Origin: Neolewinella aurantiaca
GTDB taxonomy: Bacteria; Bacteroidota; Bacteroidia; Chitinophagales; Saprospiraceae
NCBI RefSeq assembly: GCF_008014675.1
Contig: NZ_VOXD01000001.1
Location: forward strand, 186,001-250,000
Reading direction: 5' to 3'
DNA: 64,000 nt
Shown: piece by piece, positions 1-64,000 of the stretch
How the letters are laid out: the number at the start of each line of letters is the position of its first letter
Position numbering within the stretch: position 1 is the first letter of the stretch
Notes under the pieces: model-generated
The model's database searches: none
What the model was told of the DNA's origin: nothing
Seen by the model: only the letters and a program-made list of their open reading frames with translations
Translations under genes and position numbers: made by a program

Positions 1-48
1 GAATCGATCAACTCTCTTTCGTCAATCAAAGTGTTGACACAGAGAGGC

Positions 49-1788
49 TTACCAGCCGATGCTCTCTCCGCTTTCTTTGTAGCCGATCCGGTGCGCGACG
101 GCCCGCAGGCTGTCGCCCCTCTGGTACTCGAACGGGCCGGTGTAAACCTGCCACTTCCCGGGCCGCTGGCCCGGAGGGGTGATCTGATAGGCTATTTGAG
201 CCCCTTCGGTTTTGCTTTCGAGAACGAAACGCCCCATGCTGTCCCGTTTCAGTTGAGGCCGACCAGTGGTCGGCATTTCGGGCTGTCCGTTCCAGAAGCG
301 GGAAACCATTTCACGTTCGTCTTCGGCGCCCAGATCGCCGACTTCATTCAGCCAGTTGTCCATGGCGGAGCGCAGCTCAGCCAGTTTAGTGGCGTACTGC
401 GGATTACCAGCGAGGTTGTTCAGCTCGTGCGGATCAGCCTGGGTATCGAAGAGTTCTTCGGCGGGTTTCGATTTCCGAAACCACTGGGCCTGGGCATCAT
501 TGAGCGTTCCTGCGTCACGCGCTTTGAGAAGTTCCTGCATAGAAGCCATTTGCTCGCGGAATTCGAGAGGGAGATAATAGCTCTGTTGGGGCATATAATT
601 GCGGAGGTACTTGAAGCGCCGGTCACGGGCGGCACGGATGCGGTCGTAGTGCTCATCGGTCCGGTCTACGGCCGCAAATACGTATTTGCGGGCCGATGGA
701 AGTTCGGGGCCGAGAAAGGCTTGTCCCTGCAGGTGGCTCGGCAGCGGGATGCCAGCCAGGTTAAGCATGGTTGGCGCCATATCAACGAAGCTTACGAGAC
801 TGGAATCGATGCTGCCCGCCTGACGGTTGTCGGGGAAAGCAACGATGTGAGGGACGCGTAGTCCGCTGTCGTACATGAGCCGTTTCTGGCGGGGGAGAGG
901 TCCTCCGTGATCGCTGAAGAAAAATATTATGGTGTTGTTCAGTAATCCGTCGTCTTCGAGTTGCTTGATGAGTACCCCCACCTGCTGATCCATAATTTCG
1001 ATGTTGGAGTACACCCTTCTGATATCAGTGCGGGTTGGTTCTGAGTCGATGAGATAGGGAGGTATGTGTAAATCTGCATCTGCCGGTATAGTTAGCGGCG
1101 GGCGTTCACCCGGAGGAAGTACGTCGCTCCGTTTGAATGTTGTTTCTACGGCTTCTTCGAAGCCGTTTTGAAATCGGAGCTTACTTCTGTGTGTTGTCCA
1201 AATCTGGCTCTCGTGGGTGATTTCGAGATCGAAGACTGCGTAGAAAGGTTGGTCCGGCCTGGTCCGGTGGCGCCAGTGCGCTTTAGGGCCAGACTCGTCC
1301 CAGGCCGTTTTGGGCGGATGGAACTGGTAGTCCGTCTTCTTGTTGTTGGAGGTAAAGTAACCGTTTTCGCGAAAGATTTGGGAAACGACTTTGACTTCTG
1401 GCGGAAGCAGGGCACCGTAAGGCTCCAGACCGATTTTGGCGAGAATTTCTTTGCTCCAGACGGTACGCATATGATGGGCTCCGGTACTGATGGGGTACAT
1501 ACCCGTGATTAGGGAGTGACGGCTCGGTGCGCAGACGCCGGCTACCGAAAAGGTATTGGGATAACGGATTCCGCGGGCCGCCAGGCGACTCAGGTTGGGC
1601 GTTCGTGCGGTACTGTCGCCGAACATAGGAAGCATCGGGCTGATGTCTTCGCAATTGATAACCAGGATATTGGGCGGTCCGGTGGTTTCGGCCATTGGCT
1701 GTGACGACTTAGGTGCGTCGTTGTTGCACGACGAACAGAACAGAAGCACCAAAAGGAGCGACAGCGAGGAGAAGATTAACCTTTTCAT
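49..1788 (-). CDS. Sulfatase, lipoprotein
   Basis: Secreted sulfatase of 579 aa that should remove sulfate esters from a polysaccharide or small substrate. The N-terminus is a lipoprotein signal (hydrophobic run then LLFCSSC), so it is probably anchored in the outer membrane or periplasm. The family signature C-x-P-S-R is present as CAPSR with Cys86, the residue normally oxidised to formylglycine. The metal-binding start (NILVINCEDI) and the later FFFSDHGGP segment also fit the alkaline-phosphatase-like fold. The last 60 or so residues resemble a chitobiase/beta-hexosaminidase C-terminal domain. The frame stays open far upstream, but the ATG at 1788 gives the signal peptide and lies 4 nt after a TATCTTCC box. 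It is 19 kb from the saccharolytic locus, so a shared substrate is only a possibility. Confidence 0.92.
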   Translation of the reverse strand: MKRLIFSSLSLLLVLLFCSSCNNDAPKSSQPMAETTGPPNILVINCEDISPMLPMFGDSTARTPNLSRLAARGIRYPNTFSVAGVCAPSRHSLITGMYPISTGAHHMRTVWSKEILAKIGLEPYGALLPPEVKVVSQIFRENGYFTSNNKKTDYQFHPPKTAWDESGPKAHWRHRTRPDQPFYAVFDLEITHESQIWTTHRSKLRFQNGFEEAVETTFKRSDVLPPGERPPLTIPADADLHIPPYLIDSEPTRTDIRRVYSNIEIMDQQVGVLIKQLEDDGLLNNTIIFFFSDHGGPLPRQKRLMYDSGLRVPHIVAFPDNRQAGSIDSSLVSFVDMAPTMLNLAGIPLPSHLQGQAFLGPELPSARKYVFAAVDRTDEHYDRIRAARDRRFKYLRNYMPQQSYYLPLEFREQMASMQELLKARDAGTLNDAQAQWFRKSKPAEELFDTQADPHELNNLAGNPQYATKLAELRSAMDNWLNEVGDLGAEDEREMVSRFWNGQPEMPTTGRPQLKRDSMGRFVLESKTEGAQIAYQITPPGQRPGKWQVYTGPFEYQRGDSLRAVAHRIGYKESGESIGW

Positions 1789-1792
1789 TGGG

Positions 1793-1800
1793 GGAAGATA
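1793..1800 (-). promoter_or_regulatory. -7 box of sulfatase gene
   Basis: TATCTTCC, one or two changes from the Bacteroidota -7 consensus TAnnTTTG, ending 4 nt before the ATG. This spacing predicts transcription starting at or next to the start codon. Confidence 0.45.
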
Positions 1801-1874
1801 AGAGGATACCGAGAATTGTTTATAGCTCAGCATGCTATATTTTAAGCGAAGACCCTGGCCCGTCAACCCGCCCG

Positions 1875-1892
1875 GGCACCTGCGGCCGCGCC
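1875..1892 (-). repeat. 18-bp dispersed repeat, copy 1
   Basis: Reads GGCGCGGCCGCAGGTGCC on the - strand; one mismatch (last base) to GGCGC-N3-CGCAGGTGCA. It lies 9 nt beyond the stop of the DMT transporter gene, in sense orientation. Confidence 0.85.
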
Positions 1893-1901
1893 TGCCGGAA
1901 T

Positions 1902-2348
1902 TCAGTAAGAACGGATAAGGACCACACCTGCGATAATCATTACGACACCAACGATCCGGGGCCAGCTTACCGGTGAGACAGGAATATCCAGCCAGCCGTA
2001 GTGATCCATCATAAGACCAAAAAGCATCTGAGCCGCCACCGTGAGACCAAAAGTGAGCGCTACACCAAGGCGCGGGGTCAGGACGATGATACCATAGACA
2101 TAAAAGGCTCCCAGTATTCCTCCTATCCAATAATACCAGGGCAGCGTAAGGCCGTCGCGAAGGTTTCCGAAGGGCATCCGCGTAATGAAGGCATAGAGCA
2201 GCAGTGCGATGAGGCCAACGGCAAAGGACACGATACTGGCGTAGACCGGGCTTTTCAGCGCGCGGCCCATTTCGGAATTCAGTCCGGCCTGAATTGGTAG
2301 CATCAGGCCCGCCGCAATGGCGAGTAGGTAAAAGGGAAGATGTTGCAT
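1902..2348 (-). CDS. DMT family transporter, YdcZ/DUF606-like
   Basis: Small integral inner-membrane protein of 148 aa with five probable membrane helices, resembling the single-domain DUF606/YdcZ branch of the drug/metabolite transporter superfamily. Seen: helices at about 3-22, 33-55, 62-84, 90-110 and 124-145, with short polar loops. These half-size transporters are believed to act as dimers; the substrate is unknown. The open frame extends 24 codons upstream, but the ATG at 2348 starts directly with the first membrane helix and sits 5 nt after a TACCTTCG -7 box, so I use it. It diverges from the gene at 2454. Confidence 0.8.
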   Translation of the reverse strand: MQHLPFYLLAIAAGLMLPIQAGLNSEMGRALKSPVYASIVSFAVGLIALLLYAFITRMPFGNLRDGLTLPWYYWIGGILGAFYVYGIIVLTPRLGVALTFGLTVAAQMLFGLMMDHYGWLDIPVSPVSWPRIVGVVMIIAGVVLIRSY

Positions 2349-2353
2349 AACGG

Positions 2354-2361
2354 CGAAGGTA
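2354..2361 (-). promoter_or_regulatory. -7 box of DMT transporter gene
   Basis: TACCTTCG, 7 of 8 to the informative pattern, ending 5 nt before the ATG at 2348; another near-leaderless arrangement. Confidence 0.45.
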
Positions 2362-2425
2362 ATGTTGGTAGCTGGTTGAACGTTGGTATATTGGCGCCAA
2401 CGGCAACAGACAACAAACAACCGCT

Positions 2426-2433
2426 TATATTTG
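2426..2433 (+). promoter_or_regulatory. -7 promoter box, TATATTTG
   Basis: Exact TAnnTTTG box 20 nt before the ATG at 2454. No clear TTG at the -33 distance. Confidence 0.55.
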
Positions 2434-2453
2434 CGCCAAATTAACCCTTAACT

Positions 2454-2948
2454 ATGCTAATAGAATTCGAAAAACTGACCCCCGCCGAGCAACAGCAAAT
2501 GTTCGATGCCATCCCTCTGATCGTGATCCTCGTAGCTGGTGCTGACGACGACATCGACGAGGTGGAACTCGCCGAGGCTCAGCGTCTGGCAGACATTCGG
2601 AGTTTCAACAACCGGGGACACATCATTGCTTATTACGAGACAATCGATGAGGGGTTGACCGATCGCATTCAACAACTACTCAAAGAATTACCCGATGCAC
2701 TGGAGCCACGCCAGAACGAAGTGGTTGCCCGTCTCTCGATGCTCAATTCAATCCTGACTAAACTGGACCTTCCGTTTGGTTACCTGTACTACAAAAGCTT
2801 CATGTCCTTCTCTAAGCACATTGCTGAGGCACACGGTGGTTTCATGCGTTTCATGACCATCGGGCCCCAGGAGGCCGAAGTTGTCGGGCTGCCTATGCTC
2901 GCTCCGGTACCACGTCCTTCAAAAGTCGATTTTCCGGATCTTCCTTAG
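2454..2948 (+). CDS. TerB-like acidic protein, hypothetical
   Basis: Acidic, mostly helical cytoplasmic protein of 164 aa with no signal peptide or membrane segment. The N-terminal third (about residues 15-55), with its DDDIDEVELAEAQRLAD stretch, recalls the TerB/tellurite-resistance-type helical fold, where acidic residues bind metal; this is inference from pattern only. The C-terminus is proline-rich (LAPVPRPSKVDFPDLP). An exact TATATTTG promoter box lies 20 nt upstream, and the gene is divergent from the DMT transporter. It stands alone. No function can be assigned with confidence. Confidence 0.75.
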   Translation: MLIEFEKLTPAEQQQMFDAIPLIVILVAGADDDIDEVELAEAQRLADIRSFNNRGHIIAYYETIDEGLTDRIQQLLKELPDALEPRQNEVVARLSMLNSILTKLDLPFGYLYYKSFMSFSKHIAEAHGGFMRFMTIGPQEAEVVGLPMLAPVPRPSKVDFPDLP

Positions 2949-3113
2949 TCGAGAGGCATACGAAACGAATAACGGGGGAGGTTATGTCCGAATATAAAGG
3001 CACTAACCGATCCCGGAAGTTTCCGCCCGTGCGTAAGTGATAAGGCTCAATGTCTTTATCCTTTTCCAATCTGTGACAGCACTTCGTGCTGCCTACCATC
3101 AATATTCCTACCC

Positions 3114-4319
3114 ATGTCTAAAGTAATGATCATTGGCGCCGGAGGCGTCGCCCGCGTGGTTGCCTATAAATGTGCCGAACACCCGGAGATATTCAGTGAG
3201 TTTATGATTGCCAGCCGTACCGTCGCCCGCTGTCGGGAGATTCAGGCTGACATCAAAGAGGACCTCGGTTACGACCGGATTACCACCGCCGCAGTTGATG
3301 CGGAGGACATTCCTGCTCTAACGAACCTGCTTAAAGAATACAAGCCGGTGATGGTCATTCACGTTGCGCTGCCTTATCAGGACCTTACCATCATGGAAGC
3401 CTGTCTTGCCGCCGGCGTTCACTACCTCGATACCGCGAACTACGAACCCAAAGAAGAGGCTAAGTTCGAGTACAGCCACCAGTGGAAATACCATGACCGC
3501 TTTAAGCGGGCTGGCCTCACTGCCATCCTCGGTTGTGGCTTCGATCCGGGCGTGACGGGCGTCTTCACGGCTTACGCCGCGAAGCACATCTTCGACGAGA
3601 TGCACTATCTCGACATCGTAGACGCCAACGCCGGCGACCATGGCAAGGCCTTCGCGACCAACTTCAACCCCGAGATTAACATCCGGGAGATTACCCAAAA
3701 CGGTAAGTACTGGGAAAACGGCGAATGGATTGAAATCCCGCCCTTCAGTATCCGCAAGGACCTGAACTACCCGGACGTTGGCCCCAAAGCCAGCTATGTA
3801 CTGTACCACGAAGAGCTTGAGAGCCTCGTGAAGCACTTCCCGACCATCAAGCGCGCCCGTTTCTGGATGACCTTTGGTGATGAGTACCTCACCCACCTGC
3901 GTGTGATCCAGAACATCGGCATGGCGGGTATCGAGCCGGTGATGCACAAAGGTGTGGAGATCATCCCGCTTGAATTCCTCAAAACAGTGCTACCTGATCC
4001 GGGTGATCTGGGCGAAAACTACGTGGGGCAGACCAGCATTGGTTGCCGCATCCGGGGCATCAAAGACGGTAAGCCTCAAACCTACTACATCTGGAACAAC
4101 TGCCACCACGCACAGGCCTATAAAGAAACCCGCGCTCAGGGCGTAAGCTACACCACCGGTGTACCGGCGATGACCGGCGCGATGATGTTCCTGACCGGCG
4201 AGTGGAAAGGTGCCGGCGTTTACAACGTCGAGCAGTTCAATCCCGACCCGTTCCTGAAAAAACTGGCCAAGCACGGCCTGCCCTGGAACGAAGAAGTAGG
4301 CGGCGAGCTGGAACTTTAA
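3114..4319 (+). CDS. Carboxynorspermidine/carboxyspermidine synthase
   Basis: A 401-aa oxidoreductase of the saccharopine-dehydrogenase fold. Family knowledge: such enzymes condense L-aspartate semialdehyde with a diamine (putrescine or 1,3-diaminopropane), using NADPH, to give carboxyspermidine or carboxynorspermidine, which a decarboxylase turns into spermidine. Seen: N-terminal Rossmann motif VMIIGAGGVARVVAYK, then a segment HYLDTANYEP, the GCGFDPGVTGVF motif near residue 140, and a C-terminal half typical of bacterial Lys1-like carboxynorspermidine synthases, ending in GGELEL. The length is normal for the family. A strong hairpin terminator follows directly, so the gene looks monocistronic. 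An arginine decarboxylase-like enzyme at the far end of the window could supply the diamine branch. A true saccharopine dehydrogenase is less likely. Confidence 0.9.
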   Translation: MSKVMIIGAGGVARVVAYKCAEHPEIFSEFMIASRTVARCREIQADIKEDLGYDRITTAAVDAEDIPALTNLLKEYKPVMVIHVALPYQDLTIMEACLAAGVHYLDTANYEPKEEAKFEYSHQWKYHDRFKRAGLTAILGCGFDPGVTGVFTAYAAKHIFDEMHYLDIVDANAGDHGKAFATNFNPEINIREITQNGKYWENGEWIEIPPFSIRKDLNYPDVGPKASYVLYHEELESLVKHFPTIKRARFWMTFGDEYLTHLRVIQNIGMAGIEPVMHKGVEIIPLEFLKTVLPDPGDLGENYVGQTSIGCRIRGIKDGKPQTYYIWNNCHHAQAYKETRAQGVSYTTGVPAMTGAMMFLTGEWKGAGVYNVEQFNPDPFLKKLAKHGLPWNEEVGGELEL

Positions 4320-4351
4320 TATTCCAGCTTTCCCAAAGAAAACCTGACGTA

Positions 4352-4403
4352 ATGAGGGGTTTCACGAACGGCGGTAGCCGTTGGTGGAACCCCTCATTTT
4401 TAT
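4352..4403 (+). terminator. Rho-independent terminator
   Basis: Arms ATGAGGGGTTTCAC (4352-4365) and GTGGAACCCCTCAT (4384-4397) pair with one internal mismatch. A small inner CGGC/GCCG stem sits in the loop and a T-rich tail follows. It ends the carboxynorspermidine synthase gene. Confidence 0.85.
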
Positions 4404-4454
4404 TAGGCATGAACCTAAAAAAGGCAACGACCGGAATTCAACTCATCGGAGCCT

Positions 4455-4462
4455 TATCTTTG
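4455..4462 (+). promoter_or_regulatory. -7 promoter box, TATCTTTG
   Basis: Exact TAnnTTTG box 20 nt before the GTG at 4483. It lies inside the longest open frame and so argues for the GTG start. Confidence 0.6.
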
Positions 4463-4482
4463 CCCGAGAAATTAATCAAACC

Positions 4483-5289
4483 GTGTCAAATTCCGATCTA
4501 ACCATCGGCCTCACCCTCTCCGGAGGTGGTGCCAGGGGAGCAGCCCATATTGGTGTGCTGAAAGCACTCCTCGAAGCGGGAGTGGTCCCGAATCGTCTGG
4601 TGGGCGTAAGCTCCGGCGCCATTGTGGCAACGCTGTATGCCACGGGGATGGCACCGGACGAGATGCTGAAATTCGTCCTCGAATCCTCGATGCTGCGGGT
4701 GATCAAACTCGGGATTCCGCTGACCGGACTTACCTCGCTGGATTATCTGAAAGAGCGTCTTGCGATCATCTGGCCGGACAATTCCTTTGAGGGCCTGAAG
4801 TATCCCCTGCACATTGGGGTTACAAACCTCAATACCGCAAAGCAGGAATTGGTGAATACGGGGCCATTGCACGATATCCTTGCGGCAAGTTGCTCCATCC
4901 CATTCGTATTCAAGCCCGTAGAGATCGACGGCTATAAATACGTAGACGGCGGTGTAATCCGCAATATGCCCGTAGAACCGTTGCTGCATGATACCGATTT
5001 CATTATAGGCAGTAACCTGATGCCCTACGGTTTGCTGCCGCCCGCCAACATCAATACGGTAATCGACGTGGTGTGGCGCACCTTCGAGCTCTCGATCATG
5101 AGTAATACGATTCCGGGGATGGACGTCTGCGATATCATCATTGAGCCCTCCATGCTCAACGATTGTAATATCTTCAATTTCACCAGGCTGCAGGATATGC
5201 ATGATCTGGGGTACGAACATACCTGCGCCCGGATGCCGGAAATACTAAATGCTATCCAGCTCAAGCGGGAGTTGTTGGAGGCTTTGTAG
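4483..5289 (+). CDS. Patatin-like phospholipase
   Basis: Patatin-family serine acyl hydrolase of 268 aa that probably cleaves acyl chains from phospholipids or related lipids. The complete Ser-Asp dyad layout is visible: oxyanion-hole glycines GGGARG (residues 14-19), nucleophile elbow GVSSG with Ser43, and the D-G-G motif with Asp155. There is no signal peptide, so it is cytoplasmic or peripherally membrane-bound, like RssA-type bacterial patatins. The frame is open from 4381, but the TATCTTTG promoter box at 4455 and the homology start favour GTG at 4483. An 18-bp repeat and a palindromic element follow 9 nt and 41 nt after the stop. Confidence 0.9.
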   Translation: MSNSDLTIGLTLSGGGARGAAHIGVLKALLEAGVVPNRLVGVSSGAIVATLYATGMAPDEMLKFVLESSMLRVIKLGIPLTGLTSLDYLKERLAIIWPDNSFEGLKYPLHIGVTNLNTAKQELVNTGPLHDILAASCSIPFVFKPVEIDGYKYVDGGVIRNMPVEPLLHDTDFIIGSNLMPYGLLPPANINTVIDVVWRTFELSIMSNTIPGMDVCDIIIEPSMLNDCNIFNFTRLQDMHDLGYEHTCARMPEILNAIQLKRELLEAL

Positions 5290-5297
5290 GAGCAGCT

Positions 5298-5315
5298 GGC
5301 GCGGCCGCGGGTGCA
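5298..5315 (+). repeat. 18-bp dispersed repeat, copy 2
   Basis: GGCGCGGCCGCGGGTGCA, one mismatch to the consensus. It lies 9 nt after the patatin stop in sense orientation and continues into the extended flank AGGGAAGGTTGAAAGG, which runs straight into the palindromic element. Confidence 0.85.
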
Positions 5316-5329
5316 AGGGAAGGTTGAAA

Positions 5330-5420
5330 GGGCGCAAACCAGATTGTCGCTCAACCCCCTCCCTGCCTCCCCAAACCGCTGCGCTGGGGAGGAGTAATCG
5401 CTTCAATTTGATTTGCGCCC
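5330..5420 (+). repeat. Palindromic element, copy A
   Basis: An imperfect palindrome of 91 bp. It starts GGGCGCAAACCAGATTGTCGC and ends with ATTTGCGCCC; inner arms CCTCCCC and GGGGAGG enclose a loop AAACCGCTGCGCT. The same element recurs inverted at 20626-20714. It could fold as a large hairpin in the patatin transcript. Confidence 0.8.
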
Positions 5421-5775
5421 AGTAATCATGGCTTAAAATTGTATTGTCTTAGATCGCCTGAAACTGTGTTGCAGGTTGCTGGTTGACTAGTTCGAGGTTG
5501 TCGGCGGTGGATGAACGACCAACTGGTAAGCATCGTCCAGCCGCACGTCAAGGTAATATTGATCTATAGTTGCCTCCGGTCATAAAAGGTGAAATTTTGG
5601 CCATATGTTAAAAGCGGCCGCCAAAAATCACCTGGGTGGCCGAGGAAACTATAAATAGGATGTAGCCATTCATACGAGCATAGCGGTACCCTATAATTGG
5701 CAGGGGACGAAGCCGGACGCGACAGCCTCGGCAAAGTCAGCGGGACGGATAGTGATGGAGTCCGCGGGAACGAGC
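5421..5775. other. Intergenic, no feature seen
   Basis: About 350 bp between the palindromic element and the promoter of the DEAD-box gene. I find no convincing ORF, RNA or repeat here. Confidence 0.5.
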
Positions 5776-5783
5776 TATCTTCG
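5776..5783 (+). promoter_or_regulatory. -7 box of DEAD-box gene
   Basis: TATCTTCG, ending 4 nt before the GTG at 5788. Confidence 0.45.
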
Positions 5784-5787
5784 CCTT

Positions 5788-7029
5788 GTGAAATTTACAG
5801 ATTACCCCCTCGCCCCCGAAATCAAACGAAGCATTGGCAAGCTCGGCTGGAAACGCCCAACGGACATCCAGTACAAGGCCATTCCCAACATCCTCAAGGG
5901 AGAGGATGTGATGGGTATTGCGCAAACCGGAACCGGTAAAACGGCTGCCTTTGCCATCCCTGTTTTGCAGATGATCCACACCGGCAAGGAGAACGCCCGC
6001 CGCAAAGACGGTATCAAGTGCCTGATCATGGTACCCACCCGCGAGCTTGCGATGCAGCTCGACGGAGTGTTCTCCAGCCTCGCTAAGGGAACAAGGGTAA
6101 ACGTCTTCGCCCTCACCGGTGGGGTAGAGCAGGATCCCCAAATCCAACAGTTGCAAGACGGTGTCGATATCCTGATTGCCACCCCCGGCCGGATGTTTGA
6201 CCTTCTGAACCAGAAAGTCCTGCGCCTGGAGCGCGTCAACATCCTCGTCCTGGACGAGGCAGACCTGATGCTTGACCTTGGTTTCATCGAAGACATCAGA
6301 GGGGTGCTCGGTCACCTGAAAATGCGGCGACAGACCCTGTTCTTTTCGGCTACCATCAATGAGCAGATCAAAAAGCTGGCGTACACCCTGGTGAAGAAGC
6401 CGATCCGGATTCAGATCAGTCCGAAAGACCCCATCTCTAAAAACGTCGAGCACTCCGTCGTTTTTATTGAGATGGACGACAAGCGCTTCTTTCTGGAACG
6501 ATTTTATAAGGAGCATCCCGAAGCAAAGATTCTAAGCTTTGTTCGCACCCGCGTCCGCGCCGAAAGAGTCGCCAAAGCCATGAACCGGGCCAACATCAGT
6601 AGCCTGATCCTTCACGGGGATATGAGTCAGGAAGACCGCGTTGCCGCGCTGGAGTCTTTCCGCAACAACGAAAAACGGCTCATGATTGCCACCGACGTCA
6701 GTGCCCGTGGTATCGATATCCCCGACGTGACGCACGTGATCAATTACGACCTGCCGGACCAGCCAGACAACTACGTTCACCGCGTAGGCCGAACCGGCCG
6801 TGGCGCCAACAAAGGCATCGCTTATACCTTCTGTGCTCCGGAAGAGCACGACAAACTACGCGCCGTCGAAAATTACACCGGCACCGAAATTAAGGTCATC
6901 GACGTAGACCGCGCCGTCTACCGTCAAACCAAAGAGTTCAATCGGATCGACAACATGGACCTTGGCGCTTTGATGGATGAAGTAGAGGAAACCCTGAAGC
7001 GGAAGAAGAAAAAGAAAGGCAAAGGATAG
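5788..7029 (+). CDS. DEAD-box RNA helicase, RhlE-like
   Basis: ATP-dependent RNA helicase of 413 aa, likely in ribosome assembly or RNA turnover. Helicase motifs appear in order: Q motif region (RPTDIQYKAIP), Walker A AQTGTGKT, PTRELA, TPGR, the DEAD box in VLDEADLML, SAT (FFSATI), then the second RecA lobe with ARGIDIPDVTHVINYD and HRVGRTGR. The C-terminus is a short lysine-rich tail (RKKKKKKG) that could contact RNA. An upstream ATG at 5752 exists, but homologues typically begin M-K-F-x-D-x-x-L, which here is VKFTDYPL from GTG 5788. That start also lies 4 nt after a -7-like box. A second DEAD-box protein is at 13271. Confidence 0.92.
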   Translation: MKFTDYPLAPEIKRSIGKLGWKRPTDIQYKAIPNILKGEDVMGIAQTGTGKTAAFAIPVLQMIHTGKENARRKDGIKCLIMVPTRELAMQLDGVFSSLAKGTRVNVFALTGGVEQDPQIQQLQDGVDILIATPGRMFDLLNQKVLRLERVNILVLDEADLMLDLGFIEDIRGVLGHLKMRRQTLFFSATINEQIKKLAYTLVKKPIRIQISPKDPISKNVEHSVVFIEMDDKRFFLERFYKEHPEAKILSFVRTRVRAERVAKAMNRANISSLILHGDMSQEDRVAALESFRNNEKRLMIATDVSARGIDIPDVTHVINYDLPDQPDNYVHRVGRTGRGANKGIAYTFCAPEEHDKLRAVENYTGTEIKVIDVDRAVYRQTKEFNRIDNMDLGALMDEVEETLKRKKKKKGKG

Positions 7030-7131
7030 GCCATGGAGCTCCGTGCACGGGATGCCGGAGATTACCGGATTGTATGTGCTGCACCCCGGCACCAGGTGCT
7101 CAAGACGTATCCCTTATCGCCGGAAAAGCGC

Positions 7132-7139
7132 TAACTTTA
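7132..7139 (+). promoter_or_regulatory. -7-like box, TAACTTTA
   Basis: TAACTTTA, 7 of 8 to the informative pattern, just before the open frame of the PD-(D/E)XK-like gene begins. Confidence 0.35.
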
Positions 7140-7143
7140 GCCA

Positions 7144-7743
7144 ATTACTAAATCGTCTCCCGTCGCTACTTTTCCCGAGTCGGACCTGCTTTTTCATTTC
7201 CCCGACGACTGGATCGTTCGGAAATACGATGATACCGTTGCGTACCAATCGTTGAGCGGGCATGGTTTGAAAGGAGTGGATTTCATTGCGTTGTCGCCGG
7301 ATGAAAAGCTCTGGCTGATTGAGGTGAAAAATTTCCGGCCCCGCATCAGCGATCGCGACGGACAGGAATACCGGGCCAACCGCAAAACGCCTGCGCTTTT
7401 AGCAAAGGATATTTCGACAAAGTTCCACGACAGTAAACGCCTTATCCGAATAGTAGACGCCTACCTGAGGGGAAACTGGTGGCGAAGGTTCCGCCTGTGG
7501 TGGTACACCTGGCGCAGGAAGCCTGCACCTAATTCAAACTATTGGTTTTGGGCCGAAGCCCGTCGCCGTTGCGATGATACCCACAACGTTATTTTCGTGC
7601 TCTGGATGGAAACACCAGAGCGGAAAACCGGCTACGATGATGAAGTGGCAGCGCACATCCTCCAACTGATGGGAACCGGGGACCAGGTAATCGTTGCGGA
7701 AGGAGACCGGGAAAACGGGCTACCGTTTGGGCTGGTTGGGTAG
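7144..7743 (+). CDS. PD-(D/E)XK nuclease-like protein, start uncertain
   Basis: A soluble protein of about 199 aa whose N-terminal half carries a probable PD-(D/E)XK nuclease core: a V-D-F strand, then LWLIEVKNF (the E-x-K pair), followed by a basic, tryptophan-rich helical middle (about WWRRFRLWWYTWRRK). No DNA-binding or mobility domain is visible. The frame reads as protein from 7144 onward (DLLFHFPDDWIVRKYDD), but there is no ATG or GTG there. The first codon after the in-frame stop that could start is ATT at 7144; the next conventional start is TTG at 7252, which would cut off clearly coding sequence. Either a rare ATT start or a sequence error is possible. The nuclease role is inferred from the motif alone. 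Confidence 0.6.
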   Translation: MTKSSPVATFPESDLLFHFPDDWIVRKYDDTVAYQSLSGHGLKGVDFIALSPDEKLWLIEVKNFRPRISDRDGQEYRANRKTPALLAKDISTKFHDSKRLIRIVDAYLRGNWWRRFRLWWYTWRRKPAPNSNYWFWAEARRRCDDTHNVIFVLWMETPERKTGYDDEVAAHILQLMGTGDQVIVAEGDRENGLPFGLVG

Positions 7744-7811
7744 CGAGATGCTCCGGTGCTGAAGCAGGTTCGACTTATCAGATTCTGCCGGAGACACAAA
7801 AAAATCCCCCT

Positions 7812-7819
7812 TATCTTCC
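7812..7819 (+). promoter_or_regulatory. -7-like box, TATCTTCC
   Basis: It lies 19 nt before the ATG at 7839, the same spacing as at 2426 and 4455, and supports the ATG over the upstream GTG at 7830. Confidence 0.4.
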
Positions 7820-7838
7820 CGGCTGCAAAGTGAAAACA

Positions 7839-8330
7839 ATGAAGAAAACGTACGAACTGGACGACCTTGATCGCAAAATTCTGGCCTTACTCATGGAGAA
7901 CGCAAAACGGCCGTATACCGAGATGGGAGCCAAGCTCTTCGTCTCCGGAGGAACCATTCACGTACGGATGAACAAGCTCATTGCTGCCGGAGTGGTAAAA
8001 GGGGCCGCGCTGCAGGTCGATCCGGCCCGGATCGGTTACGATATAACCGCCTTCCTGGGCGTATTTCTGAAGAGCAGTGGCCAGTACGGTAACGCTACGG
8101 ATTACTTAACCAACATCCCCGAAATTGTTACGGCCCACTACCTTACCGGAAATTACAGTATCTTCCTCAAGGTTGTCTGCCGGGATACTGATCATTTACG
8201 GGATACGCTGGCGCGTATCCAGGCGTACGAGGGCATCCAGCGAACGGAAACCTTCATCTCCCTCGAAGAATCAATCAACCGGCCGGTACAGGTTGTGCCT
8301 CCGTCCGAATTGAAAGACCTGTTAGAGTAA
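7839..8330 (+). CDS. Lrp/AsnC family transcriptional regulator
   Basis: Feast/famine-type regulator of 163 aa. Residues about 5-60 form the AsnC helix-turn-helix (YELDDLDRKILALLMENAKRPYTEMGAKL, with the recognition helix around GGTIHVRMNKL). Residues about 70-150 form the RAM ligand-binding domain, expected to bind an amino acid and drive octamer assembly. The length is typical. A GTG at 7830 would add three residues (M-K-T); the ATG at 7839 keeps the usual 19-20 nt promoter spacing. The DUF5713-like gene follows 31 nt later and may be cotranscribed or have its own promoter overlapping this stop codon. Confidence 0.93.
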   Translation: MKKTYELDDLDRKILALLMENAKRPYTEMGAKLFVSGGTIHVRMNKLIAAGVVKGAALQVDPARIGYDITAFLGVFLKSSGQYGNATDYLTNIPEIVTAHYLTGNYSIFLKVVCRDTDHLRDTLARIQAYEGIQRTETFISLEESINRPVQVVPPSELKDLLE

Positions 8331-8336
8331 ATTTTG
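8328..8336 (+). promoter_or_regulatory. -7-like box overlapping stop codon
   Basis: TAAATTTTG. Its TAA is the stop of the Lrp gene, and it ends 25 nt before the ATG at 8362. It has one extra base relative to TAnnTTTG. Confidence 0.3.
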
Positions 8337-8361
8337 CATCCTAAAACCCAGACAAGTACGA

Positions 8362-8703
8362 ATGGAAATTCTTAATCCGCAAGCAAAAAGACATCCTTTC
8401 CTCAGCGAAATGATGGACGATGCATTTTTCCCTCAGCCCCTGGTACTAAAGGGAGTTAAAATACTGGAAGACTTATGCCTGGCCATGGAAAAAGAGCAAC
8501 CAAAAAATCTTGCTGGTCTGTACCAACTCACTCACCAGGCTACATTGCTGTTCAACAATTTAGGAGAAGAACTATTAGAGAACGACAGCGAACTAGACAC
8601 GGTGGCTCGCGAGATCATCGCAGCCGATTTTGAATTCATAGCCTCCGCATACGGATTTGTTGACGCAGACGTAGAAGAACTGATCGAACCCCGGGATTGG
8701 TAG
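8362..8703 (+). CDS. DUF5713-like protein
   Basis: Helical cytoplasmic protein of 113 aa. The pattern HPFLSEMMDDAFFPQPLVLKG, the middle LYQLTHQATLLFNNL, the acidic DSELDTVAREIIAADF and the ending ADVEELIEPRDW match what I know of the DUF5713 family, which has no established function. It is complete and of normal length. It sits between an Lrp regulator and an amidohydrolase lipoprotein, all on the + strand with short gaps (31 and 39 nt), so the three may form one transcription unit. Confidence 0.8.
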   Translation: MEILNPQAKRHPFLSEMMDDAFFPQPLVLKGVKILEDLCLAMEKEQPKNLAGLYQLTHQATLLFNNLGEELLENDSELDTVAREIIAADFEFIASAYGFVDADVEELIEPRDW

Positions 8704-8742
8704 AGAACCAACCCAGACCCATTCCAAAAAATAATCAACTAA

Positions 8743-10467
8743 ATGAAACACTTATTCTTACTCCTTACCCCATTCTTTTTCTGGGCCTGTGAACCCAACG
8801 ACCCCGCTACGGGTGACGAGGCCGGCCTGCTGGTGTACAACGCGAAAATATGGACCGGCCAAGGCTGCTCCGGCGTTGAAACAGCCGCAGGAGATGATTA
8901 TTGCGCCACGGCAATGGTGATCCGGAATGGGAAGATCGTTGCCGTAGGTAACGATACCACACTGTGGCAAGACATGCTTCACGACGACACCGAACGCATG
9001 GACGCGGGCGGGAAATTTGTGATGCCTGGCTTCGTGGAAGGTCATGCTCACTTCAGCGGCCTAGGCAGTTCTTTGCGGAATCTCAACTTCCTGCGCTCAA
9101 AGAACTGGGATGAAATTGTAGCGATGGTTGCAGAGCGGGCGGAAGAAACGCCCGAAGGTGACTGGATCAGCGGCAGGGGATGGCATCAGGAAAAATGGGA
9201 CAAACCGCACGACCACTCGGTGGGCGGCTACCCTGTACACGACGAACTCAGCCGGATGACGGCCAACCACCCCGTTGTTTTACGCCACGCAAGCGGGCAT
9301 GGTCTTTTTGCCAACGCCAAAGCAATGGAAATAGCCGGGGTGAGCCGCGAGACACCCGACCCCCGCGGAGGCCGGGTACTGCGGGACGCCAACGGCGACC
9401 CTACCGGTGTATTCGAGGAACGGGCAATGGACCTCATTACTGATGCGTACCAGAACTGGATTCAAACGATGACACCCGAGTCGCGTAAGGAAGAGTGGCT
9501 GGCGGGCATCAAGGAAGCGCAGGATGAGTGTCTGCGCAAAGGCGTAACAAGCTTCGAGGATGCAGGCACGCATTTTCAGGAAGTAACCTGGTACCGGGAA
9601 CTGGACGAGGCCGATAGCCTGCGCCTGAACCTTTGGGTAATGCTGCGGCATAGTTATGAGGATATGGCCACCTATATCCCTGAGTATGACCTGCCGCATT
9701 ACGGCAACCGTTTCACCTGCGCAGCAATCAAAACTGAGCTCGACGGAGCACTCGGCTCCTACGGTGCGTGGCTCATCGAACCTTACTTCGACAATCCCGG
9801 CTTCGTGGGGCAAAACACTACACTGGTGGCAACGGTGGATAGTATCGCCCAGCTGGCCGATAAGCATAAAATGCAGTTGTGTGTCCATGCTATCGGTGAT
9901 AAAGCCAACCACGAAACCCTCAACGTGATGGAGAAATACATAAGCCGTGACGATGACCGCCGCTGGCGCATCGAGCACGCTCAGCACCTGGCGGTGGATG
10001 ATATCCCACGGTTTGCCGAGTTGGGCGTAATTGCTGCTATGCAGGGGATTCACTGTACTTCCGATGCCCTCTTTGCCGAAAATCGTCTGGGCACCGAACG
10101 TGCCCGTAGTGGTGCTTACCCGTGGCGCAGCCTCCTCGATGCCGGAGCCGTTATCGTTAATGGTACCGATGCACCCGTTGAAGACGTTGATCCCATCGAG
10201 AGTTTCTACGCTACCGTAACGCGCAAACGGGCAGACGGCAAAGCGACGTTCTTCCCCGAGCAGGCGATGACGCGCGAAGAAGGACTGCACAGCTACACCG
10301 GGGCTGCCGCTTACGGCGCTTTTCAGGAAGATAAACTCGGTCAGTTGATTCCCGGGCTGAACGGAGATTTCATCGTTCTTTCCAACAACCTGCTGAGTTG
10401 CGAAGATGATCAGATCATGGATACTGAAGTGCTCCAAACGTGGGTTGGTGGAAAGCGGGCGTTCTGA
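8743..10467 (+). CDS. Amidohydrolase, YtcJ-like lipoprotein
   Basis: Metal-dependent amidohydrolase of 574 aa in the amidohydrolase_3/YtcJ group, exported as a lipoprotein (signal ending FFFWAC). Seen: an N-terminal beta-sandwich portion, the H-x-H metal motif in GFVEGHAHFSG, a catalytic-barrel segment CVHAIGDKAN, IEHAQHL with a metal His, and NGTDAPVED with the conserved Asp. The C-terminus returns to the composite beta domain (GDFIVLSNNLL). It should hydrolyse an amide or similar C-N bond outside the cytoplasm; the substrate cannot be told. Family members are often annotated as imidazolonepropionase-like, but the exported form argues against a histidine-degradation role. Confidence 0.9.
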   Translation: MKHLFLLLTPFFFWACEPNDPATGDEAGLLVYNAKIWTGQGCSGVETAAGDDYCATAMVIRNGKIVAVGNDTTLWQDMLHDDTERMDAGGKFVMPGFVEGHAHFSGLGSSLRNLNFLRSKNWDEIVAMVAERAEETPEGDWISGRGWHQEKWDKPHDHSVGGYPVHDELSRMTANHPVVLRHASGHGLFANAKAMEIAGVSRETPDPRGGRVLRDANGDPTGVFEERAMDLITDAYQNWIQTMTPESRKEEWLAGIKEAQDECLRKGVTSFEDAGTHFQEVTWYRELDEADSLRLNLWVMLRHSYEDMATYIPEYDLPHYGNRFTCAAIKTELDGALGSYGAWLIEPYFDNPGFVGQNTTLVATVDSIAQLADKHKMQLCVHAIGDKANHETLNVMEKYISRDDDRRWRIEHAQHLAVDDIPRFAELGVIAAMQGIHCTSDALFAENRLGTERARSGAYPWRSLLDAGAVIVNGTDAPVEDVDPIESFYATVTRKRADGKATFFPEQAMTREEGLHSYTGAAAYGAFQEDKLGQLIPGLNGDFIVLSNNLLSCEDDQIMDTEVLQTWVGGKRAF

Positions 10468-10565
10468 GATCAGGAAGCTTTAAGTTCCGGCACAACTTCG
10501 GCACTACATCGCTGTGGCGTACCTTGCCCCGACGAACCAACATACCAACGAACCAAAACACAAAT

Positions 10566-11033
10566 ATGACCAGTCCGAAAGCCTTGGAAGACGTCGCTGA
10601 GTTTCACCGTACTTTTCACTTGCCGGTTCTTGATTCACCGCAAATCCCGGATGCTGACCGCTGCCGGCTACGTATCAATCTCCTGCGGGAGGAATTGAAA
10701 GAACTCGAGGAAGCAATCGCCGCTAACGATCTGGTCGAAGCAGCTGATGCTTTCGCCGATATCCAATACGTTCTCAGCGGTGCAATCCTCGAGTTTGGCC
10801 TGGGGGAGAAGTTCCGGGGATTGTTCGAGGAAGTACACCGCTCCAACATGAGTAAAACCTGCGCTTCCCGCGAGGAAGCCGAGGCAACCGTTGCGCACTA
10901 CCTCAAACTCGGACAGAACAGTTCCATCGAAACAAGCGGAGATGTTTTTCTGGTGTACCGGGAAGACGATCGCAAGGTGCTCAAAAACGTCAATTATTCC
11001 CCGGCTGATATCAAAGGGATGTTGGAAAGGTAA
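10566..11033 (+). CDS. MazG-like nucleotide pyrophosphohydrolase
   Basis: All-alpha pyrophosphohydrolase of 155 aa, probably hydrolysing a nucleoside triphosphate or phosphoribosyl-ATP-like compound to the monophosphate and PPi. The metal-binding signature of the MazG/PRA-PH superfamily is visible: LLREELKELEEAI (E-x-x-E) followed by EAADAFADIQYVL (E-x-x-D). A C-terminal extension (SADIKGMLER region) resembles phage and Bacteroidota variants. The open frame runs upstream to 10440, but those codons are not protein-like and the ATG at 10566 fits. There is a 98-nt gap from the amidohydrolase stop. Confidence 0.82.
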   Translation: MTSPKALEDVAEFHRTFHLPVLDSPQIPDADRCRLRINLLREELKELEEAIAANDLVEAADAFADIQYVLSGAILEFGLGEKFRGLFEEVHRSNMSKTCASREEAEATVAHYLKLGQNSSIETSGDVFLVYREDDRKVLKNVNYSPADIKGMLER

Positions 11034-11253
11034 AACGAGAAAATCATATGCATAACCAATTGCAGTTCGCGAACACTTCCTGGTCCTGAGTCTTTCCGCC
11101 AGAGCGGTCTCCGCCCTGGTAAAAGGAAAAGAGTTGACTGGTGGTACTTTCAGTGCTGCAATTGGTTTTTTGCTATCGAAATACCTTTCCGTTTTTGCCA
11201 GGCTAATTCCGTATATTTTCCTTTATTGCCATTCTTTATCCGATAATTCAACA

Positions 11254-11901
11254 ATGGACAGCTATCTCCACCGCGGCCAGCGGAAAAAACTAATTGATCA
11301 GCTTCGGGCTGAGAACAGGTTTGACTCGAAGGTTTTGGATGTGATGGCTAACATCCCGCGCCACGTATTTTTGGAAAGTTCCTTTCACGCCTTCGCGTAC
11401 AAAGACGAGGCTTTCCGGATTGGCTGCGAGCAGACCATAAGCCAGCCGAGTACGGTGGCCTGGCAAACGACTGAACTGGAGTTGTTGCCGCGCCAGCACG
11501 TCCTCGAGATCGGCACGGGGTCTGGTTACCAGGCGGCTGTTTTATCGTTGCTGGGAGGGCGTGTTTTTACCGTAGAGCGCCACAAACCGTTGTACCGAAA
11601 AGCGAAGCTGACGCTCAAGAAACTGAAACTGGATCGCATCCGGTGTTACCTCCGTGATGGTTCTAAAGGCTTGCCCGAGATGGCCCCTTACGATCGTATT
11701 CTGGCGACTGCCGGTGCCGCGGCGGTACCTCCACAACTACGGGAACAGCTCAAAATAGGGGGTATTATGATTATCCCCGTTGGCCCCGCCGGAGAGGAGC
11801 AGATAATGCTTAAGGTTCGTCGGGTCAGCGAAACAAAGTGGACTGAAGAAGAGCTGGGAGGTTGCCGTTTCGTGCCTTTTTTAGCGGGCGTGGAGAAGTA
11901 G
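11254..11901 (+). CDS. pcm: Protein-L-isoaspartate O-methyltransferase
   Basis: Class I SAM methyltransferase of 215 aa that methylates L-isoaspartyl residues in damaged proteins so they can be reset to aspartate. Seen: the N-terminal helical region (MDSYLHRGQRKKLIDQL) that covers the peptide site, the QTISQPSTVAWQTTEL segment typical of PCMT, SAM-binding motif I LEIGTGSGYQAAVL, the YDRILATAGAAAVP motif, and a C-terminal strand MIIPVG. The ATG at 11254 gives the normal family length; 40 further upstream codons in frame are not protein-like. An 18-bp repeat follows 21 nt after the stop. Confidence 0.93.
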   Translation: MDSYLHRGQRKKLIDQLRAENRFDSKVLDVMANIPRHVFLESSFHAFAYKDEAFRIGCEQTISQPSTVAWQTTELELLPRQHVLEIGTGSGYQAAVLSLLGGRVFTVERHKPLYRKAKLTLKKLKLDRIRCYLRDGSKGLPEMAPYDRILATAGAAAVPPQLREQLKIGGIMIIPVGPAGEEQIMLKVRRVSETKWTEEELGGCRFVPFLAGVEK

Positions 11902-11922
11902 TGCTCCGGAAAACAAGAAGCA

Positions 11923-11940
11923 GGCGCGTACGCAGGTGCA
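11923..11940 (+). repeat. 18-bp dispersed repeat, copy 3
   Basis: GGCGCGTACGCAGGTGCA, exact match to the fixed positions, 21 nt after the pcm stop, sense orientation. Confidence 0.88.
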
Positions 11941-12030
11941 GTATGCGTTAAACAGCAGGTTTTTATGGGGAGCGTCAGCCTTTTCTGATGCAAAGGGATC
12001 TTGCTGGCCGGGTTTTATCCCGGGCCGTTG

Positions 12031-12038
12031 TATGTTTG
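12031..12038 (+). promoter_or_regulatory. -7 promoter box, TATGTTTG
   Basis: Exact TAnnTTTG, 35 nt before the ATG at 12074. Confidence 0.45.
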
Positions 12039-12073
12039 TCGCCTCGGGATATAAATGTTTAAAACATTAACCA

Positions 12074-13240
12074 ATGCTACCTGCGCTGTTGTTCAGTATG
12101 TTCTTTTTGCTGCCTACCTGGTGGCTTTGGCGGGGAGAGCTCCGCGCATGGGCAGCAGTTCCGTTCCTGACCTGCCTGATCCTCCTCGGTTTTACCCTCG
12201 GAATAAAACTGGACGACACCAACCACAAACAGGCGATTGCGGACGCAGAGGTCCTGTTAGACCAGCTCCGTATAGCCGACATCTACGTAGCGAATGACCT
12301 CACCAACAAAGATGAGTTGCTTCTGCTGACCAGCCTCGGCAGCCAGGCTCTATACCGCACTGCGGCGTATATTCCCGAAAGAAAAGGAGCCGTGGATTCC
12401 ACGCTTTATATCATGGCGGCCTGGGTAGCCGACCGCAGCAACCTGCGGCAGTGGCAACGAAATGCAAACTGGGACCGTGAGGCTTACTTCCTTGCCCACG
12501 CGGGAGCAACCCTGGGGCACTACCAACTGGTTACGAATGATCTGACATTCGAGCAGGCGTTCAAAAACATCGGAGAACACTTGGGTAAACGCCTGCAGCG
12601 TGGGAGGTACAAGCACCTCCTGAGCCGACCGGGGGAAGACTTCTTCAGACCGGCAGATAATGCCGCTGCTCTGTACACCCTAAGCCTTTTCGATCAGTTG
12701 TATGGTACAAATTACACCAAAGCCAATTACAACGACTGGGCAACTTACCTGAAAGATGAGCTGTATTACGCCGAATCCAGGTTGCCTTGCTCTGCTTTCA
12801 GTGCTACCAACCGTTGTACCCTGGAGCCTACCGCCAGTGCCACCGGCCTGTACATCGCTTACCGGGCTGCTGCTTACCCAGAAGACAATAAGAACGACAT
12901 CCCCTGGCGGGAGTGGTTACACTACTTCGGTAAAACATCCATGAGCCCCTTCAGCATGGGGATCCGGTCTAATATGCGTAAAGGAGAAACACCACGCTTC
13001 TGCGACCAAACCGCCTATCCGTTAGACTGCGACCGGTACGAAGAAGCGGTGGGGCTCTGGGCGGCCTCAGAATACAACGGAAACTATACTTACTTCCGTC
13101 TTTACGCCGCCAATGCTATGCAACGGTGGTTCTTTTCTCCGGTAAATTATTCTGCCATGCGGGCACCCCGCCGGATTGGAGAACTGACCCGGGTAGCCAT
13201 CCGGGCTATAGGTTGTAGCCCCGGTGGTGTGAAAAATTAA
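12074..13240 (+). CDS. Orphan membrane-anchored protein
   Basis: A 388-aa protein I cannot assign to a family. Two hydrophobic helices lie at the N-terminus (about residues 3-20 and 25-45); the rest is soluble and helix-rich. Its spaced helical segments (EAYFLAHAGATLGHYQL, ADNAAALYTLSLFDQLYG, TASATGLYIAYRAAAY, YEEAVGLWAASEYNGNYTYF) suggest an alpha/alpha-barrel. Four cysteines in two pairs (PCSAFSATNRC and FCDQTAYPLDC) could form disulfides, which would place the barrel in the periplasm. An exact -7 box stands 35 nt upstream. It converges on a DEAD-box gene 30 nt away. An enzyme of the alpha/alpha-toroid class is possible but unproven. Confidence 0.8.
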   Translation: MLPALLFSMFFLLPTWWLWRGELRAWAAVPFLTCLILLGFTLGIKLDDTNHKQAIADAEVLLDQLRIADIYVANDLTNKDELLLLTSLGSQALYRTAAYIPERKGAVDSTLYIMAAWVADRSNLRQWQRNANWDREAYFLAHAGATLGHYQLVTNDLTFEQAFKNIGEHLGKRLQRGRYKHLLSRPGEDFFRPADNAAALYTLSLFDQLYGTNYTKANYNDWATYLKDELYYAESRLPCSAFSATNRCTLEPTASATGLYIAYRAAAYPEDNKNDIPWREWLHYFGKTSMSPFSMGIRSNMRKGETPRFCDQTAYPLDCDRYEEAVGLWAASEYNGNYTYFRLYAANAMQRWFFSPVNYSAMRAPRRIGELTRVAIRAIGCSPGGVKN

Positions 13241-13270
13241 ACGCGAGCGTTCTTCCCGAACCAACTACTG

Positions 13271-14620
13271 CTACCTCTTTTTCTTCTTCTTACCTCGGGG
13301 TTTCTGCCCTCTGGTTTGAGGTTTCTTGTACTTCTTCATCATTTTATCCCGGCGACCCTGACGGACGGCGACCTTGCTATTTTTCTCACTCTTTTCGTGG
13401 AAAGCGGAGCGTTCAGGATCGATCTTGATGAACTCCGTATTTTCAGCTACGAACTCTGGTTCCTTCTCCAGGGCAATGAGTTCATCTGATAGTTCGGTGC
13501 CGGCGGGGAGCGGATGGACGGGAATTTCGCGCCCCATCAGTTCCTCGATGCTGGCTTTGAACTCCGCTTCGTTTTCGGAAACAAAAAGAATCGCGACTCC
13601 TTTTTCCTTTGCCCGGCCGGTACGTCCGACCCGGTGAATGTGCTTTTCGGCGTTGTCTGAGACATCGAAGTTAACAACGTGCGTTACGGAGGATACGTCA
13701 AGGCCGCGGGCTACGATGTCCGTCGCTATCAAGACCCGGTAAGTTCCGTCCTCGAAGGATGCAACCGTACCGAAGCGGTTGTTTTGGGATTTATTGGAGT
13801 GGATGACGCCAAGTTCTTCGCCAAGAACAGGCTCGAGGCGTTCGTAAAGCGCATCTACCATGCGGCGGGTTGCGGCGAAGACCAGAACCTTCTTCATCTC
13901 AGGATGCTCTCGGAGGAGTAGCTCCAGAAGGTTGGCTTTGGAGTTGAAATTCGGCACTTCAAAAGCGTACTGATCAATGTTTTCCAGAGGAGCTCCGGAA
14001 GGTGCTGCTTCAATAACCTCGTAGTAGTCGGTAAACTGACTGATGGTGGTCATCACCTCATCAATCATAGTTGCGGAGAAGAAGAGGTGCTGGCGCTTTT
14101 TGGGCAGAAAGTCGACGATATCGTTGAGTTGGGTTCTGAAGCCGAGGTCAAGCATTTCGTCTACTTCATCCAGTACGAGTTGCTTGATATTCTTGAGCCG
14201 GAGCACGCCGTCCTTCAGGAGGTCTACCAATCGCCCGGGGGTGCCAACCAGTACGTCAACCCCGACTTCAACTTCGGCTTTGTGTTTTTTGATGTTTGTT
14301 CCTCCGTAAACACCTACTACTTCTACTGACATGAACTCGGTCAGTTTTTCCACTTCCTGGGTCACCTGAAGAACGAGTTCGCGGGTAGGAACGATGATCA
14401 GGATCTGAGGGAAAGGAGATTTTGTAAACCGCCACAACCGCAGACACGGCAGAAGGTAAGCAAACGTTTTTCCGGTACCCGTCTGAGCAATCCCGATCAC
14501 ATCGCGGCCCGCCATAATCGGCCCGAAGGATTTAGCCTGGATCGCAGTGGGCTTCGTGATGCCCATGACGTCGAGGGCGTTTTGTAACTGATTGTTCAGG
14601 TTGAGATCGGCAAAAGTCAT
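13271..14620 (-). CDS. DEAD-box RNA helicase
   Basis: Second DEAD-box ATP-dependent RNA helicase of the window, 449 aa. Motifs run in order: Q motif (KPTAIQAKSFGP), Walker A AQTGTGKT, PTRELV, TPGRLVD, a DEVD variant of the DEAD box (VLDEVDEML), SAT (FFSATM), then ARGLDVSSVTHVVNFD and HIHRVGRTGR. D-E-V-D instead of D-E-A-D occurs in some family members and keeps the catalytic acids. The C-terminal 60 residues are strongly basic (RQGRRDKMMKKYKKP, ending GKKKKKR) and probably bind RNA. I start at the ATG at 14620 (MTFADLNLN); nine upstream in-frame codons are unlikely to be translated. The protein differs clearly from the RhlE-like one at 5788. Confidence 0.92.
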   Translation of the reverse strand: MTFADLNLNNQLQNALDVMGITKPTAIQAKSFGPIMAGRDVIGIAQTGTGKTFAYLLPCLRLWRFTKSPFPQILIIVPTRELVLQVTQEVEKLTEFMSVEVVGVYGGTNIKKHKAEVEVGVDVLVGTPGRLVDLLKDGVLRLKNIKQLVLDEVDEMLDLGFRTQLNDIVDFLPKKRQHLFFSATMIDEVMTTISQFTDYYEVIEAAPSGAPLENIDQYAFEVPNFNSKANLLELLLREHPEMKKVLVFAATRRMVDALYERLEPVLGEELGVIHSNKSQNNRFGTVASFEDGTYRVLIATDIVARGLDVSSVTHVVNFDVSDNAEKHIHRVGRTGRAKEKGVAILFVSENEAEFKASIEELMGREIPVHPLPAGTELSDELIALEKEPEFVAENTEFIKIDPERSAFHEKSEKNSKVAVRQGRRDKMMKKYKKPQTRGQKPRGKKKKKR

Positions 14621-14719
14621 AGCAAAATGAGTTCCAGGAACAAGCAACTTGCGTTCCGGTGTGGGAGGTAAAAGGGGAGGTTGGTGCTACGGAAGTATAC
14701 GTTCTTGAAACCTAAACTA

Positions 14720-14737
14720 TGCACCTGCGACCGCGCC
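14720..14737 (-). repeat. 18-bp dispersed repeat, copy 4
   Basis: On the - strand GGCGCGGTCGCAGGTGCA, exact at the fixed positions; 61 nt beyond the RidA stop, sense orientation. Confidence 0.88.
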
Positions 14738-14798
14738 ACTTACTGTATTTGTGTGATTCGGTTGTGGGTTGACGTTGGTTCCCGGCGGCAAAGGTACG

Positions 14799-15170
14799 CT
14801 AAACGGTACAAGCTACTGCCTCGAGTTCAACCAGGCAGCCATAGTGCAGCTCCCCGGAGGGGACAACGCAGCGGGCCGGGCGGTGGTCTCCAAAAAAACG
14901 GGCGTAAGTGGCGTTTACCTGGTCCCAGTACTTTACGTCAGGAATGTAAATTCTTACCGACAGAACGTGGTTGCGGTCGCTGCCCGAATGGCTGAGGAGA
15001 TGGTCGAGTTTCTCAAGCACCAGTTCGAGCTGAGCCTCGATGCCCTCAGGGATACTACCATCGTTCATTTTGGGGAGTTGGCCGGAAATATAGAGCGTTC
15101 CGTTATGCTCTACCACCGGACTATAATGACCTTTCGGGGCGGGGATATCGTTATTCTGGATGATTTTCAT
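14799..15170 (-). CDS. RidA family enamine/imine deaminase
   Basis: Small cytoplasmic protein of 123 aa in the RidA (YjgF/YER057c/UK114) family, which hydrolyses reactive enamine and imine intermediates such as 2-aminoacrylate from PLP enzymes. Seen: the start KIIQNNDIPAPKGHYSPVVEHNG, the strand TLYISGQLP, and the C-terminal VNATYARFFGDHRPARCVVPSG with the conserved arginine (RPARC) that holds the substrate carboxylate. Length is normal. The ATG at 15170 fits homologues; ten codons further upstream are in frame. Trimeric barrel expected. Confidence 0.9.
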   Translation of the reverse strand: MKIIQNNDIPAPKGHYSPVVEHNGTLYISGQLPKMNDGSIPEGIEAQLELVLEKLDHLLSHSGSDRNHVLSVRIYIPDVKYWDQVNATYARFFGDHRPARCVVPSGELHYGCLVELEAVACTV

Positions 15171-15266
15171 AGCGTATACGGGATTTATCGGTATAACCAA
15201 AGGCGGAGAAGAAAAGCTGAAAGTACCGGTTTTCTGCCGATGTGAAACGGAAACACCACAACGAAA

Positions 15267-15300
15267 GAACGCGGACCCTCCCTAAAGAGGATCCGCGTTC
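15267..15300 (-). terminator. Terminator after rlpA-like gene
   Basis: Inverted repeat with outer arms GAACGCGGA / TCCGCGTTC and an inner CTC/GAG pair. On the - strand a TTTCGTT stretch follows. It sits 19 nt past the stop of the RlpA/SPOR gene. Confidence 0.7.
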
Positions 15301-15318
15301 CCGAAACAGAGTTGCTTA

Positions 15319-16653
15319 TTAGTGAAGTACAGAAGCAATACCAGCGATCTGGTAAGTACCCTGAATGATTTTGCCAGCCTGCTGGGCTTCAGCCATTGTG
15401 CCGAAGGTGCCTGCGTAAACGCGATTGATCAGTTGACCGTCCGGCTTTTGTACGGAGCGGTAGAAGATATTGCTCAGGCCCATCTTCTGGAGTTGATCCA
15501 CGCGCGCCTGGGCGTAAGCTTCGTTGTTGTAAGCACCAAGCTGAACGACATACTCGCGCGCCGTGGTAACGGGCGCCGAAGCCGTTGGATTTGCTACACC
15601 ACGCGCCTGAACATTGGCAGGGTTGTAAGCCTGGGGCGTACTGTAAGCCGTTGGTGTTTGGTAAGTTGCGGGAGCAGGAACAGTTCTGGACTCCTGGTAA
15701 AGTTTAACCGTCGATGGCGGGGGAGTCGCTTGCTGCGTTGTTGGCTGCTGGGTAACCGGCTGCTGTTGTACGGGAACCGGCTGCTGGTAAACCGGTGCCG
15801 GAGTGTTGTAAGTACTCGGTGCCGCTTGGTAAACGCGTGGCTGGTTGTATGTCGGCGCCGGCGTTGCAGCAGTTGGGTAGCGGCTGTACGTAGTAGGTTG
15901 GTTCGAAACCGTAGCGGGCTGAACCTCGCGGGAAACGACGGACGGAGTAGTGGGTGCACTCAGTACCGCATAGTTGCCGGAAGTTGCTTGTGCATTAGCT
16001 GTACCGTAAGCTGAAGGCTGGCTGTAAGTAGTCGCTTGCTGGGTGTTCTGGGTCTGAGCACCGTAAGCTACGGGAGACGGAGTACTGTTGCCCCGCGCCT
16101 GCCACTGACTGTTGTTGATCTGTACCGGGCGCGTAACTGAAGACTGGGTACCGTAAGCCTGAGGCGCAGCGGCTGCAGTATAGTTTGTTGGAGGGGGAGC
16201 AGGGTTCCAGTTGCTGAACCCGGTACGCTCGACGGAAACCCGACCGCGGTAGTTGATGCCGAGTTGCGTGGCCGCGGCCTGGCTCAACATCAGCAGGCAA
16301 TCAGAGCATTCCTGGCCTTTATCATTGATCCGAACACTGACGAAACGGTTGTTGTCGAGGTTTTGAACACGAACCAGAGTACCCAGCGGCAGCAAAGCAT
16401 GACTGGCGGTCAGTTGCTTGTTTACGTAGGTTTCGTTGTAAGCAGTGCGCTGGCCCTGAGCGTTGGGGTTGTACACGCCAGCCATACCAATTTGTCGTTC
16501 GTTGTATGCCTTGTCGAAAGCGATGCGGGAAGGATCGTTGGGGCTGACTTCGTTAGGGTGAGCCTCCGCGGACTTAGTATTCCACTCGAATGTCTGGGCG
16601 TTGCTGGCCGTGATGGCAACAAAGGCCAGGGCAAATGTGAGTAGGTATTTCAT
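15319..16653 (-). CDS. RlpA-like double-psi barrel / SPOR protein
   Basis: Secreted cell-envelope protein of 444 aa. A Sec signal peptide (MKYLLTFALAFVAITASNAQ) leads to a double-psi beta-barrel region like RlpA at about residues 50-145 (GMAGVYNPNAQGQRTAYNE, LLPLGTLVRVQNL, VRINDKG). A low-complexity linker of about 200 residues rich in Pro, Gln, Thr, Tyr and Ala follows, then a C-terminal SPOR domain (about 365-444: YVVQLGAYNNEAYAQARVDQL) that binds denuded septal peptidoglycan. In other bacteria RlpA is a lytic transglycosylase acting at the septum. Catalytic competence here is not clear, because the domain is divergent with a SDCLLML insertion. The linker is unusually long. A terminator follows. 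Confidence 0.85.
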   Translation of the reverse strand: MKYLLTFALAFVAITASNAQTFEWNTKSAEAHPNEVSPNDPSRIAFDKAYNERQIGMAGVYNPNAQGQRTAYNETYVNKQLTASHALLPLGTLVRVQNLDNNRFVSVRINDKGQECSDCLLMLSQAAATQLGINYRGRVSVERTGFSNWNPAPPPTNYTAAAAPQAYGTQSSVTRPVQINNSQWQARGNSTPSPVAYGAQTQNTQQATTYSQPSAYGTANAQATSGNYAVLSAPTTPSVVSREVQPATVSNQPTTYSRYPTAATPAPTYNQPRVYQAAPSTYNTPAPVYQQPVPVQQQPVTQQPTTQQATPPPSTVKLYQESRTVPAPATYQTPTAYSTPQAYNPANVQARGVANPTASAPVTTAREYVVQLGAYNNEAYAQARVDQLQKMGLSNIFYRSVQKPDGQLINRVYAGTFGTMAEAQQAGKIIQGTYQIAGIASVLH

Positions 16654-16897
16654 CTTAAAAGTTGGGGATTATTAAACGATTTGTTCCGAGGGGAAGACAA
16701 GACTCTCAAATAGTTAGACGCAAATTAAGGAAGTAGTAACCGGATATACCCGTTTGACATCACCTTTTTGCCTCTAATTGCCCTTTTTTAACACCTTTTT
16801 GTGAAAATAGATTAGGAAGTGGTCACTTTTAGTAAGGCTTTAACGCGACTTGTTGAGGGAATGGTATGTGCAGACAATTTAATTTAACTGAAATGTA

Positions 16898-17518
16898 TTA
16901 ATCCCTCTTCCATTTCCGGACTTCCCGCCAGGCGTAGGTCTCGTCTTCCCACCGGATCAGTTCGGTTTGTTTAGGCCCCTTGTAGTTCAGGAACCAGGAT
17001 TCGATGATGGAGCGCGCCGCGTCGTGCTCAAGGGCAAGCTCCATGAAATTCTCCGGTTTGAATACCCGGAGGGTGGAATCGGTTGGCACGGCAATTATCT
17101 TGGTGTCTATCTCTCCGCGGTCGCGGAGGAGCAAAGCTGCGATCGGTTTAACGGTAAGCCGGGTGCCGCTGGGAACGGATTCACAGACCACGAGTACGTC
17201 CAGCGGGTCACCGTCGCCGCCCCGGTCTTTGTCCATCAATGTGTTAGGCACAAAACCATAATTTCCGGGGTAGGGCAGGAAGTTTATTACCCGGGTTGCA
17301 CCTCCCAACAGGGTGTCATTACTGAAGCCGGTCTCGGTTTTGTATTCGATTTTGTGGTTGGTTCCTGCCGGAATTTCGACGATTACGTTCAGGGCGTCAC
17401 CGTCCATGCTCGAAACGGCGTAGGGCTCGCGGGGCATATCGTAGGAAGACTCATTACTGCCATTGCAGGCAGTGAACAGAAGCAGGACGGCGAAGAGCGG
17501 ATAGGTGAAGTATTGCAT
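16898..17518 (-). CDS. ppa: Inorganic pyrophosphatase, lipoprotein form
   Basis: Family I soluble-type inorganic pyrophosphatase (PPi to two Pi) of 206 aa carrying an export signal: MQYFTYPLFAVLLLFTACNGS is a lipobox-bearing signal peptide. The catalytic signature D-x-D-P-x-D is seen as DGDPLDVLVV, with EIPAGTNHKIEYK upstream (active-site Glu and Lys), YPGNYGFVPNT and the late Lys/Tyr segment NYKGPK. Ordinary family I enzymes are cytoplasmic; a lipoprotein version implies PPi hydrolysis in the periplasm or at the outer membrane. The start at 17518 lies 5 nt after an exact TATCTTTG box, so the upstream extension to 17617 is not used. Confidence 0.9.
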   Translation of the reverse strand: MQYFTYPLFAVLLLFTACNGSNESSYDMPREPYAVSSMDGDALNVIVEIPAGTNHKIEYKTETGFSNDTLLGGATRVINFLPYPGNYGFVPNTLMDKDRGGDGDPLDVLVVCESVPSGTRLTVKPIAALLLRDRGEIDTKIIAVPTDSTLRVFKPENFMELALEHDAARSIIESWFLNYKGPKQTELIRWEDETYAWREVRKWKRD

Positions 17519-17523
17519 AGGGC

Positions 17524-17531
17524 CAAAGATA
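17524..17531 (-). promoter_or_regulatory. -7 box of ppa, TATCTTTG
   Basis: Exact TAnnTTTG box ending 5 nt before the ATG; the clearest case of a promoter that implies a leaderless transcript in this window. Confidence 0.6.
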
Positions 17532-17633
17532 AAGGTTTGGGGGGTGACGTCGGTGCTGATTGAAAATGACTGATTTAACGCGGAAGTCCGGCTTAGGCAT
17601 ATGTCTGCTGTCGGCACACCCGTCCTTTTTTCA

Positions 17634-17651
17634 GGCGCGGGCGCAGGTGCC
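17634..17651 (+). repeat. 18-bp dispersed repeat, copy 5
   Basis: GGCGCGGGCGCAGGTGCC, one mismatch at the last base; between ppa and the flavoprotein gene, antisense to both. Flank GTGGAGGTTACAA resembles the extended repeat. Confidence 0.8.
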
Positions 17652-17732
17652 GTGGAGGTTACAATGCGCGGGTGGGGCTGTGAGAATTTTGCTTCGCTGT
17701 GCCTTCGGTGTCTGTTGATTATCCGAAGTGGT

Positions 17733-18686
17733 TCACAGGAGAGCCTGGCTCCGGGTACTGATTGTCCGGGCGAGTTCTATGGCGCATCCCCAACCCACCG
17801 TAAAGCCGGCGCCGCCGTGACCGTAGTTGTGAAAAACGTTATGATAATCGGGGTCGAAGGCAAAGCGGATCGCACTCCTTTTGGGGCGCAGCCCCACCAG
17901 GGTTTCAAGTATTTGGGGTGTGTTGCCGTTTGGGGAATGCGAATTCAACCTTTTCAGAATCAGGTCGGTGTCAGATTGTTCTACGCTCTCGTTCCAGTCG
18001 TTCTCGTAATCTGTTCCCCCAACGATGCAGTCTTCCTGCCGGTTGATGACGTAACTCAGCGCTCCCTTGCGGGTAGCATCCGCAAACGAAGGGAGGTCCA
18101 TTTTTTTGCAACGCAAAATTTGTCCACGCATCGGCTGCATCTCTGTGTCGTTGCACAGCTCGATGGACCCCAGTCCGGTGCAGTTTATCACGAGTTCATC
18201 CAGGGCTGACAGTTGCTGGAGGGAGTTAACGTGTTCGACCTCTAAAATGCCGCCGTTGGCCACAAAACGGGCGAAGAGATGTGGCAAATACAGATGGGGC
18301 TCGGCGAGCGGAACTTCAGCAACGAGGGCTGCGCTGATGCCCGGTGGCAATTCATCTTGTCTGGCTTCCCTGACCTTTCCATCGGGTAGTTGCTTCGTCC
18401 AGCTCGTATCGCTCGTCGGCGAATAGGCCGTAATGAAAGGTATGAACGCAACACCGTTACCGGGCCGGATTTCGCGTTGGTAGTGGTAGTAAGCCGCCGT
18501 AGCCCACACCGTTGCTTTCTCCACCGGAGAAACGGCAAACGGAAACCAGATGGCGCCTACCTTATTAGACAGGGTGTTCTTGTGTCTGTTCTTCGCTACT
18601 ATTCTGACGTCAAAGCCGGCGTTCTGCAACTCCAGGGCTGAGGTAAGCCCGATGATGCCGGAACCTACCACGGTAATACGATTCAT
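17733..18686 (-). CDS. D-amino-acid oxidase-like FAD oxidoreductase
   Basis: FAD-dependent oxidoreductase of 317 aa in the DAO family; likely oxidises a D-amino acid or similar amine to the imino acid. Seen: N-terminal FAD motif ITVVGSGIIGLTSALEL, the second FAD-contacting segment NKVGAIWFPF, a substrate-domain middle, LVINCTGLGS (conserved in D-amino-acid oxidases), GQILRCK, the arginine-bearing LVGLRPKRSAIR that would bind the substrate carboxylate, and the C-terminal FAD loop HNYGHGGAGFTVGWGCA. Length and order match eukaryote-type D-amino-acid/D-aspartate oxidases. No signal peptide. Confidence 0.88.
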   Translation of the reverse strand: MNRITVVGSGIIGLTSALELQNAGFDVRIVAKNRHKNTLSNKVGAIWFPFAVSPVEKATVWATAAYYHYQREIRPGNGVAFIPFITAYSPTSDTSWTKQLPDGKVREARQDELPPGISAALVAEVPLAEPHLYLPHLFARFVANGGILEVEHVNSLQQLSALDELVINCTGLGSIELCNDTEMQPMRGQILRCKKMDLPSFADATRKGALSYVINRQEDCIVGGTDYENDWNESVEQSDTDLILKRLNSHSPNGNTPQILETLVGLRPKRSAIRFAFDPDYHNVFHNYGHGGAGFTVGWGCAIELARTISTRSQALL

Positions 18687-18750
18687 GATGTATGATTTTA
18701 GGCCAAAGGGCGCGGGAGATGGTTCGAAAACGCTCTTTTATCTCAGGTAA

Positions 18751-20559
18751 CTACTGCTTTTCGGCGGAAAAGGTGCCGTTCGGTTGGATCAGGATTAACT
18801 TAACCGGAGAACTGGTCGTATCGAATTTTGCCTTGTAACCGGGTAGGCCTTTTATCACAAATTCATTTTTACTAACGGGAGATAGCGTGTACTCCGGTTG
18901 GCCGGGAACCAGAAGGGTCAGCCCACCGTCCGCCAGCGATACCTTCAGGGCGGCGCCTGCCAGAGCGTACGAGCCGGCGTAAGACGCGAGCACATCAGAA
19001 GAGACTTCGGTTACGGTAGGAGTTCTTGTAAAAGAGATAGGATCGAGCGTGGGCTCAAGTTTTATTTTTGCGCCCGTGATGTCTCCCTGATCGTTGGCCT
19101 GAAAGTTAAGGTTGAGCCCTCCGTCTTCTTCGTCGGCTACAATTCCGTTGGTGACTGGTACAGTTTCAAACACATCGTAGTGGAGGTGCTTCAGGTAAAT
19201 TTTTTCCCGGGGCAACTGGCCCCAGAGCGAATCGTTTTTCAGCGTAATGCTGAACGCTCCGTAACCGGGATGATGGTACACTCCGGTGTATTCATTGAGG
19301 GTGTGCGACGGAGAGGTATTGGCAACCCGCGAGGACAGTTTGTTCGCTTTTGCCGTCTTTTGCTGTTCCATCAGTTTGTCCAGCATTTCGTTGTAATAAG
19401 CTACTCTGTCGGTTGCTTTCAGGCCCAGAAACTCATCGGCGATGATGTCTCTGGCGAGGGCCGGCAGGGCCGAGCCGTTCTGGTTGGCCAGCACAACTAT
19501 CCCGAGGTCGTTAGCAGGGAAGATAGATACGTTGGCGGAAAATCCGTCGATGTTTCCGCCGTGCTCCATCCGGTACTGGCCCTTATAAGACGATACGAAC
19601 CAGGCGTAGCCGTAGCTGTTGAGGTGCTGATCGGGGAAGTTGGCATCGGGCATTCCGGTACCCACCAGCATCAGCGGGTTAACGGCCCGGAGCAGGTAGC
19701 TTTTGGGTAAAACCTGGGTATCGTCCAATTTGCCTTCGTTCAGCCAGATGCGTAACCAGTTAGCCATTTCGCCAACACTACTGTTAATGCTCCCTGCCGG
19801 ACTGATGGCTGCAATGTTGTAGTAGGGCATGAGTTCGTTCGTCGTAAAGTCCTTCAGGCTATAGCCCTTTGCGGCGTTTTTCTGTTGCTTCAGGCCTTCA
19901 ATATTCAGGCTGGAGGTCACCATTTTGAGGGGAGCGAAAAACCGTTCTTCGATGTTTTCTTCCCAGCTTTTGCCTGTAAGCTTTTCGGTAATCATTCCCT
20001 GAGCGAGGTACATGAAATTGTTGTAGTGCCATTGCTCCCTCAGGCCGGTGAACGGCTCTTGGTATTTTACCCGTGCCAGGAGGCTGTCTCTGTTTTCGGT
20101 CGGGAATAAGTACCACGAATAATCGTGTCTCGGCAGGCCGGTCCGGTGGCTTACCATGTCCAGAATGGTAACATTGGCGTTCAGGTCATCATTATAGAAT
20201 TCCAGTTCGGGCAGGTATTTGCGGGGGCTGTCGGAGAACTTCAGGCCCTTTTCTTCTACCATCAGGCCCAGGAGGGCGACGGTAAACGCCTTGGAAGTGG
20301 AGCCAATCGGGTAAACGGTATTTACGTCGGCTTTCAGTTGTTGGGCGAGGTCCCGGTAGCCGAAGCCTTTGGCGTAAATCACTTTGTCGCCGCGCACAAC
20401 GGCGACTGAGTAGCCGACGGTTTTGGTCGCTTCCCTGATGGCTTCCAGTTTTTCGTCGAGCAACTCCGCTTTCCATTCCGGCTGTCCTGAACCGGAAAGT
20501 GGCAAGCAAAACAGGATGAATACAGCTATATTTCTGAGATAGATAAACCGTACTTTCAT
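18751..20559 (-). CDS. Serine hydrolase, class C beta-lactamase family
   Basis: Exported serine hydrolase of 602 aa in the beta-lactamase/penicillin-binding-protein-like family. It has a signal peptide (IAVFILFCLPLSGSGQ), the S-x-x-K nucleophile motif in PIGSTSKAFTVALL near residue 83, a Y-x-N-type motif in WHYNNFMYLAQGM, and the third motif as HGGNIDGFSANVSIFP. The C-terminal 200 residues form one or two beta-rich domains as in DUF3471-type family members (YTGVYHHPGYGAFSITL and LASYAGSYALAGAALKV). Such proteins are usually peptidases or esterases rather than resistance lactamases. A TTG-N17-TATCTCCA sequence, a weak promoter match, lies 22 nt before the ATG. Confidence 0.9.
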   Translation of the reverse strand: MKVRFIYLRNIAVFILFCLPLSGSGQPEWKAELLDEKLEAIREATKTVGYSVAVVRGDKVIYAKGFGYRDLAQQLKADVNTVYPIGSTSKAFTVALLGLMVEEKGLKFSDSPRKYLPELEFYNDDLNANVTILDMVSHRTGLPRHDYSWYLFPTENRDSLLARVKYQEPFTGLREQWHYNNFMYLAQGMITEKLTGKSWEENIEERFFAPLKMVTSSLNIEGLKQQKNAAKGYSLKDFTTNELMPYYNIAAISPAGSINSSVGEMANWLRIWLNEGKLDDTQVLPKSYLLRAVNPLMLVGTGMPDANFPDQHLNSYGYAWFVSSYKGQYRMEHGGNIDGFSANVSIFPANDLGIVVLANQNGSALPALARDIIADEFLGLKATDRVAYYNEMLDKLMEQQKTAKANKLSSRVANTSPSHTLNEYTGVYHHPGYGAFSITLKNDSLWGQLPREKIYLKHLHYDVFETVPVTNGIVADEEDGGLNLNFQANDQGDITGAKIKLEPTLDPISFTRTPTVTEVSSDVLASYAGSYALAGAALKVSLADGGLTLLVPGQPEYTLSPVSKNEFVIKGLPGYKAKFDTTSSPVKLILIQPNGTFSAEKQ

Positions 20560-20625
20560 GGGGAGGTGGATTTGAGATTTATGGAGATAAGGAAAGGGAA
20601 CTGCGACAAGATTTACGGAATAGAT

Positions 20626-20714
20626 GGGCGCAAATCAGATTGTCGCGATTGCTCCTCCCCAGCGTCGCGATGTGGGGAGGCTGGGGAGAGGGGGCGACAA
20701 TCTGGTTAGCACCC
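20626..20714 (-). repeat. Palindromic element, copy B
   Basis: Inverted relative to copy A at 5330. Read on the - strand it runs from GGGTGCTAACCAGATTGTCGC through CCTCCCC, a loop ACATCGCGACGCT, and GGGGAGG to ATTTGCGCCC. Nearly every block of copy A is matched, with most differences in the loop and one arm. Confidence 0.8.
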
Positions 20715-20918
20715 GAAAAGATGGTCTGGTCACCGGCTGTTTCTTTGGCGGTACGTTTTAGTTCGTGAGCTGAAAAATCAACCCGCCGAAAAATCGTTTT
20801 GGCAGATCAGAGCAAATATTGTCGCTGACAATATAGGCTTTGTCGGGAGGGAGAGGAAGTTACACTGCCCGAAACTTTTCCGGGAAAGAATATTCTTCCA
20901 GGTTGTCCGTAAGCAGGC

Positions 20919-20949
20919 TTGCAAAGTTCAGTTTAAGGAGTACCTTTTG
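20919..20949 (+). promoter_or_regulatory. tRNA-type promoter copy
   Basis: TTG, 19-nt spacer, TACCTTTTG. About 31 of 34 bases match the promoter of tRNA-Leu at 38930-38963, with identical spacing. No tRNA follows; the 18-bp repeat begins at its 3' edge. Confidence 0.6.
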
Positions 20950-20965
20950 CGCGGCCGCAGGTACA
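20948..20965 (+). repeat. 18-bp dispersed repeat, copy 6
   Basis: TGCGCGGCCGCAGGTACA, two mismatches. It faces copy 7 and fuses to the promoter-like box. Confidence 0.75.
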
Positions 20966-21048
20966 GTGTTAAGTTTTTCGGAGGAGCAACTAAAAGCTGG
21001 AGTTCCTGAGGAAGGGTTACTAACTTCACCCTGCACCTGCGGCCGCGC
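20949..21048 (+). ncRNA. Candidate long-hairpin RNA
   Basis: If transcribed from the tRNA-type promoter, bases 20949-20975 would pair with 21022-21048 (24 of 27 positions complementary, the first 14 perfect) around a loop of about 46 nt. This is a structure prediction by eye; transcription is not shown by sequence. It could instead be a leader of the sensor gene at 21100. Confidence 0.3.
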
Positions 21049-21049
21049 C
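21032..21049 (-). repeat. 18-bp dispersed repeat, copy 7
   Basis: GGCGCGGCCGCAGGTGCA on the - strand, exact at the fixed positions, 50 nt before the hybrid sensor start. Confidence 0.88.
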
Positions 21050-21085
21050 CTAATCCGTTTCTGTGCGATAAAATTCAGAAATAGT

Positions 21086-21093
21086 TACTTTTA
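21086..21093 (+). promoter_or_regulatory. -7-like box of sensor gene
   Basis: TACTTTTA, 7 of 8 to the pattern, ending 6 nt before GTG 21100. Confidence 0.35.
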
Positions 21094-21099
21094 TTGAAA

Positions 21100-24000
21100 G
21101 TGAAGAGAGAGAAATTTTTGTGGGTCAAAATTATGCTGAGCCTGTCGTTGTGCTTTGTCGTCAACATCGAGCTTGCAGCAATCGGACCTGAAGAAGCGGT
21201 TTTTCGCCGCTTCAGCCAGTCGAACGGACTGTCGCAAAATTCTGTCTTTTCGATAGCGCAGGACAACCAGGGCTTCTTATGGTTTGCGACCCGTGATGGC
21301 CTCAACCGCTACGATGGGTATAACTTTACCCTTTATCATCACAAACACGGCGAGGAAAACACATTGGTAGGTAACGATGTGCGTGCACTGTATTTTGACG
21401 CAGGCAGAAAGGCAATGTGGATCGGTACGCTGGAAGGGCTAAGCCGACTGGATCTGGTTACCAACCGGTTCACGAACTATAAATACGGAGTAAGTGGATT
21501 GAGCTCCAATTACATCCTGACCATCTATGAAGACCGTAGCGGAAGACTTCTGGTAGGAACGAGAGCCGGGCTTGATCTGTATGATCCGGAAACGGACAGT
21601 TTCCGGCAGGTAGCGCCTGCGCCGGGAGTAAAAGCTCCCGCGGTGCATAGTATAACCGAAGATAAACAGGGGCGGATTTGGCTGGGTACCGCCACGGGGC
21701 TGGCTGCGCTGAAGGAATCCATGGCGGGCGTACCGCACATAGTAAAGGGCGGAACAGTAGCTCTCACATATCCCGAGGCCCCGGCTGAAGAAGAAATACA
21801 GGTAGTATTCTTTGATCGCTCGGAGAAATTCTGGGCAGGAACGGAGAAAAGCGGATTGTTCTGTTGGCCCGACAGCGGCGCATCCCCGGTAGTGTACCGG
21901 CACAACCGAAACAAGAAGACCTCACTGAGTAACGATAACGTACGAACAATTGCCCAGGACGCAAAGGGGAACATCTGGATCGGTACCTTCCTGGGCTTGA
22001 ACAGACTGGTGGCCGGCGAGACCGCTTTTCAACGTTTTCTACACGACGACCGCAACCAGGCGAGCCTCAGCCATAATTCCATTCGCAAAATATTCATCGA
22101 TAAGCAGGGTGGGCTTTGGGCCGGGACGTATCACGGCGGAGTGAGCTATTATCACCCCAATCTTGCTAATTTCCGGCAGTACCGTCAGGACGGAAGTCCG
22201 GCATCTCTTAGTAACAATATCGTCAGTGACATAGTAGGCACAGGAGGCAACAAGTTCTGGATAGGTACGGAAGGTGGTGGGCTCAACTATTTCGATTACG
22301 AAGCGAACACCTTCAAAGCTTTCCTGCATCAGGAAAACAATCGTAACTCACTCAGCGGCAATAACGTGAAATCATTGCTTTGGGACGGAGAAGGCCTGTG
22401 GGTGGGTACATTCGATGCCGGCCTGAACTACTTCAAACCGGATGTAAACGAATGGCAGCAATACCAGTATAAAGAGGGAAAGGAAAACGGGCTGAGCAGC
22501 AACAACGTGTACGATCTGTTACTGGAAGAGAACCGACTCTGGATAATGACTTTCGGGGCGGGCCTGGATATGCTTAACCTGGAAACCGGAGAGTTCGAAA
22601 ACTTCAGCACTATACGATTAGATTCCACCTCGCTCAGTTCTAACCAGGGGCGGGTGTTACTACGCGATAGTAAAGGCCGGTTTTGGGCAGGTACCGAGAA
22701 CGGGCTTAATCTGCGTGTGGATGGTGGCGGAAGTACACCTCACTTTCAGCGCCTCCTGCAGGGACGAAGGGTGTACTCACTTACTGAGGCCGCAGACGGA
22801 AAGATATGGGCCGGTACCCTGAACGATGGGCTATTTGTCCTTGATCCGGATGATTTCAGTTGGCTCCAGTTCACGGAGGTCAATGGTTTGCCGGGGCATA
22901 GCATATTCGGTATCCTTCAGGACAACCAGGGGATGCTGTGGCTGAGCACAAATAACGGAATTGTCAGTTTCGATCCCGAAAGCATGCACGCTACGGCTTT
23001 CTCGATAGCAGCGGGCCTGCAAAATCTGGAATACAACTTCAATGGGTATTATAAAGCCGGATCCGGAGATTTGTTTTTTGGTGGTTTGCAGGGGCTAACG
23101 GTCTTTTCTCCTGAAAATTTCCGGCCCGATTCCACGCCACCAACGATAGTGTTTACTGATTTGAAGCGCGCAAACCGAAAAGTCCCTATTTCCGAGGATG
23201 GTCTTTTGCAACAAGCCCTGAATTATACCGATGAGTTGGTTTTTGACTACAACTCCGCCAATTTCTCGATCGGTTTTGCCCTGATCGATTACCTGGATCC
23301 CGCCAACAGCCAGTACGCCTATCGTCTGGAAGGGCTGGAGCCGGACTGGACTTTCAGCAGGGGAGAGTCTGAGGCAACGTACACGATACAGCGGTCCGGG
23401 GATTATGTTTTTCGTTTAAAGGGAGCAAACGGCAAGGGTGTCTGGAACAACACGGAAAGAACGATCAGTATTAAGGTGTTGCCACCGCCGTGGCGCTCAG
23501 GGTGGGCTTACCTGGCGTACAGCATTCTGGTCATAGGGCTGGTATACGGGTTGTTCCGTTTCGTCAGGCTTCGTCACCGGCTCGATCTGGAGCGAATCGC
23601 TAAAGAACAGCAGAAAGCAGCGCATGAATCGCGACTCCGTTTTTTCACTAACATCACCCATGAATTCCGCACACCGCTTACGTTGATTTTGGGACCACTT
23701 CAGGACTTGTTGCAGAAACACCGGGAGAGTTCCGACTACGAGAGGATGGTTGGCATCGAGCGAAACACCAAACGTCTGCTTAATCTGGTCAATCAGATTC
23801 TGATTTTCCGTAAAATGGAGGCAGACCATGCGCCGCTCAATACCGCGCGGGAGGATGTTATCGCTATGCTGAAGGATATCTTTCTGTCTTTCAAAGAAAC
23901 CGCGAGGATAAAGAACATCGATTTTTTGTGGGAAGTAGAGACAGACTCGCTTTACTTTGAATTTGACCGGGATAAGCTGGATAAGGTTTTCTTCAACCTG

Positions 24001-25194
24001 TTGTCCAATGCTTTCACCTTTACCCCGAAGGGAGGCAGGGTTGCGCTGTGCGCATCTTTGGTGAATGCCCGGTTCGAGGTCTCCGTGCGCAACACAGGCC
24101 GGGGGATTTCTCCCGAGAACATACCGCACGTTTTTGAACGCTTTTACGAAGATCATTCTACCGCCGGGAACAATACCGGGGCCGGGTCGGGTATCGGACT
24201 GGCGCTTTCGCGCCAGTTGGTGGAACTTCACGATGGGAAAATAACGGTAGAGAGCGAGCCGGGCGTCGAGACTCGTTTTATTGTCCGGTTACCGCTTGGA
24301 CCAACGGCTCACATTGCGTTCGCTAATGTTCCGGATACGGAAATACAGTCTCCGGCGCTGGCAGTGCCGGATTCCGAGGACGGCAAAGTTGTTGTTAGTA
24401 AGTCTCCGGCTGGTAAACAGCGGGGTAGAGAGTCTTCAGAGCCTTTACTACTTATCGTTGAAGACAATCCGGAGGTGAGCGCCTACCTGGAAAACATCTT
24501 TAAACCCTATTACAGGTTGGTCTGTGCTCCCAACGGTCAGGAGGGGCTTCGGCAAACCCGTTCCCTGCAGCCTGACCTGGTCATCAGTGATGTGATGATG
24601 CCGGAGATGGACGGGGAAACGATGTGCCGGCACATAAAGGAGGACATTTCCACGAGCCACGTTCCGGTGATTCTGCTCACCGCAAGGTCCATCGAACCGT
24701 TCAAGATTGGCGGCCTCAGGGCGGGAGCCGATGATTACATCACAAAACCCTTCAACCCCGAGGAACTCCGATTGCGGGTGGAAAATACGCTGACGACCAG
24801 ACGGCGGTTTCGGGAAGGCTTCGGGAAGGTGATGTCTCTTGATCCGAGCCCCGTGCAGGTAACTACGCTTGACGAAGCTTTTCTCCAACAGGCTTTGGAG
24901 ATCGCGGAAGAGAACATCGGCAATTCAGACTTCAAGGTGGAAGAATTCGCCCGGCAACTGGCGGTGAGCAGAGCCTTGCTCTTTACCAAGCTAAAAGCTC
25001 TTACCGGCAAAACGCCGAATAAGTTTCTCCGTGGACTTCGACTCAAGCGAGCGGCTCAGCTGCTTGTTGACAGCGACTTTCAGGTAAGCCGTATTGCCGC
25101 TCAGGTTGGCTTCAAAGACGTCAGGTACTTCAGTAAGTGCTTTCAACAGTACTTTGAGGCGACGCCTACGGAGTTCAGGATGAGGGGCAAGTAG
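21100..25194 (+). CDS. Hybrid two-component sensor/regulator (HTCS)
   Basis: A 1364-aa one-polypeptide signalling system that spans the inner membrane and probably controls the saccharolytic genes downstream. Order: signal/anchor (about 9-30), two seven-bladed propellers of Reg_prop repeats (about 35-690; recurrent IWIGT.GLNRL-type blades such as MWIGTLEGLSRL), a Y_Y_Y domain (about 700-795), a membrane helix (about 805-825), a histidine-kinase dimerisation domain with His854 (FFTNITHEFRTPL), an ATPase domain (NLLSNAFTFTPKGG), a receiver with Asp1164 (DLVISDVMMPEMDG) and a C-terminal AraC helix-turn-helix pair. Sugar oligomers sensed by the periplasmic propellers are the usual ligands. Start candidates are TTG 21094, GTG 21100 and ATG 21133; GTG follows a -7-like box by 6 nt. 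Confidence 0.95.
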   Translation: MKREKFLWVKIMLSLSLCFVVNIELAAIGPEEAVFRRFSQSNGLSQNSVFSIAQDNQGFLWFATRDGLNRYDGYNFTLYHHKHGEENTLVGNDVRALYFDAGRKAMWIGTLEGLSRLDLVTNRFTNYKYGVSGLSSNYILTIYEDRSGRLLVGTRAGLDLYDPETDSFRQVAPAPGVKAPAVHSITEDKQGRIWLGTATGLAALKESMAGVPHIVKGGTVALTYPEAPAEEEIQVVFFDRSEKFWAGTEKSGLFCWPDSGASPVVYRHNRNKKTSLSNDNVRTIAQDAKGNIWIGTFLGLNRLVAGETAFQRFLHDDRNQASLSHNSIRKIFIDKQGGLWAGTYHGGVSYYHPNLANFRQYRQDGSPASLSNNIVSDIVGTGGNKFWIGTEGGGLNYFDYEANTFKAFLHQENNRNSLSGNNVKSLLWDGEGLWVGTFDAGLNYFKPDVNEWQQYQYKEGKENGLSSNNVYDLLLEENRLWIMTFGAGLDMLNLETGEFENFSTIRLDSTSLSSNQGRVLLRDSKGRFWAGTENGLNLRVDGGGSTPHFQRLLQGRRVYSLTEAADGKIWAGTLNDGLFVLDPDDFSWLQFTEVNGLPGHSIFGILQDNQGMLWLSTNNGIVSFDPESMHATAFSIAAGLQNLEYNFNGYYKAGSGDLFFGGLQGLTVFSPENFRPDSTPPTIVFTDLKRANRKVPISEDGLLQQALNYTDELVFDYNSANFSIGFALIDYLDPANSQYAYRLEGLEPDWTFSRGESEATYTIQRSGDYVFRLKGANGKGVWNNTERTISIKVLPPPWRSGWAYLAYSILVIGLVYGLFRFVRLRHRLDLERIAKEQQKAAHESRLRFFTNITHEFRTPLTLILGPLQDLLQKHRESSDYERMVGIERNTKRLLNLVNQILIFRKMEADHAPLNTAREDVIAMLKDIFLSFKETARIKNIDFLWEVETDSLYFEFDRDKLDKVFFNLLSNAFTFTPKGGRVALCASLVNARFEVSVRNTGRGISPENIPHVFERFYEDHSTAGNNTGAGSGIGLALSRQLVELHDGKITVESEPGVETRFIVRLPLGPTAHIAFANVPDTEIQSPALAVPDSEDGKVVVSKSPAGKQRGRESSEPLLLIVEDNPEVSAYLENIFKPYYRLVCAPNGQEGLRQTRSLQPDLVISDVMMPEMDGETMCRHIKEDISTSHVPVILLTARSIEPFKIGGLRAGADDYITKPFNPEELRLRVENTLTTRRRFREGFGKVMSLDPSPVQVTTLDEAFLQQALEIAEENIGNSDFKVEEFARQLAVSRALLFTKLKALTGKTPNKFLRGLRLKRAAQLLVDSDFQVSRIAAQVGFKDVRYFSKCFQQYFEATPTEFRMRGK

Positions 25195-25421
25195 TGTTTT
25201 TTTGCGCGGTTTCAAAAAATGGGGAGGAATTTTCCTTCACAATCTCCGCGTATTTTGGCCTGGAACCCCAGTGTTTACTGACTATAGTTACGAAATAGAC
25301 TTTTGTCACGGTTCTTCTGGACTTTTCGTTACCGGGCTCCTCCTACATTTACCATCAAGCCGGACAACCCTCCTTAAAAGGGACGGCGCTTGTTTATTTC
25401 GATCATGCAAACTGTTATTTT

Positions 25422-28283
25422 ATGCTCAAACGATATGGCCAATTAATCGCCTTCCTCTGCCTTTTAACCAGTGTAAGCGCTCAGGCGGGGCTGGTAAAAG
25501 GGACAATCACAGATGCCGAGAACGGCAGCACACTGCCAGGAACGAGTGTCTATCTACTTAGTAATCCCGCCAAAGGAGCAGTGTCTGATATCGACGGGCA
25601 GTACGTCCTCAATGATTTGCCTGAAGGAGAGCTTCAAATCGTATATGCCTTTTTAGGCTTCGAAGAAAAACAGGTAACCGTATCGGTCGCCGCAGGAGAA
25701 GTAACCGTTCAGGATGTCGCGCTTTCGTTCGCTTCTGTTGTCGGAGAAGAAGTGCTGGTTACCGCCCAGGCGCTGGGGCAGGCCAAAGCCATCAACCAGC
25801 AACTGAATGCCGAGTCTATTGCAAATATTGTCAGTGCCGACCGAATTCAGGAACTTCCTGACGTCAATGCAGCAGAGGCTGTAGCTCGCCTTCCCGGTAT
25901 CAGCATCAATCGTAGCGGGGGAGAAGGGCAGAAGGTCGTCATCCGGGGCCTGGAGCCCAAGTTCAACGCTATTACGGTAAATGGTGTCCGCCTGCCGGCC
26001 AACGCTGGCAACGATCGCTCAGTAGACCTCTCCATGATATCGCCTGAACTCCTGGATGGTATTGAAGTGTATAAATCGCCCTTGCCAGATATGGACGCAG
26101 AATCGGTAGGTGGTACAGTAAACCTGCGCCTGAGGAAAGCACCCGAAGAGCGTTCGCTTCTTGTACGTGGTCTGGTGGGCTATAACGATGTAAACCGTTA
26201 TTTCGGCGACTATAAAGGAGTACTGCAGTACAGCCAGCGTTTCCTCAAGAACAAGGTTGGCCTTGTTGCACAGGCCAACGTCGAGCAATTCAACCGGGGC
26301 GGTGACATTATCACGTACGGCTGGTCTCAGGGAGAAACCAATCCAGAGACAGGTGCTACTTCGATTCTCGGTTCCAACCTTCGGCTGGAAGACCGCGCGG
26401 AGCAGCGGCGGAGAAACAACGCAAGTGTGAATCTCGATTACGACGTCGGGAAATCTTCCTTCGGCTTCTTTGGTCTGTACAGCAATACGAGCCGCGATCA
26501 GTTTATCCTGCAAAACAGGTACGCCCCCTCCAATGGTATAGAGTATAATGCAAACGGAATCAAGACAGACCTGGACCTGTTCATGGGGACATTCACCGGG
26601 GTGCACAGCCTGAATAAACTCTCCGTCGATTGGGTGGCTTCTGCTTCCCGCTCAAATACGGGTACTCCCTACGATTTTACGCTGCAAATAGTTGATGACC
26701 AACAACCCTTTGATTCCGGCCTGGACCGTACAGGGAACCCCGCCAATTATTACGACGCCGCGAACCCTGATTTACGGAGTGCCTACCTGAACAATAACGA
26801 AAACGAGGCTAAGCAAACCCTGGAAAATAATCAGGAATTTGCGCTGAACCTCAAGCTTCCTTTTGAGGCTTCCCCCAAGATCAATGGTTACCTCAAGGCA
26901 GGTGGACGGTACCGGTCTATCGAGCGTGAGCGTGAAGTCTTTTCATTAGGTGAGAACTTCTATTACCTCGGTGGAGAAGTGACAAGGGATGCCCGGGATG
27001 CCTACGACGGACAACTCATCTTTTCAGAGGCTAATCCTCAGCAGATAAGCTTGCTCAACTTCGTTGAGGCTGGCGAAACCATCGACTTCGAGAACCGGGA
27101 GGGAGAACAGGTTGATTTCGATGTAGTGCTTAACGATGCTTTGGTCGAAGACTGGTTCAATCAGCAGAAAGACATACTTAACATCAACCGCAACTCACGA
27201 ATAGATAATTTCGGGGTAAGTGAGAGTGTAACGGCTGGTTACCTGATGGCAAAAATCAACATCGGTAAAAAGCTGTCATTGACCCCTGGTTTTCGTTACG
27301 AGTACTCCGACAATGAATACCGTTCGGGAATATCCTCCATCACCAACGAATTTGCCGGCGTGGAAGGCTTTTATAAGGATACGACCACCTTTCAGCAATA
27401 CGGAGAATTTTTACCCCACTTCCATCTGAAGTACGAGCCTGAAAACTGGCTGGATGTCCGGTTCTCGTACGCAACAACCCTGGCCCGCCCGGATTATTCT
27501 TACATAACGCCCCGCACACAGATCAACGACAACAGTCTTGTCATAAACTCTGGAAACCCCAATCTGCGCCATATGCGGGTCGAGAACTTCGACCTCTCGG
27601 TTTCAGCCTATAAAGGTGGGCTTGGCTTGATTTCTGTAGGTGCATTTTATAAGAATATCGACAATATCTTCATTCCTCAGTCCCTGCAATTGGTTGATGG
27701 TTTAGCGGAAGAGCGAGGCTTCCCTGATTACCAGGAATACCTGCTCAACAGTTACTCGAATTTTCCGGAATCGAAAGTATACGGATTCGAATTCGACGTC
27801 CAGACGAACCTGAACTTTCTGCCCGCTCCCTTCAATGGGCTGGTCGTGAATGTGAACTACGCACGTCTCTTTTCTGAAACAACGACTTACTTCCTCACCT
27901 CTCAGACTTATTTCTTCCCGTTCTTCAGGGTGGAATACGAAAGTAACGCGCGTCAGGTAACCATGCCGAGCCAGGTACCCGATAACCTGAACCTGTCGGT
28001 AGGCTACGATTACAAGAAATTCTCCGCCAGAATATCCGGTATCTACCAGGGATCAAAAGCCTCGGTATACAGCCAAAACAAAGATTTCGACCGCTACTCG
28101 CTGAGCTTCTGGCGCTGGGATGCTTCCGTGAAGCAAAAAGTGGGCGACCACCTCAGTTTCTTTCTGAACCTCAACAACGTCACCAATCAGCAGGACATCT
28201 CCTACATCCGGAATGAAAACTTCATTTCGAGTATTCAGACCTACGGGATGACCGGCACCATCGGTGCACAATACAAACTGTAG
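25422..28283 (+). CDS. TonB-dependent receptor with CarboxypepD_reg domain
   Basis: Outer-membrane active transporter of 953 aa. Signal peptide (LIAFLCLLTSVSAQ), a carboxypeptidase-regulatory-like domain (about 25-105: VKGTITDAENGSTLPGTSVYL), a plug domain (about 125-235: AVARLPGISINRSGGEGQKVVIRGL, then VNGVRLPANAGNDRSVDLSMI) and a 22-strand-type barrel ending in GAQYKL with a terminal hydrophobic residue. It resembles the TIGR01782-like/CirA-type receptors rather than a classical SusC, and no SusD lipoprotein follows. Its position next to the hybrid sensor and uronate-degrading enzymes suggests import of an oligosaccharide. An 18-bp repeat lies 47 nt past the stop. Confidence 0.93.
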   Translation: MLKRYGQLIAFLCLLTSVSAQAGLVKGTITDAENGSTLPGTSVYLLSNPAKGAVSDIDGQYVLNDLPEGELQIVYAFLGFEEKQVTVSVAAGEVTVQDVALSFASVVGEEVLVTAQALGQAKAINQQLNAESIANIVSADRIQELPDVNAAEAVARLPGISINRSGGEGQKVVIRGLEPKFNAITVNGVRLPANAGNDRSVDLSMISPELLDGIEVYKSPLPDMDAESVGGTVNLRLRKAPEERSLLVRGLVGYNDVNRYFGDYKGVLQYSQRFLKNKVGLVAQANVEQFNRGGDIITYGWSQGETNPETGATSILGSNLRLEDRAEQRRRNNASVNLDYDVGKSSFGFFGLYSNTSRDQFILQNRYAPSNGIEYNANGIKTDLDLFMGTFTGVHSLNKLSVDWVASASRSNTGTPYDFTLQIVDDQQPFDSGLDRTGNPANYYDAANPDLRSAYLNNNENEAKQTLENNQEFALNLKLPFEASPKINGYLKAGGRYRSIEREREVFSLGENFYYLGGEVTRDARDAYDGQLIFSEANPQQISLLNFVEAGETIDFENREGEQVDFDVVLNDALVEDWFNQQKDILNINRNSRIDNFGVSESVTAGYLMAKINIGKKLSLTPGFRYEYSDNEYRSGISSITNEFAGVEGFYKDTTTFQQYGEFLPHFHLKYEPENWLDVRFSYATTLARPDYSYITPRTQINDNSLVINSGNPNLRHMRVENFDLSVSAYKGGLGLISVGAFYKNIDNIFIPQSLQLVDGLAEERGFPDYQEYLLNSYSNFPESKVYGFEFDVQTNLNFLPAPFNGLVVNVNYARLFSETTTYFLTSQTYFFPFFRVEYESNARQVTMPSQVPDNLNLSVGYDYKKFSARISGIYQGSKASVYSQNKDFDRYSLSFWRWDASVKQKVGDHLSFFLNLNNVTNQQDISYIRNENFISSIQTYGMTGTIGAQYKL

Positions 28284-28330
28284 CTCATCCGCCGCAAGGT
28301 TTTTCTTCCGGCTGCAGCATGTTCCGTAAG

Positions 28331-28348
28331 GGCGCAAACGCAGGTGCA
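28331..28348 (+). repeat. 18-bp dispersed repeat, copy 8
   Basis: GGCGCAAACGCAGGTGCA, exact; followed by the extended flank GGGAAAGTT. Sense, after the TonB-receptor stop. Confidence 0.88.
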
Positions 28349-28432
28349 GGGAAAGTTCTCTGACTAAGCCTCAGCCGTTGTGCCCGCCCAGTATTCTTAT
28401 CATTTTTTAATCAACTCAATACTTAGACTCGT

Positions 28433-30028
28433 ATGCAAAATTTAACCCGATTCACTTTTGGCATCCTGTGCCTGTTGTGTCTGCTGCCGCTCACGGCCCA
28501 GCGCATTGTCCACATTCCTGCCAACCCTGATCCAAACCAACCGGTGGATATTTACACCATCATCCAGGGCGATACGACTGCCACCGGAGAACGGACAGAC
28601 AACAACACCATTTACACCCTTGAGAACGGAGAGTTATACATCGTTCGCCGCCAAATCGTGAACAAACCTGATTGGCCGCTTCAAATTCAGGCACAGGACC
28701 TGACGGATACTGAAAATAAGCCACGAATTACCCGCATCCCGAATTCATCTGGTGTTTACCCCAATGTATTCTGGCCGGAAGGTGACATGACCCTGCGTAA
28801 CCTTTGGGTTGTCGCCGGAGAAAGAGGACCAGGTGCGCAGCACGACTGGGGAAAGATTCGTCTGTACGGCGAAAACTCTAAAGTAGTCATCGATCACTGT
28901 ATCATCGAAAAAGACCGGGGAGGTTTCCTGCAGGTTAACGCCAATAACATCCGCTGCTACGTCAATAACAGTATTTTCCGCAACGGTGGAAACCGAAAAA
29001 TCTTCCAGGGCAATGGCCGGGGAATTGACGGCCGGAACTATGCTTTCGACTCGCTGGTCGTTACCCAGTCGGTATTCCACAATATTGCTGACCGGATTCT
29101 CCGCAGCCAGGGTGGTGTAGAGCCTCACAATTACATTGAATTTGACCACAATACCATCTTCAATCACGTAGGCCGCCACGGATGCTTCCAATTCGGATTG
29201 GCAAAAACAGTCAAAATCACTAATAATCTTTTACGCAACCCGATCCTGCTGGGAAGCACCCCGGCCTTTACCGATGAGCAGACTCAGCCGGATAACGAGT
29301 CTTTCAAGGTGTTCACCCTGGACACCCTGTATGACGATGCAAACCTGGAATTCGCCGCAAATAATATTTACTACACTCAGGATGTACTTGACCTGTTCAA
29401 TTCAATCGACTCCGTAAGCCGGCCGGAAGTGTACAGCGACCTGATCCTTCAGCACCTGGGGGCCAGTGCTCCTTCTACGTATTTCGAGGAAGTAGTAGAA
29501 CTTGAAGCCGTACCGCCAAGCATCCTGGAGTACATCGAAGATGTTTACGCTAACCCCGCAGCAACGGATATGTACGATTTTATCGTTGAAGATATTTCTT
29601 TGGCGGGAACACCGCTCGACTTCGGTAACCTCTTCGATTTCTCGACTTTTTCTCCTTGTTATCCTGCTACTGCAATTTCAGCTACTGCGGCTACAGATGG
29701 TGGAGCCGTAGGTGCGGTGGATTTTTGCTCCGAACTTTCTACCGATACGTATGCGCCCGAGCTCACCCGTCAGTTGAAGTTCAGCCTCAGCCCGAATCCG
29801 GTAGGTGCCTTTACTACGATCATTTACGAATTAGCCCAGGCTGGTCCGGTAAGGATTGCCATCTACGACGCCGTAGGCCGCGAAGTTAGTGTAATCCACC
29901 ATGCTAATCAGGCTGCCGGGATCCAACGCGTCGACTGGCAGCCCGCCGGTACTTTGCCTAAAGGAATTTATGTTGCCCGCCTGCAAACCCGACAGGGTGA
30001 GCAGTCATTGAAATTTGTCTCTCAATAA
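28433..30028 (+). CDS. Secreted beta-helix protein with T9SS domain
   Basis: Secreted protein of 531 aa, probably a polysaccharide lyase or related beta-helix enzyme. Signal peptide (LCLLCLLPLTAQ), then a right-handed parallel beta-helix (about 95-300: turns such as VVIDHCIIEKDRGGFLQVNANNIRCYVNNSIF, YIEFDHNTIFNHVG, VKITNNLLRNP), a linker, and a type A T9SS C-terminal sorting domain of about 80 residues (FSLSPNPVGAFTTIIYEL ... GIYVARLQT). Pectate-lyase-like, PL6 and DUF5123-type proteins share this architecture; I cannot pick catalytic residues with certainty. Between the receptor and GH88 it is best placed to cut the polymer at the cell surface. Confidence 0.83.
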   Translation: MQNLTRFTFGILCLLCLLPLTAQRIVHIPANPDPNQPVDIYTIIQGDTTATGERTDNNTIYTLENGELYIVRRQIVNKPDWPLQIQAQDLTDTENKPRITRIPNSSGVYPNVFWPEGDMTLRNLWVVAGERGPGAQHDWGKIRLYGENSKVVIDHCIIEKDRGGFLQVNANNIRCYVNNSIFRNGGNRKIFQGNGRGIDGRNYAFDSLVVTQSVFHNIADRILRSQGGVEPHNYIEFDHNTIFNHVGRHGCFQFGLAKTVKITNNLLRNPILLGSTPAFTDEQTQPDNESFKVFTLDTLYDDANLEFAANNIYYTQDVLDLFNSIDSVSRPEVYSDLILQHLGASAPSTYFEEVVELEAVPPSILEYIEDVYANPAATDMYDFIVEDISLAGTPLDFGNLFDFSTFSPCYPATAISATAATDGGAVGAVDFCSELSTDTYAPELTRQLKFSLSPNPVGAFTTIIYELAQAGPVRIAIYDAVGREVSVIHHANQAAGIQRVDWQPAGTLPKGIYVARLQTRQGEQSLKFVSQ

Positions 30029-30203
30029 ACCTGTTTGTCGCGTTACTGATAGATAATCAATCAGTTGTAAATACTTGCTGGTACTACTGTTTCATAAGTT
30101 GAAAAGTGGTGCCGGCAAGTAAACTGTTGAATGCCGGTACGTAGGGCTCATTTCTTCTGCCCTTACTACCGTTTTCGACGATCACGAATATTACCTCCAT
30201 ACC

Positions 30204-31400
30204 ATGAAATTAATCCCCTGGCTGGGCTTATTGCTGCTGCTTGTAGGCTGCGGTCCTGCAAATCCCATCTCCAAGCAGATGGAAAAACCCAAGAGTACTG
30301 AGGAAAGACTCAATGAATTAGCCAATAAAAGTGTCGCTTATCTAGAGCATGTTCCCGTGCAGGCAGCAGGTTTTCCGCGTGCAGGAACCCCTGAGGGAGC
30401 CGTTGAAAAAACAACCTCCAGGAGTTGGACCAGTGGTTTCTACCCCGGAATGCTGTGGCAACTGTACCGGCACAGCAAAGACGAAAGGCTGCTTGCAGCA
30501 GCCCGGCAGTGGACTAGCCTGGAGGAAAAAGAAAAGCACGATACCCATACCCACGATCTGGGATTCAAAATCTTCTGCAGTTTTGGTGAAGGCCTGGAAG
30601 TTGAACCTTCAGAACCGTACCGCCAGGTAATTGTGGAGGCTTCCGAAACTCTGATCAAAAGATATAATCCTACTGTCGGAGCTATTCGCTCCTGGGATTT
30701 TAACGCTGACGTCTGGGAGTTTCCCGTAATCATCGATAACATGATGAACCTCGAAATGCTCTTCGCCGCCACGCGAATAAGCGGTGATTCCTCCTTCGCA
30801 AAAGTAGCGCGACAACACGCTCTTACGACGCTGGAGCATCACTTCCGCCCAAATTACAGCTCCTATCACGTAATCGACTACGACACCCTAACGGGGGAGG
30901 TCCGTAACCGGCATACCCACCAGGGTAAGGCGCATGAATCTGCCTGGGCACGGGGCCAGGCATGGGCCCTTTATGGGTTTGCAATGTGCTACGAAGAAAC
31001 GGGCGAACCGGTTTTTCTGGAGCAGGCCCGAAATATTGCCGAATTCTTCTTCAACCACCCGAATCTGCCCGCAGATAACATCCCGTTTTGGGATTTCGAT
31101 GCTACCGGGCCTGATGCCCCCCGCGATGTCTCCGCAGCAACTATTGCTGCTTCTGCTCTGCTCGCACTGTACAACAGTGACCCAGGCCAACGGGACAAAT
31201 ACCTGGCATGGGTGGATCCCATCATGGATAGCCTGCTGCTACCGGAGTACCAATCGGATGTGGCGCCTTTCCTCCTGGACCACAGTACCGGAAGTAAACC
31301 GGGTAACTCAGAAGTCGACGTGCCCATTATTTATGCGGACTACTACTACATCGAAGCACTACTGAGGCTCAAAGACATCGAGCAAACCCTGACCCGATAA
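30204..31400 (+). CDS. GH88 unsaturated glucuronyl hydrolase
   Basis: Lipoprotein (signal LLLLLVGCGPA) of 398 aa with an alpha/alpha-barrel of glycoside hydrolase family 88. Such enzymes hydrate and release the 4,5-unsaturated uronic acid left at the non-reducing end of oligosaccharides by polysaccharide lyases. Seen: SWTSGFYPGMLWQLYR, the two expected catalytic aspartates in THDLGFKIF and IIDNMMNLEML, the HQGKAHESAWARGQAWALYGFAMCYEETG core, and a C-terminal IYADYYYIEALLRL. The presence of GH88 is the strongest hint that the substrate contains uronic acid and that a lyase acts first. The GH2 gene follows closely (33 nt), probably in one operon. Confidence 0.92.
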   Translation: MKLIPWLGLLLLLVGCGPANPISKQMEKPKSTEERLNELANKSVAYLEHVPVQAAGFPRAGTPEGAVEKTTSRSWTSGFYPGMLWQLYRHSKDERLLAAARQWTSLEEKEKHDTHTHDLGFKIFCSFGEGLEVEPSEPYRQVIVEASETLIKRYNPTVGAIRSWDFNADVWEFPVIIDNMMNLEMLFAATRISGDSSFAKVARQHALTTLEHHFRPNYSSYHVIDYDTLTGEVRNRHTHQGKAHESAWARGQAWALYGFAMCYEETGEPVFLEQARNIAEFFFNHPNLPADNIPFWDFDATGPDAPRDVSAATIAASALLALYNSDPGQRDKYLAWVDPIMDSLLLPEYQSDVAPFLLDHSTGSKPGNSEVDVPIIYADYYYIEALLRLKDIEQTLTR

Positions 31401-31433
31401 TTAATAATATCAATGATTTTTTACGATAATAAC

Positions 31434-33881
31434 ATGAGATTAGATAAAATTCTGTTGGTGCTCGGCTTGTTCCTGGTAGGGTATACCATTTCGGCTACTG
31501 TATCCATCATACCTCAGAATGGAACCGGAGCAGAAATGCGTACCCTGAAAAACATAAACAAGGGGTGGAAATACTTCGGGAATAATACCCGGTTGCCTGA
31601 TAGTTCTGCCTTCAGGGGTGGGGGAGAGACGGTTGACCTCCCGCATACCTGGAACCAGTGGGATGCCGTAGACAACCTGCCAGGTTACCGCAGAGACGCC
31701 TCGTGGTATCAAAAAAGCCTGTTTATCCCCTCAATGAAAGATCGCCGGATACTCCTGTATTTCGAAGGAGCCAACACAAAGGCCGATGTGTACTGCAACG
31801 GGAAAAGAGTAGGCGGACACGTAGGTGGTTACCTCGGCTTTGAAGTAGATCTGACGGAAGCTGCCCGGCCGGGGGAGTTCAACGACATAGCTGTTCGGGT
31901 GGACAATGGCTACGATCCAAACCTCATCCCGTCTCAGAAGTCTGACTTTTTCATTTATGGTGGTCTTACGAGGGATGTATGGCTTAAGACCGTTCCGGTA
32001 TCTCACATTGAGCGGGTGGCTGTAAGTACGCCAAAGGTGACAGACGAGGAAGCTGAAACAAATGCTGTCGTTCATATTTCTACCGGCCTTCAGTCCGGAG
32101 ACTTTCGTCTGGAGGGAACACTGATCGATCCATCAACGGGAGAAAAAGTAGGCTATGAAAGGGTGAAACTTGCGAATGGGCAACAAGAAATAAAGCTGAA
32201 TTTTCCCTCTCTCAGGAACCCAAAACTATGGTCTCCGGATCAACCTGATCGTTACCAACTACGGCTTACTCTGATCCGGAACGGAGAACCGACGGACGAA
32301 GTAACCGAAACCTTCGGGTACCGATATTACCACTTTGAAAAGAACGGACCCTTTTACCTCAACGGTAAACGGCTATTACTGCGTGGCACCCATCGGCACG
32401 AGGAGCACGCCGGCTTCGGAGCTGCCCTTAACAATACCCTGCACCTGCGCGACGTCGCCCAAATGAAAGACATGGGCGTAAACTTTCTTCGCCTCGGGCA
32501 TTACCCTCAGGATCCTGAAGTTTACCGTGCCTGTGACTCTCTGGGCATTATTGTCTGGGATGAGCTGCCCTGGTGCCGTGGCGGTCTTGGCGGCCCCGAG
32601 TGGCAGGCAAACACCGAACGGTTACTCGTTGAGCAAATAGAGCAGAATTTCAATCATCCGAGCATTTTCTTCTGGTCGCTCGGGAATGAGATTTACTGGC
32701 TGCCCGATTTCCCGGGCGGCGATGATCCGGAAAAAATGAATGCATTTCTCACCCAACTGAACGACCGTGCCCACGCCCTCGATCCGGGGCGCCTTACGGC
32801 CATCAGAAAGTATTACGATGGTGCTGATCTGGTGGACGTTTTCTCGCCGTCTATTTGGTCCGGCTGGTACGCAGGGGTATACAAAAACTATCTGCCTACG
32901 CTGGAAAAACAACGTTCGCTTTATCCCGCCTTTTTGCACATGGAATACGGCGGGTCGAGTCATGTAGGCCGCCATACTGAAACCCCGATCACCGGCGATG
33001 GCGTGGTGGACGCCGACGAATGGGCGGAGTCGATCAACCAACTGGACGTTAAAAACATCGCCCAGCAGGGGGATTGGACCGAAAACTACATTGTCGATTT
33101 ATTCGATTGGCACCTCAGCGTGAGCGAAAGTACAGATTGGTTTGCCGGTAATGCCCAATGGGCTTTCAAAGATTTCGGGACGCCTCTCCGGCCGGAAAAC
33201 CCGATCCCTTACCTGAATCAAAAAGGCCTCGTTGACAGGGCCGGTAAGCCCAAAGATGCTTACTACGTCTTCAAGAGTTATTGGTCAGACGATCCGTTCA
33301 CCTACATCGAATCACACACCTGGACGGAACGTAGCGGACCTGAAGGCAGGGCGCGCGAAATAAGCGTTTACAGCAATTGCACGGATGTGGAACTCATCCA
33401 CAACGGAATGAGCCTGGGGACCAGAAAGCGGAAAGTGGGGGAGTTGCCCGCCGCCGGTTTACACTGGCCGGTATTGTTCGCCCCGGGAACCAATGAATTG
33501 ATCGCCCTGGGGTACGAGGAGGATGAAGTTATTGCCCGTGATACGCTGAAAATTAACTACCGCTACGAAAAGGGGGGGACAGCGAAGGAAATCGTATTGT
33601 CTCACCGGGCCCTGGCCAATGGAAACGAGCTGATACAAGCCACTATGGTTGACGAAAACGGATTGCGGGTGCTCGATTATGAGGGGCGCGTTTACTTCAG
33701 CCACGACGGTGCCGGGGAACTGCTTGTCGACTACGGGACACCGACCCGCAGTCGGGTGGTGGAAATGGCAAACGGCCAGGCAGCGATAGAATGGCAACCC
33801 GCTGAGGGCTACGCTGTATTCGAGGCCCGTAACCAGGATTTCAAAGGCTCTTATCTGACGATCAACAGAGGTGCCGAGTAA
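31434..33881 (+). CDS. GH2 beta-galactosidase/glucuronidase family enzyme
   Basis: Exported glycoside hydrolase family 2 enzyme of 815 aa. After a signal peptide (KILLVLGLFLVGYTISA) come the sugar-binding jelly-roll (about 35-200: DLPHTWNQWDAV, KADVYCNGKRVGGHVGGYLGFEVDL), an immunoglobulin-like domain (about 205-310), the TIM barrel (about 315-610) and C-terminal beta domains. The acid/base is Glu419 in SLGNEIYW and the nucleophile Glu504 in HMEYGG. The product may be galactose, glucuronate or mannose; the sequence does not settle this. An upstream in-frame ATG at 31413 would put charged residues before the signal, so ATG 31434 is preferred. Confidence 0.92.
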   Translation: MRLDKILLVLGLFLVGYTISATVSIIPQNGTGAEMRTLKNINKGWKYFGNNTRLPDSSAFRGGGETVDLPHTWNQWDAVDNLPGYRRDASWYQKSLFIPSMKDRRILLYFEGANTKADVYCNGKRVGGHVGGYLGFEVDLTEAARPGEFNDIAVRVDNGYDPNLIPSQKSDFFIYGGLTRDVWLKTVPVSHIERVAVSTPKVTDEEAETNAVVHISTGLQSGDFRLEGTLIDPSTGEKVGYERVKLANGQQEIKLNFPSLRNPKLWSPDQPDRYQLRLTLIRNGEPTDEVTETFGYRYYHFEKNGPFYLNGKRLLLRGTHRHEEHAGFGAALNNTLHLRDVAQMKDMGVNFLRLGHYPQDPEVYRACDSLGIIVWDELPWCRGGLGGPEWQANTERLLVEQIEQNFNHPSIFFWSLGNEIYWLPDFPGGDDPEKMNAFLTQLNDRAHALDPGRLTAIRKYYDGADLVDVFSPSIWSGWYAGVYKNYLPTLEKQRSLYPAFLHMEYGGSSHVGRHTETPITGDGVVDADEWAESINQLDVKNIAQQGDWTENYIVDLFDWHLSVSESTDWFAGNAQWAFKDFGTPLRPENPIPYLNQKGLVDRAGKPKDAYYVFKSYWSDDPFTYIESHTWTERSGPEGRAREISVYSNCTDVELIHNGMSLGTRKRKVGELPAAGLHWPVLFAPGTNELIALGYEEDEVIARDTLKINYRYEKGGTAKEIVLSHRALANGNELIQATMVDENGLRVLDYEGRVYFSHDGAGELLVDYGTPTRSRVVEMANGQAAIEWQPAEGYAVFEARNQDFKGSYLTINRGAE

Positions 33882-34002
33882 TGATTTTCGCCGATTCTGA
33901 CTCATCAGAGCCAAGGTTCATAAATAGGTATAAGAAGTAATAGCTAAATTAATCGGGGTGGTTTCAGAATGCTGAGAATGTATCATCCATAATACTTTTT
34001 TT

Positions 34003-36117
34003 ATGAATGTAATTTTATTGCGTGGCCAATATGGCCCGGCACTGGTTAAAACCATTGCTTATGCTTTTTTTGTTATTCCTCTGTTTGCTTACGGGAAAGA
34101 ATTGGCCGCGCAGACCGCCTCGAAACTGGTTTATGAAGATGCTTCAGGGTGCCTGCGATACGTTGCGGATTCCGAAAACAATTACCTGCCGGATTTCAGT
34201 CATGTAGGGTACCGGAACGGTGATGTTCCGCTTCCTGATGCCGAAGTTCGGGTAACATTAGATGCCATTGAAGGAGACAATACTGCACATATTCAGGCGG
34301 CAATTGATCAGGTAGCGGCGCTGAACGCAGGTGCAGACGGGGTTAAAGGAGCAGTATTGCTTAATCCGGGAGTCTACGATATTGAAGGGACGCTTCATAT
34401 TCAGGAAGACGGCGTGGTGCTCCGCGGATCAGGGCAGGGCGCGGATCCGTCAACGAACACCATTCTCCGTGGCCTCGGGGATACACCGGTAATGCGGGAC
34501 ATAATCACCGTTGGGGACGTCCCCGGTGTAAACTGGACGGGAGCTGTACCCGGAACCCGGTCGGCCATCACTAATCCGTTTTTGCCGGCGGGTTCCCGTT
34601 CGCTGGAGGTAGCGGGAGCCGAGCTTTACAGCGTCGGAGACAATGTGATCGTCTACCATCCCAGTACCGACGACTGGCTCGCCTCCGTAGAGTACGGTGC
34701 CACCGATGTAGATGCTCCCTGGACACCCGGCGAAATCGACATTTACTTCAACCGGTACATCACCGACGTCAATATCCCCGAAGGGAAAATCACCCTCGAT
34801 GCACCAATTTTCGATCATTTTGATCGCGCACTGGCGCAGGCAGAAATATATGTACTGGACGAGCCTGGTATCCGACGAAACATTGGCGTCGAGAACCTGC
34901 GGATAGACATCGTCACTGAAGGAGAAGAAGTTGAGAACCACGCTAAAAACGGAATCCAGTTTATTGGTACGGAAGACGTTTGGGTGAAAAACGTAACGGC
35001 GTTGCATTTCAGCTTCGCTCTGGTCGATACCCGGGTAACCAGCCGGCTCACGGTAACTGGTTGTGCTGCGCTCGAGCCTCATTCTCCGATCATCGGAGCG
35101 CGCCGGTACAATTTCACGGTAGGCAGTAAGTCGGGTAGTGTTTTGTTTACTGATAATACCGCCTCAGACGGCCGGCATACTTTTGCTTCCAACGGGGCGA
35201 GTAGTGTTGGGGGAGTCGTATTTCACGACGGAGAGACGACCGGAGATTACAACGCCAGCGAAGGACACCGGCGGTGGAGCCAGGGGCTGCTTTTCGATAA
35301 TATCACCTTTTTGGAACCACGCGGTTTTACCCTGCTTGGCCTGTACAACCGGGGGAGCTTTGGAACCGGACACGGATGGTCGGCAACCAACAGTGTCGCC
35401 TGGAATATTACTATGCCTCCGTTGCGGTACATTTTACTGCATAAACCTCCTCTGCGGCAGAACTATGCGGTGGGATGTAAAGCATTCGTCGATAACATCG
35501 GAATGTTCATCAAACCCCTTGGGTATGTAGAACAAACCAACCAGGACCCTTTGATTTCCTCATTGTTCGAGACACAACTGGCCCGGCGGAAACTGAACGG
35601 TGTCGCTCCGGATGCTCCGGCCCGGCTGACGGCTGTTACCGGAGAAAATAGCATCGAGTTGAACTGGCTGGATATTGCCAGCCGCGAAAACGGTTACGAA
35701 GTAGAATACTCCACCGATGGCGGAGAAAACTTTAGCCAGGTAACATCACTGCCGGCCAATACAACCAGCTATGTCCACCAAAATCCGGCAGGAGGAGAGT
35801 TGATCTACCGGGTTTATGCAACGGGACCCAACTGTCCTTCACCATTCTCTAATCCGGTAACTACCAGCCTGTCGGTATCTGCTTCTGACCTCGTAGCGGA
35901 GGGTGTCAGAGTATACCCGAATCCCGTGACTAACCGCTTATTTATCGAAACGGAAATTCCGTTAGCGTCCCTGGCCGTACACAACGCTGCGGGCCAGGTA
36001 ATCGCGGAGGTGAAGAATTCACAGGAGTTGGATACGTCGGGATGGCCCTCCGGACTCTACATCGTCCAGGGACGGGAAGCAAACGGTCGAAAATTCATAG
36101 CTAAAATAATCAAGTAG
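34003..36117 (+). CDS. Secreted beta-helix protein with FN3 and T9SS domain
   Basis: Secreted protein of 704 aa; first gene of a tight three-gene operon. N-terminal signal (about 20-45), a pectate-lyase-superfamily opening (DNTAHIQAAIDQVAALNAG, VLLNPGVYDIEGTLHIQEDGVVLRGSGQG), a right-handed beta-helix to about residue 520 (KNGIQFIGTEDVWVKNVTALHFSFALV, GLLFDNITFLEPRG), a fibronectin type III domain (about 535-620: RLTAVTGENSIELNWLDIASRENGYEVEYS), and a type A T9SS sorting domain (about 635-704: VRVYPNPVTNRLFIE). It is probably a lyase or hydrolase for the same polysaccharide as the upstream enzymes; the family is not recognised. It may define a little-studied lyase group. Confidence 0.82.
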   Translation: MNVILLRGQYGPALVKTIAYAFFVIPLFAYGKELAAQTASKLVYEDASGCLRYVADSENNYLPDFSHVGYRNGDVPLPDAEVRVTLDAIEGDNTAHIQAAIDQVAALNAGADGVKGAVLLNPGVYDIEGTLHIQEDGVVLRGSGQGADPSTNTILRGLGDTPVMRDIITVGDVPGVNWTGAVPGTRSAITNPFLPAGSRSLEVAGAELYSVGDNVIVYHPSTDDWLASVEYGATDVDAPWTPGEIDIYFNRYITDVNIPEGKITLDAPIFDHFDRALAQAEIYVLDEPGIRRNIGVENLRIDIVTEGEEVENHAKNGIQFIGTEDVWVKNVTALHFSFALVDTRVTSRLTVTGCAALEPHSPIIGARRYNFTVGSKSGSVLFTDNTASDGRHTFASNGASSVGGVVFHDGETTGDYNASEGHRRWSQGLLFDNITFLEPRGFTLLGLYNRGSFGTGHGWSATNSVAWNITMPPLRYILLHKPPLRQNYAVGCKAFVDNIGMFIKPLGYVEQTNQDPLISSLFETQLARRKLNGVAPDAPARLTAVTGENSIELNWLDIASRENGYEVEYSTDGGENFSQVTSLPANTTSYVHQNPAGGELIYRVYATGPNCPSPFSNPVTTSLSVSASDLVAEGVRVYPNPVTNRLFIETEIPLASLAVHNAAGQVIAEVKNSQELDTSGWPSGLYIVQGREANGRKFIAKIIK
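34317..34335 (+). repeat. Possible 18-bp repeat variant
   Basis: GGCGCTGAACGCAGGTGCA, one base longer than the consensus, followed by GACGGGGTTAAAGG, which recalls the extended flank. It lies inside the beta-helix gene and could be a chance match. Confidence 0.3.
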
Positions 36118-36123
36118 CAAATC

Positions 36124-36888
36124 ATGAGAAACCGCATTTATTTCCTGGCTGTAGTACTGGCTTTTTATTGGCCACTGCAGGGGCAGGATTCGCCTCAGGT
36201 AATCCTGAAGCTCGATGACCTGAAAAACGAGAGCGGCTTGGTACATCCTGGCTGGCAACAGGTAATGGACTTCCTGAATGAGGAGGGAGTAACGGGGGCC
36301 ATCGGGCTGATCGGTAACTCGTTAGAAAAAGGTGACCAGGAATACATAAACTGGATCAAAAGCCGGCACGCCGAAGGGCACGAAATATGGCACCACGGAT
36401 ACTGTCACTGCCGGCCTACGGTTGCGGGGAAGGAAGTTCGGGAGTTCAGAGGTACCAGTTACGCTTACCAACTCGATAACCTGCAGAAAACACAGCAACT
36501 GGCCAGGGAAAAACTCGGTCTTACACTTCTGAGTTTTGGCGCTCCGTACAACAACACCGATTCTTCGACCATAAGGGCTCTGGCAGAACTCGGAGACATC
36601 ACTACCTGGATGTACAAAGAAACTTCAGCTCCAACGGAAAAGCATGTCTTTAAGCGTATTCACGCAGTCAACATCGAGTATCCGGTACATATTCCCAGAG
36701 TAGATAAGCTACGCGCTGGGTTTAAAGAAAACCGGACCGAGCCATTACTGATAATTCAGGGACATCCACGCAGTTGGGTTGATTCTCCAAAGAGGTTTCG
36801 GCGCTTTAAAAGAATCGTGCGCTACCTCAAAAAACAAGGTGTCCGCTTTACGACGCCTTCCGCCTATTATGCTCATATCAATAAGTAG
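36124..36888 (+). CDS. Polysaccharide deacetylase-like protein (CE4-like)
   Basis: Exported protein of 254 aa resembling polysaccharide deacetylases with the NodB fold, which remove acetyl groups from sugars using a bound metal. Seen: a signal peptide (YFLAVVLAFYWPLQGQ), ILKLDDLKN (the Asp-Asp of motif 1), EIWHHGYCHCR in place of the usual H-S/T-x-x-H (motif 2, here H-x-x-x-H or H-x-H), LLSFGAPYNN (motif 3) and LIIQGHPRSW (motif 5). Motif 2 differs from the standard, so metal binding may be altered. The gene lies 6 nt after the beta-helix gene and 6 nt before the next, so the three are surely cotranscribed. Confidence 0.82.
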   Translation: MRNRIYFLAVVLAFYWPLQGQDSPQVILKLDDLKNESGLVHPGWQQVMDFLNEEGVTGAIGLIGNSLEKGDQEYINWIKSRHAEGHEIWHHGYCHCRPTVAGKEVREFRGTSYAYQLDNLQKTQQLAREKLGLTLLSFGAPYNNTDSSTIRALAELGDITTWMYKETSAPTEKHVFKRIHAVNIEYPVHIPRVDKLRAGFKENRTEPLLIIQGHPRSWVDSPKRFRRFKRIVRYLKKQGVRFTTPSAYYAHINK

Positions 36889-36894
36889 AATAAC

Positions 36895-38871
36895 ATGAAA
36901 TCGATCAATGCTTTTCGCTTTACAGTCCTCGTTCTCACTTCACTGTTTATTTCTTCGCTGAAGGCTCAGGTAGAGCCACTTTCTGTTGATTACTTTGAGG
37001 GAGATACCCTCACCTCAATCAACACAGGGACTTCAGCGGGAACGGTAAGCACCTTCACATTGGATGAAGACTGCGAAACCCTCCGGGTTTCCATTAACGA
37101 CCCGGCCAATGCCCCCTTGGGGGGCTTCTCAGCTTATGCCTACCGGGTGAGGGACATTGCCGGAAATCAGGTGACCGACCTGACGGACAACCTCAACGTC
37201 ACCATGCGGGTACGCTCAGCAGTAACAATGACCATCAGCGTCCTCTTCCGGTCCGGAGGTGGAACCTCCGATGAACGGTCTGAATTAAAATCCTTTGAGG
37301 TGCCGGGAGGGGACAGTATGTGGACCGAGGTAACCATTGCCTATGAGAACGGTGACCTCGGAGGTCTTAATCCGGCCGATATCCGTGATTTGTGGTTCTA
37401 CCTGGACCGGGGCACAGACAACTTCGCCGGCAACGAACTCTACATTGATCACATCGCCGTTGGCGGAGCGCCGGACAGTGACAGAAATTCCGGTTGTTCT
37501 CTCGACGGCGGCGGCATAACGGACGATCCATTCTTCGCGGACTACTTTGAGGGAGATTCCCTGATCAGCATCAATACCGAAAGCTCGGCGGGAGTTTCCA
37601 CCACTTTCACGATTGATACCACTTGTGAAACGCTGATCCTGACGGTAACCGACCCGGCAGAAAACCCATTAGGAGAGTACTTCCCGTACGCCGTTCGCGT
37701 GAACGATGCCCAGGGGAATCAGGTAACAGATTTGACGGACCGGATGACGGTCTCTATGCGCGTTCGCTCGGCGGGTACCGTAACCGTAGGATTATTGTTC
37801 AGGTCAGGCGGTGGCTCTGCGGACGAACGGACGGCCCTGAAGGAGATTGTAGTTCCAGGAAACCTGGCTGAATGGTCGGAGTTTGAGGTGAACTTCACGG
37901 CCGAAGACCTCGAAGGCCTGAACCCCGCCGATATCCGTGATTTTTGGTTTTACCTGGAACGGGGTGTACCGAACTTCCCCGGAAATTTCATTGAGTTTGA
38001 TCACATCGCTATTGGCGGGGCGGTAGATCCAGCCCGGAATTCTCCCTGTACCACCTCCGAAGAGCCTTCGACTTTTGTTGAACAGTGGCAAACGGACAAT
38101 GCCAGCCTTTTCACCGGGACGGAAGCCGCAAGATTAAGCCTGACGGTAAACGAAGACTGTGAAGAACTGATGGTCTCTGTTACTGATCCGGAGAACTCCC
38201 CGTTGCAGGCTTTTCGTCCGCTTGTCATCAACCCGGTGTCGGAGCAGGGAGTAGATATCAAAGAGTTGGAAGGCGAAGTAAATGTTTACGTCCGGGCGCG
38301 TAGTGCTGCGGATATGCCACTCTCCGTTGTACTTCGGTCTGGAGATGGAAGTCCCTCTTTCCGCACTAACGTAATGACCCAAACTATACACGGAACGCTG
38401 GATGCATGGACCACGCTGGTGTATACCTTCTCTGAAACGGACCTTGCCGGATTCGATCAATCGGATCTGCTTGATGCATGGATTTATCTGGACCAGAACA
38501 ATGACAACTTCCCCGGAAATGACCTGTACTTTGATTACATCGCTATCGGAGCCGCTCCGGATACACTCCAGAACTCTCCTTGTGGCCTGCCCGATGTCAT
38601 TTCCGGAAACGATGAACCTCTCTGGAACCGAAACCTGCGGTATTACCCTAATCCGGTAAACGATCAGCTTACAGTTCAATACCCGGGAGGAGACAGCAAC
38701 CTCAAGGTCGTTCTTATCGATGCTTTGGGCCGAACACTATCTGAATTCAGCCTTACGATGGCGGCGGAAGAACTTAGGGTTAATACCGGAGATTTGGCTT
38801 CGGGAGTTTATTATTTACACTTTTACCAGAAAGGTTCCGGACATATCGTTCGAAAGCTGATAAAGCGATAG
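36895..38871 (+). CDS. Secreted three-module beta-sandwich protein, T9SS
   Basis: Secreted protein of 658 aa made of a signal peptide (about 1-24), three tandem copies of a module of about 170 residues (about 28-198, 208-380 and 390-560) and a type A T9SS sorting domain (about 580-658: YYPNPVNDQLTVQY). Each module repeats the same landmarks: a C-E-(T/E)-L start, a VTDL-type strand, MRVRSA then a FRSGGG-type strand, LNPADIRDLWFYLDRG and a ...IDHIAIGGAPD ending before a Cys. The first two copies are close; the third is more diverged. The jelly-roll pattern suggests carbohydrate binding, in keeping with its operon, but I recognise no named family. Confidence 0.82.
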   Translation: MKSINAFRFTVLVLTSLFISSLKAQVEPLSVDYFEGDTLTSINTGTSAGTVSTFTLDEDCETLRVSINDPANAPLGGFSAYAYRVRDIAGNQVTDLTDNLNVTMRVRSAVTMTISVLFRSGGGTSDERSELKSFEVPGGDSMWTEVTIAYENGDLGGLNPADIRDLWFYLDRGTDNFAGNELYIDHIAVGGAPDSDRNSGCSLDGGGITDDPFFADYFEGDSLISINTESSAGVSTTFTIDTTCETLILTVTDPAENPLGEYFPYAVRVNDAQGNQVTDLTDRMTVSMRVRSAGTVTVGLLFRSGGGSADERTALKEIVVPGNLAEWSEFEVNFTAEDLEGLNPADIRDFWFYLERGVPNFPGNFIEFDHIAIGGAVDPARNSPCTTSEEPSTFVEQWQTDNASLFTGTEAARLSLTVNEDCEELMVSVTDPENSPLQAFRPLVINPVSEQGVDIKELEGEVNVYVRARSAADMPLSVVLRSGDGSPSFRTNVMTQTIHGTLDAWTTLVYTFSETDLAGFDQSDLLDAWIYLDQNNDNFPGNDLYFDYIAIGAAPDTLQNSPCGLPDVISGNDEPLWNRNLRYYPNPVNDQLTVQYPGGDSNLKVVLIDALGRTLSEFSLTMAAEELRVNTGDLASGVYYLHFYQKGSGHIVRKLIKR

Positions 38872-38931
38872 ATCAGTAATAACCAATCCTGCAACTTTTG
38901 GAATATGCAAAGCGCTAAATAAAAAGGACGC

Positions 38932-38961
38932 TTGCAAAATTCAGTTAAAGGAGTACCTTTG
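38932..38961 (+). promoter_or_regulatory. tRNA-Leu promoter
   Basis: TTG at 38932-38934, 19-nt spacer, exact TACCTTTG at 38954-38961; the tRNA begins 11 nt further on. A textbook Bacteroidota promoter. Confidence 0.85.
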
Positions 38962-38971
38962 CCGACGTACC

Positions 38972-39056
38972 GCCCGGATGGCGGAATTGGTAGACGCGCT
39001 GGACTTAAAATCCAGTTTCCATTGAGGAAGTACGGGTTCGACCCCCGTTCCGGGTA
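38972..39056 (+). tRNA. tRNA-Leu (anticodon UAA)
   Basis: An 85-nt type II tRNA. Acceptor GCCCGGA pairs with TCCGGGT (one G-U at the end). D arm GCGGAATTGGTAGACGCGC. Anticodon stem CTGGA/TCCAG holds loop CTTAAAA with anticodon TAA, reading UUA and UUG. A long variable arm (TTTCCATTGAGGAAG) and T arm ACGGG-TTCGACC-CCCGT follow. CCA is not encoded. The promoter and terminator are tight around it, so it is transcribed alone. Confidence 0.97.
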
Positions 39057-39070
39057 CACGGTAATCGAAA

Positions 39071-39106
39071 CGGCCTCCAACGCAAGTTGGAGGCCGTTCT
39101 TTGTTT
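39071..39106 (+). terminator. Terminator of tRNA-Leu
   Basis: Perfect 11-bp stem CGGCCTCCAAC-GCAA-GTTGGAGGCCG (39071-39096) followed by TTCTTTGTTT. Confidence 0.92.
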
Positions 39107-39138
39107 GCGGTGGTGACCTACGGGCCTTTAACGTTCCC

Positions 39139-39156
39139 TGCACCTGCGTTTGCGCC
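39139..39156 (-). repeat. 18-bp dispersed repeat, copy 9
   Basis: On the - strand GGCGCAAACGCAGGTGCA, exact, with flank GGGAACGTT. It lies 3 nt past the stop of the lipoprotein gene, in sense orientation. Confidence 0.88.
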
Positions 39157-39159
39157 GTA

Positions 39160-39819
39160 TTATTCTCCTTCGGCTTTTAATAAATACGCCGTGGTGGATG
39201 TGGTCAACTCGCCGAAGCCACCTTCAGTGACGGTGATGGACGCCGAAAGGCCGTGTTCATCGTAAAACAAGTAGCCATCGAGGGAGAGTACCACGGGGAC
39301 ACAACTCACCACCTTTTGATCGGTGAAGGTTTTTCCATCCAGTTCCAGATAAGGGAGGCTGGCCACGTAGTCGCCCGTGAACTTCTCACCGTCGTTGTAG
39401 AAAACACAGTCCTGATAAGTGACCTCAACGACCGGTGGAGCGCTCAGACGTAAAGTATCCGAACCGTAGAAGTAGAACAGTTGGCTTTGCTGCCGGTCTT
39501 CAGGGCTAATGACCAGCGCGCCTTCGGCGCGCCGCGCGGAGAACACGAAGGGCGTACCGTTTCCGGTACTTTCGGTGAACTGAATCTCCTCATCGGTTAC
39601 GGCGGTAATACTCAGTTCAAGGTCCCCTCCGGTTGTGGGAATTTCTTCGCCACATTCGTAAGAACGAATCTCAAAAGTATTGGACTGGCCAACGACAGGT
39701 GCCTGAAAGTCGAGACGATCAGGATTGCGTTCCGGTTCGGAAGGAACAATCGGCTGGTCCTTCTCGCAGGAGAGAAGAACCAGGAAAAACAGTAAAGCGG
39801 GGTAAAATGCGTACTTCAT
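39160..39819 (-). CDS. Hypothetical lipoprotein
   Basis: Lipoprotein of 219 aa (signal YPALLFFLVLLSCEKDQ, lipobox LLSC). The mature part is short beta-strands with a Cys pair (YECGEEIP and YQDCVFYND) and a third Cys later (VVSCVPVVL). The fold looks like a small beta-barrel or lipocalin-like immunity/inhibitor protein, but I recognise no family. The ATG at 39819 starts the signal peptide; the frame runs 19 codons further upstream without protein-like sequence. It converges with tRNA-Leu and is followed immediately by an 18-bp repeat. Confidence 0.75.
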   Translation of the reverse strand: MKYAFYPALLFFLVLLSCEKDQPIVPSEPERNPDRLDFQAPVVGQSNTFEIRSYECGEEIPTTGGDLELSITAVTDEEIQFTESTGNGTPFVFSARRAEGALVISPEDRQQSQLFYFYGSDTLRLSAPPVVEVTYQDCVFYNDGEKFTGDYVASLPYLELDGKTFTDQKVVSCVPVVLSLDGYLFYDEHGLSASITVTEGGFGELTTSTTAYLLKAEGE

Positions 39820-39913
39820 GGTTTTGGTCTTTGCTGGTAAGACCGTCTCAGGGAGGCTAAACGTTGGTAAACGCAATTGATTTTTCGGTTTCCCGCTGGT
39901 AGCCAGTTACTGG

Positions 39914-42031
39914 CTACCGCAACACAAAGCAACCAGTGTGCTGCGCGCCGGCAGCATCCAACCAGCGTAAATAATAAATGCCAGGGCTTCGGCCAGACAG
40001 GTCGAGGTCGAAGATTTCTGTCCCTGCAGGAACTGTCGATACCGTGACCTGTCTGCCTTCGGCCGAGTAAACTGAAATCAGAGTAGATGATGAAGAGCGG
40101 GGAAGTGTCAGGCTGATTCTGCCACTGGTTGGGTTAGGAAAAGGGCGGAGGTCTGCTACAGCACGGGGGGTAGACCGGGTGCTTGTCAGGTCTGCTGTCC
40201 GGTGCTTCTCGACGTGGGCACCATCTCCACCCAAGAAGACAAATTGGTTGGAGGGCGTCAGAGCGATGGCTCTGCCCGCTGCGCACATGTAGGAGACGCG
40301 CTCCCAGGTTTCACCCAGGTCTGTGCTCCGGTTGAGGTAACCATTGTTTCCGGTTTCATAAGAGACACTATAAGTTGTGCCGCTGGTAGAATCGAAGGCG
40401 TATATACCTGCAGCGGCAGCACCTTTTGTGGTCCACGTTTGGCCACCATTGGTGGTGAGGAAACCCTCGCGGTTAGCTCTTCCGATCATTCCGCGGTTGT
40501 CATCATAGAAATGAACGCTCTCCCAAATAGAGTTCTGTTGAAATTCGGGAAGCGGCAGTTCTGTCCAGGTCAGGCCACCATCGGTGGTCTTAGCTATAAG
40601 TTTGTCACCAACGGCATAACCGATTGAAGGGGAAGAGAAGTGGAGGTCGTAAATGGTACGCTCAAAGCCATGGGTGTTAACGGTCCAGGAAGTTTGGTCT
40701 TCGTTGGAGATAGCATAATCAAAGCGCCCCATAACGAGAATTCTTCCGTCGTCGTAGTTATGAAAAACATCCGATTCTCCCTGGCTGATGCCGGTCTCTT
40801 CGCCGTAATACTGTTCGAAGGTTGCTCCGCCATCTGTTGTAATCCGGGGGTAAGCATTGCCGTAGTAGAGGACAAATTCGTTTTCACTGCGGAAGTCAAT
40901 GCTGCTGACCGGGGCGTTGGGGTTGGGGCTGTTGGTCACCAGCGGTGCCCAGGTATTACCGCCGTCTTCGGTTTTGATGATGAAGCTGGTGGGGCCGGTT
41001 ACGATGCCGATATCGTCGTTGAAGAAGGAAATTGGGCCGCTGCCGCCCCGGCCGTCGTTGATCAGGCCTTCCCAGTCCTGGAAGCCGGCAGCGGAGTAAA
41101 AGACCTGGGAGCCGTCTCCGGGCATGAAAAACTCATCACCCCGGCGGTGGAAATTCCCGTAAAAGTTGGGCCGGGTTCCATTGGCGTTGCCCATGCTTAT
41201 TTGTGACCAGCTTGTACCACCGTCGGTACTTTCGAATACTTCACTGACGAAGCCCAGGCCAACGAGGTGGTCGTCGGAAAGGGACTGCAGGAAGTAGAGG
41301 CGTGTTTGCAGGTCGGTAGGTACTGTAGTGAAGGTCTGGCCACCATCGGTGGTACGTTGAAATGGCTCTCTCGATCCGTTTCTGACCCAGCCGAGTGATT
41401 CGGTGCGCCAGTGCATATTCAGGTGGGAATCCGTGTTAACGAATCCGGTAGGTGCCCAGGTCAGCCCACCGTCGGTAGTTTTCAGCAGTTCATGTTCCGT
41501 ATTGAAGGAATAGCCGGTTAGCGTGTTATTGACAAAAGACATGCGGTTGTCCTGGTTTGGAGTTCCCGTAAGGGTCATTTCTGTCCAGGTTACTCCTCCA
41601 TCGCCGCTGCGGATGTAGCCATTGAACGTTCGGTCGCCGACGAGCACGCCGCCTGTGAGGTGATGAATGACAAAAATGTCGGTGAACATTTCGTCGATTT
41701 CGGTAGTGAAACTGCCGTTTGGTTGCCGGCGCAGGATAATATTGTCGCCGATGATGACGGCCTTGCTGCAGTCGTCGTTGGGGCAGGCGACGGTCGTGTA
41801 ATCCCAGCCGCCACCGGCGTCGGAAACAAGGTCCCAGTTCATTCCTGCATCGGTAGTACTCAGGATGACGCCGCAGGAACCTACCGCTAGGCCTTCGCCG
41901 CTGTCACTTATGTACACGTCGGAGAGCTTTGAATCGTAAGGCCTGGGATAAACGACGTTTTCTGTCTGGGCGGTTACTGCGAAACTGATGAGAAGAAGGA
42001 TCAAAAAGAGGAGTATGGGCGTGTTTTTCAT
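39914..42031 (-). CDS. Secreted YCF48/BNR-like propeller protein, T9SS
   Basis: Secreted protein of 705 aa. A signal peptide (PILLFLILLLISFAVTAQ) is followed by about 600 residues of beta-propeller repeats of the YCF48/BNR type: recurrent S-x-D-x-G-x-x-W (STTDAGMNWDL, SGDGGVTWTEM, TTDGGLTWAP, STDGGTSWSQI, TTNGGQTWTT) spaced 40-60 residues apart. A type A T9SS sorting domain closes it (about 630-705: LRPFPNPTSGRISLTLPRS ... GIYYLRWLD). Proteins of this kind are common on Bacteroidota surfaces; a sialidase activity cannot be claimed because the catalytic residues are not evident. TAATTTTG, an exact -7 box, lies upstream at 42073-42080. Confidence 0.85.
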   Translation of the reverse strand: MKNTPILLFLILLLISFAVTAQTENVVYPRPYDSKLSDVYISDSGEGLAVGSCGVILSTTDAGMNWDLVSDAGGGWDYTTVACPNDDCSKAVIIGDNIILRRQPNGSFTTEIDEMFTDIFVIHHLTGGVLVGDRTFNGYIRSGDGGVTWTEMTLTGTPNQDNRMSFVNNTLTGYSFNTEHELLKTTDGGLTWAPTGFVNTDSHLNMHWRTESLGWVRNGSREPFQRTTDGGQTFTTVPTDLQTRLYFLQSLSDDHLVGLGFVSEVFESTDGGTSWSQISMGNANGTRPNFYGNFHRRGDEFFMPGDGSQVFYSAAGFQDWEGLINDGRGGSGPISFFNDDIGIVTGPTSFIIKTEDGGNTWAPLVTNSPNPNAPVSSIDFRSENEFVLYYGNAYPRITTDGGATFEQYYGEETGISQGESDVFHNYDDGRILVMGRFDYAISNEDQTSWTVNTHGFERTIYDLHFSSPSIGYAVGDKLIAKTTDGGLTWTELPLPEFQQNSIWESVHFYDDNRGMIGRANREGFLTTNGGQTWTTKGAAAAGIYAFDSTSGTTYSVSYETGNNGYLNRSTDLGETWERVSYMCAAGRAIALTPSNQFVFLGGDGAHVEKHRTADLTSTRSTPRAVADLRPFPNPTSGRISLTLPRSSSSTLISVYSAEGRQVTVSTVPAGTEIFDLDLSGRSPGIYYLRWLDAAGAQHTGCFVLR

Positions 42032-42147
42032 AGGAAGGCTGATTTTTGGAGCGTGGGTAGGTTCGTGGTAGCAAAATTATACAGTCGCTTTCTTCGGTAC
42101 GTCCCGGTAAACAGGTAATCGACGAAACTACCGGAATTCATAGAGGC

Positions 42148-42165
42148 GGCGCGGACGCAGGTTCC
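42148..42165 (+). repeat. 18-bp dispersed repeat, copy 10
   Basis: GGCGCGGACGCAGGTTCC, mismatched at the last three bases except one C, followed by GGGGACGGTTGAA, close to the extended flank. Confidence 0.75.
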
Positions 42166-42268
42166 GGGGACGGTTGAATTGCAAGGTTTGCTAAATTGTG
42201 TAAGGGCCAGAGCTCTGTTTCTCGTAGCGACGGGGGAGTAACCCATCGTTTTCGATTGTCCGGAAGAC

Positions 42269-42287
42269 GGCCCTCCGGGCCTTTTTT
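42269..42287 (+). terminator. Orphan terminator-like hairpin
   Basis: GGCCC-TCC-GGGCC then six T. A short but strong stem. An alternative CCGGA/TCCGG pairing overlaps it. No + strand gene precedes it. Confidence 0.45.
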
Positions 42288-42393
42288 GCGGGTATCCAAA
42301 CCCGTATTTTTTAGCCAGCCATAGAGAAAGATGGCCGGTCTTATTTTTAATCCGTCCTTTAAAGTTGAAGAATGGCCTCCGAAAACCGTTCTT

Positions 42394-42411
42394 TGCACCC
42401 GCGCCCGCGCC
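42394..42411 (-). repeat. 18-bp dispersed repeat, copy 11
   Basis: GGCGCGGGCGCGGGTGCA on the - strand, one mismatch; 14 nt before the helicase ATG, so it lies in or next to its leader. Confidence 0.82.
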
Positions 42412-42425
42412 CAGATTAACAGACT

Positions 42426-44843
42426 ATGCAATCCAACCCCGAACTAGAATTAGCTTACAAGTACATCGCCCAAACCAACCGCCATCTGTTCCTGACGGGG
42501 AAGGCCGGAACGGGGAAAACAACGTTTCTACACAAGGTCCGGTCTGAAATTCCAAAACGCATGGCGGTTGTGGCACCAACCGGCGTTGCGGCCATCAACG
42601 CCAAGGGGGTGACCATCCACAGCCTCTTCCAGCTTCCCTTCGGGACGCTGATGCCGGAACGAATGAAAACCGAGGTCAGAACACGCCGCTTCAGCGCCAA
42701 GAAGCGAGACCTGATCCGGGGGCTCGATCTGCTGATCATCGACGAAATCAGTATGGTCCGCGCTGATATGCTGGACGCGATCGACGCCGTGCTGCGCTAC
42801 GTGCGCCGCAGCGAGGAACCCTTCGGCGGCTTACAACTACTCATGATCGGTGACCTCCACCAGCTGCCACCAGTCGTGAAAGACGAAGACTGGCGTGATA
42901 TGCGCGAAGTCTACAAAACAAGCTATTTCTTCGCCAGCCTGGCCCTGCGCAAAGCCCGCGCCCAGGTGATTCAGCTGAAGCACATCTACCGCCAGCAAGA
43001 TGATGTATTCATCGGCCTGCTCAATAAGGTTCGTAACAATAAGATGGACCAGCAAGTACTGGACCAACTCAACAGCCGCTACGTCGAGAACTTCAGTCCC
43101 GACAAGGAAGAAGGCTATATTACCCTGTCCAGCCACAACAATACGGCCCGGAAAATCAACCAGGAGAAACTGAAAGAACTCGATGCAAAGCCCCGTAAGT
43201 TCAAAGCCGTTGTCGAAGGAGATTTCCCCGCCTCGATGTTTCCCAACGAGGAAGAACTGACCTTCAAGGTCGGCGCTCAGGTGATGTTCAACAAAAACGA
43301 TACCGGTGAGGTGCGGGAATACTTCAACGGTAAAATCGGGACCATTTCTGCAATCAACGGCGACGAAATCACCGTTCGCTGTCCCGGGCAAGGAGCCATC
43401 ATCGTTGAACCCGTGAAGTGGGAAAACCGGAAATACAGCCTCAATAAAGACAAGGAGGTAGAGGAAGACGTGGTCGGCACCTACGAGCAGCACCCGCTGC
43501 GGTTGGCATGGGCCATTACCATCCATAAGAGCCAGGGCCTTACTTTCGATAAAGTCGTGATCGATGCGGGCGCGGCCTTCGCCCACGGCCAGGTGTACGT
43601 GGCCCTGTCGCGTTGCCGCACCTTCGAGGGCATCGTTCTCCGCACCCGCATCGGAGATGCTTCGGTGAAGACCGACGCCATCGTGAGCAGTTACTCCGCC
43701 CACGCGGAGAAAAACCAGCCGACGGAGGAAACCCTGCGGGCAGATCGGCGTCGGTTCGAGATCGATTGCCTCAAAGAACTCTTTACCTTTAAGGAAGCCG
43801 ACTACGCCGCCAACCAGCTCCACCGCGCGCTCTTCGAACACGAACGCGCCATCCAGGGCGACGCCCACGGGGAGTTCTGGAAGATGAAGGAAGATTTGCA
43901 GACTAAGGCAATCAAGGTCGGTCATGGCTTCATCGGTCATATCGAGCGGTACGGTAAAGCCGACGAGCTGCCGAGTAAAAACCCGGAACTGACCGATCGG
44001 CTGAAAAAAGCCGGGGGCTATTTCACCAAGTTCCTCGCCGAAGACTTCCTGCCCGCCATGGCGATGTTTGGGGTGATGACCGATAATAAATCGGTGAAAA
44101 TGCAAGTTGAGGAACGCTCCCACGAGCTCATCCGCCAGCTGTTCAAAAAACTCAAGGGATTCGCAACGCTCGAGAACGGATTCGACCCCAAAGCCTACCT
44201 GACTGCCCGCGCTAATGCTGAGATCGATTTTGAGAAAGACCAGAAGAAGTCTGCTGCGCAGCCAGAGAAGAAGAAGGTCATTTTGCCGAAAGATCTGGCC
44301 CATCCCGAACTCTACCAACGCCTTGCCGACTGGCGGCAGGCCGTAAGCGAAGAGCGGGAAGTGCCCGCCTACAACATCGCCCACAACCGGACCCTGCTTG
44401 AAATAGCTGCGCTGTTACCAACGGAGAAGAAATCTATGCTCCGCATTAACGGCATCGGGCCGAAGCGCTTCGAGGAGTTTGGTCTGGCGCTGATCGAGAT
44501 CGTCCGCGAATACCTGGACAAACGAGACGAGGCAGAGACCGACCTGTTCTCCGTCGCCAAGGCGGATACCCGCAAGGTGACACTTGATCTTTTCCGCGAA
44601 GGAAAGACGGTAGAGGAAATCGCTAAGTTGAGGGACCTGGTCCGGAGCACGATCACCACGCACCTCACCCACTGGGTCAAACAAGGAGAATTACCCCTCG
44701 CAGAACTAGTAGACCAGGAGACCGTGGATGCCATCCTGCCTTACATGAAGGAGCACCCGGAGCTGTCGTTGAGCGACTTCCGGAATCACTTCAAGGGGGC
44801 CTACGATTACGACGTCCTGAAACTGGTAAGAACGCAGGTCTGA
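42426..44843 (+). CDS. Pif1/RecD-like helicase with HRDC and HTH
   Basis: SF1 DNA helicase of 805 aa. The N-terminal motor (1-430) has Walker A LTGKAGTGKTTFL, motif Ia VVAPTGVAAINAKG, Walker B LLIIDEISMVRADML, motif III MIGDLHQLPPV, a UvrD-C2-like segment HPLRLAWAITIHKSQGLTFDKVVID and the final VYVALSRCR, the layout of Pif1/RecD-like proteins. A helical middle follows (about 440-600). The C-terminus holds an HRDC domain (about 625-700: LYQRLADWRQAVSEE ... RINGIGPKRFEEFG) and a helix-turn-helix of the HTH_40 type (about 715-800). Expected roles are replication-fork or G-quadruplex unwinding. This architecture is widespread in Bacteroidota. The start at 42426 is well supported; the preceding 18-bp repeat is 14 nt away. 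Confidence 0.92.
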   Translation: MQSNPELELAYKYIAQTNRHLFLTGKAGTGKTTFLHKVRSEIPKRMAVVAPTGVAAINAKGVTIHSLFQLPFGTLMPERMKTEVRTRRFSAKKRDLIRGLDLLIIDEISMVRADMLDAIDAVLRYVRRSEEPFGGLQLLMIGDLHQLPPVVKDEDWRDMREVYKTSYFFASLALRKARAQVIQLKHIYRQQDDVFIGLLNKVRNNKMDQQVLDQLNSRYVENFSPDKEEGYITLSSHNNTARKINQEKLKELDAKPRKFKAVVEGDFPASMFPNEEELTFKVGAQVMFNKNDTGEVREYFNGKIGTISAINGDEITVRCPGQGAIIVEPVKWENRKYSLNKDKEVEEDVVGTYEQHPLRLAWAITIHKSQGLTFDKVVIDAGAAFAHGQVYVALSRCRTFEGIVLRTRIGDASVKTDAIVSSYSAHAEKNQPTEETLRADRRRFEIDCLKELFTFKEADYAANQLHRALFEHERAIQGDAHGEFWKMKEDLQTKAIKVGHGFIGHIERYGKADELPSKNPELTDRLKKAGGYFTKFLAEDFLPAMAMFGVMTDNKSVKMQVEERSHELIRQLFKKLKGFATLENGFDPKAYLTARANAEIDFEKDQKKSAAQPEKKKVILPKDLAHPELYQRLADWRQAVSEEREVPAYNIAHNRTLLEIAALLPTEKKSMLRINGIGPKRFEEFGLALIEIVREYLDKRDEAETDLFSVAKADTRKVTLDLFREGKTVEEIAKLRDLVRSTITTHLTHWVKQGELPLAELVDQETVDAILPYMKEHPELSLSDFRNHFKGAYDYDVLKLVRTQV

Positions 44844-44858
44844 GCGAAGTCCACAGCC

Positions 44859-47800
44859 TTAACGCATCACCAGAATTTCCCCCGCTTTGGTGACTACCTT
44901 CCCGTCGAAAAGGCGTACCTCTACGGTGTAGACGTAAACGCCAATCGAAGGGTCCTGACCGGTGGCAGAACGCCCGTCCCAGTGCCCGAGGGCATCCTCG
45001 GGGTCCACGTTTTCGCGCCGGAAAACCTCTCCGCCCCAACGGTCGTAAACTGCGAAGGACAGGATGCTTTCTACCGCAGGGCCTGGGAAAATCCGGAACA
45101 CATCGTTAACGCCATCCCCGTTGGGGCTGAAGGCGTTGGGGACGTAGAAAAGGTCGTCGTTATTCAACGTTATCTGTACGGTTTGGGTGGCTTCGCAGCC
45201 GTTGGAATCGATAGCGACTGCCGTTACCCTCATGTTCCGCTCCGGCCGCACCGTGAAGGTCGGGCAGGCGGGGCACCCTGATTCGTCGTTGGTGAGCCAG
45301 TTGATGGCTGCGTCGGGGGGCGAAAGTACCGAAGGAGCCAAAACTACTGAATCACCGAAGTCGACGGTGAGGTCGGTGGGTAAAATGAACAGAAGATTAC
45401 TGGCAGAATTGACGGAAAGGTCGAATACCTGAAGGCATCCTGATGAGTCTTCTGCAGTCAGGCGGTAAGGCCCCGGAGCGAGGTTCGCAAAGAAGGGGGC
45501 GGTTTGCTCCGGCCCGTCGTTGAGGCGGTAGGTGAAGCCGGCCGGCGCATCGGGGATCGTGATGGTTCCGTCGTTTTCGCCGGGGCAGGATTCGGGCGCG
45601 GCCGCAGGTGCAATGGGAGTTGTTGGGGCGTTGGATATTGTCACTTCGGCGGTTGCTGCGCAACCGGTCGCCGTCGTAACGGTAACGGTGTACGCTCCGG
45701 CAGCCAGGGCCTCGTTCAGGGCCGACGCGGAGCCGTCGCTCCAGAGGATGGTGACCGGCTGGCCGTTGCTCTCGAAGAACACTTCCGCTGCACCTGCGCC
45801 CGCGCCATCACAACTTGGTCTAATCTGTGCGGCCGTTGCCGAAACATCGTTTACCTCCAGGAAGACCTGATGCGTGCTGTCGCAATTGTTACTGCCAATG
45901 TCCACACTGGAATACACGTCAGCAACCTGTTCGTAAACGCCAAAGATCAAGGCTGAATCACCCGCATAAATGCTGATGGTCTCCGTTGTCACTACGGGCT
46001 GATTTACCACAATTGTGATCTGATTGGTGCTGTCGCAGCCGTTACTGCGCATAAGCGTTTGCGTGTAGGTATTGGCCTCCGTTTCGAAGCTGCCGAATAC
46101 CAGCACGGAGTCCCCCGTACAGATGGTGAACTCCTCCGTTATGAGGGTGTCGCGCAGCCCCAAAACGTCGAGCGTATCGAGGGCGGGGCATCGGCTTTCG
46201 TCGGTCGCGTCGTAGTACTGTCCGGGGCTGGTAATCGTTTGGCCAGCAAAAGAAAGACTGTCGCCCGGGCACAGGTAGGCCGTATCACGCAGCCCTGCCA
46301 TGGCCTTTACGCGAACCCGCACACTGTCTGCGCTGAAGCATCCCGGACCCTGCTGTGCCGCCACCAGTAGGAGAGTGTCCATCGTAGGCGCAAAACGTAC
46401 TTCTTCACAGTCGAAACAGTCGATGAAACTGCTTTGGCTCCACTGGATGTTGGTGTAACCTTCGAGCTTGAAGGTCAGGGTGTCTCCCGGGCAAATGAGG
46501 GTGTCCAGCCCCAGCTCTATTGCCGTTGCCGGGTCTACCGTAACCGTAACCGTATCGGATTGCTGGTTACCGCAGGAGTCGGTAGCTACTACCCAAAAAT
46601 CACCCTCGCCGAAGGCGGTGAAGTTCTCTTCCGTACTGCCATCGACCCATTCGTAGCTGGCAAAACCAGGCTGGGCGTGCAGCGGGATGGTTGCGTTTTG
46701 GCAGACGGTGGTATCGGGGCCGAGATCAAGCGTGAGCGGTGGAGAGGGCCTCAGGATGATGGTGTCGAACCCGGACCTTCCGCAGGTGTCGATTACTTCA
46801 AAATAATAGGTGTCTGCCTCCGGCAAAACGAAAGGAATACTATCTCCCGGTTCTAAGTTGAGTTCGCCCGTAAGGCTGTTACTGCTCACCTTCAGACTAT
46901 CCCAGTTGAGGGGCAGGTAAACCCAGACAAGCGAGGGGCCGCAGAACCGGTCTTCATAGCCGAAATCCGGATTTGGCGGGTCAAGGCAGCAGCAGTTTTC
47001 ACTCAGGTCGGGGTCGTCGCAATCGATCAGGCCATCCCCGTCGTCGTCGATGTCATTGCTACAGATTTCAACAATCTCTTCTTCGATACAATCGCCTTCG
47101 CAGGTTTCTTTCGCTTCCAGGTCTGCTTCTCCCAGGTCGAGGTTCTGGGTGAAAAAAGAGGTTTCTCCCAACTCCAGGGGAACGTTGGCAACAATGGTCT
47201 GGGCTTCTGTAAAGTCTACCGGGAGATGCTCGACAACGAACGGAGTACACCCAAAAATGAAATCCTGGGATAAATTCACCCGGACGATTCCAAAGGAGGT
47301 TGCAAGCGAGCTGAATCCATCTACGGTCGAAAATGTAAAGGACGTTGTGGAAGATGTTAAGTGAAAGGCATCCTCAATTCCCTCAAATCCAATACCTGGA
47401 AAAATAGTGTTAGCCCAAATTATATTACCCGATTCGTCGAGCCTGATGAAGGAGTTGAGTTGCGACGTTGAACTGTAAAGCCAAACTATAAAACCACCTG
47501 GAAGGTCAGTTATACCTTGAATAATTGATCCGTTGTCGTAGTTTTTCTGCCAACGAAGGTTTCCGTCGGGGTCCGTTTGAACCAGAACAAATCCATCCCC
47601 TCCGTTACGTTCGCATAACATGGTGACGCTGGTATCTTTTACGACCATCCCCCGGGCCTGGCCAATCTGCGACTCATCGTACTGTTTGTTGAAGATGACC
47701 GTTCCGTTGGCGTTAAGCCTTGCCAACTGGGGCGTCCCTGCGGCCGACTGCTGAATGCTGCCTAGAGCAAAATAGGTGTCGCTCCCGGGGTGCTTGTCGA

Positions 47801-50800
47801 AAGCCCGGAAACTGGTTTCGCCAGGATCAGTGTAGGTGAGCGGAACACCAACGATATCCCCCGAAGCGAGGTCGATCCGGGCAGTCATACCATTACTGAT
47901 AGCAGTTAGGGCATCGTCCTCACGGTAGCCGGCTGCCCGCAGGAAAGTATCTCCCGGGGTGTGATGAATGTTACTGAAAACAAAGGAACGGGCTTCCTTG
48001 CGATAGTACCTGAGCCATAGCATATCTCCGTTGTCAGGGTTGAAGCGAAAGGCGTAAGTGCCTAACCCGCCGTTGGCCGATGCGCCTGCGGTACCGACAC
48101 CGCAGACCATTCCTTCATGGTCAATGATCATATCACTGACCGTGCCGGCCTGGCCGGCAGTTCCTGACTGGCTGAGAAAGATACTTCTGGCCCATAGCAC
48201 TGCGCCGTTTGATCCCAGGCCGGCAACGTAAGGCTGCTGACTCTGGTTCCGACCGGCTATGATCACGTTCTCGCCGTTCCGAACATGGTGGTTTACCTCG
48301 TAAGGAGGAGGGTTGGGGGCGATGGAACGGGGACCGTAGGTGCGTAGGTAGGGGCGGAGGCAGTCTTCCTCTTCCGGACAATCCTCACGGCAAACCAGTT
48401 CTTCTACAAGCGTGAAGTTGGAGGGCTCGGTGCCGAAGTTAAGGTTTAGTACCTCAAAACCGGTATCCGTCATCTGGAAGTTTCCCGGAGAGTTTGCGAC
48501 AGAAACCAAAAAGATGTCGAGCGGAACGTAAGGAGTACAGGAACTCGTTACACTGCCATCTTTACTCAGGCGAACGACGGTGGGCAGGACTTGAGCATCG
48601 ACCGATTGCCCTCCGGGCACAAGAATATGATCAGAGGTGATGGCCACCGCATCGGGGCTGGTGTACAGTTGGAGTAGGCCGTCGTACCGGTTAGACCAAA
48701 GTACATCGCCGTTGAAGTCAGTTTGTAACAGCGCAGAATTAAGGCCTAAACTGCAATGGAAAAGGTAACCTGCTTCGGTGAGTGAAATGCCGAGTAAATC
48801 GCCGGCGGGGTCGGGCAGGGGATAATCTTTTGTCCAGGCGGGGTTGCCGTTCAGGTCGGTTTTGCAAACCCTGAGGGTTGATTCCCCGAGCGTAGGATCT
48901 GAATCAAAATAAGTCGCGACAATCAGTGAGTCTCCGTCTTTTATGGTGAAGGTGTTTTCGAAGCGTATGAACGTACCGCCGGCGATTTCAGACATAACCC
49001 TTGTGGAAGCCAGAACTTCTCCCGTGTCGTTCGTTCGGGCCAATACAATTCCTCCGGTTGCGTTGGCTATCTGCTCGCCAGAGATAAGAAAGTTGGTTGT
49101 TACACCGGTATCATCGACGAGGATTTCCCGGGCGAGGAACGTACCGTTACCTATTTGTCGGGGCAGGTTAGCGATGTTGCCCGACGTTCGGTCGAGCTGG
49201 AGCAGAATGCTTCTCCCGGCGGACTGGTCGCCTGAGGATACAGCTATTAAAAGGTATTCGTTGCCGCTGCTGTGGTCGGTGATGTCCTGAAACACCATCC
49301 CTTCTCCGGCTACAAACTCTTTCGACCAGGCTACGGCGCCGCTTGAGGGATCAATCCGGAAGGCTATTCCGCGGTCGCCCTCGTCGCCGAACCCCCGGGC
49401 GGTGCCAGCCAGCATTCCTTCACTATCTAAAATCAGCCGCTGCGTATTCCCCCGGGAGGAAGAAGGGTAGAACTCAGTTTGCCAAATGATGGAACCGTCG
49501 GCGTCCAGTGCGAGAGCAAAGGAGCGCCATTCCTGAGTCGCCAATGCGAAAACTGTATCTCCGCTGACTACGGTTGCACTAAAGCTGCCATCAAATGGAT
49601 TGTCGGGCAGCGAGTAACTATAAGAAAACCGTCCGTCGCAGCCAATAGTGTCTGTTGGTGGGTCAGGGTCCATAACCGCCTCGCGGACGAAGATGGTAAT
49701 ACACCGTTCATTTTCGCATAATCCGGTTGTTTCGGTGAGGCATATCCGGTAACGACCGGCAGCGGTGAAGACGTAGTTCAGGTCAGTAGCCGTGCTTACC
49801 ACTGTGCCGTCTACCGTCCATTCGCTTTCGTCCCCGCCCGAAGAAGTGTTCGTGAAAACAACCATAGAATCAACCTGAGCGCCCGGTGAAGGCGGATCGA
49901 AACCGGCGTCTACTTCGCAAACTACCCGTACTTGCTGCGTGATTTCAACGGACGCGCAGAGTACAGTGTCTGAAGGAATGACGAGCAGCTGCACCTGGAA
50001 AAAGCCTTCGGTGTCGAAGAGATGGCTGAAGTCTTCGTTGGTGCCGAGCAGGTTGCCGCCCACGCGCCATTCGTAACGATCACCGTTGGTGGAGGTATTG
50101 GTAAAGTTGATGGTTTCACCCGCGACGATGGTCACGTCGCCTCCGGTGAAGCCTGCCGTAACGACCGCCGGACAAGGCTCTTCGCAGCCTCTGCTCTCCA
50201 GCAAACTGCGTCGGGTGCCTTCCAGAAAGAAATGCATCCGGTCCCGTTGCCCCGCCGTGAAGGCGGAGTAACAACGGAAGTAACCGTAGTCCATGTAGTT
50301 GATGTGCATATCATTCTGGTCGGTGGCAAAGGGGCCGGAATCGGTGTCGGTATCGCAGCTATTGGCCGAGCCGGTGCAGGGCACCGCCGCGGTCGACTGA
50401 TCGGGCGGAGTATCGCAAACGCGGTCGCCGCTGATGGTGCAATCGTCGTTGTCGCAGCCTCCGTCGAAGGTGTGCCGCACACCGAGGTAATGACCGAGTT
50501 CATGGACCAGGACGGTCATGTCGGCCTCATCGTCGGCCAGCCAACGGGCTTCCATTACGATACCGTCGATGCTGGATCCGTGCGCGCCGGGGTAGTAGGC
50601 GTAGCCGGCAACCCCGCAACCGAGGCCCAGGCCGCAGATTTCTTTTACCACCCAGACGTTGATGTAATCGCGGGGAGCCCAACGGCTAAGGTCTTTCAGG
50701 TCACGGTCGTCGTCTGAATTGAGATTGGTCAGCGACGATTCAATGCGGTTGATGCCGTTCGTAGGCTGATTGTCTGGCGTGCGACGGGCCAGACAGACCT

Positions 50801-51188
50801 GGATTTCGGTGTTTATGCCCGTTGCAGGATCGAAGTAGTTGACGTTTTCAAGCGCCTGGTTCAGATAATCCACGCTGCGGAGAACGTCGGAATCGGGGAT
50901 GTTTTCAGCGCCGTTTTCGTGCACAATGTGAAAGACGATCGGGAGAACGTAGGGTGGGGCCGCGGCAGATTTAGTACGGCCTTCTTGCTGACTTTTGGCC
51001 CATTCTGCTTCCAGGGCGTCCATTTTTTTGCCATAGGACGGCGCGGTTTTTCGGAGCGCATCATGGACGTGGTCTGTGCTGCAGTTCATCACTTCCTCCG
51101 TAGCGGAGGGCGGTTCACTTGGCGCAAACGCAGGTGCATGGGAAGGTTGGACGGCAATAAGCGTCAGCAAAAGTCTGAGCAAATACAT
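44859..51188 (-). CDS. Giant secreted M43 metalloprotease, T9SS type B
   Basis: Secreted protein of 2109 aa, the largest gene here. Signal peptide (MYLLRLLLTLIAVQPSHA), a pappalysin-type M43 metalloprotease (about 70-320) with zinc motif HELGHYLGVRH (His229, Glu230, His233, His239), two PKD domains (about 330-490), two long homologous blocks of beta-strand repeats resembling beta-propeller delivery/SBBP-like repeats (about 520-880 and 930-1320), a short calcium-binding-like SNDIDDDGDGLIDCDDPD stretch, further Ig-like/PKD-type domains to about 2000, and a type B gliding-motility C-terminal domain (about 2010-2109: VPNAFSPNGDGVND). It should be exported by T9SS, cleave extracellular proteins and stay attached to the cell. 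The ATG at 51188 is chosen over 51218 because it begins the signal peptide. Three 18-bp repeats lie inside it. Confidence 0.92.
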   Translation of the reverse strand: MYLLRLLLTLIAVQPSHAPAFAPSEPPSATEEVMNCSTDHVHDALRKTAPSYGKKMDALEAEWAKSQQEGRTKSAAAPPYVLPIVFHIVHENGAENIPDSDVLRSVDYLNQALENVNYFDPATGINTEIQVCLARRTPDNQPTNGINRIESSLTNLNSDDDRDLKDLSRWAPRDYINVWVVKEICGLGLGCGVAGYAYYPGAHGSSIDGIVMEARWLADDEADMTVLVHELGHYLGVRHTFDGGCDNDDCTISGDRVCDTPPDQSTAAVPCTGSANSCDTDTDSGPFATDQNDMHINYMDYGYFRCYSAFTAGQRDRMHFFLEGTRRSLLESRGCEEPCPAVVTAGFTGGDVTIVAGETINFTNTSTNGDRYEWRVGGNLLGTNEDFSHLFDTEGFFQVQLLVIPSDTVLCASVEITQQVRVVCEVDAGFDPPSPGAQVDSMVVFTNTSSGGDESEWTVDGTVVSTATDLNYVFTAAGRYRICLTETTGLCENERCITIFVREAVMDPDPPTDTIGCDGRFSYSYSLPDNPFDGSFSATVVSGDTVFALATQEWRSFALALDADGSIIWQTEFYPSSSRGNTQRLILDSEGMLAGTARGFGDEGDRGIAFRIDPSSGAVAWSKEFVAGEGMVFQDITDHSSGNEYLLIAVSSGDQSAGRSILLQLDRTSGNIANLPRQIGNGTFLAREILVDDTGVTTNFLISGEQIANATGGIVLARTNDTGEVLASTRVMSEIAGGTFIRFENTFTIKDGDSLIVATYFDSDPTLGESTLRVCKTDLNGNPAWTKDYPLPDPAGDLLGISLTEAGYLFHCSLGLNSALLQTDFNGDVLWSNRYDGLLQLYTSPDAVAITSDHILVPGGQSVDAQVLPTVVRLSKDGSVTSSCTPYVPLDIFLVSVANSPGNFQMTDTGFEVLNLNFGTEPSNFTLVEELVCREDCPEEEDCLRPYLRTYGPRSIAPNPPPYEVNHHVRNGENVIIAGRNQSQQPYVAGLGSNGAVLWARSIFLSQSGTAGQAGTVSDMIIDHEGMVCGVGTAGASANGGLGTYAFRFNPDNGDMLWLRYYRKEARSFVFSNIHHTPGDTFLRAAGYREDDALTAISNGMTARIDLASGDIVGVPLTYTDPGETSFRAFDKHPGSDTYFALGSIQQSAAGTPQLARLNANGTVIFNKQYDESQIGQARGMVVKDTSVTMLCERNGGDGFVLVQTDPDGNLRWQKNYDNGSIIQGITDLPGGFIVWLYSSTSQLNSFIRLDESGNIIWANTIFPGIGFEGIEDAFHLTSSTTSFTFSTVDGFSSLATSFGIVRVNLSQDFIFGCTPFVVEHLPVDFTEAQTIVANVPLELGETSFFTQNLDLGEADLEAKETCEGDCIEEEIVEICSNDIDDDGDGLIDCDDPDLSENCCCLDPPNPDFGYEDRFCGPSLVWVYLPLNWDSLKVSSNSLTGELNLEPGDSIPFVLPEADTYYFEVIDTCGRSGFDTIILRPSPPLTLDLGPDTTVCQNATIPLHAQPGFASYEWVDGSTEENFTAFGEGDFWVVATDSCGNQQSDTVTVTVDPATAIELGLDTLICPGDTLTFKLEGYTNIQWSQSSFIDCFDCEEVRFAPTMDTLLLVAAQQGPGCFSADSVRVRVKAMAGLRDTAYLCPGDSLSFAGQTITSPGQYYDATDESRCPALDTLDVLGLRDTLITEEFTICTGDSVLVFGSFETEANTYTQTLMRSNGCDSTNQITIVVNQPVVTTETISIYAGDSALIFGVYEQVADVYSSVDIGSNNCDSTHQVFLEVNDVSATAAQIRPSCDGAGAGAAEVFFESNGQPVTILWSDGSASALNEALAAGAYTVTVTTATGCAATAEVTISNAPTTPIAPAAAPESCPGENDGTITIPDAPAGFTYRLNDGPEQTAPFFANLAPGPYRLTAEDSSGCLQVFDLSVNSASNLLFILPTDLTVDFGDSVVLAPSVLSPPDAAINWLTNDESGCPACPTFTVRPERNMRVTAVAIDSNGCEATQTVQITLNNDDLFYVPNAFSPNGDGVNDVFRIFPGPAVESILSFAVYDRWGGEVFRRENVDPEDALGHWDGRSATGQDPSIGVYVYTVEVRLFDGKVVTKAGEILVMR
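45595..45612 (+). repeat. 18-bp dispersed repeat, copy 12 (in gene)
   Basis: GGCGCGGCCGCAGGTGCA, exact; antisense inside the M43 gene, where it encodes A-P-A-A-A-P. Confidence 0.85.
45789..45806 (-). repeat. 18-bp dispersed repeat, copy 13 (in gene)
   Basis: GGCGCGGGCGCAGGTGCA on the - strand, exact; sense inside the M43 gene, encoding G-A-G-A-G-A. Confidence 0.85.
51121..51138 (+). repeat. 18-bp dispersed repeat, copy 14 (in gene)
   Basis: GGCGCAAACGCAGGTGCA, exact, with flank TGGGAAGGTTGGACGG. It covers the end of the M43 signal peptide (encoding A-P-A-F-A-P), antisense to the gene. Confidence 0.87.
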
Positions 51189-51320
51189 CGGTAGTAGTCT
51201 ATGGGAATATGGGAACAAAATCTCGCGCCAAGATAGGCCATTTCGGGGCTGAACTCACCATAATTTGGTAGACAGTTGTACCTAATACGTAGTTGGTCCT
51301 CTCTCTGCTTTGTCTCAAAA

Positions 51321-52295
51321 CTACTCTACAAGTTTCAGCAGATGCTTTTCGTTTTCGAGTAATTTGTAAAAATCGCTGACCCGTCTGAGCAGACGTTTCT
51401 GGTCCCGTTTATGGAGGCAGGGGTGCTCATTGATGAGCGCTTCCGTTTTCTCTCTCTGCGCCAGAAAGTGCGCTGCAGCGCTGGAAATCTCATCTTCGGT
51501 TACTCTTTTACCGAGCCACTTCGGCACGTAGATCGTTGAAATGCCTAACTCTTCCCGCGGAACAGCGTAGTGGGCCCCCACGAAACCCGAATAGTCGAAG
51601 TCGTAGGGCACAGGAATGAAGTCGTTCGTCCCTTCCGGGCAGACAAACTTGAGGTTGTGGAGATTGAACACGTGCCAGTCGGTGTTCAGGATGAGGTAAT
51701 TGAACAAACACATGTTGACGTAAGCTTCGCGGTGCAGTCCTCTGGTACTCATCTTATTTACCTCAAGGACTTTCGCGTTGAAGCGGGCCTCCATCTGCTC
51801 GTCGTGCTCTACCAGAAATGCTTTGGTTGTGTCGCCTTTTCCGAGGTCCAGCCCGACGGCGAGTGTCCGGTGGGTATAGTTGCTATAAACGGCGTGGAGG
51901 TCGTAAACCAGTTTCTCCCGGGTGAGGTAGCTTTCGCCCAAACTGTTATTGGTACACTGGAGTACGAACTTGAACTCGTTCAGGTCGCTGAACCCCGCAG
52001 CGAGTAATTCGTCTTTTCGCAGTTTCAACTTAAGCGAGGGGTTCTGGCACACCTCCAGGCGGATATTCCCCCGGCTGCGGAGTTTGGCTTCAAAGGTGAG
52101 CGTTGAGTCGCCAAGCGTGAGATGAACCGTCGCGGGTTGATAAGCTTTGTCCATTTTTCTGCGGACAAGACCGTTCCAGTCTGTCTCTATCCGGAAAACG
52201 ACGGTGTCATTATCAGCATGGAGGACATCAAAAAGAGAAGGCTGGCCAACCAGGACAACCGGCAAAAGGAAGAGCAAAAAAGGTAGAAGACGCAT
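51321..52295 (-). CDS. Secreted CotH-like protein
   Basis: Secreted protein of 324 aa. A signal peptide (LLPFLLFLLPVVLVGQ) leads to a domain that looks like a distant CotH/HipA-type kinase fold: an early KLRSRGNIRLEVCQNPSLKLKL, FKFVLQCTNNSLGESYLTREKLVYDL, then YVNMCLFNYLILNTDWHVFNLHNLKFV and FIPVPYDFDYSGFVGAHYAVP, where an N-T-D-W-x-x-x-N loop and a D-F-D motif resemble the catalytic and metal-binding residues of CotH kinases. Whether it phosphorylates an envelope protein is unknown. A TACCTTTA -7 box (52320-52327) lies 24-25 nt before the ATG. It has no sorting domain, so it is probably periplasmic. Confidence 0.75.
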   Translation of the reverse strand: MRLLPFLLFLLPVVLVGQPSLFDVLHADNDTVVFRIETDWNGLVRRKMDKAYQPATVHLTLGDSTLTFEAKLRSRGNIRLEVCQNPSLKLKLRKDELLAAGFSDLNEFKFVLQCTNNSLGESYLTREKLVYDLHAVYSNYTHRTLAVGLDLGKGDTTKAFLVEHDEQMEARFNAKVLEVNKMSTRGLHREAYVNMCLFNYLILNTDWHVFNLHNLKFVCPEGTNDFIPVPYDFDYSGFVGAHYAVPREELGISTIYVPKWLGKRVTEDEISSAAAHFLAQREKTEALINEHPCLHKRDQKRLLRRVSDFYKLLENEKHLLKLVE

Positions 52296-52696
52296 AGGCT
52301 TTCCAATGATTAGCGTCCAATAAAGGTACTATCGCCAGGGGGCACAACGGGCGTAATCCACCTGAAAATCAATGCCGGAACCCTTCTGCACGCCTCCAAA
52401 CGGAGTTTTAGTTTGAGAATACACCCTCTGCGATCGACTTCCTTTACGGATAACCGGGTGCCAGCATAAGCCGCTGTTGCTTAGATTTGGGGTTGAAACC
52501 ATACTACTGTAAATTTTTGGTTCCCTCTCCGCTGAGCCTCAGGCAAAGCTTGCCGGAGAGGGCGTAGGGTAAGGTGGAAAATCAAAAATGTCCAGTAGTA
52601 CGGAGTGAGAACACACATTTACCGTCGCCGACTCACCAGAGGTCAACCCCTGTGGGGGAGGGCAGCGGAGGGCCCCCGCGACCTATTCCTTCATTT
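52296..52696. other. Intergenic region with palindrome
   Basis: A 401-bp gap between divergent genes. Besides the -7 box of the CotH-like gene and the palindrome at 52499, I see nothing; the in-frame codons before 52697 are not protein-like. Confidence 0.6.
52499..52603. repeat. Palindromic element, distinct type
   Basis: Outer arms CCATACTACTGTAAATTTTT (from 52499) and its imperfect complement ending at 52603 (20 of 24 positions), and a perfect inner stem CCCTCTCCG (52523-52531) with CGGAGAGGG (52554-52562). One side has about 20 extra bases. It differs from elements A and B. Confidence 0.7.
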
Positions 52697-53182
52697 ATGC
52701 GCTATCTGCTTTTTTTGATCGGTATCCTTTTCGTTACGTCATCTTCGCTCGAAGGGGCACTTGCCCGGCCGGTTCAACCGGCCGTTGTCGCCAACGACCT
52801 GAGCCGCGAGGCGGTCGAAAATCAGTTGGGGCGGAAGCTCAGATTCAGGGAACGAGTTGCACTCGGCATCGTTCGGGGGAAAGCCCGCAAACAAGCCCGT
52901 AAACAGCGCAGGCAAGGCTCCGACGGTACTGTGGTTGACGGTCTCGCACTCACGAGCATGATCCTTGGTATTCTCGCGTTTGTAGGGGTTGCCTTCGGTG
53001 GGTTCACACTGTTATTTGCCCTCGGTGCACTTGTGCTGGGAATTGTCGGCCTGGGCCGGATCAAAAAATCATACGGTTACCGAACCGGCAAAGGCTACGC
53101 CATTGCGGGGATTGTCCTCGGTGGTGCTTGGTTGGTTTTGGTGCTGCTGATAATAAGCATCATTCTACTGGCCTTTAACTGA
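52697..53182 (+). CDS. DUF4190-like small membrane protein
   Basis: Membrane protein of 161 aa. A signal peptide (YLLFLIGILFVTSSSLEGALA) precedes a basic stretch (KARKQARKQRRQG), then two hydrophobic helices (about 92-125 and 137-160) separated by GRIKKSYGYRTGKGYAIAGI, the pattern of DUF4190-type proteins. The basic segment before the helices is probably exposed to the periplasm. The ATG at 52697 starts the signal; an upstream in-frame ATG at 52574 is ignored. Function unknown. The 18-bp repeat follows 27 nt past the stop, antisense. Confidence 0.75.
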   Translation: MRYLLFLIGILFVTSSSLEGALARPVQPAVVANDLSREAVENQLGRKLRFRERVALGIVRGKARKQARKQRRQGSDGTVVDGLALTSMILGILAFVGVAFGGFTLLFALGALVLGIVGLGRIKKSYGYRTGKGYAIAGIVLGGAWLVLVLLIISIILLAFN

Positions 53183-53209
53183 TGTAACCGCGCAGTATCA
53201 GCCGCGTAT

Positions 53210-53227
53210 TGCACCTGCGCCCACGCC
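53210..53227 (-). repeat. 18-bp dispersed repeat, copy 15
   Basis: GGCGTGGGCGCAGGTGCA on the - strand, one mismatch; between the small membrane protein and the M14 peptidase genes. Confidence 0.82.
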
Positions 53228-53284
53228 CGTATCGTCTCATAATCGCTTACTCTTTCCTACATTACGCTCAAATACACCCACTGA

Positions 53285-55921
53285 ATGAAATTTAAATTAT
53301 TACTCCTCCAGCTTTTTCTTGTTTTGTCTGTGTTGTCGGCGCAGTCCGACGTGTACGAACGGCTGCCGTTAACGACCGGTTCGAGAGCAGACCTACCTTC
53401 TCCGGCTGAATTTCTGGGTTACGAACTGGGACAACGGTTTACGGAATACGCCCGCTCAGTTGAATACTTCCGGATGTTGGCGGAGAAGAGCGACCGCATA
53501 AACATCGAAAAGTACGGCGCAACTTACGAGCAACGACCATTATTGCTCCTGACGATCAGCTCGCTGGAAAACATGGCCAGGATTGACGAAATCAAAGCAA
53601 ATCAGAAGACTTTGGTGGCGCGCACGCAGGTGCAGGGCAAGGATAAAGAAGAGATAAACCTGGATCGCCATCCGGTCATCAATAGCTACAGTTACAACAT
53701 TCACGGTAACGAAGCGAGCAGTACCGAAGCTGCTATGCAAGTCGCCTGGGAGCTTGCTACTACCAATGACCCCGTAATGCTGGATGCCCTCCGGAAAACA
53801 GTCAATCTTCTGTTTGTTTGCATCAACCCCGATGGCCGCGACCGTTACGTTTACTGGGCCAATTCTGTTGCCCGCCAGACCGGCGGCGAGGAACCCCGTG
53901 ATCTGGAGCATTATGCTCCATGGCCGAATGGCCGAACCAATCACTACTGGTTCGATCTTAACCGGGATTGGGTATGGGGTGTCCACCCCGAGAGCCGCGG
54001 GCACACTACAGCCTACCAGGAATGGATGCCACAGGTACACACCGACTACCACGAGCAAGGCTATGACGCCAATTACTTCACCGTGCCCGGCACTACACCG
54101 CGCAATCTGTTACTGCCAGATGCCTACGAAGTTTGGGCCGATACCTTTGGCCGTGCCAACATCACCGAATTCAACAAGAAAGGCCTCAGCTACTTTACCC
54201 GCGACCGTTTCGATTTCTACTATCCCAGCTACGGGTCCAGCTATCCTTCCGTAATGGGGGCCATCGGGATGCTGACCGAACAGGGCGGGATTGGCGGACA
54301 CCGTGCCGTCGAAACCGAAGACGGTTACGTACTGACGTTCCGCCAGCGCGTCTACGATCATTACACCACTAGCATCGCTCAGGTGAAAGCCGCCGCGCGC
54401 AACCGCCGCGAACTGATTGACTACAGCCTGGAAGCCTGGGATCCCCTCAATTCCAAATCCGATGTGAACGCCTACGTGATCGAAAACGACGGCTCGGAAT
54501 TCTTTGAAGATGTACTGAAAATGTTGCTGCTCAACGGCGTCGAAGTACTCCGGACGAAGGAGACTGTATCGTCTTCTGCGATAAACTTCAGGGACGGAAA
54601 ACAGAGCAACCGCTCTTTCCCCGCCGGTAGCCTGATCATCGGAACGGAGCAACCACGCCACCTCTTCGTCAATTCAATTCTCAGCCGCGACCTCCAGATC
54701 GAAGACAGCGTTATGTACGACATGTCGACCTGGTCTGCTCCCCTGGCGTACAACCTGGAGGCCTACAGCGTTGCTTCTCCCATTAGCGTAGATACCGAAC
54801 CGGTGGTTTGGGAAGATAAAATCGGGAAGGTTATCACCATCGGTGATGCTTCCGACCGGGCCTACGCCTATGTGATCCGCTGGAACCAACGGACAGCGCC
54901 TAAGGCGCTCGCGAAAATCTGGAAGATGGATTACCGCGTGCGCGCTGCGCACGAGCCTTTCACCGCCGACGACGGCACCGCCTTCCCGGCGGGAAGCTTA
55001 ATTGTTCTGGCGGGGCGTAATCCGGATAAAACCAACATCGATGCTGACATGCGTCAGCTTGCACAAGCCTTCGACGTAGACATTCACCGCCTCGCCACCG
55101 GAAGGATGAAGGAAGGAATGGACCTGGCCAGCACCCGGAACTTTCCGGTAAAACAGCCTAAAGTCGCACTTCTCGTTGAGCCTCCCTTCAATGTGTACAC
55201 CAGCGGTCAGATATATTTCCTCTTCGACTGGGAAACAGAACTGCCCGTAGACAGGATTCGTGCGTCGACGCTGATGCAGACGGCGATACCGAAATTCGGC
55301 TCGCGCTACGGCCTCGCCGACCTGAACGACTACGATGTCCTCATCCTCCCTGAAGCACGAAACCTCGATGATGTATTCGGGCAAGATGAGCAGCGGAAAC
55401 TGAAAGACTGGCTCTCGGGCGGAGGCACCATCGTCGCCGTAGGTTCCAGTGCGGAGTTCTTCACCAAAGAATCCGGCTTTCTGAAACCGCAGGAACTCAG
55501 CAGACCTGAAGACGAGGACAAAGAAGGAGCCGCTGCTCTCAACTACAACGAAAGAACGGATTACTTTGGTAAGAAACGGATTCCGGGATCGGCGCTGAAC
55601 GCTACAGTCGATGTAAGTCACCCGTTGGCCTTCGGGGTGAAGTCTGATGTGTACACACTCAAGTTTGGCAATACGGCGCTGGTTCCGGATGCCAGCCTTC
55701 AGAGTGTTGGTCGCTACGTGCCGGAAGGGAACGAACTTCTGGCTGCCGGTTATGCCTCCCGGCCTAACCTGGATTCTTTAGCGGGCAAAACATGGGCGGG
55801 TGTCCGTCCTTACGGCCGGGGCCGCATCGTTTACTTTATCGACAACCCCCACTACCGGATGTTCTGGCGGGGACCGAGCCGGATGATGCAGAATGCAGTC
55901 ATGGTGGTTCCGGGGATGTAA
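53285..55921 (+). CDS. M14 zinc carboxypeptidase family protein
   Basis: Exported peptidase of 878 aa. Signal peptide (LLLLQLFLVLSVLSAQ), an M14 catalytic domain (about 40-400) with the first zinc motif H-x-x-E in NIHGNEASSTEAAM (His140, Glu143), CINPDGRDRYVYW, the second zinc-ligand region VHTDYHEQGYDANYF and the glutamate region GMLTEQGGIGGHRAV. About 450 residues follow, ending in a ThuA/GATase-like segment (DYDVLILPEARNLDDVFGQDE) and GRGRIVYFIDNPHYRMFWRGPSRMMQNAV. Members of this family trim peptides, including cell-wall or dietary peptides, in the periplasm. An 18-bp repeat lies within codons 112-117. Confidence 0.92.
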   Translation: MKFKLLLLQLFLVLSVLSAQSDVYERLPLTTGSRADLPSPAEFLGYELGQRFTEYARSVEYFRMLAEKSDRINIEKYGATYEQRPLLLLTISSLENMARIDEIKANQKTLVARTQVQGKDKEEINLDRHPVINSYSYNIHGNEASSTEAAMQVAWELATTNDPVMLDALRKTVNLLFVCINPDGRDRYVYWANSVARQTGGEEPRDLEHYAPWPNGRTNHYWFDLNRDWVWGVHPESRGHTTAYQEWMPQVHTDYHEQGYDANYFTVPGTTPRNLLLPDAYEVWADTFGRANITEFNKKGLSYFTRDRFDFYYPSYGSSYPSVMGAIGMLTEQGGIGGHRAVETEDGYVLTFRQRVYDHYTTSIAQVKAAARNRRELIDYSLEAWDPLNSKSDVNAYVIENDGSEFFEDVLKMLLLNGVEVLRTKETVSSSAINFRDGKQSNRSFPAGSLIIGTEQPRHLFVNSILSRDLQIEDSVMYDMSTWSAPLAYNLEAYSVASPISVDTEPVVWEDKIGKVITIGDASDRAYAYVIRWNQRTAPKALAKIWKMDYRVRAAHEPFTADDGTAFPAGSLIVLAGRNPDKTNIDADMRQLAQAFDVDIHRLATGRMKEGMDLASTRNFPVKQPKVALLVEPPFNVYTSGQIYFLFDWETELPVDRIRASTLMQTAIPKFGSRYGLADLNDYDVLILPEARNLDDVFGQDEQRKLKDWLSGGGTIVAVGSSAEFFTKESGFLKPQELSRPEDEDKEGAAALNYNERTDYFGKKRIPGSALNATVDVSHPLAFGVKSDVYTLKFGNTALVPDASLQSVGRYVPEGNELLAAGYASRPNLDSLAGKTWAGVRPYGRGRIVYFIDNPHYRMFWRGPSRMMQNAVMVVPGM
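53617..53634 (+). repeat. 18-bp dispersed repeat, copy 16 (in gene)
   Basis: GGCGCGCACGCAGGTGCA, exact; sense inside the M14 gene, encoding A-R-T-Q-V-Q. Confidence 0.85.
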
Positions 55922-55929
55922 ATACAAAA

Positions 55930-55955
55930 GGGGCGTAGCCAGCAAGCTACGCCCC
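55930..55955 (-). terminator. Terminator of ssb
   Basis: Perfect 10-bp stem GGGGCGTAGC / GCTACGCCCC with a 6-nt loop; on the - strand TTTTGTATTT follows. It may also stop the M14 transcript, but the T-run favours ssb. Confidence 0.75.
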
Positions 55956-56044
55956 GTACGTATCGCAAAACACGTTTGAAATTGGATGAAATTGTAATCT
56001 GCTGTTAAGGGTTTTGTCTCCGGGTGTCTACAACCGGACCAGGC

Positions 56045-56476
56045 TTAAAACGGAACCTTTTCGGTCTTTTTTTTGCGGCGGGCCGGAGCTGGCTTGGCAG
56101 CTTTCTGTGGCTGCTCCTCCAACTCGGCTTCAGCTTCCTGTTGCTTACCTCCACTCAGGAAGGTGAAGCTGTGGGCGTGAACTTCAGCGGTATTGCGGAC
56201 CTGATCGTGCTTATCGATCCACTTGTTGTAGCGCAGGGAACCGGCGATGCAGACCTGGCTGCCCTGGTCGAGGTATTTGCCGAATACATCGGCAAGTTTG
56301 CCGAAGGCAACCACTTTGTGCCAGTCGGTTCTGGTTTGACGGTCTCCGTTTTTATCGCGGTAGGTCTCGTTGGTTGCCAGGGAGAAGGTCGTGACGGTGA
56401 GGCCAGCTTCGGTGGTACGCACTTCAGGAGCGGAGCCAAGGTTGCCAATAAGGGTAAGGGAGTTACGAACTTGCAT
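56045..56476 (-). CDS. ssb: Single-stranded DNA-binding protein
   Basis: OB-fold single-strand DNA-binding protein of 143 aa, protecting DNA in replication and repair. Seen: RNSLTLIGNLGSAPEVR, TTFSLATNETYRDKNGDRQTRTDWHKVVAFGKLADVFGKYL and GSQVCIAGSLRYNKWID, the ordered strands of the OB domain (1-105), then an acidic/basic tail (EAEAELEEQPQKAAKPAPARRKKKTEKVPF) ending in P-F, the tip that usually recruits partner proteins. ATG 56476 (MQVRNSLT) fits homologues; ATG 56485 would add M-A-S. Termination is by the hairpin at 55930. Upstream lies a large AT-rich nested palindrome. Confidence 0.9.
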   Translation of the reverse strand: MQVRNSLTLIGNLGSAPEVRTTEAGLTVTTFSLATNETYRDKNGDRQTRTDWHKVVAFGKLADVFGKYLDQGSQVCIAGSLRYNKWIDKHDQVRNTAEVHAHSFTFLSGGKQQEAEAELEEQPQKAAKPAPARRKKKTEKVPF

Positions 56477-56485
56477 AGAAGCCAT

Positions 56486-57067
56486 AAGAAAGTATGTTTA
56501 TGAACCGCGTTGGTATAGTTGTTGAAAACGCGGCCCGGTTGGGTAAGAGCGCCACAACCATAAGCAGGTATCTGTAAGTGATATCCCTTTCATTCGGTGA
56601 CGATGCAAAGGTGGGGCGGAGTAGAAGTGCTAGTCGTCATTTATACGTATACTTACGTTTATATGCGTATGTAAACGTTTTTATACGTATAAATACGGCT
56701 TAGTTTGCTGGTTGTCAGTTAACTGTCAAATTTCGTCTCGTTTCTGTTTTTTTGAAATATTTTTCTTGTTTTTATTCTTTTCACCCTTTTAGGCAGCAAA
56801 GAGTACAGCGGAATACACAGACAGGGCCTGAGGGCCTGCCGGGTATTCGAATGATGGTACAAATCATCCTCGGAAAAATGGTATTCGACGGCAATCGATT
56901 GCAGCCAAAAAGCCATTTTACGGAGGTTTTTGCTGTGCCCCGGCTGCTACTATATCAATCACTTTCATCCTTGCCACGAATGGGTAAAACAGGTGTTCAA
57001 AGGCAGTAATCATTAGGAGTCCGGGAGATTATGTTGTTACTTGGAATCCGAACTTATCAAACAGATC
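56486..57067. other. Intergenic region upstream of ssb
   Basis: About 580 bp between divergent genes. It has a TACTTTCT box close to the ssb start and the nested palindrome at 56642; open frames at 56719 and 56752 are not protein-like. The stretch 56700-57060 is AT-richer than the rest of the window. Confidence 0.6.
56642..56691. promoter_or_regulatory. Nested AT-rich palindrome, possible operator
   Basis: TATACGTATA at 56642-56651 and again at 56682-56691, with ACGTTTA (56655-56661) and TAAACGT (56672-56678) between, all centred on the same point between 56666 and 56667. The symmetry over 50 bp suggests paired binding sites for a dimeric or tetrameric protein, or a cruciform. It lies about 157-166 bp before ssb and 377 bp before the PA14 lipoprotein gene. 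Confidence 0.5.
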
Positions 57068-58762
57068 ATGCACAGATTTCTTCCTCTCTTGTTGTTATTA
57101 TTTACTGCTTGCGCCAGCGACCCTCTGGAACTACACGTTGCGGATGTTGACTGGTCAGGGGATGACGACGTACTCACGCCGGTCGCTTCTCCCGAAGGAG
57201 CATTGACGCCAGGCTCCACCGAACTGTTGCCAGCGCACGAAGACCTCAACCTGAAGTTCTCTTACCGGATCAAAGAAGGAACCAGTGCAACCTTGCTGTT
57301 GCAAAACAAATACGCGATCGGACTTCCTGATCTGTCCGTCAAGGGCGGAGAGCCCCGCATCGTGCCTTCCGCGACGCCTGGTATCTGGCAGGACGCCGAG
57401 ATCGTTTTTATTGCTCCTGAAGAAGGCTCTCCCGCCATCCTGCCTGCGGTCTACCTGAACGGAACCCTCGTATACTACCAGCAGGAGTTTTCCGCAGATG
57501 ATGCTCCGCAAGGCCCGCTGACGCTCACCGTCGAAAACGGAGAATTGGAGATCAAAGATGTTCGCAAATCGGATGAAGGAGGCGTAAGCTCAAAAATCGA
57601 CGCAAATGGGGTAAATCTGAACATACCTCTGCTGCGCTACGAATACTTTGAACTCTCAGACAGCCCCGACAGGCTGACCGACTGGAAAGAGACTCCCGTT
57701 CTGAAAACGGGCTACATCAACCGGTTCGACCTGCCAGCCATCCGCGAAAGAGGCAATGGGTATGCAATTCGTTTTACCGGTAAGCTGCAAATTCCGAAGG
57801 CGGGGGAATACATGATCTCCACCTTCACTCCTTCCTATTTGAGTGTTTTCATTGACGGTAAGGAAATCATCAATGATTTTGGCCCCAAAAAAGGAGCACG
57901 CAGAGCAGAGGGCATGATTGAACTTACGGAGGGCGTACACGACTTCCGCTTCGAATACGTCCAGCCCGGAGGCTGGGGCTTCGTTAACGTAAAGTATAAA
58001 GCCCCGGGAGAAAAAGGGGAGAAGTTTCTCAATACCATGGGGGGCGAGAAGGTCATCGCAACTCCCGGTACGCCCAATCCTCAGAAACTGGAAACGGATG
58101 AGTATCCTTATCTCCTGCGGAGTTTTCTGTTCTTTCCGGCTCCGAAAGTGTACGAAGCCGCTACGAAGCGGACCCACGTGATCTCAGTCGGCGAAGCCGA
58201 CGGACCGCATTACTCCATTGACCTGCAGAACGGGGCATTACTACAAATGTGGCGCGGAGACTTTGCCGATACCCATGATATGTGGGTGAGCCGGGGAGAA
58301 CCCCAGGTGATGCGACCTCTTGGTCCGGCAATTTCGCTCGACGGCACACCACAGTGGGCCGCTATCTCCCGTGACGGCGATTCCTGGCCGGATGCGATCG
58401 CTGATGACGCTGACTTCCGGCACGCCCGGCATACCCTGGATGCGGCCGGCCGGCCCACATTCGAATACACAATGAAAGGCGGGCATTCTATGACCGATAA
58501 ACTTACTCCTACGGACAAGGGCCTGCTTCGGGAATTAACCCACAGCGCGGGAGGGAGCACTACGATATACACCCAGATTGCTGCCGGACGCGAAATTACC
58601 GAGGTCGCCCCGGGTGAATACACCATGCTCGGCCCCGGCCTGAAGCTGAAAATCGAGAGCTACGATGGTACACGCCTGGTACTGCAACACGCCGAGGGTA
58701 AAGACCGGCTGCTGGCCGAACTGCCAGCCAAAGGGCACCTCACTTACCTGATCGAATGGTAA
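57068..58762 (+). CDS. PA14-domain lipoprotein
   Basis: Lipoprotein of 564 aa (signal FLPLLLLLFTACASDP, lipobox LFTAC). Beta-rich N-terminal half, a PA14-like domain at about residues 200-310 (GYAIRFTGKLQIPKAGEYMISTFTP, SVFIDGKEIINDFGPKK, GVHDFRFEYVQPGGWGFVNVKY), then a C-terminal half with SIDLQNGALLQMWRGDF that resembles modules linked to heme- and PQQ-type oxidoreductase systems. PA14 domains usually bind carbohydrate. It is 37 nt upstream of the propeller/cupredoxin gene and probably forms one operon with it. An earlier in-frame TTG at 57041 is ignored; ATG 57068 begins the signal. The exact role is unknown. Confidence 0.82.
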   Translation: MHRFLPLLLLLFTACASDPLELHVADVDWSGDDDVLTPVASPEGALTPGSTELLPAHEDLNLKFSYRIKEGTSATLLLQNKYAIGLPDLSVKGGEPRIVPSATPGIWQDAEIVFIAPEEGSPAILPAVYLNGTLVYYQQEFSADDAPQGPLTLTVENGELEIKDVRKSDEGGVSSKIDANGVNLNIPLLRYEYFELSDSPDRLTDWKETPVLKTGYINRFDLPAIRERGNGYAIRFTGKLQIPKAGEYMISTFTPSYLSVFIDGKEIINDFGPKKGARRAEGMIELTEGVHDFRFEYVQPGGWGFVNVKYKAPGEKGEKFLNTMGGEKVIATPGTPNPQKLETDEYPYLLRSFLFFPAPKVYEAATKRTHVISVGEADGPHYSIDLQNGALLQMWRGDFADTHDMWVSRGEPQVMRPLGPAISLDGTPQWAAISRDGDSWPDAIADDADFRHARHTLDAAGRPTFEYTMKGGHSMTDKLTPTDKGLLRELTHSAGGSTTIYTQIAAGREITEVAPGEYTMLGPGLKLKIESYDGTRLVLQHAEGKDRLLAELPAKGHLTYLIEW

Positions 58763-58799
58763 TCCTTAATCCCGGTTCTTTAGTCGATCACCAACCAAA

Positions 58800-60722
58800 A
58801 TGAAAATAACAATGCGTTCGCTTACCCTGATTTTTACCATTTTTTGCACCTGCGTCCTCGCCGCCCAAAAAGAAGCTGATTACTACACGATCAGCAAAAT
58901 ATCGATACCCGAAAGTATCAAACTGGAGGTAGGTGGGATGGATTTTATGCCCGACGGCCGCCTGGCTATTTGTACCCGCCGTGGCGAGGTCTGGCTGGCC
59001 GCTGATCTGGAAGACCAAACTACGTGGCAACTTTTTACCCGCGGACTGCACGAACCCCTGGGGCTTACCGTCAACGACGGCGCTATCTATGTTTCTCAGC
59101 GGGGAGAGGTTACTAAACTCACGGATACTAATGGCGATGATCGGGCCGACGTATTCGAAACCGTCTACGAGCTTCCCCTAACCGGCAATTACCACGAATA
59201 CCACTATGGCCCGCTCTTTCTGTCCGATGGCTCCATGCTGGCTACCCTGAATGTGGGCTGGGAAGGCGGTGGTGTAAGCAGGGTTCCGTGGCGTGGCTGG
59301 ATGATGCGCTACGACCCGGCAGCTAAAAAACTAAAGCCCTACGCAGCTGGCCTCCGTTCTCCGGCCGGCTTCGGGACCAACCCCGAAGGCGATGTTTTCG
59401 TAGCCGAAAATCAGGGAGACTGGATCGGATCCGGGCGCATTACCCACCTCGTGGAAGGTGATTTTGCCGGGCATAAGGCCAGCCTGAACTGGGCCGACCA
59501 ACCTGACTCGAAGGTAACCGTCAGACCCGAAGATATTCACGATGACTATGGAACCATGTACGCCGCACATCAGAAAGTACCGGGCCTGAAACAGCCCGCA
59601 GTCTGGTTTCCGCACGGTATTCTGGGTATCTCGACCGCAGCGATCATCGCCGACAGAACGGAAGGTGGATTCGGGCCGTTTGCCGGTCAGCTTTTTGTTA
59701 GCGATCAGGGCCAGAGTAAGATCATGCGCGTGGCGCTGGAGAAGGTCGAGGGCGAGTACCAGGGAGCAGTATTCCCCTTTCGGGAAGGATATAGCTCAGG
59801 ACTGTTGCGCCTTGACTTCGACGCAAACAACACACTTTGGGCCGGGCAAACCGCCCGGGGATGGGCCGCGACCGGCGGGAAGGAATTTGCCCTCGAAGGG
59901 CTGAAGTGGACGGGCAAAGTACCGTTCGAGATGCATGCGATCAGGGCTACGAAGGAAGGTCTGGATGTGACCTTCACGAAGCGCGTAAATCCCGTAGGCG
60001 TAAAACCCGGTGCTTTCAGCCTGCAGAATTTTACCTATAAATACCACAAGAGTTACGGTAGCCCGGTCATTGATCTGGAAGAAAACGAAGTTACTTCAGC
60101 CACGTTGCTGCCCGACGGTAAGACGGTACGTCTGGTCCTCGGAGGGTACCGGCCAGGATACATTTACGAGGTTAAAGTGAAAGGCCTTCGGTCTGCCGAT
60201 GGCACAAACCTGCTACACGACTTTGGCTATTACACGCTCAATGCAATTCCCGGCGGCGCGGGCGCAGGTGCAATGGCTGCCGAAGGTGCAAAAAAAGACC
60301 TTAAGGCATCGCCGAAGCGCCCCGTGGAAATGCCCGCTGCCTGGAACGGAGAGTTCGACGTAGACATCTTGCTCGAAACAGAGCACGGGATGAAGTACAA
60401 GCAAAACTACCTGACGGTGAAAGCCGGAAGTAAAGTGCGCTTCACTTTCCGTAATCCCGACGATATGCAGCACAATTTCGTACTGACCAGCGGTAAAAAA
60501 GGAGATAAGGTCGGTCAGAAAGCAGGAGGTATGGGCCTTAAAGGCATTGCTAAGGGCCACATCCCCGACATGCCCGAGGTCCTGGTTCACACCAGCCTGG
60601 TAGAACCGGAAACCGAGGAAGTGATTTTCTTCGAAGCTCCGGACAAACCGGGTATTTATGAGTTCGTATGTACCGTGCCGGGCCACTATCAGCAAATGCG
60701 CGGGGTACTCAAGGTGGAGTAA
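58800..60722 (+). CDS. Propeller dehydrogenase-like/cupredoxin fusion
   Basis: Exported protein of 640 aa. Signal peptide (SLTLIFTIFCTCVLAAQ), an NHL/sorbosone-type beta-propeller (about 25-380: MDFMPDGRLAICTRRGEVWL, GLTVNDGAIYVSQRGEVTKLTDTNGDGRAD-like, GSMLATLNVGWEGGG, FGTNPEGDVFVAENQGDW, LFVSDQGQSKIMRVAL), a small beta domain (about 390-480), then an azurin/plastocyanin-like cupredoxin (about 515-640) with probable copper ligands His (DDMQHNF), Cys, His and Met (CTVPGHYQQM). This suggests oxidation of a sugar or alcohol by the propeller with electron transfer to copper, which is inference. A linker G-A-G-A-G-A is encoded by an 18-bp repeat. Bound PQQ or heme cannot be seen. Confidence 0.85.
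   Translation: MKITMRSLTLIFTIFCTCVLAAQKEADYYTISKISIPESIKLEVGGMDFMPDGRLAICTRRGEVWLAADLEDQTTWQLFTRGLHEPLGLTVNDGAIYVSQRGEVTKLTDTNGDDRADVFETVYELPLTGNYHEYHYGPLFLSDGSMLATLNVGWEGGGVSRVPWRGWMMRYDPAAKKLKPYAAGLRSPAGFGTNPEGDVFVAENQGDWIGSGRITHLVEGDFAGHKASLNWADQPDSKVTVRPEDIHDDYGTMYAAHQKVPGLKQPAVWFPHGILGISTAAIIADRTEGGFGPFAGQLFVSDQGQSKIMRVALEKVEGEYQGAVFPFREGYSSGLLRLDFDANNTLWAGQTARGWAATGGKEFALEGLKWTGKVPFEMHAIRATKEGLDVTFTKRVNPVGVKPGAFSLQNFTYKYHKSYGSPVIDLEENEVTSATLLPDGKTVRLVLGGYRPGYIYEVKVKGLRSADGTNLLHDFGYYTLNAIPGGAGAGAMAAEGAKKDLKASPKRPVEMPAAWNGEFDVDILLETEHGMKYKQNYLTVKAGSKVRFTFRNPDDMQHNFVLTSGKKGDKVGQKAGGMGLKGIAKGHIPDMPEVLVHTSLVEPETEEVIFFEAPDKPGIYEFVCTVPGHYQQMRGVLKVE
58845..58862 (-). repeat. 18-bp dispersed repeat, copy 17 (in gene)
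   Basis: GGCGAGGACGCAGGTGCA on the - strand, one mismatch; antisense inside the signal peptide of the fusion protein, encoding C-T-C-V-L-A. Confidence 0.75.
60255..60272 (+). repeat. 18-bp dispersed repeat, copy 18 (in gene)
   Basis: GGCGCGGGCGCAGGTGCA, exact; sense, in the linker before the cupredoxin domain, encoding G-A-G-A-G-A. Confidence 0.85.
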
Positions 60723-60736
60723 AGGTTGACCGCCGT

Positions 60737-61612
60737 TCAGCTACGGCTGATACGGAGATATTCGATGGGCTTAGCCCCAAATCCCTGAAAAAACAAGGCT
60801 ACCCCCGGCAGGTCTGATCCTTCGAAATCGAGGATGGTGTCAGTACCAGCATAAGCCCGGATGATGCCGTCCAGGAGGCGGGGCATGCCGTGCAGGCCAA
60901 ATCCAGCATGGCTGCTGGCCGCCAATAGGTTAAAGATCCGGTTGCCGTGATGTACCAGCACCAGCGCTGCTATAGTTTTTCCCTCATCATCGGTTAGGTG
61001 ATAGCATTGTCCGGTTTTTTGGGTGATAATATGTCTGGTAAGTTGTTTCAATGCGCTATAGTCGGTCCTGCTTAAGTTGGCTTTGGTTCCGGTATGTTCC
61101 TGAAAGAAGGAAAGGAATTCGGCAATGGGCCATTCCGCCAGCGTTGTAACGGGGGAGTCTCTTAGTTTTCGGCGGAGGTCTCTGCGGTAACCGCGGGCAA
61201 TAATCGGGTAAGGAGGATTTAGATCCAGTTCATGATTTGTCCGGGGAGTAGAAACCCAGTTCTTAAGTACTCTGGTTGCTGGCCAGGGTGGATAGATAGC
61301 CAGCTTACGCACATGGTAATACTTCGGGATTGCATTGAGTAGAAGATCGAGATCCCCGGCTTGTAAATCCCCGAAGACCCCCTGGTGCTGGGTAAAGGGC
61401 GCTCCGTTGATTAGTTTGAAAGGGCCGATGCTGTTGCGGTGCGGCAGGGGCATCACGGCCCGGTAATCATCGAGTACCAAGCCAGACCAACGTTGGTTGG
61501 TAACTGCATCCAGCCACCAACTGAGCCCGTAGGGAGCGCTGCGAACTGCCCGGTCCCACCGTTGGAGGTTGAGGTCGTTGCGTGAGAGCAGTTTTACTAG
61601 AGTAGGTTTCAT
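60737..61612 (-). CDS. FemAB/GNAT-like acyltransferase, paralogue 2
   Basis: Cytoplasmic protein of 291 aa with the look of a GNAT/FemAB-type transferase. It begins NLQRWDRAVRSAPYGLSWWLDAVTNQRWSGLVLDDYRAVMPLP, has ELDLNPPYPIIARGYRRDLRRKLRD mid-way, a core strand CYHLTDDEGKTIAALVLVHHGNRIFNLLAASSHAGFG (the usual acetyl-CoA-site region), and the end LDFEGSDLPGVALFFQGFGAKPIEYL. It is a clear paralogue of the next gene upstream (61609): the same landmarks in the same order. The start codon overlaps the stop of the upstream gene by 4 nt (ATGA), so the two are translationally coupled. Substrate unknown; aminoacyl or acyl transfer to peptidoglycan, lipid or a sugar are all possible. Confidence 0.82.
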   Translation of the reverse strand: MKPTLVKLLSRNDLNLQRWDRAVRSAPYGLSWWLDAVTNQRWSGLVLDDYRAVMPLPHRNSIGPFKLINGAPFTQHQGVFGDLQAGDLDLLLNAIPKYYHVRKLAIYPPWPATRVLKNWVSTPRTNHELDLNPPYPIIARGYRRDLRRKLRDSPVTTLAEWPIAEFLSFFQEHTGTKANLSRTDYSALKQLTRHIITQKTGQCYHLTDDEGKTIAALVLVHHGNRIFNLLAASSHAGFGLHGMPRLLDGIIRAYAGTDTILDFEGSDLPGVALFFQGFGAKPIEYLRISRS

Positions 61613-62499
61613 TGAACGGTAAGGTATGGCCGTCTTTCCGGACCGAAGTAGCTAAAGAACCGGGCGACTCCGGGAATGTCAGACCCCTCAAAATCGAGAT
61701 AGTTGCCCGGGCCACGGTGACGTTTTATGATTTCGTCGATAAGGAGCGCCATTCCCTCGCGTTCGTAACCGAGAGCGGTGGAGACTGGCATCAGGTTAAT
61801 GATGCGGCCGTTGTGGTTTGGAAAGAAGCCCGTAGCCAGCAGTTCGCCCGTTTCGCTTTGCAGTTGGTAGCAGTGGCCGGCATTGTGGTTCATGGCGGCG
61901 TGGATAAGGGCGCGGGCGCAGGTGAAGTGTTTCGCTTTAAGCCCGGCTTTAGGGCCTATCTTGTCCTGATAACAGGCAACCACAAGTTCCGCGTCGGCTG
62001 GCAGTAAAACCGCCGGGCTGTGCTTCCTGATTTTGCGGCGCAGGCTTTTGTGGTAGCCCGTCCGGATGGTGTCGAAGTCGGGGCTGAGATCGAGTACGAA
62101 GTTAGTCCTGAGGCTCGTAGTGTACGGAGGGGGAACATCGGCCGCAACCACGTTTTCGGTAAGTGGCAGGACGAATGAATTCAATCCGGAGGGTAAGTTG
62201 CCAAAAACATCGGGCACATCTCCGGGGAGCAGGTTCCCGAAGGGGCCGCATTGTTGCGTGAACGGCGGTCTTTGCACCTGCGGTCGCGCCTGGCTACTGA
62301 ACGGGCGGCGCAAAGAAAAAGGCTCGCGGGGAAGGGCCATTACGGCCCGGTAGTCATCAAAAACCAAACCGTCCCATCTGCCCGGACAAACAGCATCGAG
62401 CCACCACGAAAAACCATACGGAAGATAGGTCGGATCATCCGCCACCGCTTTATTCCAGCGTATGGTGTCTATTTCTCCATACTTGAGGTAGCTTACCAT
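61609..62499 (-). CDS. FemAB/GNAT-like acyltransferase, paralogue 1
   Basis: Upstream member of the tandem pair, 296 aa. Seen: EIDTIRWNKAVADDPTYLPYGFSWWLDAVCPGRWDGLVFDDYRAVMALP, LDLSPDFDTIRTGYHKSLRRKIRK, CYQLQSETGELLATGFFPNHNGRIINLMPVSTALGYE and the close LDFEGSDIPGVARFFSYFGPERRPYL. The central and terminal motifs match the downstream paralogue, so the pair arose by duplication; about one third of the aligned residues differ even in the motifs, so the event is not recent. Two 18-bp repeats fall inside this gene but not in its twin, at places where the twin differs. No signal peptide. Confidence 0.82.
   Translation of the reverse strand: MVSYLKYGEIDTIRWNKAVADDPTYLPYGFSWWLDAVCPGRWDGLVFDDYRAVMALPREPFSLRRPFSSQARPQVQRPPFTQQCGPFGNLLPGDVPDVFGNLPSGLNSFVLPLTENVVAADVPPPYTTSLRTNFVLDLSPDFDTIRTGYHKSLRRKIRKHSPAVLLPADAELVVACYQDKIGPKAGLKAKHFTCARALIHAAMNHNAGHCYQLQSETGELLATGFFPNHNGRIINLMPVSTALGYEREGMALLIDEIIKRHRGPGNYLDFEGSDIPGVARFFSYFGPERRPYLTVQ
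61909..61926 (+). repeat. 18-bp dispersed repeat, copy 19 (in gene)
   Basis: GGCGCGGGCGCAGGTGAA, one mismatch; antisense in paralogue 1, encoding F-T-C-A-R-A. Confidence 0.75.
62273..62290 (-). repeat. 18-bp dispersed repeat, copy 20 (in gene)
   Basis: GGCGCGACCGCAGGTGCA on the - strand, exact; sense in paralogue 1, encoding A-R-P-Q-V-Q in an insert the twin lacks. Confidence 0.85.
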
Positions 62500-62655
62500 C
62501 TTGGGGGTCTGTAATGCTGTATTCCGCCAGCTGCGGTACCAATGTCTGTTGCAGCCTTGTCCCTTGCCTTCCAGGGATTAAGTGACCAGGGAGTGGTGCA
62601 ACCCTGCCGGTCACATTGATCGGGGCAGCACCGGCCCGCTGCGAAATACTGGCAG

Positions 62656-63075
62656 CTATTCGGCAGCCAGGGCTTTACTTACATACTCGCGGTAGCGTAC
62701 CTGCCGGTATTCCCGCCACTTCTCATAGTTCTTAGGAAACTTATTGAGCTCTCCCTTAAAGGTCTGGAATGGACGCGGACGTTTGAGGGCGTAGGTGAGG
62801 GCTTGCCACAGTTCCTGATTACGTACGCGATCGGTGAAGTCTTTCATCACCTGAATAGCGTCTGGAGTGGGCATTCTCTCGATGTGAATATAAGCGTCGG
62901 GATCGGTGGAAATATCCTGCATTATAGCTTCGAAAACTTCCGGATCGGCACGAACGTTACGCTCCGGGTCATCGGCAATCAGCATCCGTCCGTGTTCGCG
63001 GTGGATGTAGACTTCCATTCCCCGGCGAATAGCGGTAGCGGCTTCGTTGATTTCGGCGTCACTTAATTGGGCCAT
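62656..63075 (-). CDS. UPF0158 family protein
   Basis: Cytoplasmic protein of 139 aa of the UPF0158 family (function unknown). Seen: the start LSDAEINEAATAIRRGMEVYIHREHGRMLI, the acidic middle AIMQDISTDPDAYIHIERMPTPDAIQVMKDF, then LWQALTYALKRPRPFQTFKGELN and WREYRQVRYREYVSKAL. The hallmark RPFxxFKxxL-type motif near the C-terminus is clear. Length is normal. It has no close partner gene. A CATATTTG sequence about 97 nt upstream (- strand, 63173-63180) could be a -7 box. Confidence 0.88.
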   Translation of the reverse strand: MAQLSDAEINEAATAIRRGMEVYIHREHGRMLIADDPERNVRADPEVFEAIMQDISTDPDAYIHIERMPTPDAIQVMKDFTDRVRNQELWQALTYALKRPRPFQTFKGELNKFPKNYEKWREYRQVRYREYVSKALAAE

Positions 63076-63596
63076 TTTGGTTTTTGTTTAATGCTTTACG
63101 GGTAGTCGTTGTTTATGAGGATTGGGCACTCCGAAACAAGTCCGGATGCCAACGGGAGTCAGATGGCTTGCGCAAATATGCGTTCGTTTTGACCAACTGC
63201 CAAGTTCCGGGCCAATCCGTCCTGATATTTTTCTGCATTGTTACCTTACTCAAAGCAGTGAATTGCAAATATGGGGACTTTTACCTTAGAAAGGTTCGAA
63301 TTGGCCGTGATGACGCTGCACGCCATTTTTATTGTCGGTTACGGCTTTACAGTGCCAAAGTCAGTAAATCTGAATCAGTTGTTCCCCAACTTGCCCGCTC
63401 TGAGGCCGGAGACACCCTCTGCGCTGCCGCACAGGGATATAAAATTCTCAGATCCGGCGGATCGGAATTACAACAGGAATAGTATCAGGCAGGGTTTTGC
63501 AAGCAGGGGTTGTAACAGGAGGGAGTTGATAAAAACGCTACGCGTTTTATGTTGCAACTGCCAGTCTGTTTTAGCATCGCACTACACGCCCTGGTT
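63076..63596. other. Intergenic, little seen
   Basis: About 520 bp. Open frames at 63084 and 63271 do not read as proteins. There is a TTG-N16/17-TACCTTAG promoter-like sequence on the + strand (63255-63290) with no clear gene downstream. Confidence 0.5.
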
Positions 63597-64000
63597 TTAG
63601 TAGCCCAATATCTGCAGCATGCTCTCAGCGGTCTGCTTGGGGTGCAGAACCCGGTCTACAAGGTTTCCTTCTTCGTCGAGGTCGATGATGATGTGCTGAG
63701 GACTGGGGATCATACAGTGCTTGATGCCTCCGTAGCCGGATATATTGTCCTGGTAAGCACCGGTATGGAAGAAGCCGAGGTAGAGCTTCTCTTCGTCGGT
63801 TTCTTTGTTTACGGGCAGGTAAACCTGGCTTTCGTGAATTTCAGAGTTGTAGTAATCCGAGTTGTCGCAGCTTAGTCCTCCGATGTTGACACGGTGGTAG
63901 TTGTTGTCCCATTTGTTGATGGGCAGTAAAATGAAACGCTCACCGATGCCCCAGGCATCGGGTAGGGTAGTCATCAGGGAGTTGTCGATCATGTACCACA
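63597..64000 (-). CDS. Arginine decarboxylase-like, C-terminal part
   Basis: The last 134 codons or so of a PLP-dependent decarboxylase; the rest lies beyond the window (the frame is open at 64000). Seen: WYMIDNSLMTTLPDAWGIGERFILLPINKWD, the active-site loop GLSCDNSDYYNSE (the C-D-S-x-D-type motif of fold III decarboxylases, where Cys and Asp reach the second active site of the dimer), LGFFHTGAYQDNISGYGGIKHCMIPSPQHII and the end LQILGY. The pattern fits biosynthetic arginine decarboxylases of Bacteroidota, which make agmatine on the way to putrescine; diaminopimelate decarboxylase is less likely. It would feed the carboxyspermidine synthase at 3114. Confidence 0.8.
   Translation of the reverse strand, partial: WYMIDNSLMTTLPDAWGIGERFILLPINKWDNNYHRVNIGGLSCDNSDYYNSEIHESQVYLPVNKETDEEKLYLGFFHTGAYQDNISGYGGIKHCMIPSPQHIIIDLDEEGNLVDRVLHPKQTAESMLQILGY

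Follow-up and report, generated by a model that had tools for sequence, protein, structure and literature searches.

A dispersed repeat of Neolewinella with the appearance of a self-DNA signal

The repeat in the window and across the genome

The stretch analyzed here (the window, 64 kb of the Neolewinella aurantiaca genome) contains 21 copies of an 18-bp repeat. All eleven exact and all nine near copies listed in an earlier note were recovered. Exact copies are intergenic at 11923..11940 (+), 14720..14737 (−), 28331..28348 (+, with an AAA centre), 39139..39156 (−, flanked by convergent genes), and 51121..51138 (+, as placed by a simple gene caller). Exact copies within genes are found at 45595..45612 (+, antisense to the gene), 45789..45806 (−), 53617..53634 (+, inside the coding sequence 53285–55921), 60255..60272 (+), and 62273..62290 (−). 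The last exact copy, 21032..21049 (−), is the right arm of a tails-facing pair with 20948..20965 (+, two mismatches) as its left arm, 84 bp apart from start to start. Copies with one mismatch are intergenic at 1875..1892 (−), 5298..5315 (+, with a stop codon 8 bp before it), 17634..17651 (+), 42394..42411 (−), and 53210..53227 (−, where none of the relatives aligned), and coding at 58845..58862 (−) and 61909..61926 (+); an intergenic copy at 42148..42165 (+) has two mismatches. A 21st site, absent from the earlier list, lies in coding sequence at 6544..6561 (−, two mismatches). Using the simple gene caller, 13/21 sites were intergenic and 8/21 coding, compared with the twelve intergenic copies counted before. 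Two additional copies deviate in loop length alone, at 32440..32459 (−, 6-nt loop) and 34317..34335 (+, 5-nt loop). Scanning the window at ≤3 mismatches returned 22 matches, whereas 100 dinucleotide shuffles averaged 2.49 and never exceeded 7, in agreement with the claim that chance is excluded; a 3-mismatch match at 48081 was read as chance.

Outside the window, the repeat is likewise far above chance. The whole 6.0-Mb genome holds 1,381 copies with ≤1 mismatch, compared with one for the reversed pattern, and both orientations are used as described previously (690 + and 691 −; reversed control 0 and 1). In 462 kb, 62, 60, 23, and 26 copies were found at 0, 1, 2, and 3 mismatches, respectively. 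Two parts of the earlier description did not hold. The three central bases are not free to vary: in 144 copies, the first is G in 79%, the second G in 74%, and the third A in 45% or C in 37%. Conservation also reaches past 18 bp, with a weak A/T enrichment ahead of the motif (−7 to −3), the sequence RRGnAnG(G/T)TT as a tail (+18 to +27), and a T-poor stretch from about +31 to +37; nothing is conserved past that.

To describe placement, 257 sites in 846 kb were assigned to 101 coding (39%) and 156 intergenic positions. The intergenic majority and the use of both strands rule out a codon or protein motif, including the codon bias in one protein motif that the note had raised against itself. Sense-oriented coding sites were distributed over the reading frames as 29/28/0. 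The proposed preference for sense orientation after stop codons was lost at this scale: coding sites were 57 sense and 44 antisense, and sites between tandem genes 37 sense and 51 antisense, a parity that also disfavors an RNA element. With GC skew as a proxy for the replichore, no orientation bias was seen across four contigs (49+/51−, 23+/24−, 40+/32−, and 18+/20−).

Strand-specific spacing and the core hairpin

Copies on the same strand avoid each other. Within 1.5 kb, N. aurantiaca has 5 same-strand and 68 opposite-strand pairs, and 19 other genomes pooled have 4 and 57 (4/61). Observed/expected ratios in bins to 4 kb were 0.00, 0.17, 0.04, 0.13, 0.26, 0.48, 0.83, and 0.98 for same-strand pairs, and 2.00, 1.04, 1.22, 0.65, 0.91, 0.91, 0.96, and 1.04 for opposite-strand pairs, so that avoidance reaches about 2.5–3 kb on one strand and is not seen between strands. 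Among 993 control 7-mers, the same-strand fraction had a mean of 0.561 and a minimum of 0.294, compared with 5/73 for the motif; 7-mers served as control words, as 8-mers gave just three qualifying words, all derived from the motif. Exclusion was found in every context class, and coding/coding pairs (16 opposite versus 1 same) rule out a gene-boundary artefact behind the alternation. Spacing per strand is regular (CV 0.64 and 0.61), and adjacent sites lie on opposite strands in 187/253 pairs. Tails-facing pairs 60–120 bp apart are enriched 9.4-fold. Close pairs mostly have spacers that bear no relation to one another: among 19 such pairs, the best pair-to-pair match was 75% over 83 nt (arms plus a short spacer) and the others were shorter, which disfavors REPIN doublets copied as a unit.

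Judged from the sequence, the motif core varies in the manner of a small hairpin within the N. aurantiaca genome. The putative stem has 3 bp, of which just one pair covaries in this genome: position pair 3:8 is G-C in 213 of 231 copies, T-A in 8, C-G in 4, A-T in 1, G-T in 2, and non-pairing in 3. A second anchor in the same genome gave at least 6 non-pairing cases of 141, and pairs 1:10 and 2:9 showed no compensated change. Loop length varies; 17 loop-length and 5 stem variants were found beyond the counts above (none in the reversed control), and these follow the strand exclusion (10:1). Elsewhere in the genus, covariation is weak: with the tail AGGTGC as anchor, 4/155 cases were non-GC, 3 of them paired, and a looser anchor in other genomes (n = 273, overlapping loci included) gave 8 Watson-Crick, 3 wobble, and 21 non-pairing cases. 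The folding energy of the consensus DNA is not exceptional (−2.9 kcal/mol, with 69/200 shuffles equally good).

Sites were also found on a temperate phage, which carries 8 in about 36 kb. This density is a selected value, since the phage was discovered through the motif scan; no sites were present in five related pieces of phage identified by protein, and a terminase search of the 21 genus genomes, made without a known positive, was empty.

These properties bear on two of the alternatives. A genome-wide, oriented motif whose neighbors alternate would suit the binding site of a chromosome-architecture or nucleoid protein, as a bacterial analogue of oriented boundary elements. The absence of a GC-skew orientation bias and the presence of sites on a phage speak against the chromosome-organization signal and protein binding site listed in the earlier note. 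Were the motif read as double-stranded DNA, no paired change at 3:8 would be expected, the avoidance stops at about 2.5–3 kb, and a dialect change across one genus (below) would be hard for such a protein; we regard this explanation as very unlikely. A polar recombination or self-DNA tag, similar to Chi, would be read in one direction by an end-processing enzyme, so that each strand needs regularly spaced copies of its own. This would account for the independence of the strands, their regular spacing, and the phage sites, but neither the hairpin nor dialects formed in place would be expected, the GC-skew bias is missing from the four contigs, and each of the roughly 1,400 sites would need to be strongly selected. 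Known Chi sites are 5–8 nt long. Such a tag seems to us improbable.

Dialects and orthologous sites in Neolewinella

As the note had proposed, the motif was counted in relatives. Among 396 genomes of the order, it is abundant only in Neolewinella: all 17 sampled genomes of the genus had 4–1,491 matches each, and the remaining 379 had 0–7. Lineages within the genus spell the motif differently, forming dialects such as GGCGCTGCCGCAGGTGC in G147, GGCGGGGaCGCgGGAGC in G194, and GCTAACAAAGTAGCA in G338. Motif refinement gave no result for G280, G296, and G338, which use other dialects, or for G244, G274, and G304 (20 kb each). A de novo word search in four non-genus genomes (100 kb each; three of the family, one of the order) gave nothing comparable. 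Repeated words are present in the non-genus genomes G164 and G314.

The origin of the copies can be followed in comEC, aligned for 21 Neolewinella genomes. The same codon column bears a site in eight genomes and is degenerate in G079 and G304; G147 has its own spelling at this column, and G338 carries its own dialect word one column further on. The match to dialect is imperfect, as G129 has GGCGGGG at the column and GGCGCGG as its own consensus. At a different column and on the other strand, a site is common to seven other genomes, where G194 has its own GGAGC. Both columns lack a site in G280 and G296. The shared column in eight genomes, together with its neighbor in G338, indicates that copies arise mostly by substitution and not by insertion.

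Comparison of orthologous loci in the window, also suggested earlier, gave a similar picture, the cores of coding sites being mostly gap-free when aligned to relatives. At 45595, G208 has GGCTCGGTAGCGGGTGCA in the same position without a gap, and the 45789 site is present in G208, again gap-free. The G208 counterpart of the 51121 site is GGCGCGAACGCAGGCGCA, with gaps confined to positions outside the core. The 53617 site aligns gap-free in G208 and G397, and with local gaps outside the core in N. persica; in other species it is variant or shifted, with indels beside it in G129, G396, G218, and G079. In N. marina, N. litorea, IMCC34183, and N. aquimaris, a similar sequence aligns with an offset of about 18 nt, within a stretch whose length varies; JB7 lacks it. 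These alignments were judged by eye, and for the former four we claim no gap-free homology. The 58845 site has a close, gap-free form in G208 and is absent in G218, where gaps lie outside the core only. At 60255, G208, G129, and G396 align without a core gap, the G218 and G079 alignments are locally gapped or shifted, and indels adjoin the site in G218, G079, and G396. The 61909 site is closely similar and gap-free in G208 and G397. The 62273 site is present gap-free in G397, and its alignment to G208 is interrupted inside the site by a 24-nt gap.

The note had also offered the remains of a short mobile sequence, i.e., transposed units and their decayed copies, for which the high copy number and the mismatch cloud would speak. 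Insertion of a mobile unit is disfavored by the mostly gap-free cores of orthologous coding sites and by flanks that are unrelated between copies. No unit extends past about 45 bp, one position carries different spellings, same-strand neighbors are evaded, close-pair spacers are mostly unrelated, and 101 of the 257 sites are coding. We therefore consider a mobile origin highly improbable.

Candidate machinery and comparison with known systems

Genes for handling incoming DNA are present in the genus, with ComEC in 21/21 genomes, DprA in 20/21, and HHH_3 in 20/21; ComEC and DprA prove little, as they are widespread (10 and 11 of 14 control genomes match). No full T2SSE/PilB-type ATPase was detected in the 21 genus genomes, whereas the controls matched in 14/14; matches span at most 84 of 370 positions, and 11 genomes barely meet the cut-off. 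This argues against a type IV pilus receptor, and a ComP-type pilin is thus probably absent. Our literature search found no transformation experiment in the genus and no paper joining "Lewinella" with "DNA uptake".

Y1 proteins occur in 20/21 genus genomes. Of 35 loci tried, 5 had no usable frame and 17 were compared; proteins of the approximately 220-aa type share mostly 38–54% mutual identity, with three lower. In one alternative, a domesticated Y1 protein, a single-strand nuclease of the RAYT/IS200 type, would recognize the motif as a REP-like hairpin. Same-strand pairs within one single-stranded window would be excised and lost, leading to exclusion, and close inverted pairs would be REPIN-like. 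The mutual similarity of most Y1 proteins, the covariation in the hairpin, and the enriched tails-facing pairs, which the self-DNA reading below does not explain, fit this scheme. On the other hand, sites are substituted in place, close-pair spacers are mostly unrelated, and 9/30 Y1 loci (up to about 3.3 kb) contain a site with ≤1 mismatch, which by an informal test not adapted to dialects is not above the expectation from site density. G396, a 95% complete draft, has no Y1 match, yet it carries a dialect site in comEC. Furthermore, 39% of the sites are coding, whereas 14/1,067 REP 16-mers overlap genes in P. fluorescens according to a passage in PMC3116915; another survey places some REPs inside ORFs (parts of PMC3733652). 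Overall, we judge a Y1-read hairpin to be unlikely.

Among the options of the earlier note, the evidence most favors an uptake signal. The restriction to the genus, the dialects, the mostly substitutional origin, the use of both strands, and the presence on a temperate phage lead us to propose, with about an even chance of being right, that the repeat is a genus-specific, uptake-signal-like self-DNA sequence of a natural-transformation system, probably one without type IV pili. We infer that transformation is the process, single-stranded DNA the substrate, and drive the means of upkeep. The site would be a short asymmetric signal consisting of a GGCG-loop-CGC hairpin, AGGTGCA, and the RRGnAnG(G/T)TT tail, read on a single strand, most simply the one imported by ComEC, or alternatively by a reader that transports DNA unidirectionally. 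DNA with a readable site would preferentially be imported, protected, or integrated, and such preferential handling would let site-creating alleles spread in the population (molecular drive) as far as coding permits. A second same-strand site within one imported stretch of about 2–2.5 kb would add nothing and decay, while a site on the opposite strand would be independent. Drift of the reader's specificity would have sites rewritten in place, giving rise to dialects. More tentatively, and in our view with the chances against it, the hairpin on the imported strand might itself decide whether incoming DNA is kept, as a single-strand self-DNA code. If so, a single readable tag would be present on each strand for every imported stretch (about 2–3 kb), and transformation would obtain its specificity without a pilus receptor, during or after strand separation.

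To our knowledge, sequence-specific DNA uptake has been established in only two proteobacterial families, and in both it depends on type IV pili. As no full pilus ATPase was detected in the genus, the motif was not filed with either known type. It resembles the DUS of Neisseriaceae, which is short, asymmetric, present in about a thousand coding and intergenic copies, partly in inverted pairs, and divided into dialects that follow phylogeny (parts of PMC3630211); in N. gonorrhoeae, 35% of DUS lie in ORFs, compared with 39% coding here (parts of PMC1939737). The DUS is read by the type IV pilin ComP, and ComN has reportedly been predicted for the USS (PMC12616744). The Neolewinella motif differs from DUS in phylum, in its length of about 28 bp or more versus 10–12, in the missing full pilus ATPase, in same-strand exclusion and hairpin covariation, and in that its uptake role is deduced. 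With the USS of Pasteurellaceae it shares a core with conserved flanks over about 29 bp or more, dialects, accumulation in temperate phages (parts of PMC6776037), and even spacing (Karlin, cited in PMC1939737), which passages of PMC1939737 describe as less even than a role in compaction would require. By contrast, 65% of H. influenzae USS are in ORFs. Uptake of USS-bearing DNA is orientation-blind in H. influenzae (both from parts of PMC1939737), so that avoidance on one strand is not a known property of uptake signals. In Neolewinella, same-strand exclusion shows that orientation matters for site placement, and both this self-avoidance and the hairpin-like core appear new.

REP/REPIN-RAYT systems are similar in the possible hairpin, the intergenic-rich placement, some close inverted pairs, and the presence of Y1 genes, but they are almost wholly extragenic, and in Neolewinella there is a large coding share, no conserved doublet unit, no visible tie to Y1 genes, and change of sites and dialects in place. 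Unlike Chi and KOPS, no replichore orientation skew was seen in the four contigs by the GC-skew proxy. Within the phylum, Riemerella anatipestifer transforms by means of ComEC, DprA, RecA, and ComF together with four proteins that do not resemble known machinery, and has ComEC, DprA, and HHH proteins in common with Neolewinella; parts of PMC8459023, the source for R. anatipestifer, mention no uptake signal. In our reading, its transformation probably needs no type IV pilus. DUF5689, the family of its putative receptor, was found in 1/21 genus genomes and is absent from the other 20. The repeat resembles a tag that marks DNA for uptake or retention, without a known precedent in the phylum. Such a signal in Bacteroidota, if confirmed, would mean that sequence-specific uptake arose independently a third time, on other machinery. 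The spacing on each strand could then be used to gauge how much DNA is handled per event (about 2–2.5 kb) and to test molecular drive directly, and the dialects within one genus would form a ready-made panel in which to search for the reader protein by co-variation.

Abundance and placement of the motif

The copies of the dispersed motif listed in an earlier note were all found again in our scan of the window, and its abundance extends to the whole genome of Neolewinella aurantiaca (5,995,659 bp in 104 contigs, with the window at C1:186001-250000). Allowing up to one mismatch, we counted 1,381 copies in total, split evenly between the strands (690 and 691); the reversed-pattern control yielded 0 and 1 per strand. 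Among 396 scanned genomes of the order, counts ranged from 4 to 1,491 in the 17 genomes of the same genus and from 0 to 7 in the remaining 379, where control columns gave 0 to 5. A literature search of open-licence papers found no published uptake signal for this group.

A profile of 144 copies (≤2 mismatches, full flanks, from 462 kb) revealed the core consensus GGCGCGGmCGCAGGTGCA, followed by the tail RRGnAnG(G/T)TT. A/T was weakly enriched immediately upstream of the core and a T-poor segment was found at about +31 to +37, with no conservation farther out in these copies. Within 846 kb, annotated with our own gene caller, 257 sites with at most two mismatches were identified: 156 in intergenic DNA, at a density of 1.10 per kb, and 101 in coding sequence, at 0.143 per kb. 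Sense and antisense orientations were about equally frequent, and sense-strand coding sites were distributed over the three reading frames as 29, 28, and 0.

Dialects and change in place

De novo word searches and iterative profiles, applied to about 100 kb per genome, revealed related but distinct consensus forms (dialects) between the genomes of the genus. We compared comEC by codon alignment of 21 genomes. A site occupies the same column in G000, Lewinella sp. ANT-68 (G208), G397, N. persica DSM 23188 (G129), G396, G398, G170, and G147, with degenerate forms in G079 and G304. The spelling there is the genome's own dialect in G147, and GGCGGGG, not its own dialect, in N. persica; G338 carries its own word, CAAAGTAGCA, one column further on. 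A site at a second column, on the other strand, is instead common to G194 (in its own spelling, GGAGC), Lewinella sp. IMCC34183 (G290), G244, G399, G068, G274, and G216. In this alignment, G218, G280, and N. xylanilytica (G296) matched at neither column. Furthermore, eight of nine tested window sites fall within syntenic DNA alignable to the closest relative, Lewinella sp. ANT-68, and at seven of these eight positions it has the site or a close variant. Together, the comEC columns and this synteny indicate that sites are gained and lost mostly by substitution and persist in place.

Other repeated words were also observed. The dispersed word of G338 (stretches L141-L144 and L107) is markedly different: GCTAACAAAGTAGCA followed by an RnG tail. 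AAAGTAGCA occurs in 24 copies in 96 kb of this genome. Two genomes from other genera of the family, G164 (L166-L170) and G314 (L171-L175), contain repeated words in 100 kb, e.g., ATCCGTGTTCC in eight and ACCAACCGTCG in seven one-kb bins. N. persica carries two tandem arrays, one with units of about 25 bp built around GGCGTAGTCCAGGG (L145, 18530-19150) and one of the heptamer GCAACCT (L148, from 7171).

Strand-specific spacing and a possible hairpin

Of 253 pairs of neighboring sites, 187 had opposite orientations (p = 1.4e-14). On two contigs retrieved only once the effect had been noticed, the figure was 77 of 108 (p = 1.1e-5), and within the window it was 18 of 20. Orientation alternates because hardly any same-strand pairs lie closer than 1.5 kb, their number returning to the expected level at about 3 kb; opposite-strand pairs occur at 0.65 to 2.0 times expectation with no comparable distance trend. 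Within 1.5 kb, 68 opposite and 5 same-strand pairs were counted (26:1 intergenic, 26:3 mixed, 16:1 coding), while the same-strand fraction of 993 control 7-mers averaged 0.561 (minimum 0.294). Nineteen other genomes of the genus, each scanned with its own dialect pattern, gave a pooled 57 opposite and 4 same. Such one-strand exclusion is expected of a site that acts for a single strand or direction over 2-2.5 kb, as a second same-strand copy inside that range would be redundant.

In the core, a GCG/CGC stem can form between positions 1-3 and 8-10, closing a loop of four bases. At pair 3:8 in N. aurantiaca (n = 231), we found G-C in 213 cases, T-A in 8, C-G in 4, G-T in 2, A-T in 1, and non-pairing bases in 3; with a different anchor, at least 6 of 141 were non-pairing. 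No compensated change was found at pairs 1:10 and 2:9 in this genome. Loops of 3, 5, 6, and 7 bases with the same flanks totaled 27, versus 194 with four. A variant search yielded 17 further forms with altered loops and 5 with altered stems (reversed control 0), which obey the same spacing rule as standard sites. Folding energy is ordinary, and stem covariation is weak or absent in the other genomes of the genus. Base-pairing of the core in N. aurantiaca is probable rather than proven.

Hairpin and single-strand logic are likewise features of a Y1/REP-like single-strand system, the chief rival explanation. Such a system does not, however, share the presence of copies in coding sequence, their alteration in place, or the mostly unrelated spacers of close pairs (up to 260 bp; 20948-21049 and 18 others in 846 kb). 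A Y1 (HUH) family of roughly 220 aa is common to many species of the genus (L066-L069, L076-L080, L275-L280), and eight genomes have a Y1 match at a distance of about 2-5 kb from an ATPase of roughly 950-1,070 aa, read as UvrA. By eye, at least one close pair encloses a terminator-like hairpin.

Possible transformation, phages and known uptake signals

The motif fits a candidate uptake-signal-like sequence maintained by molecular drive. This model leaves unaccounted for the 9.4-fold enrichment of tails-facing pairs spaced 60-120 bp. ComEC was found in all 21 genomes of the genus. DprA was present in 20, as were HHH_3 proteins, many of the latter carrying their domains in tandem; the exception is a genome that is 55% complete. 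Only partial matches to the GspE/PilB ATPase family were found in the 21 genomes (≤84 of 370 positions), barely above cut-off in 11.

Scanning IMG/VR with the core and part of the tail matched 23 stretches, at least 11 of which, among the top 20 matches listed, represent one phage type. Its contig (L305/L316; 38.7 kb in two overlapping pieces) carries eight sites in about 36 kb, a density selected by the choice of the phage via the motif itself. It encodes a terminase, head protease, endolysin, tape measure, integrase, and repressor, and is a temperate phage with a probable Neolewinella host, the host being judged from its sites. Another 11 phage pieces, identified by protein, were also scanned, and nine had no site (five with GC 0.51-0.56, four distant with GC 0.33-0.38). 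The terminase had no match in the 21 genomes, in a search without a known positive that is hence uninformative. The Pasteurellaceae uptake signal is described as accumulating in temperate, not large lytic, phages (PMC6776037).

Riemerella, of the same phylum, is described as transforming via ComEC, DprA, ComF, and RecA together with four proteins that do not resemble known machinery (PMC8459023); its DUF5689 family was found here only in G338 (1 of 21 genomes; repeats at contig C115). The expectation based on H. influenzae is orientation-blind saturation, excluding both kinds of pairs, whereas here only same-strand pairs are excluded. This pattern is consistent with a strand-specific reading, which would be a new feature among uptake-signal-like sequences.
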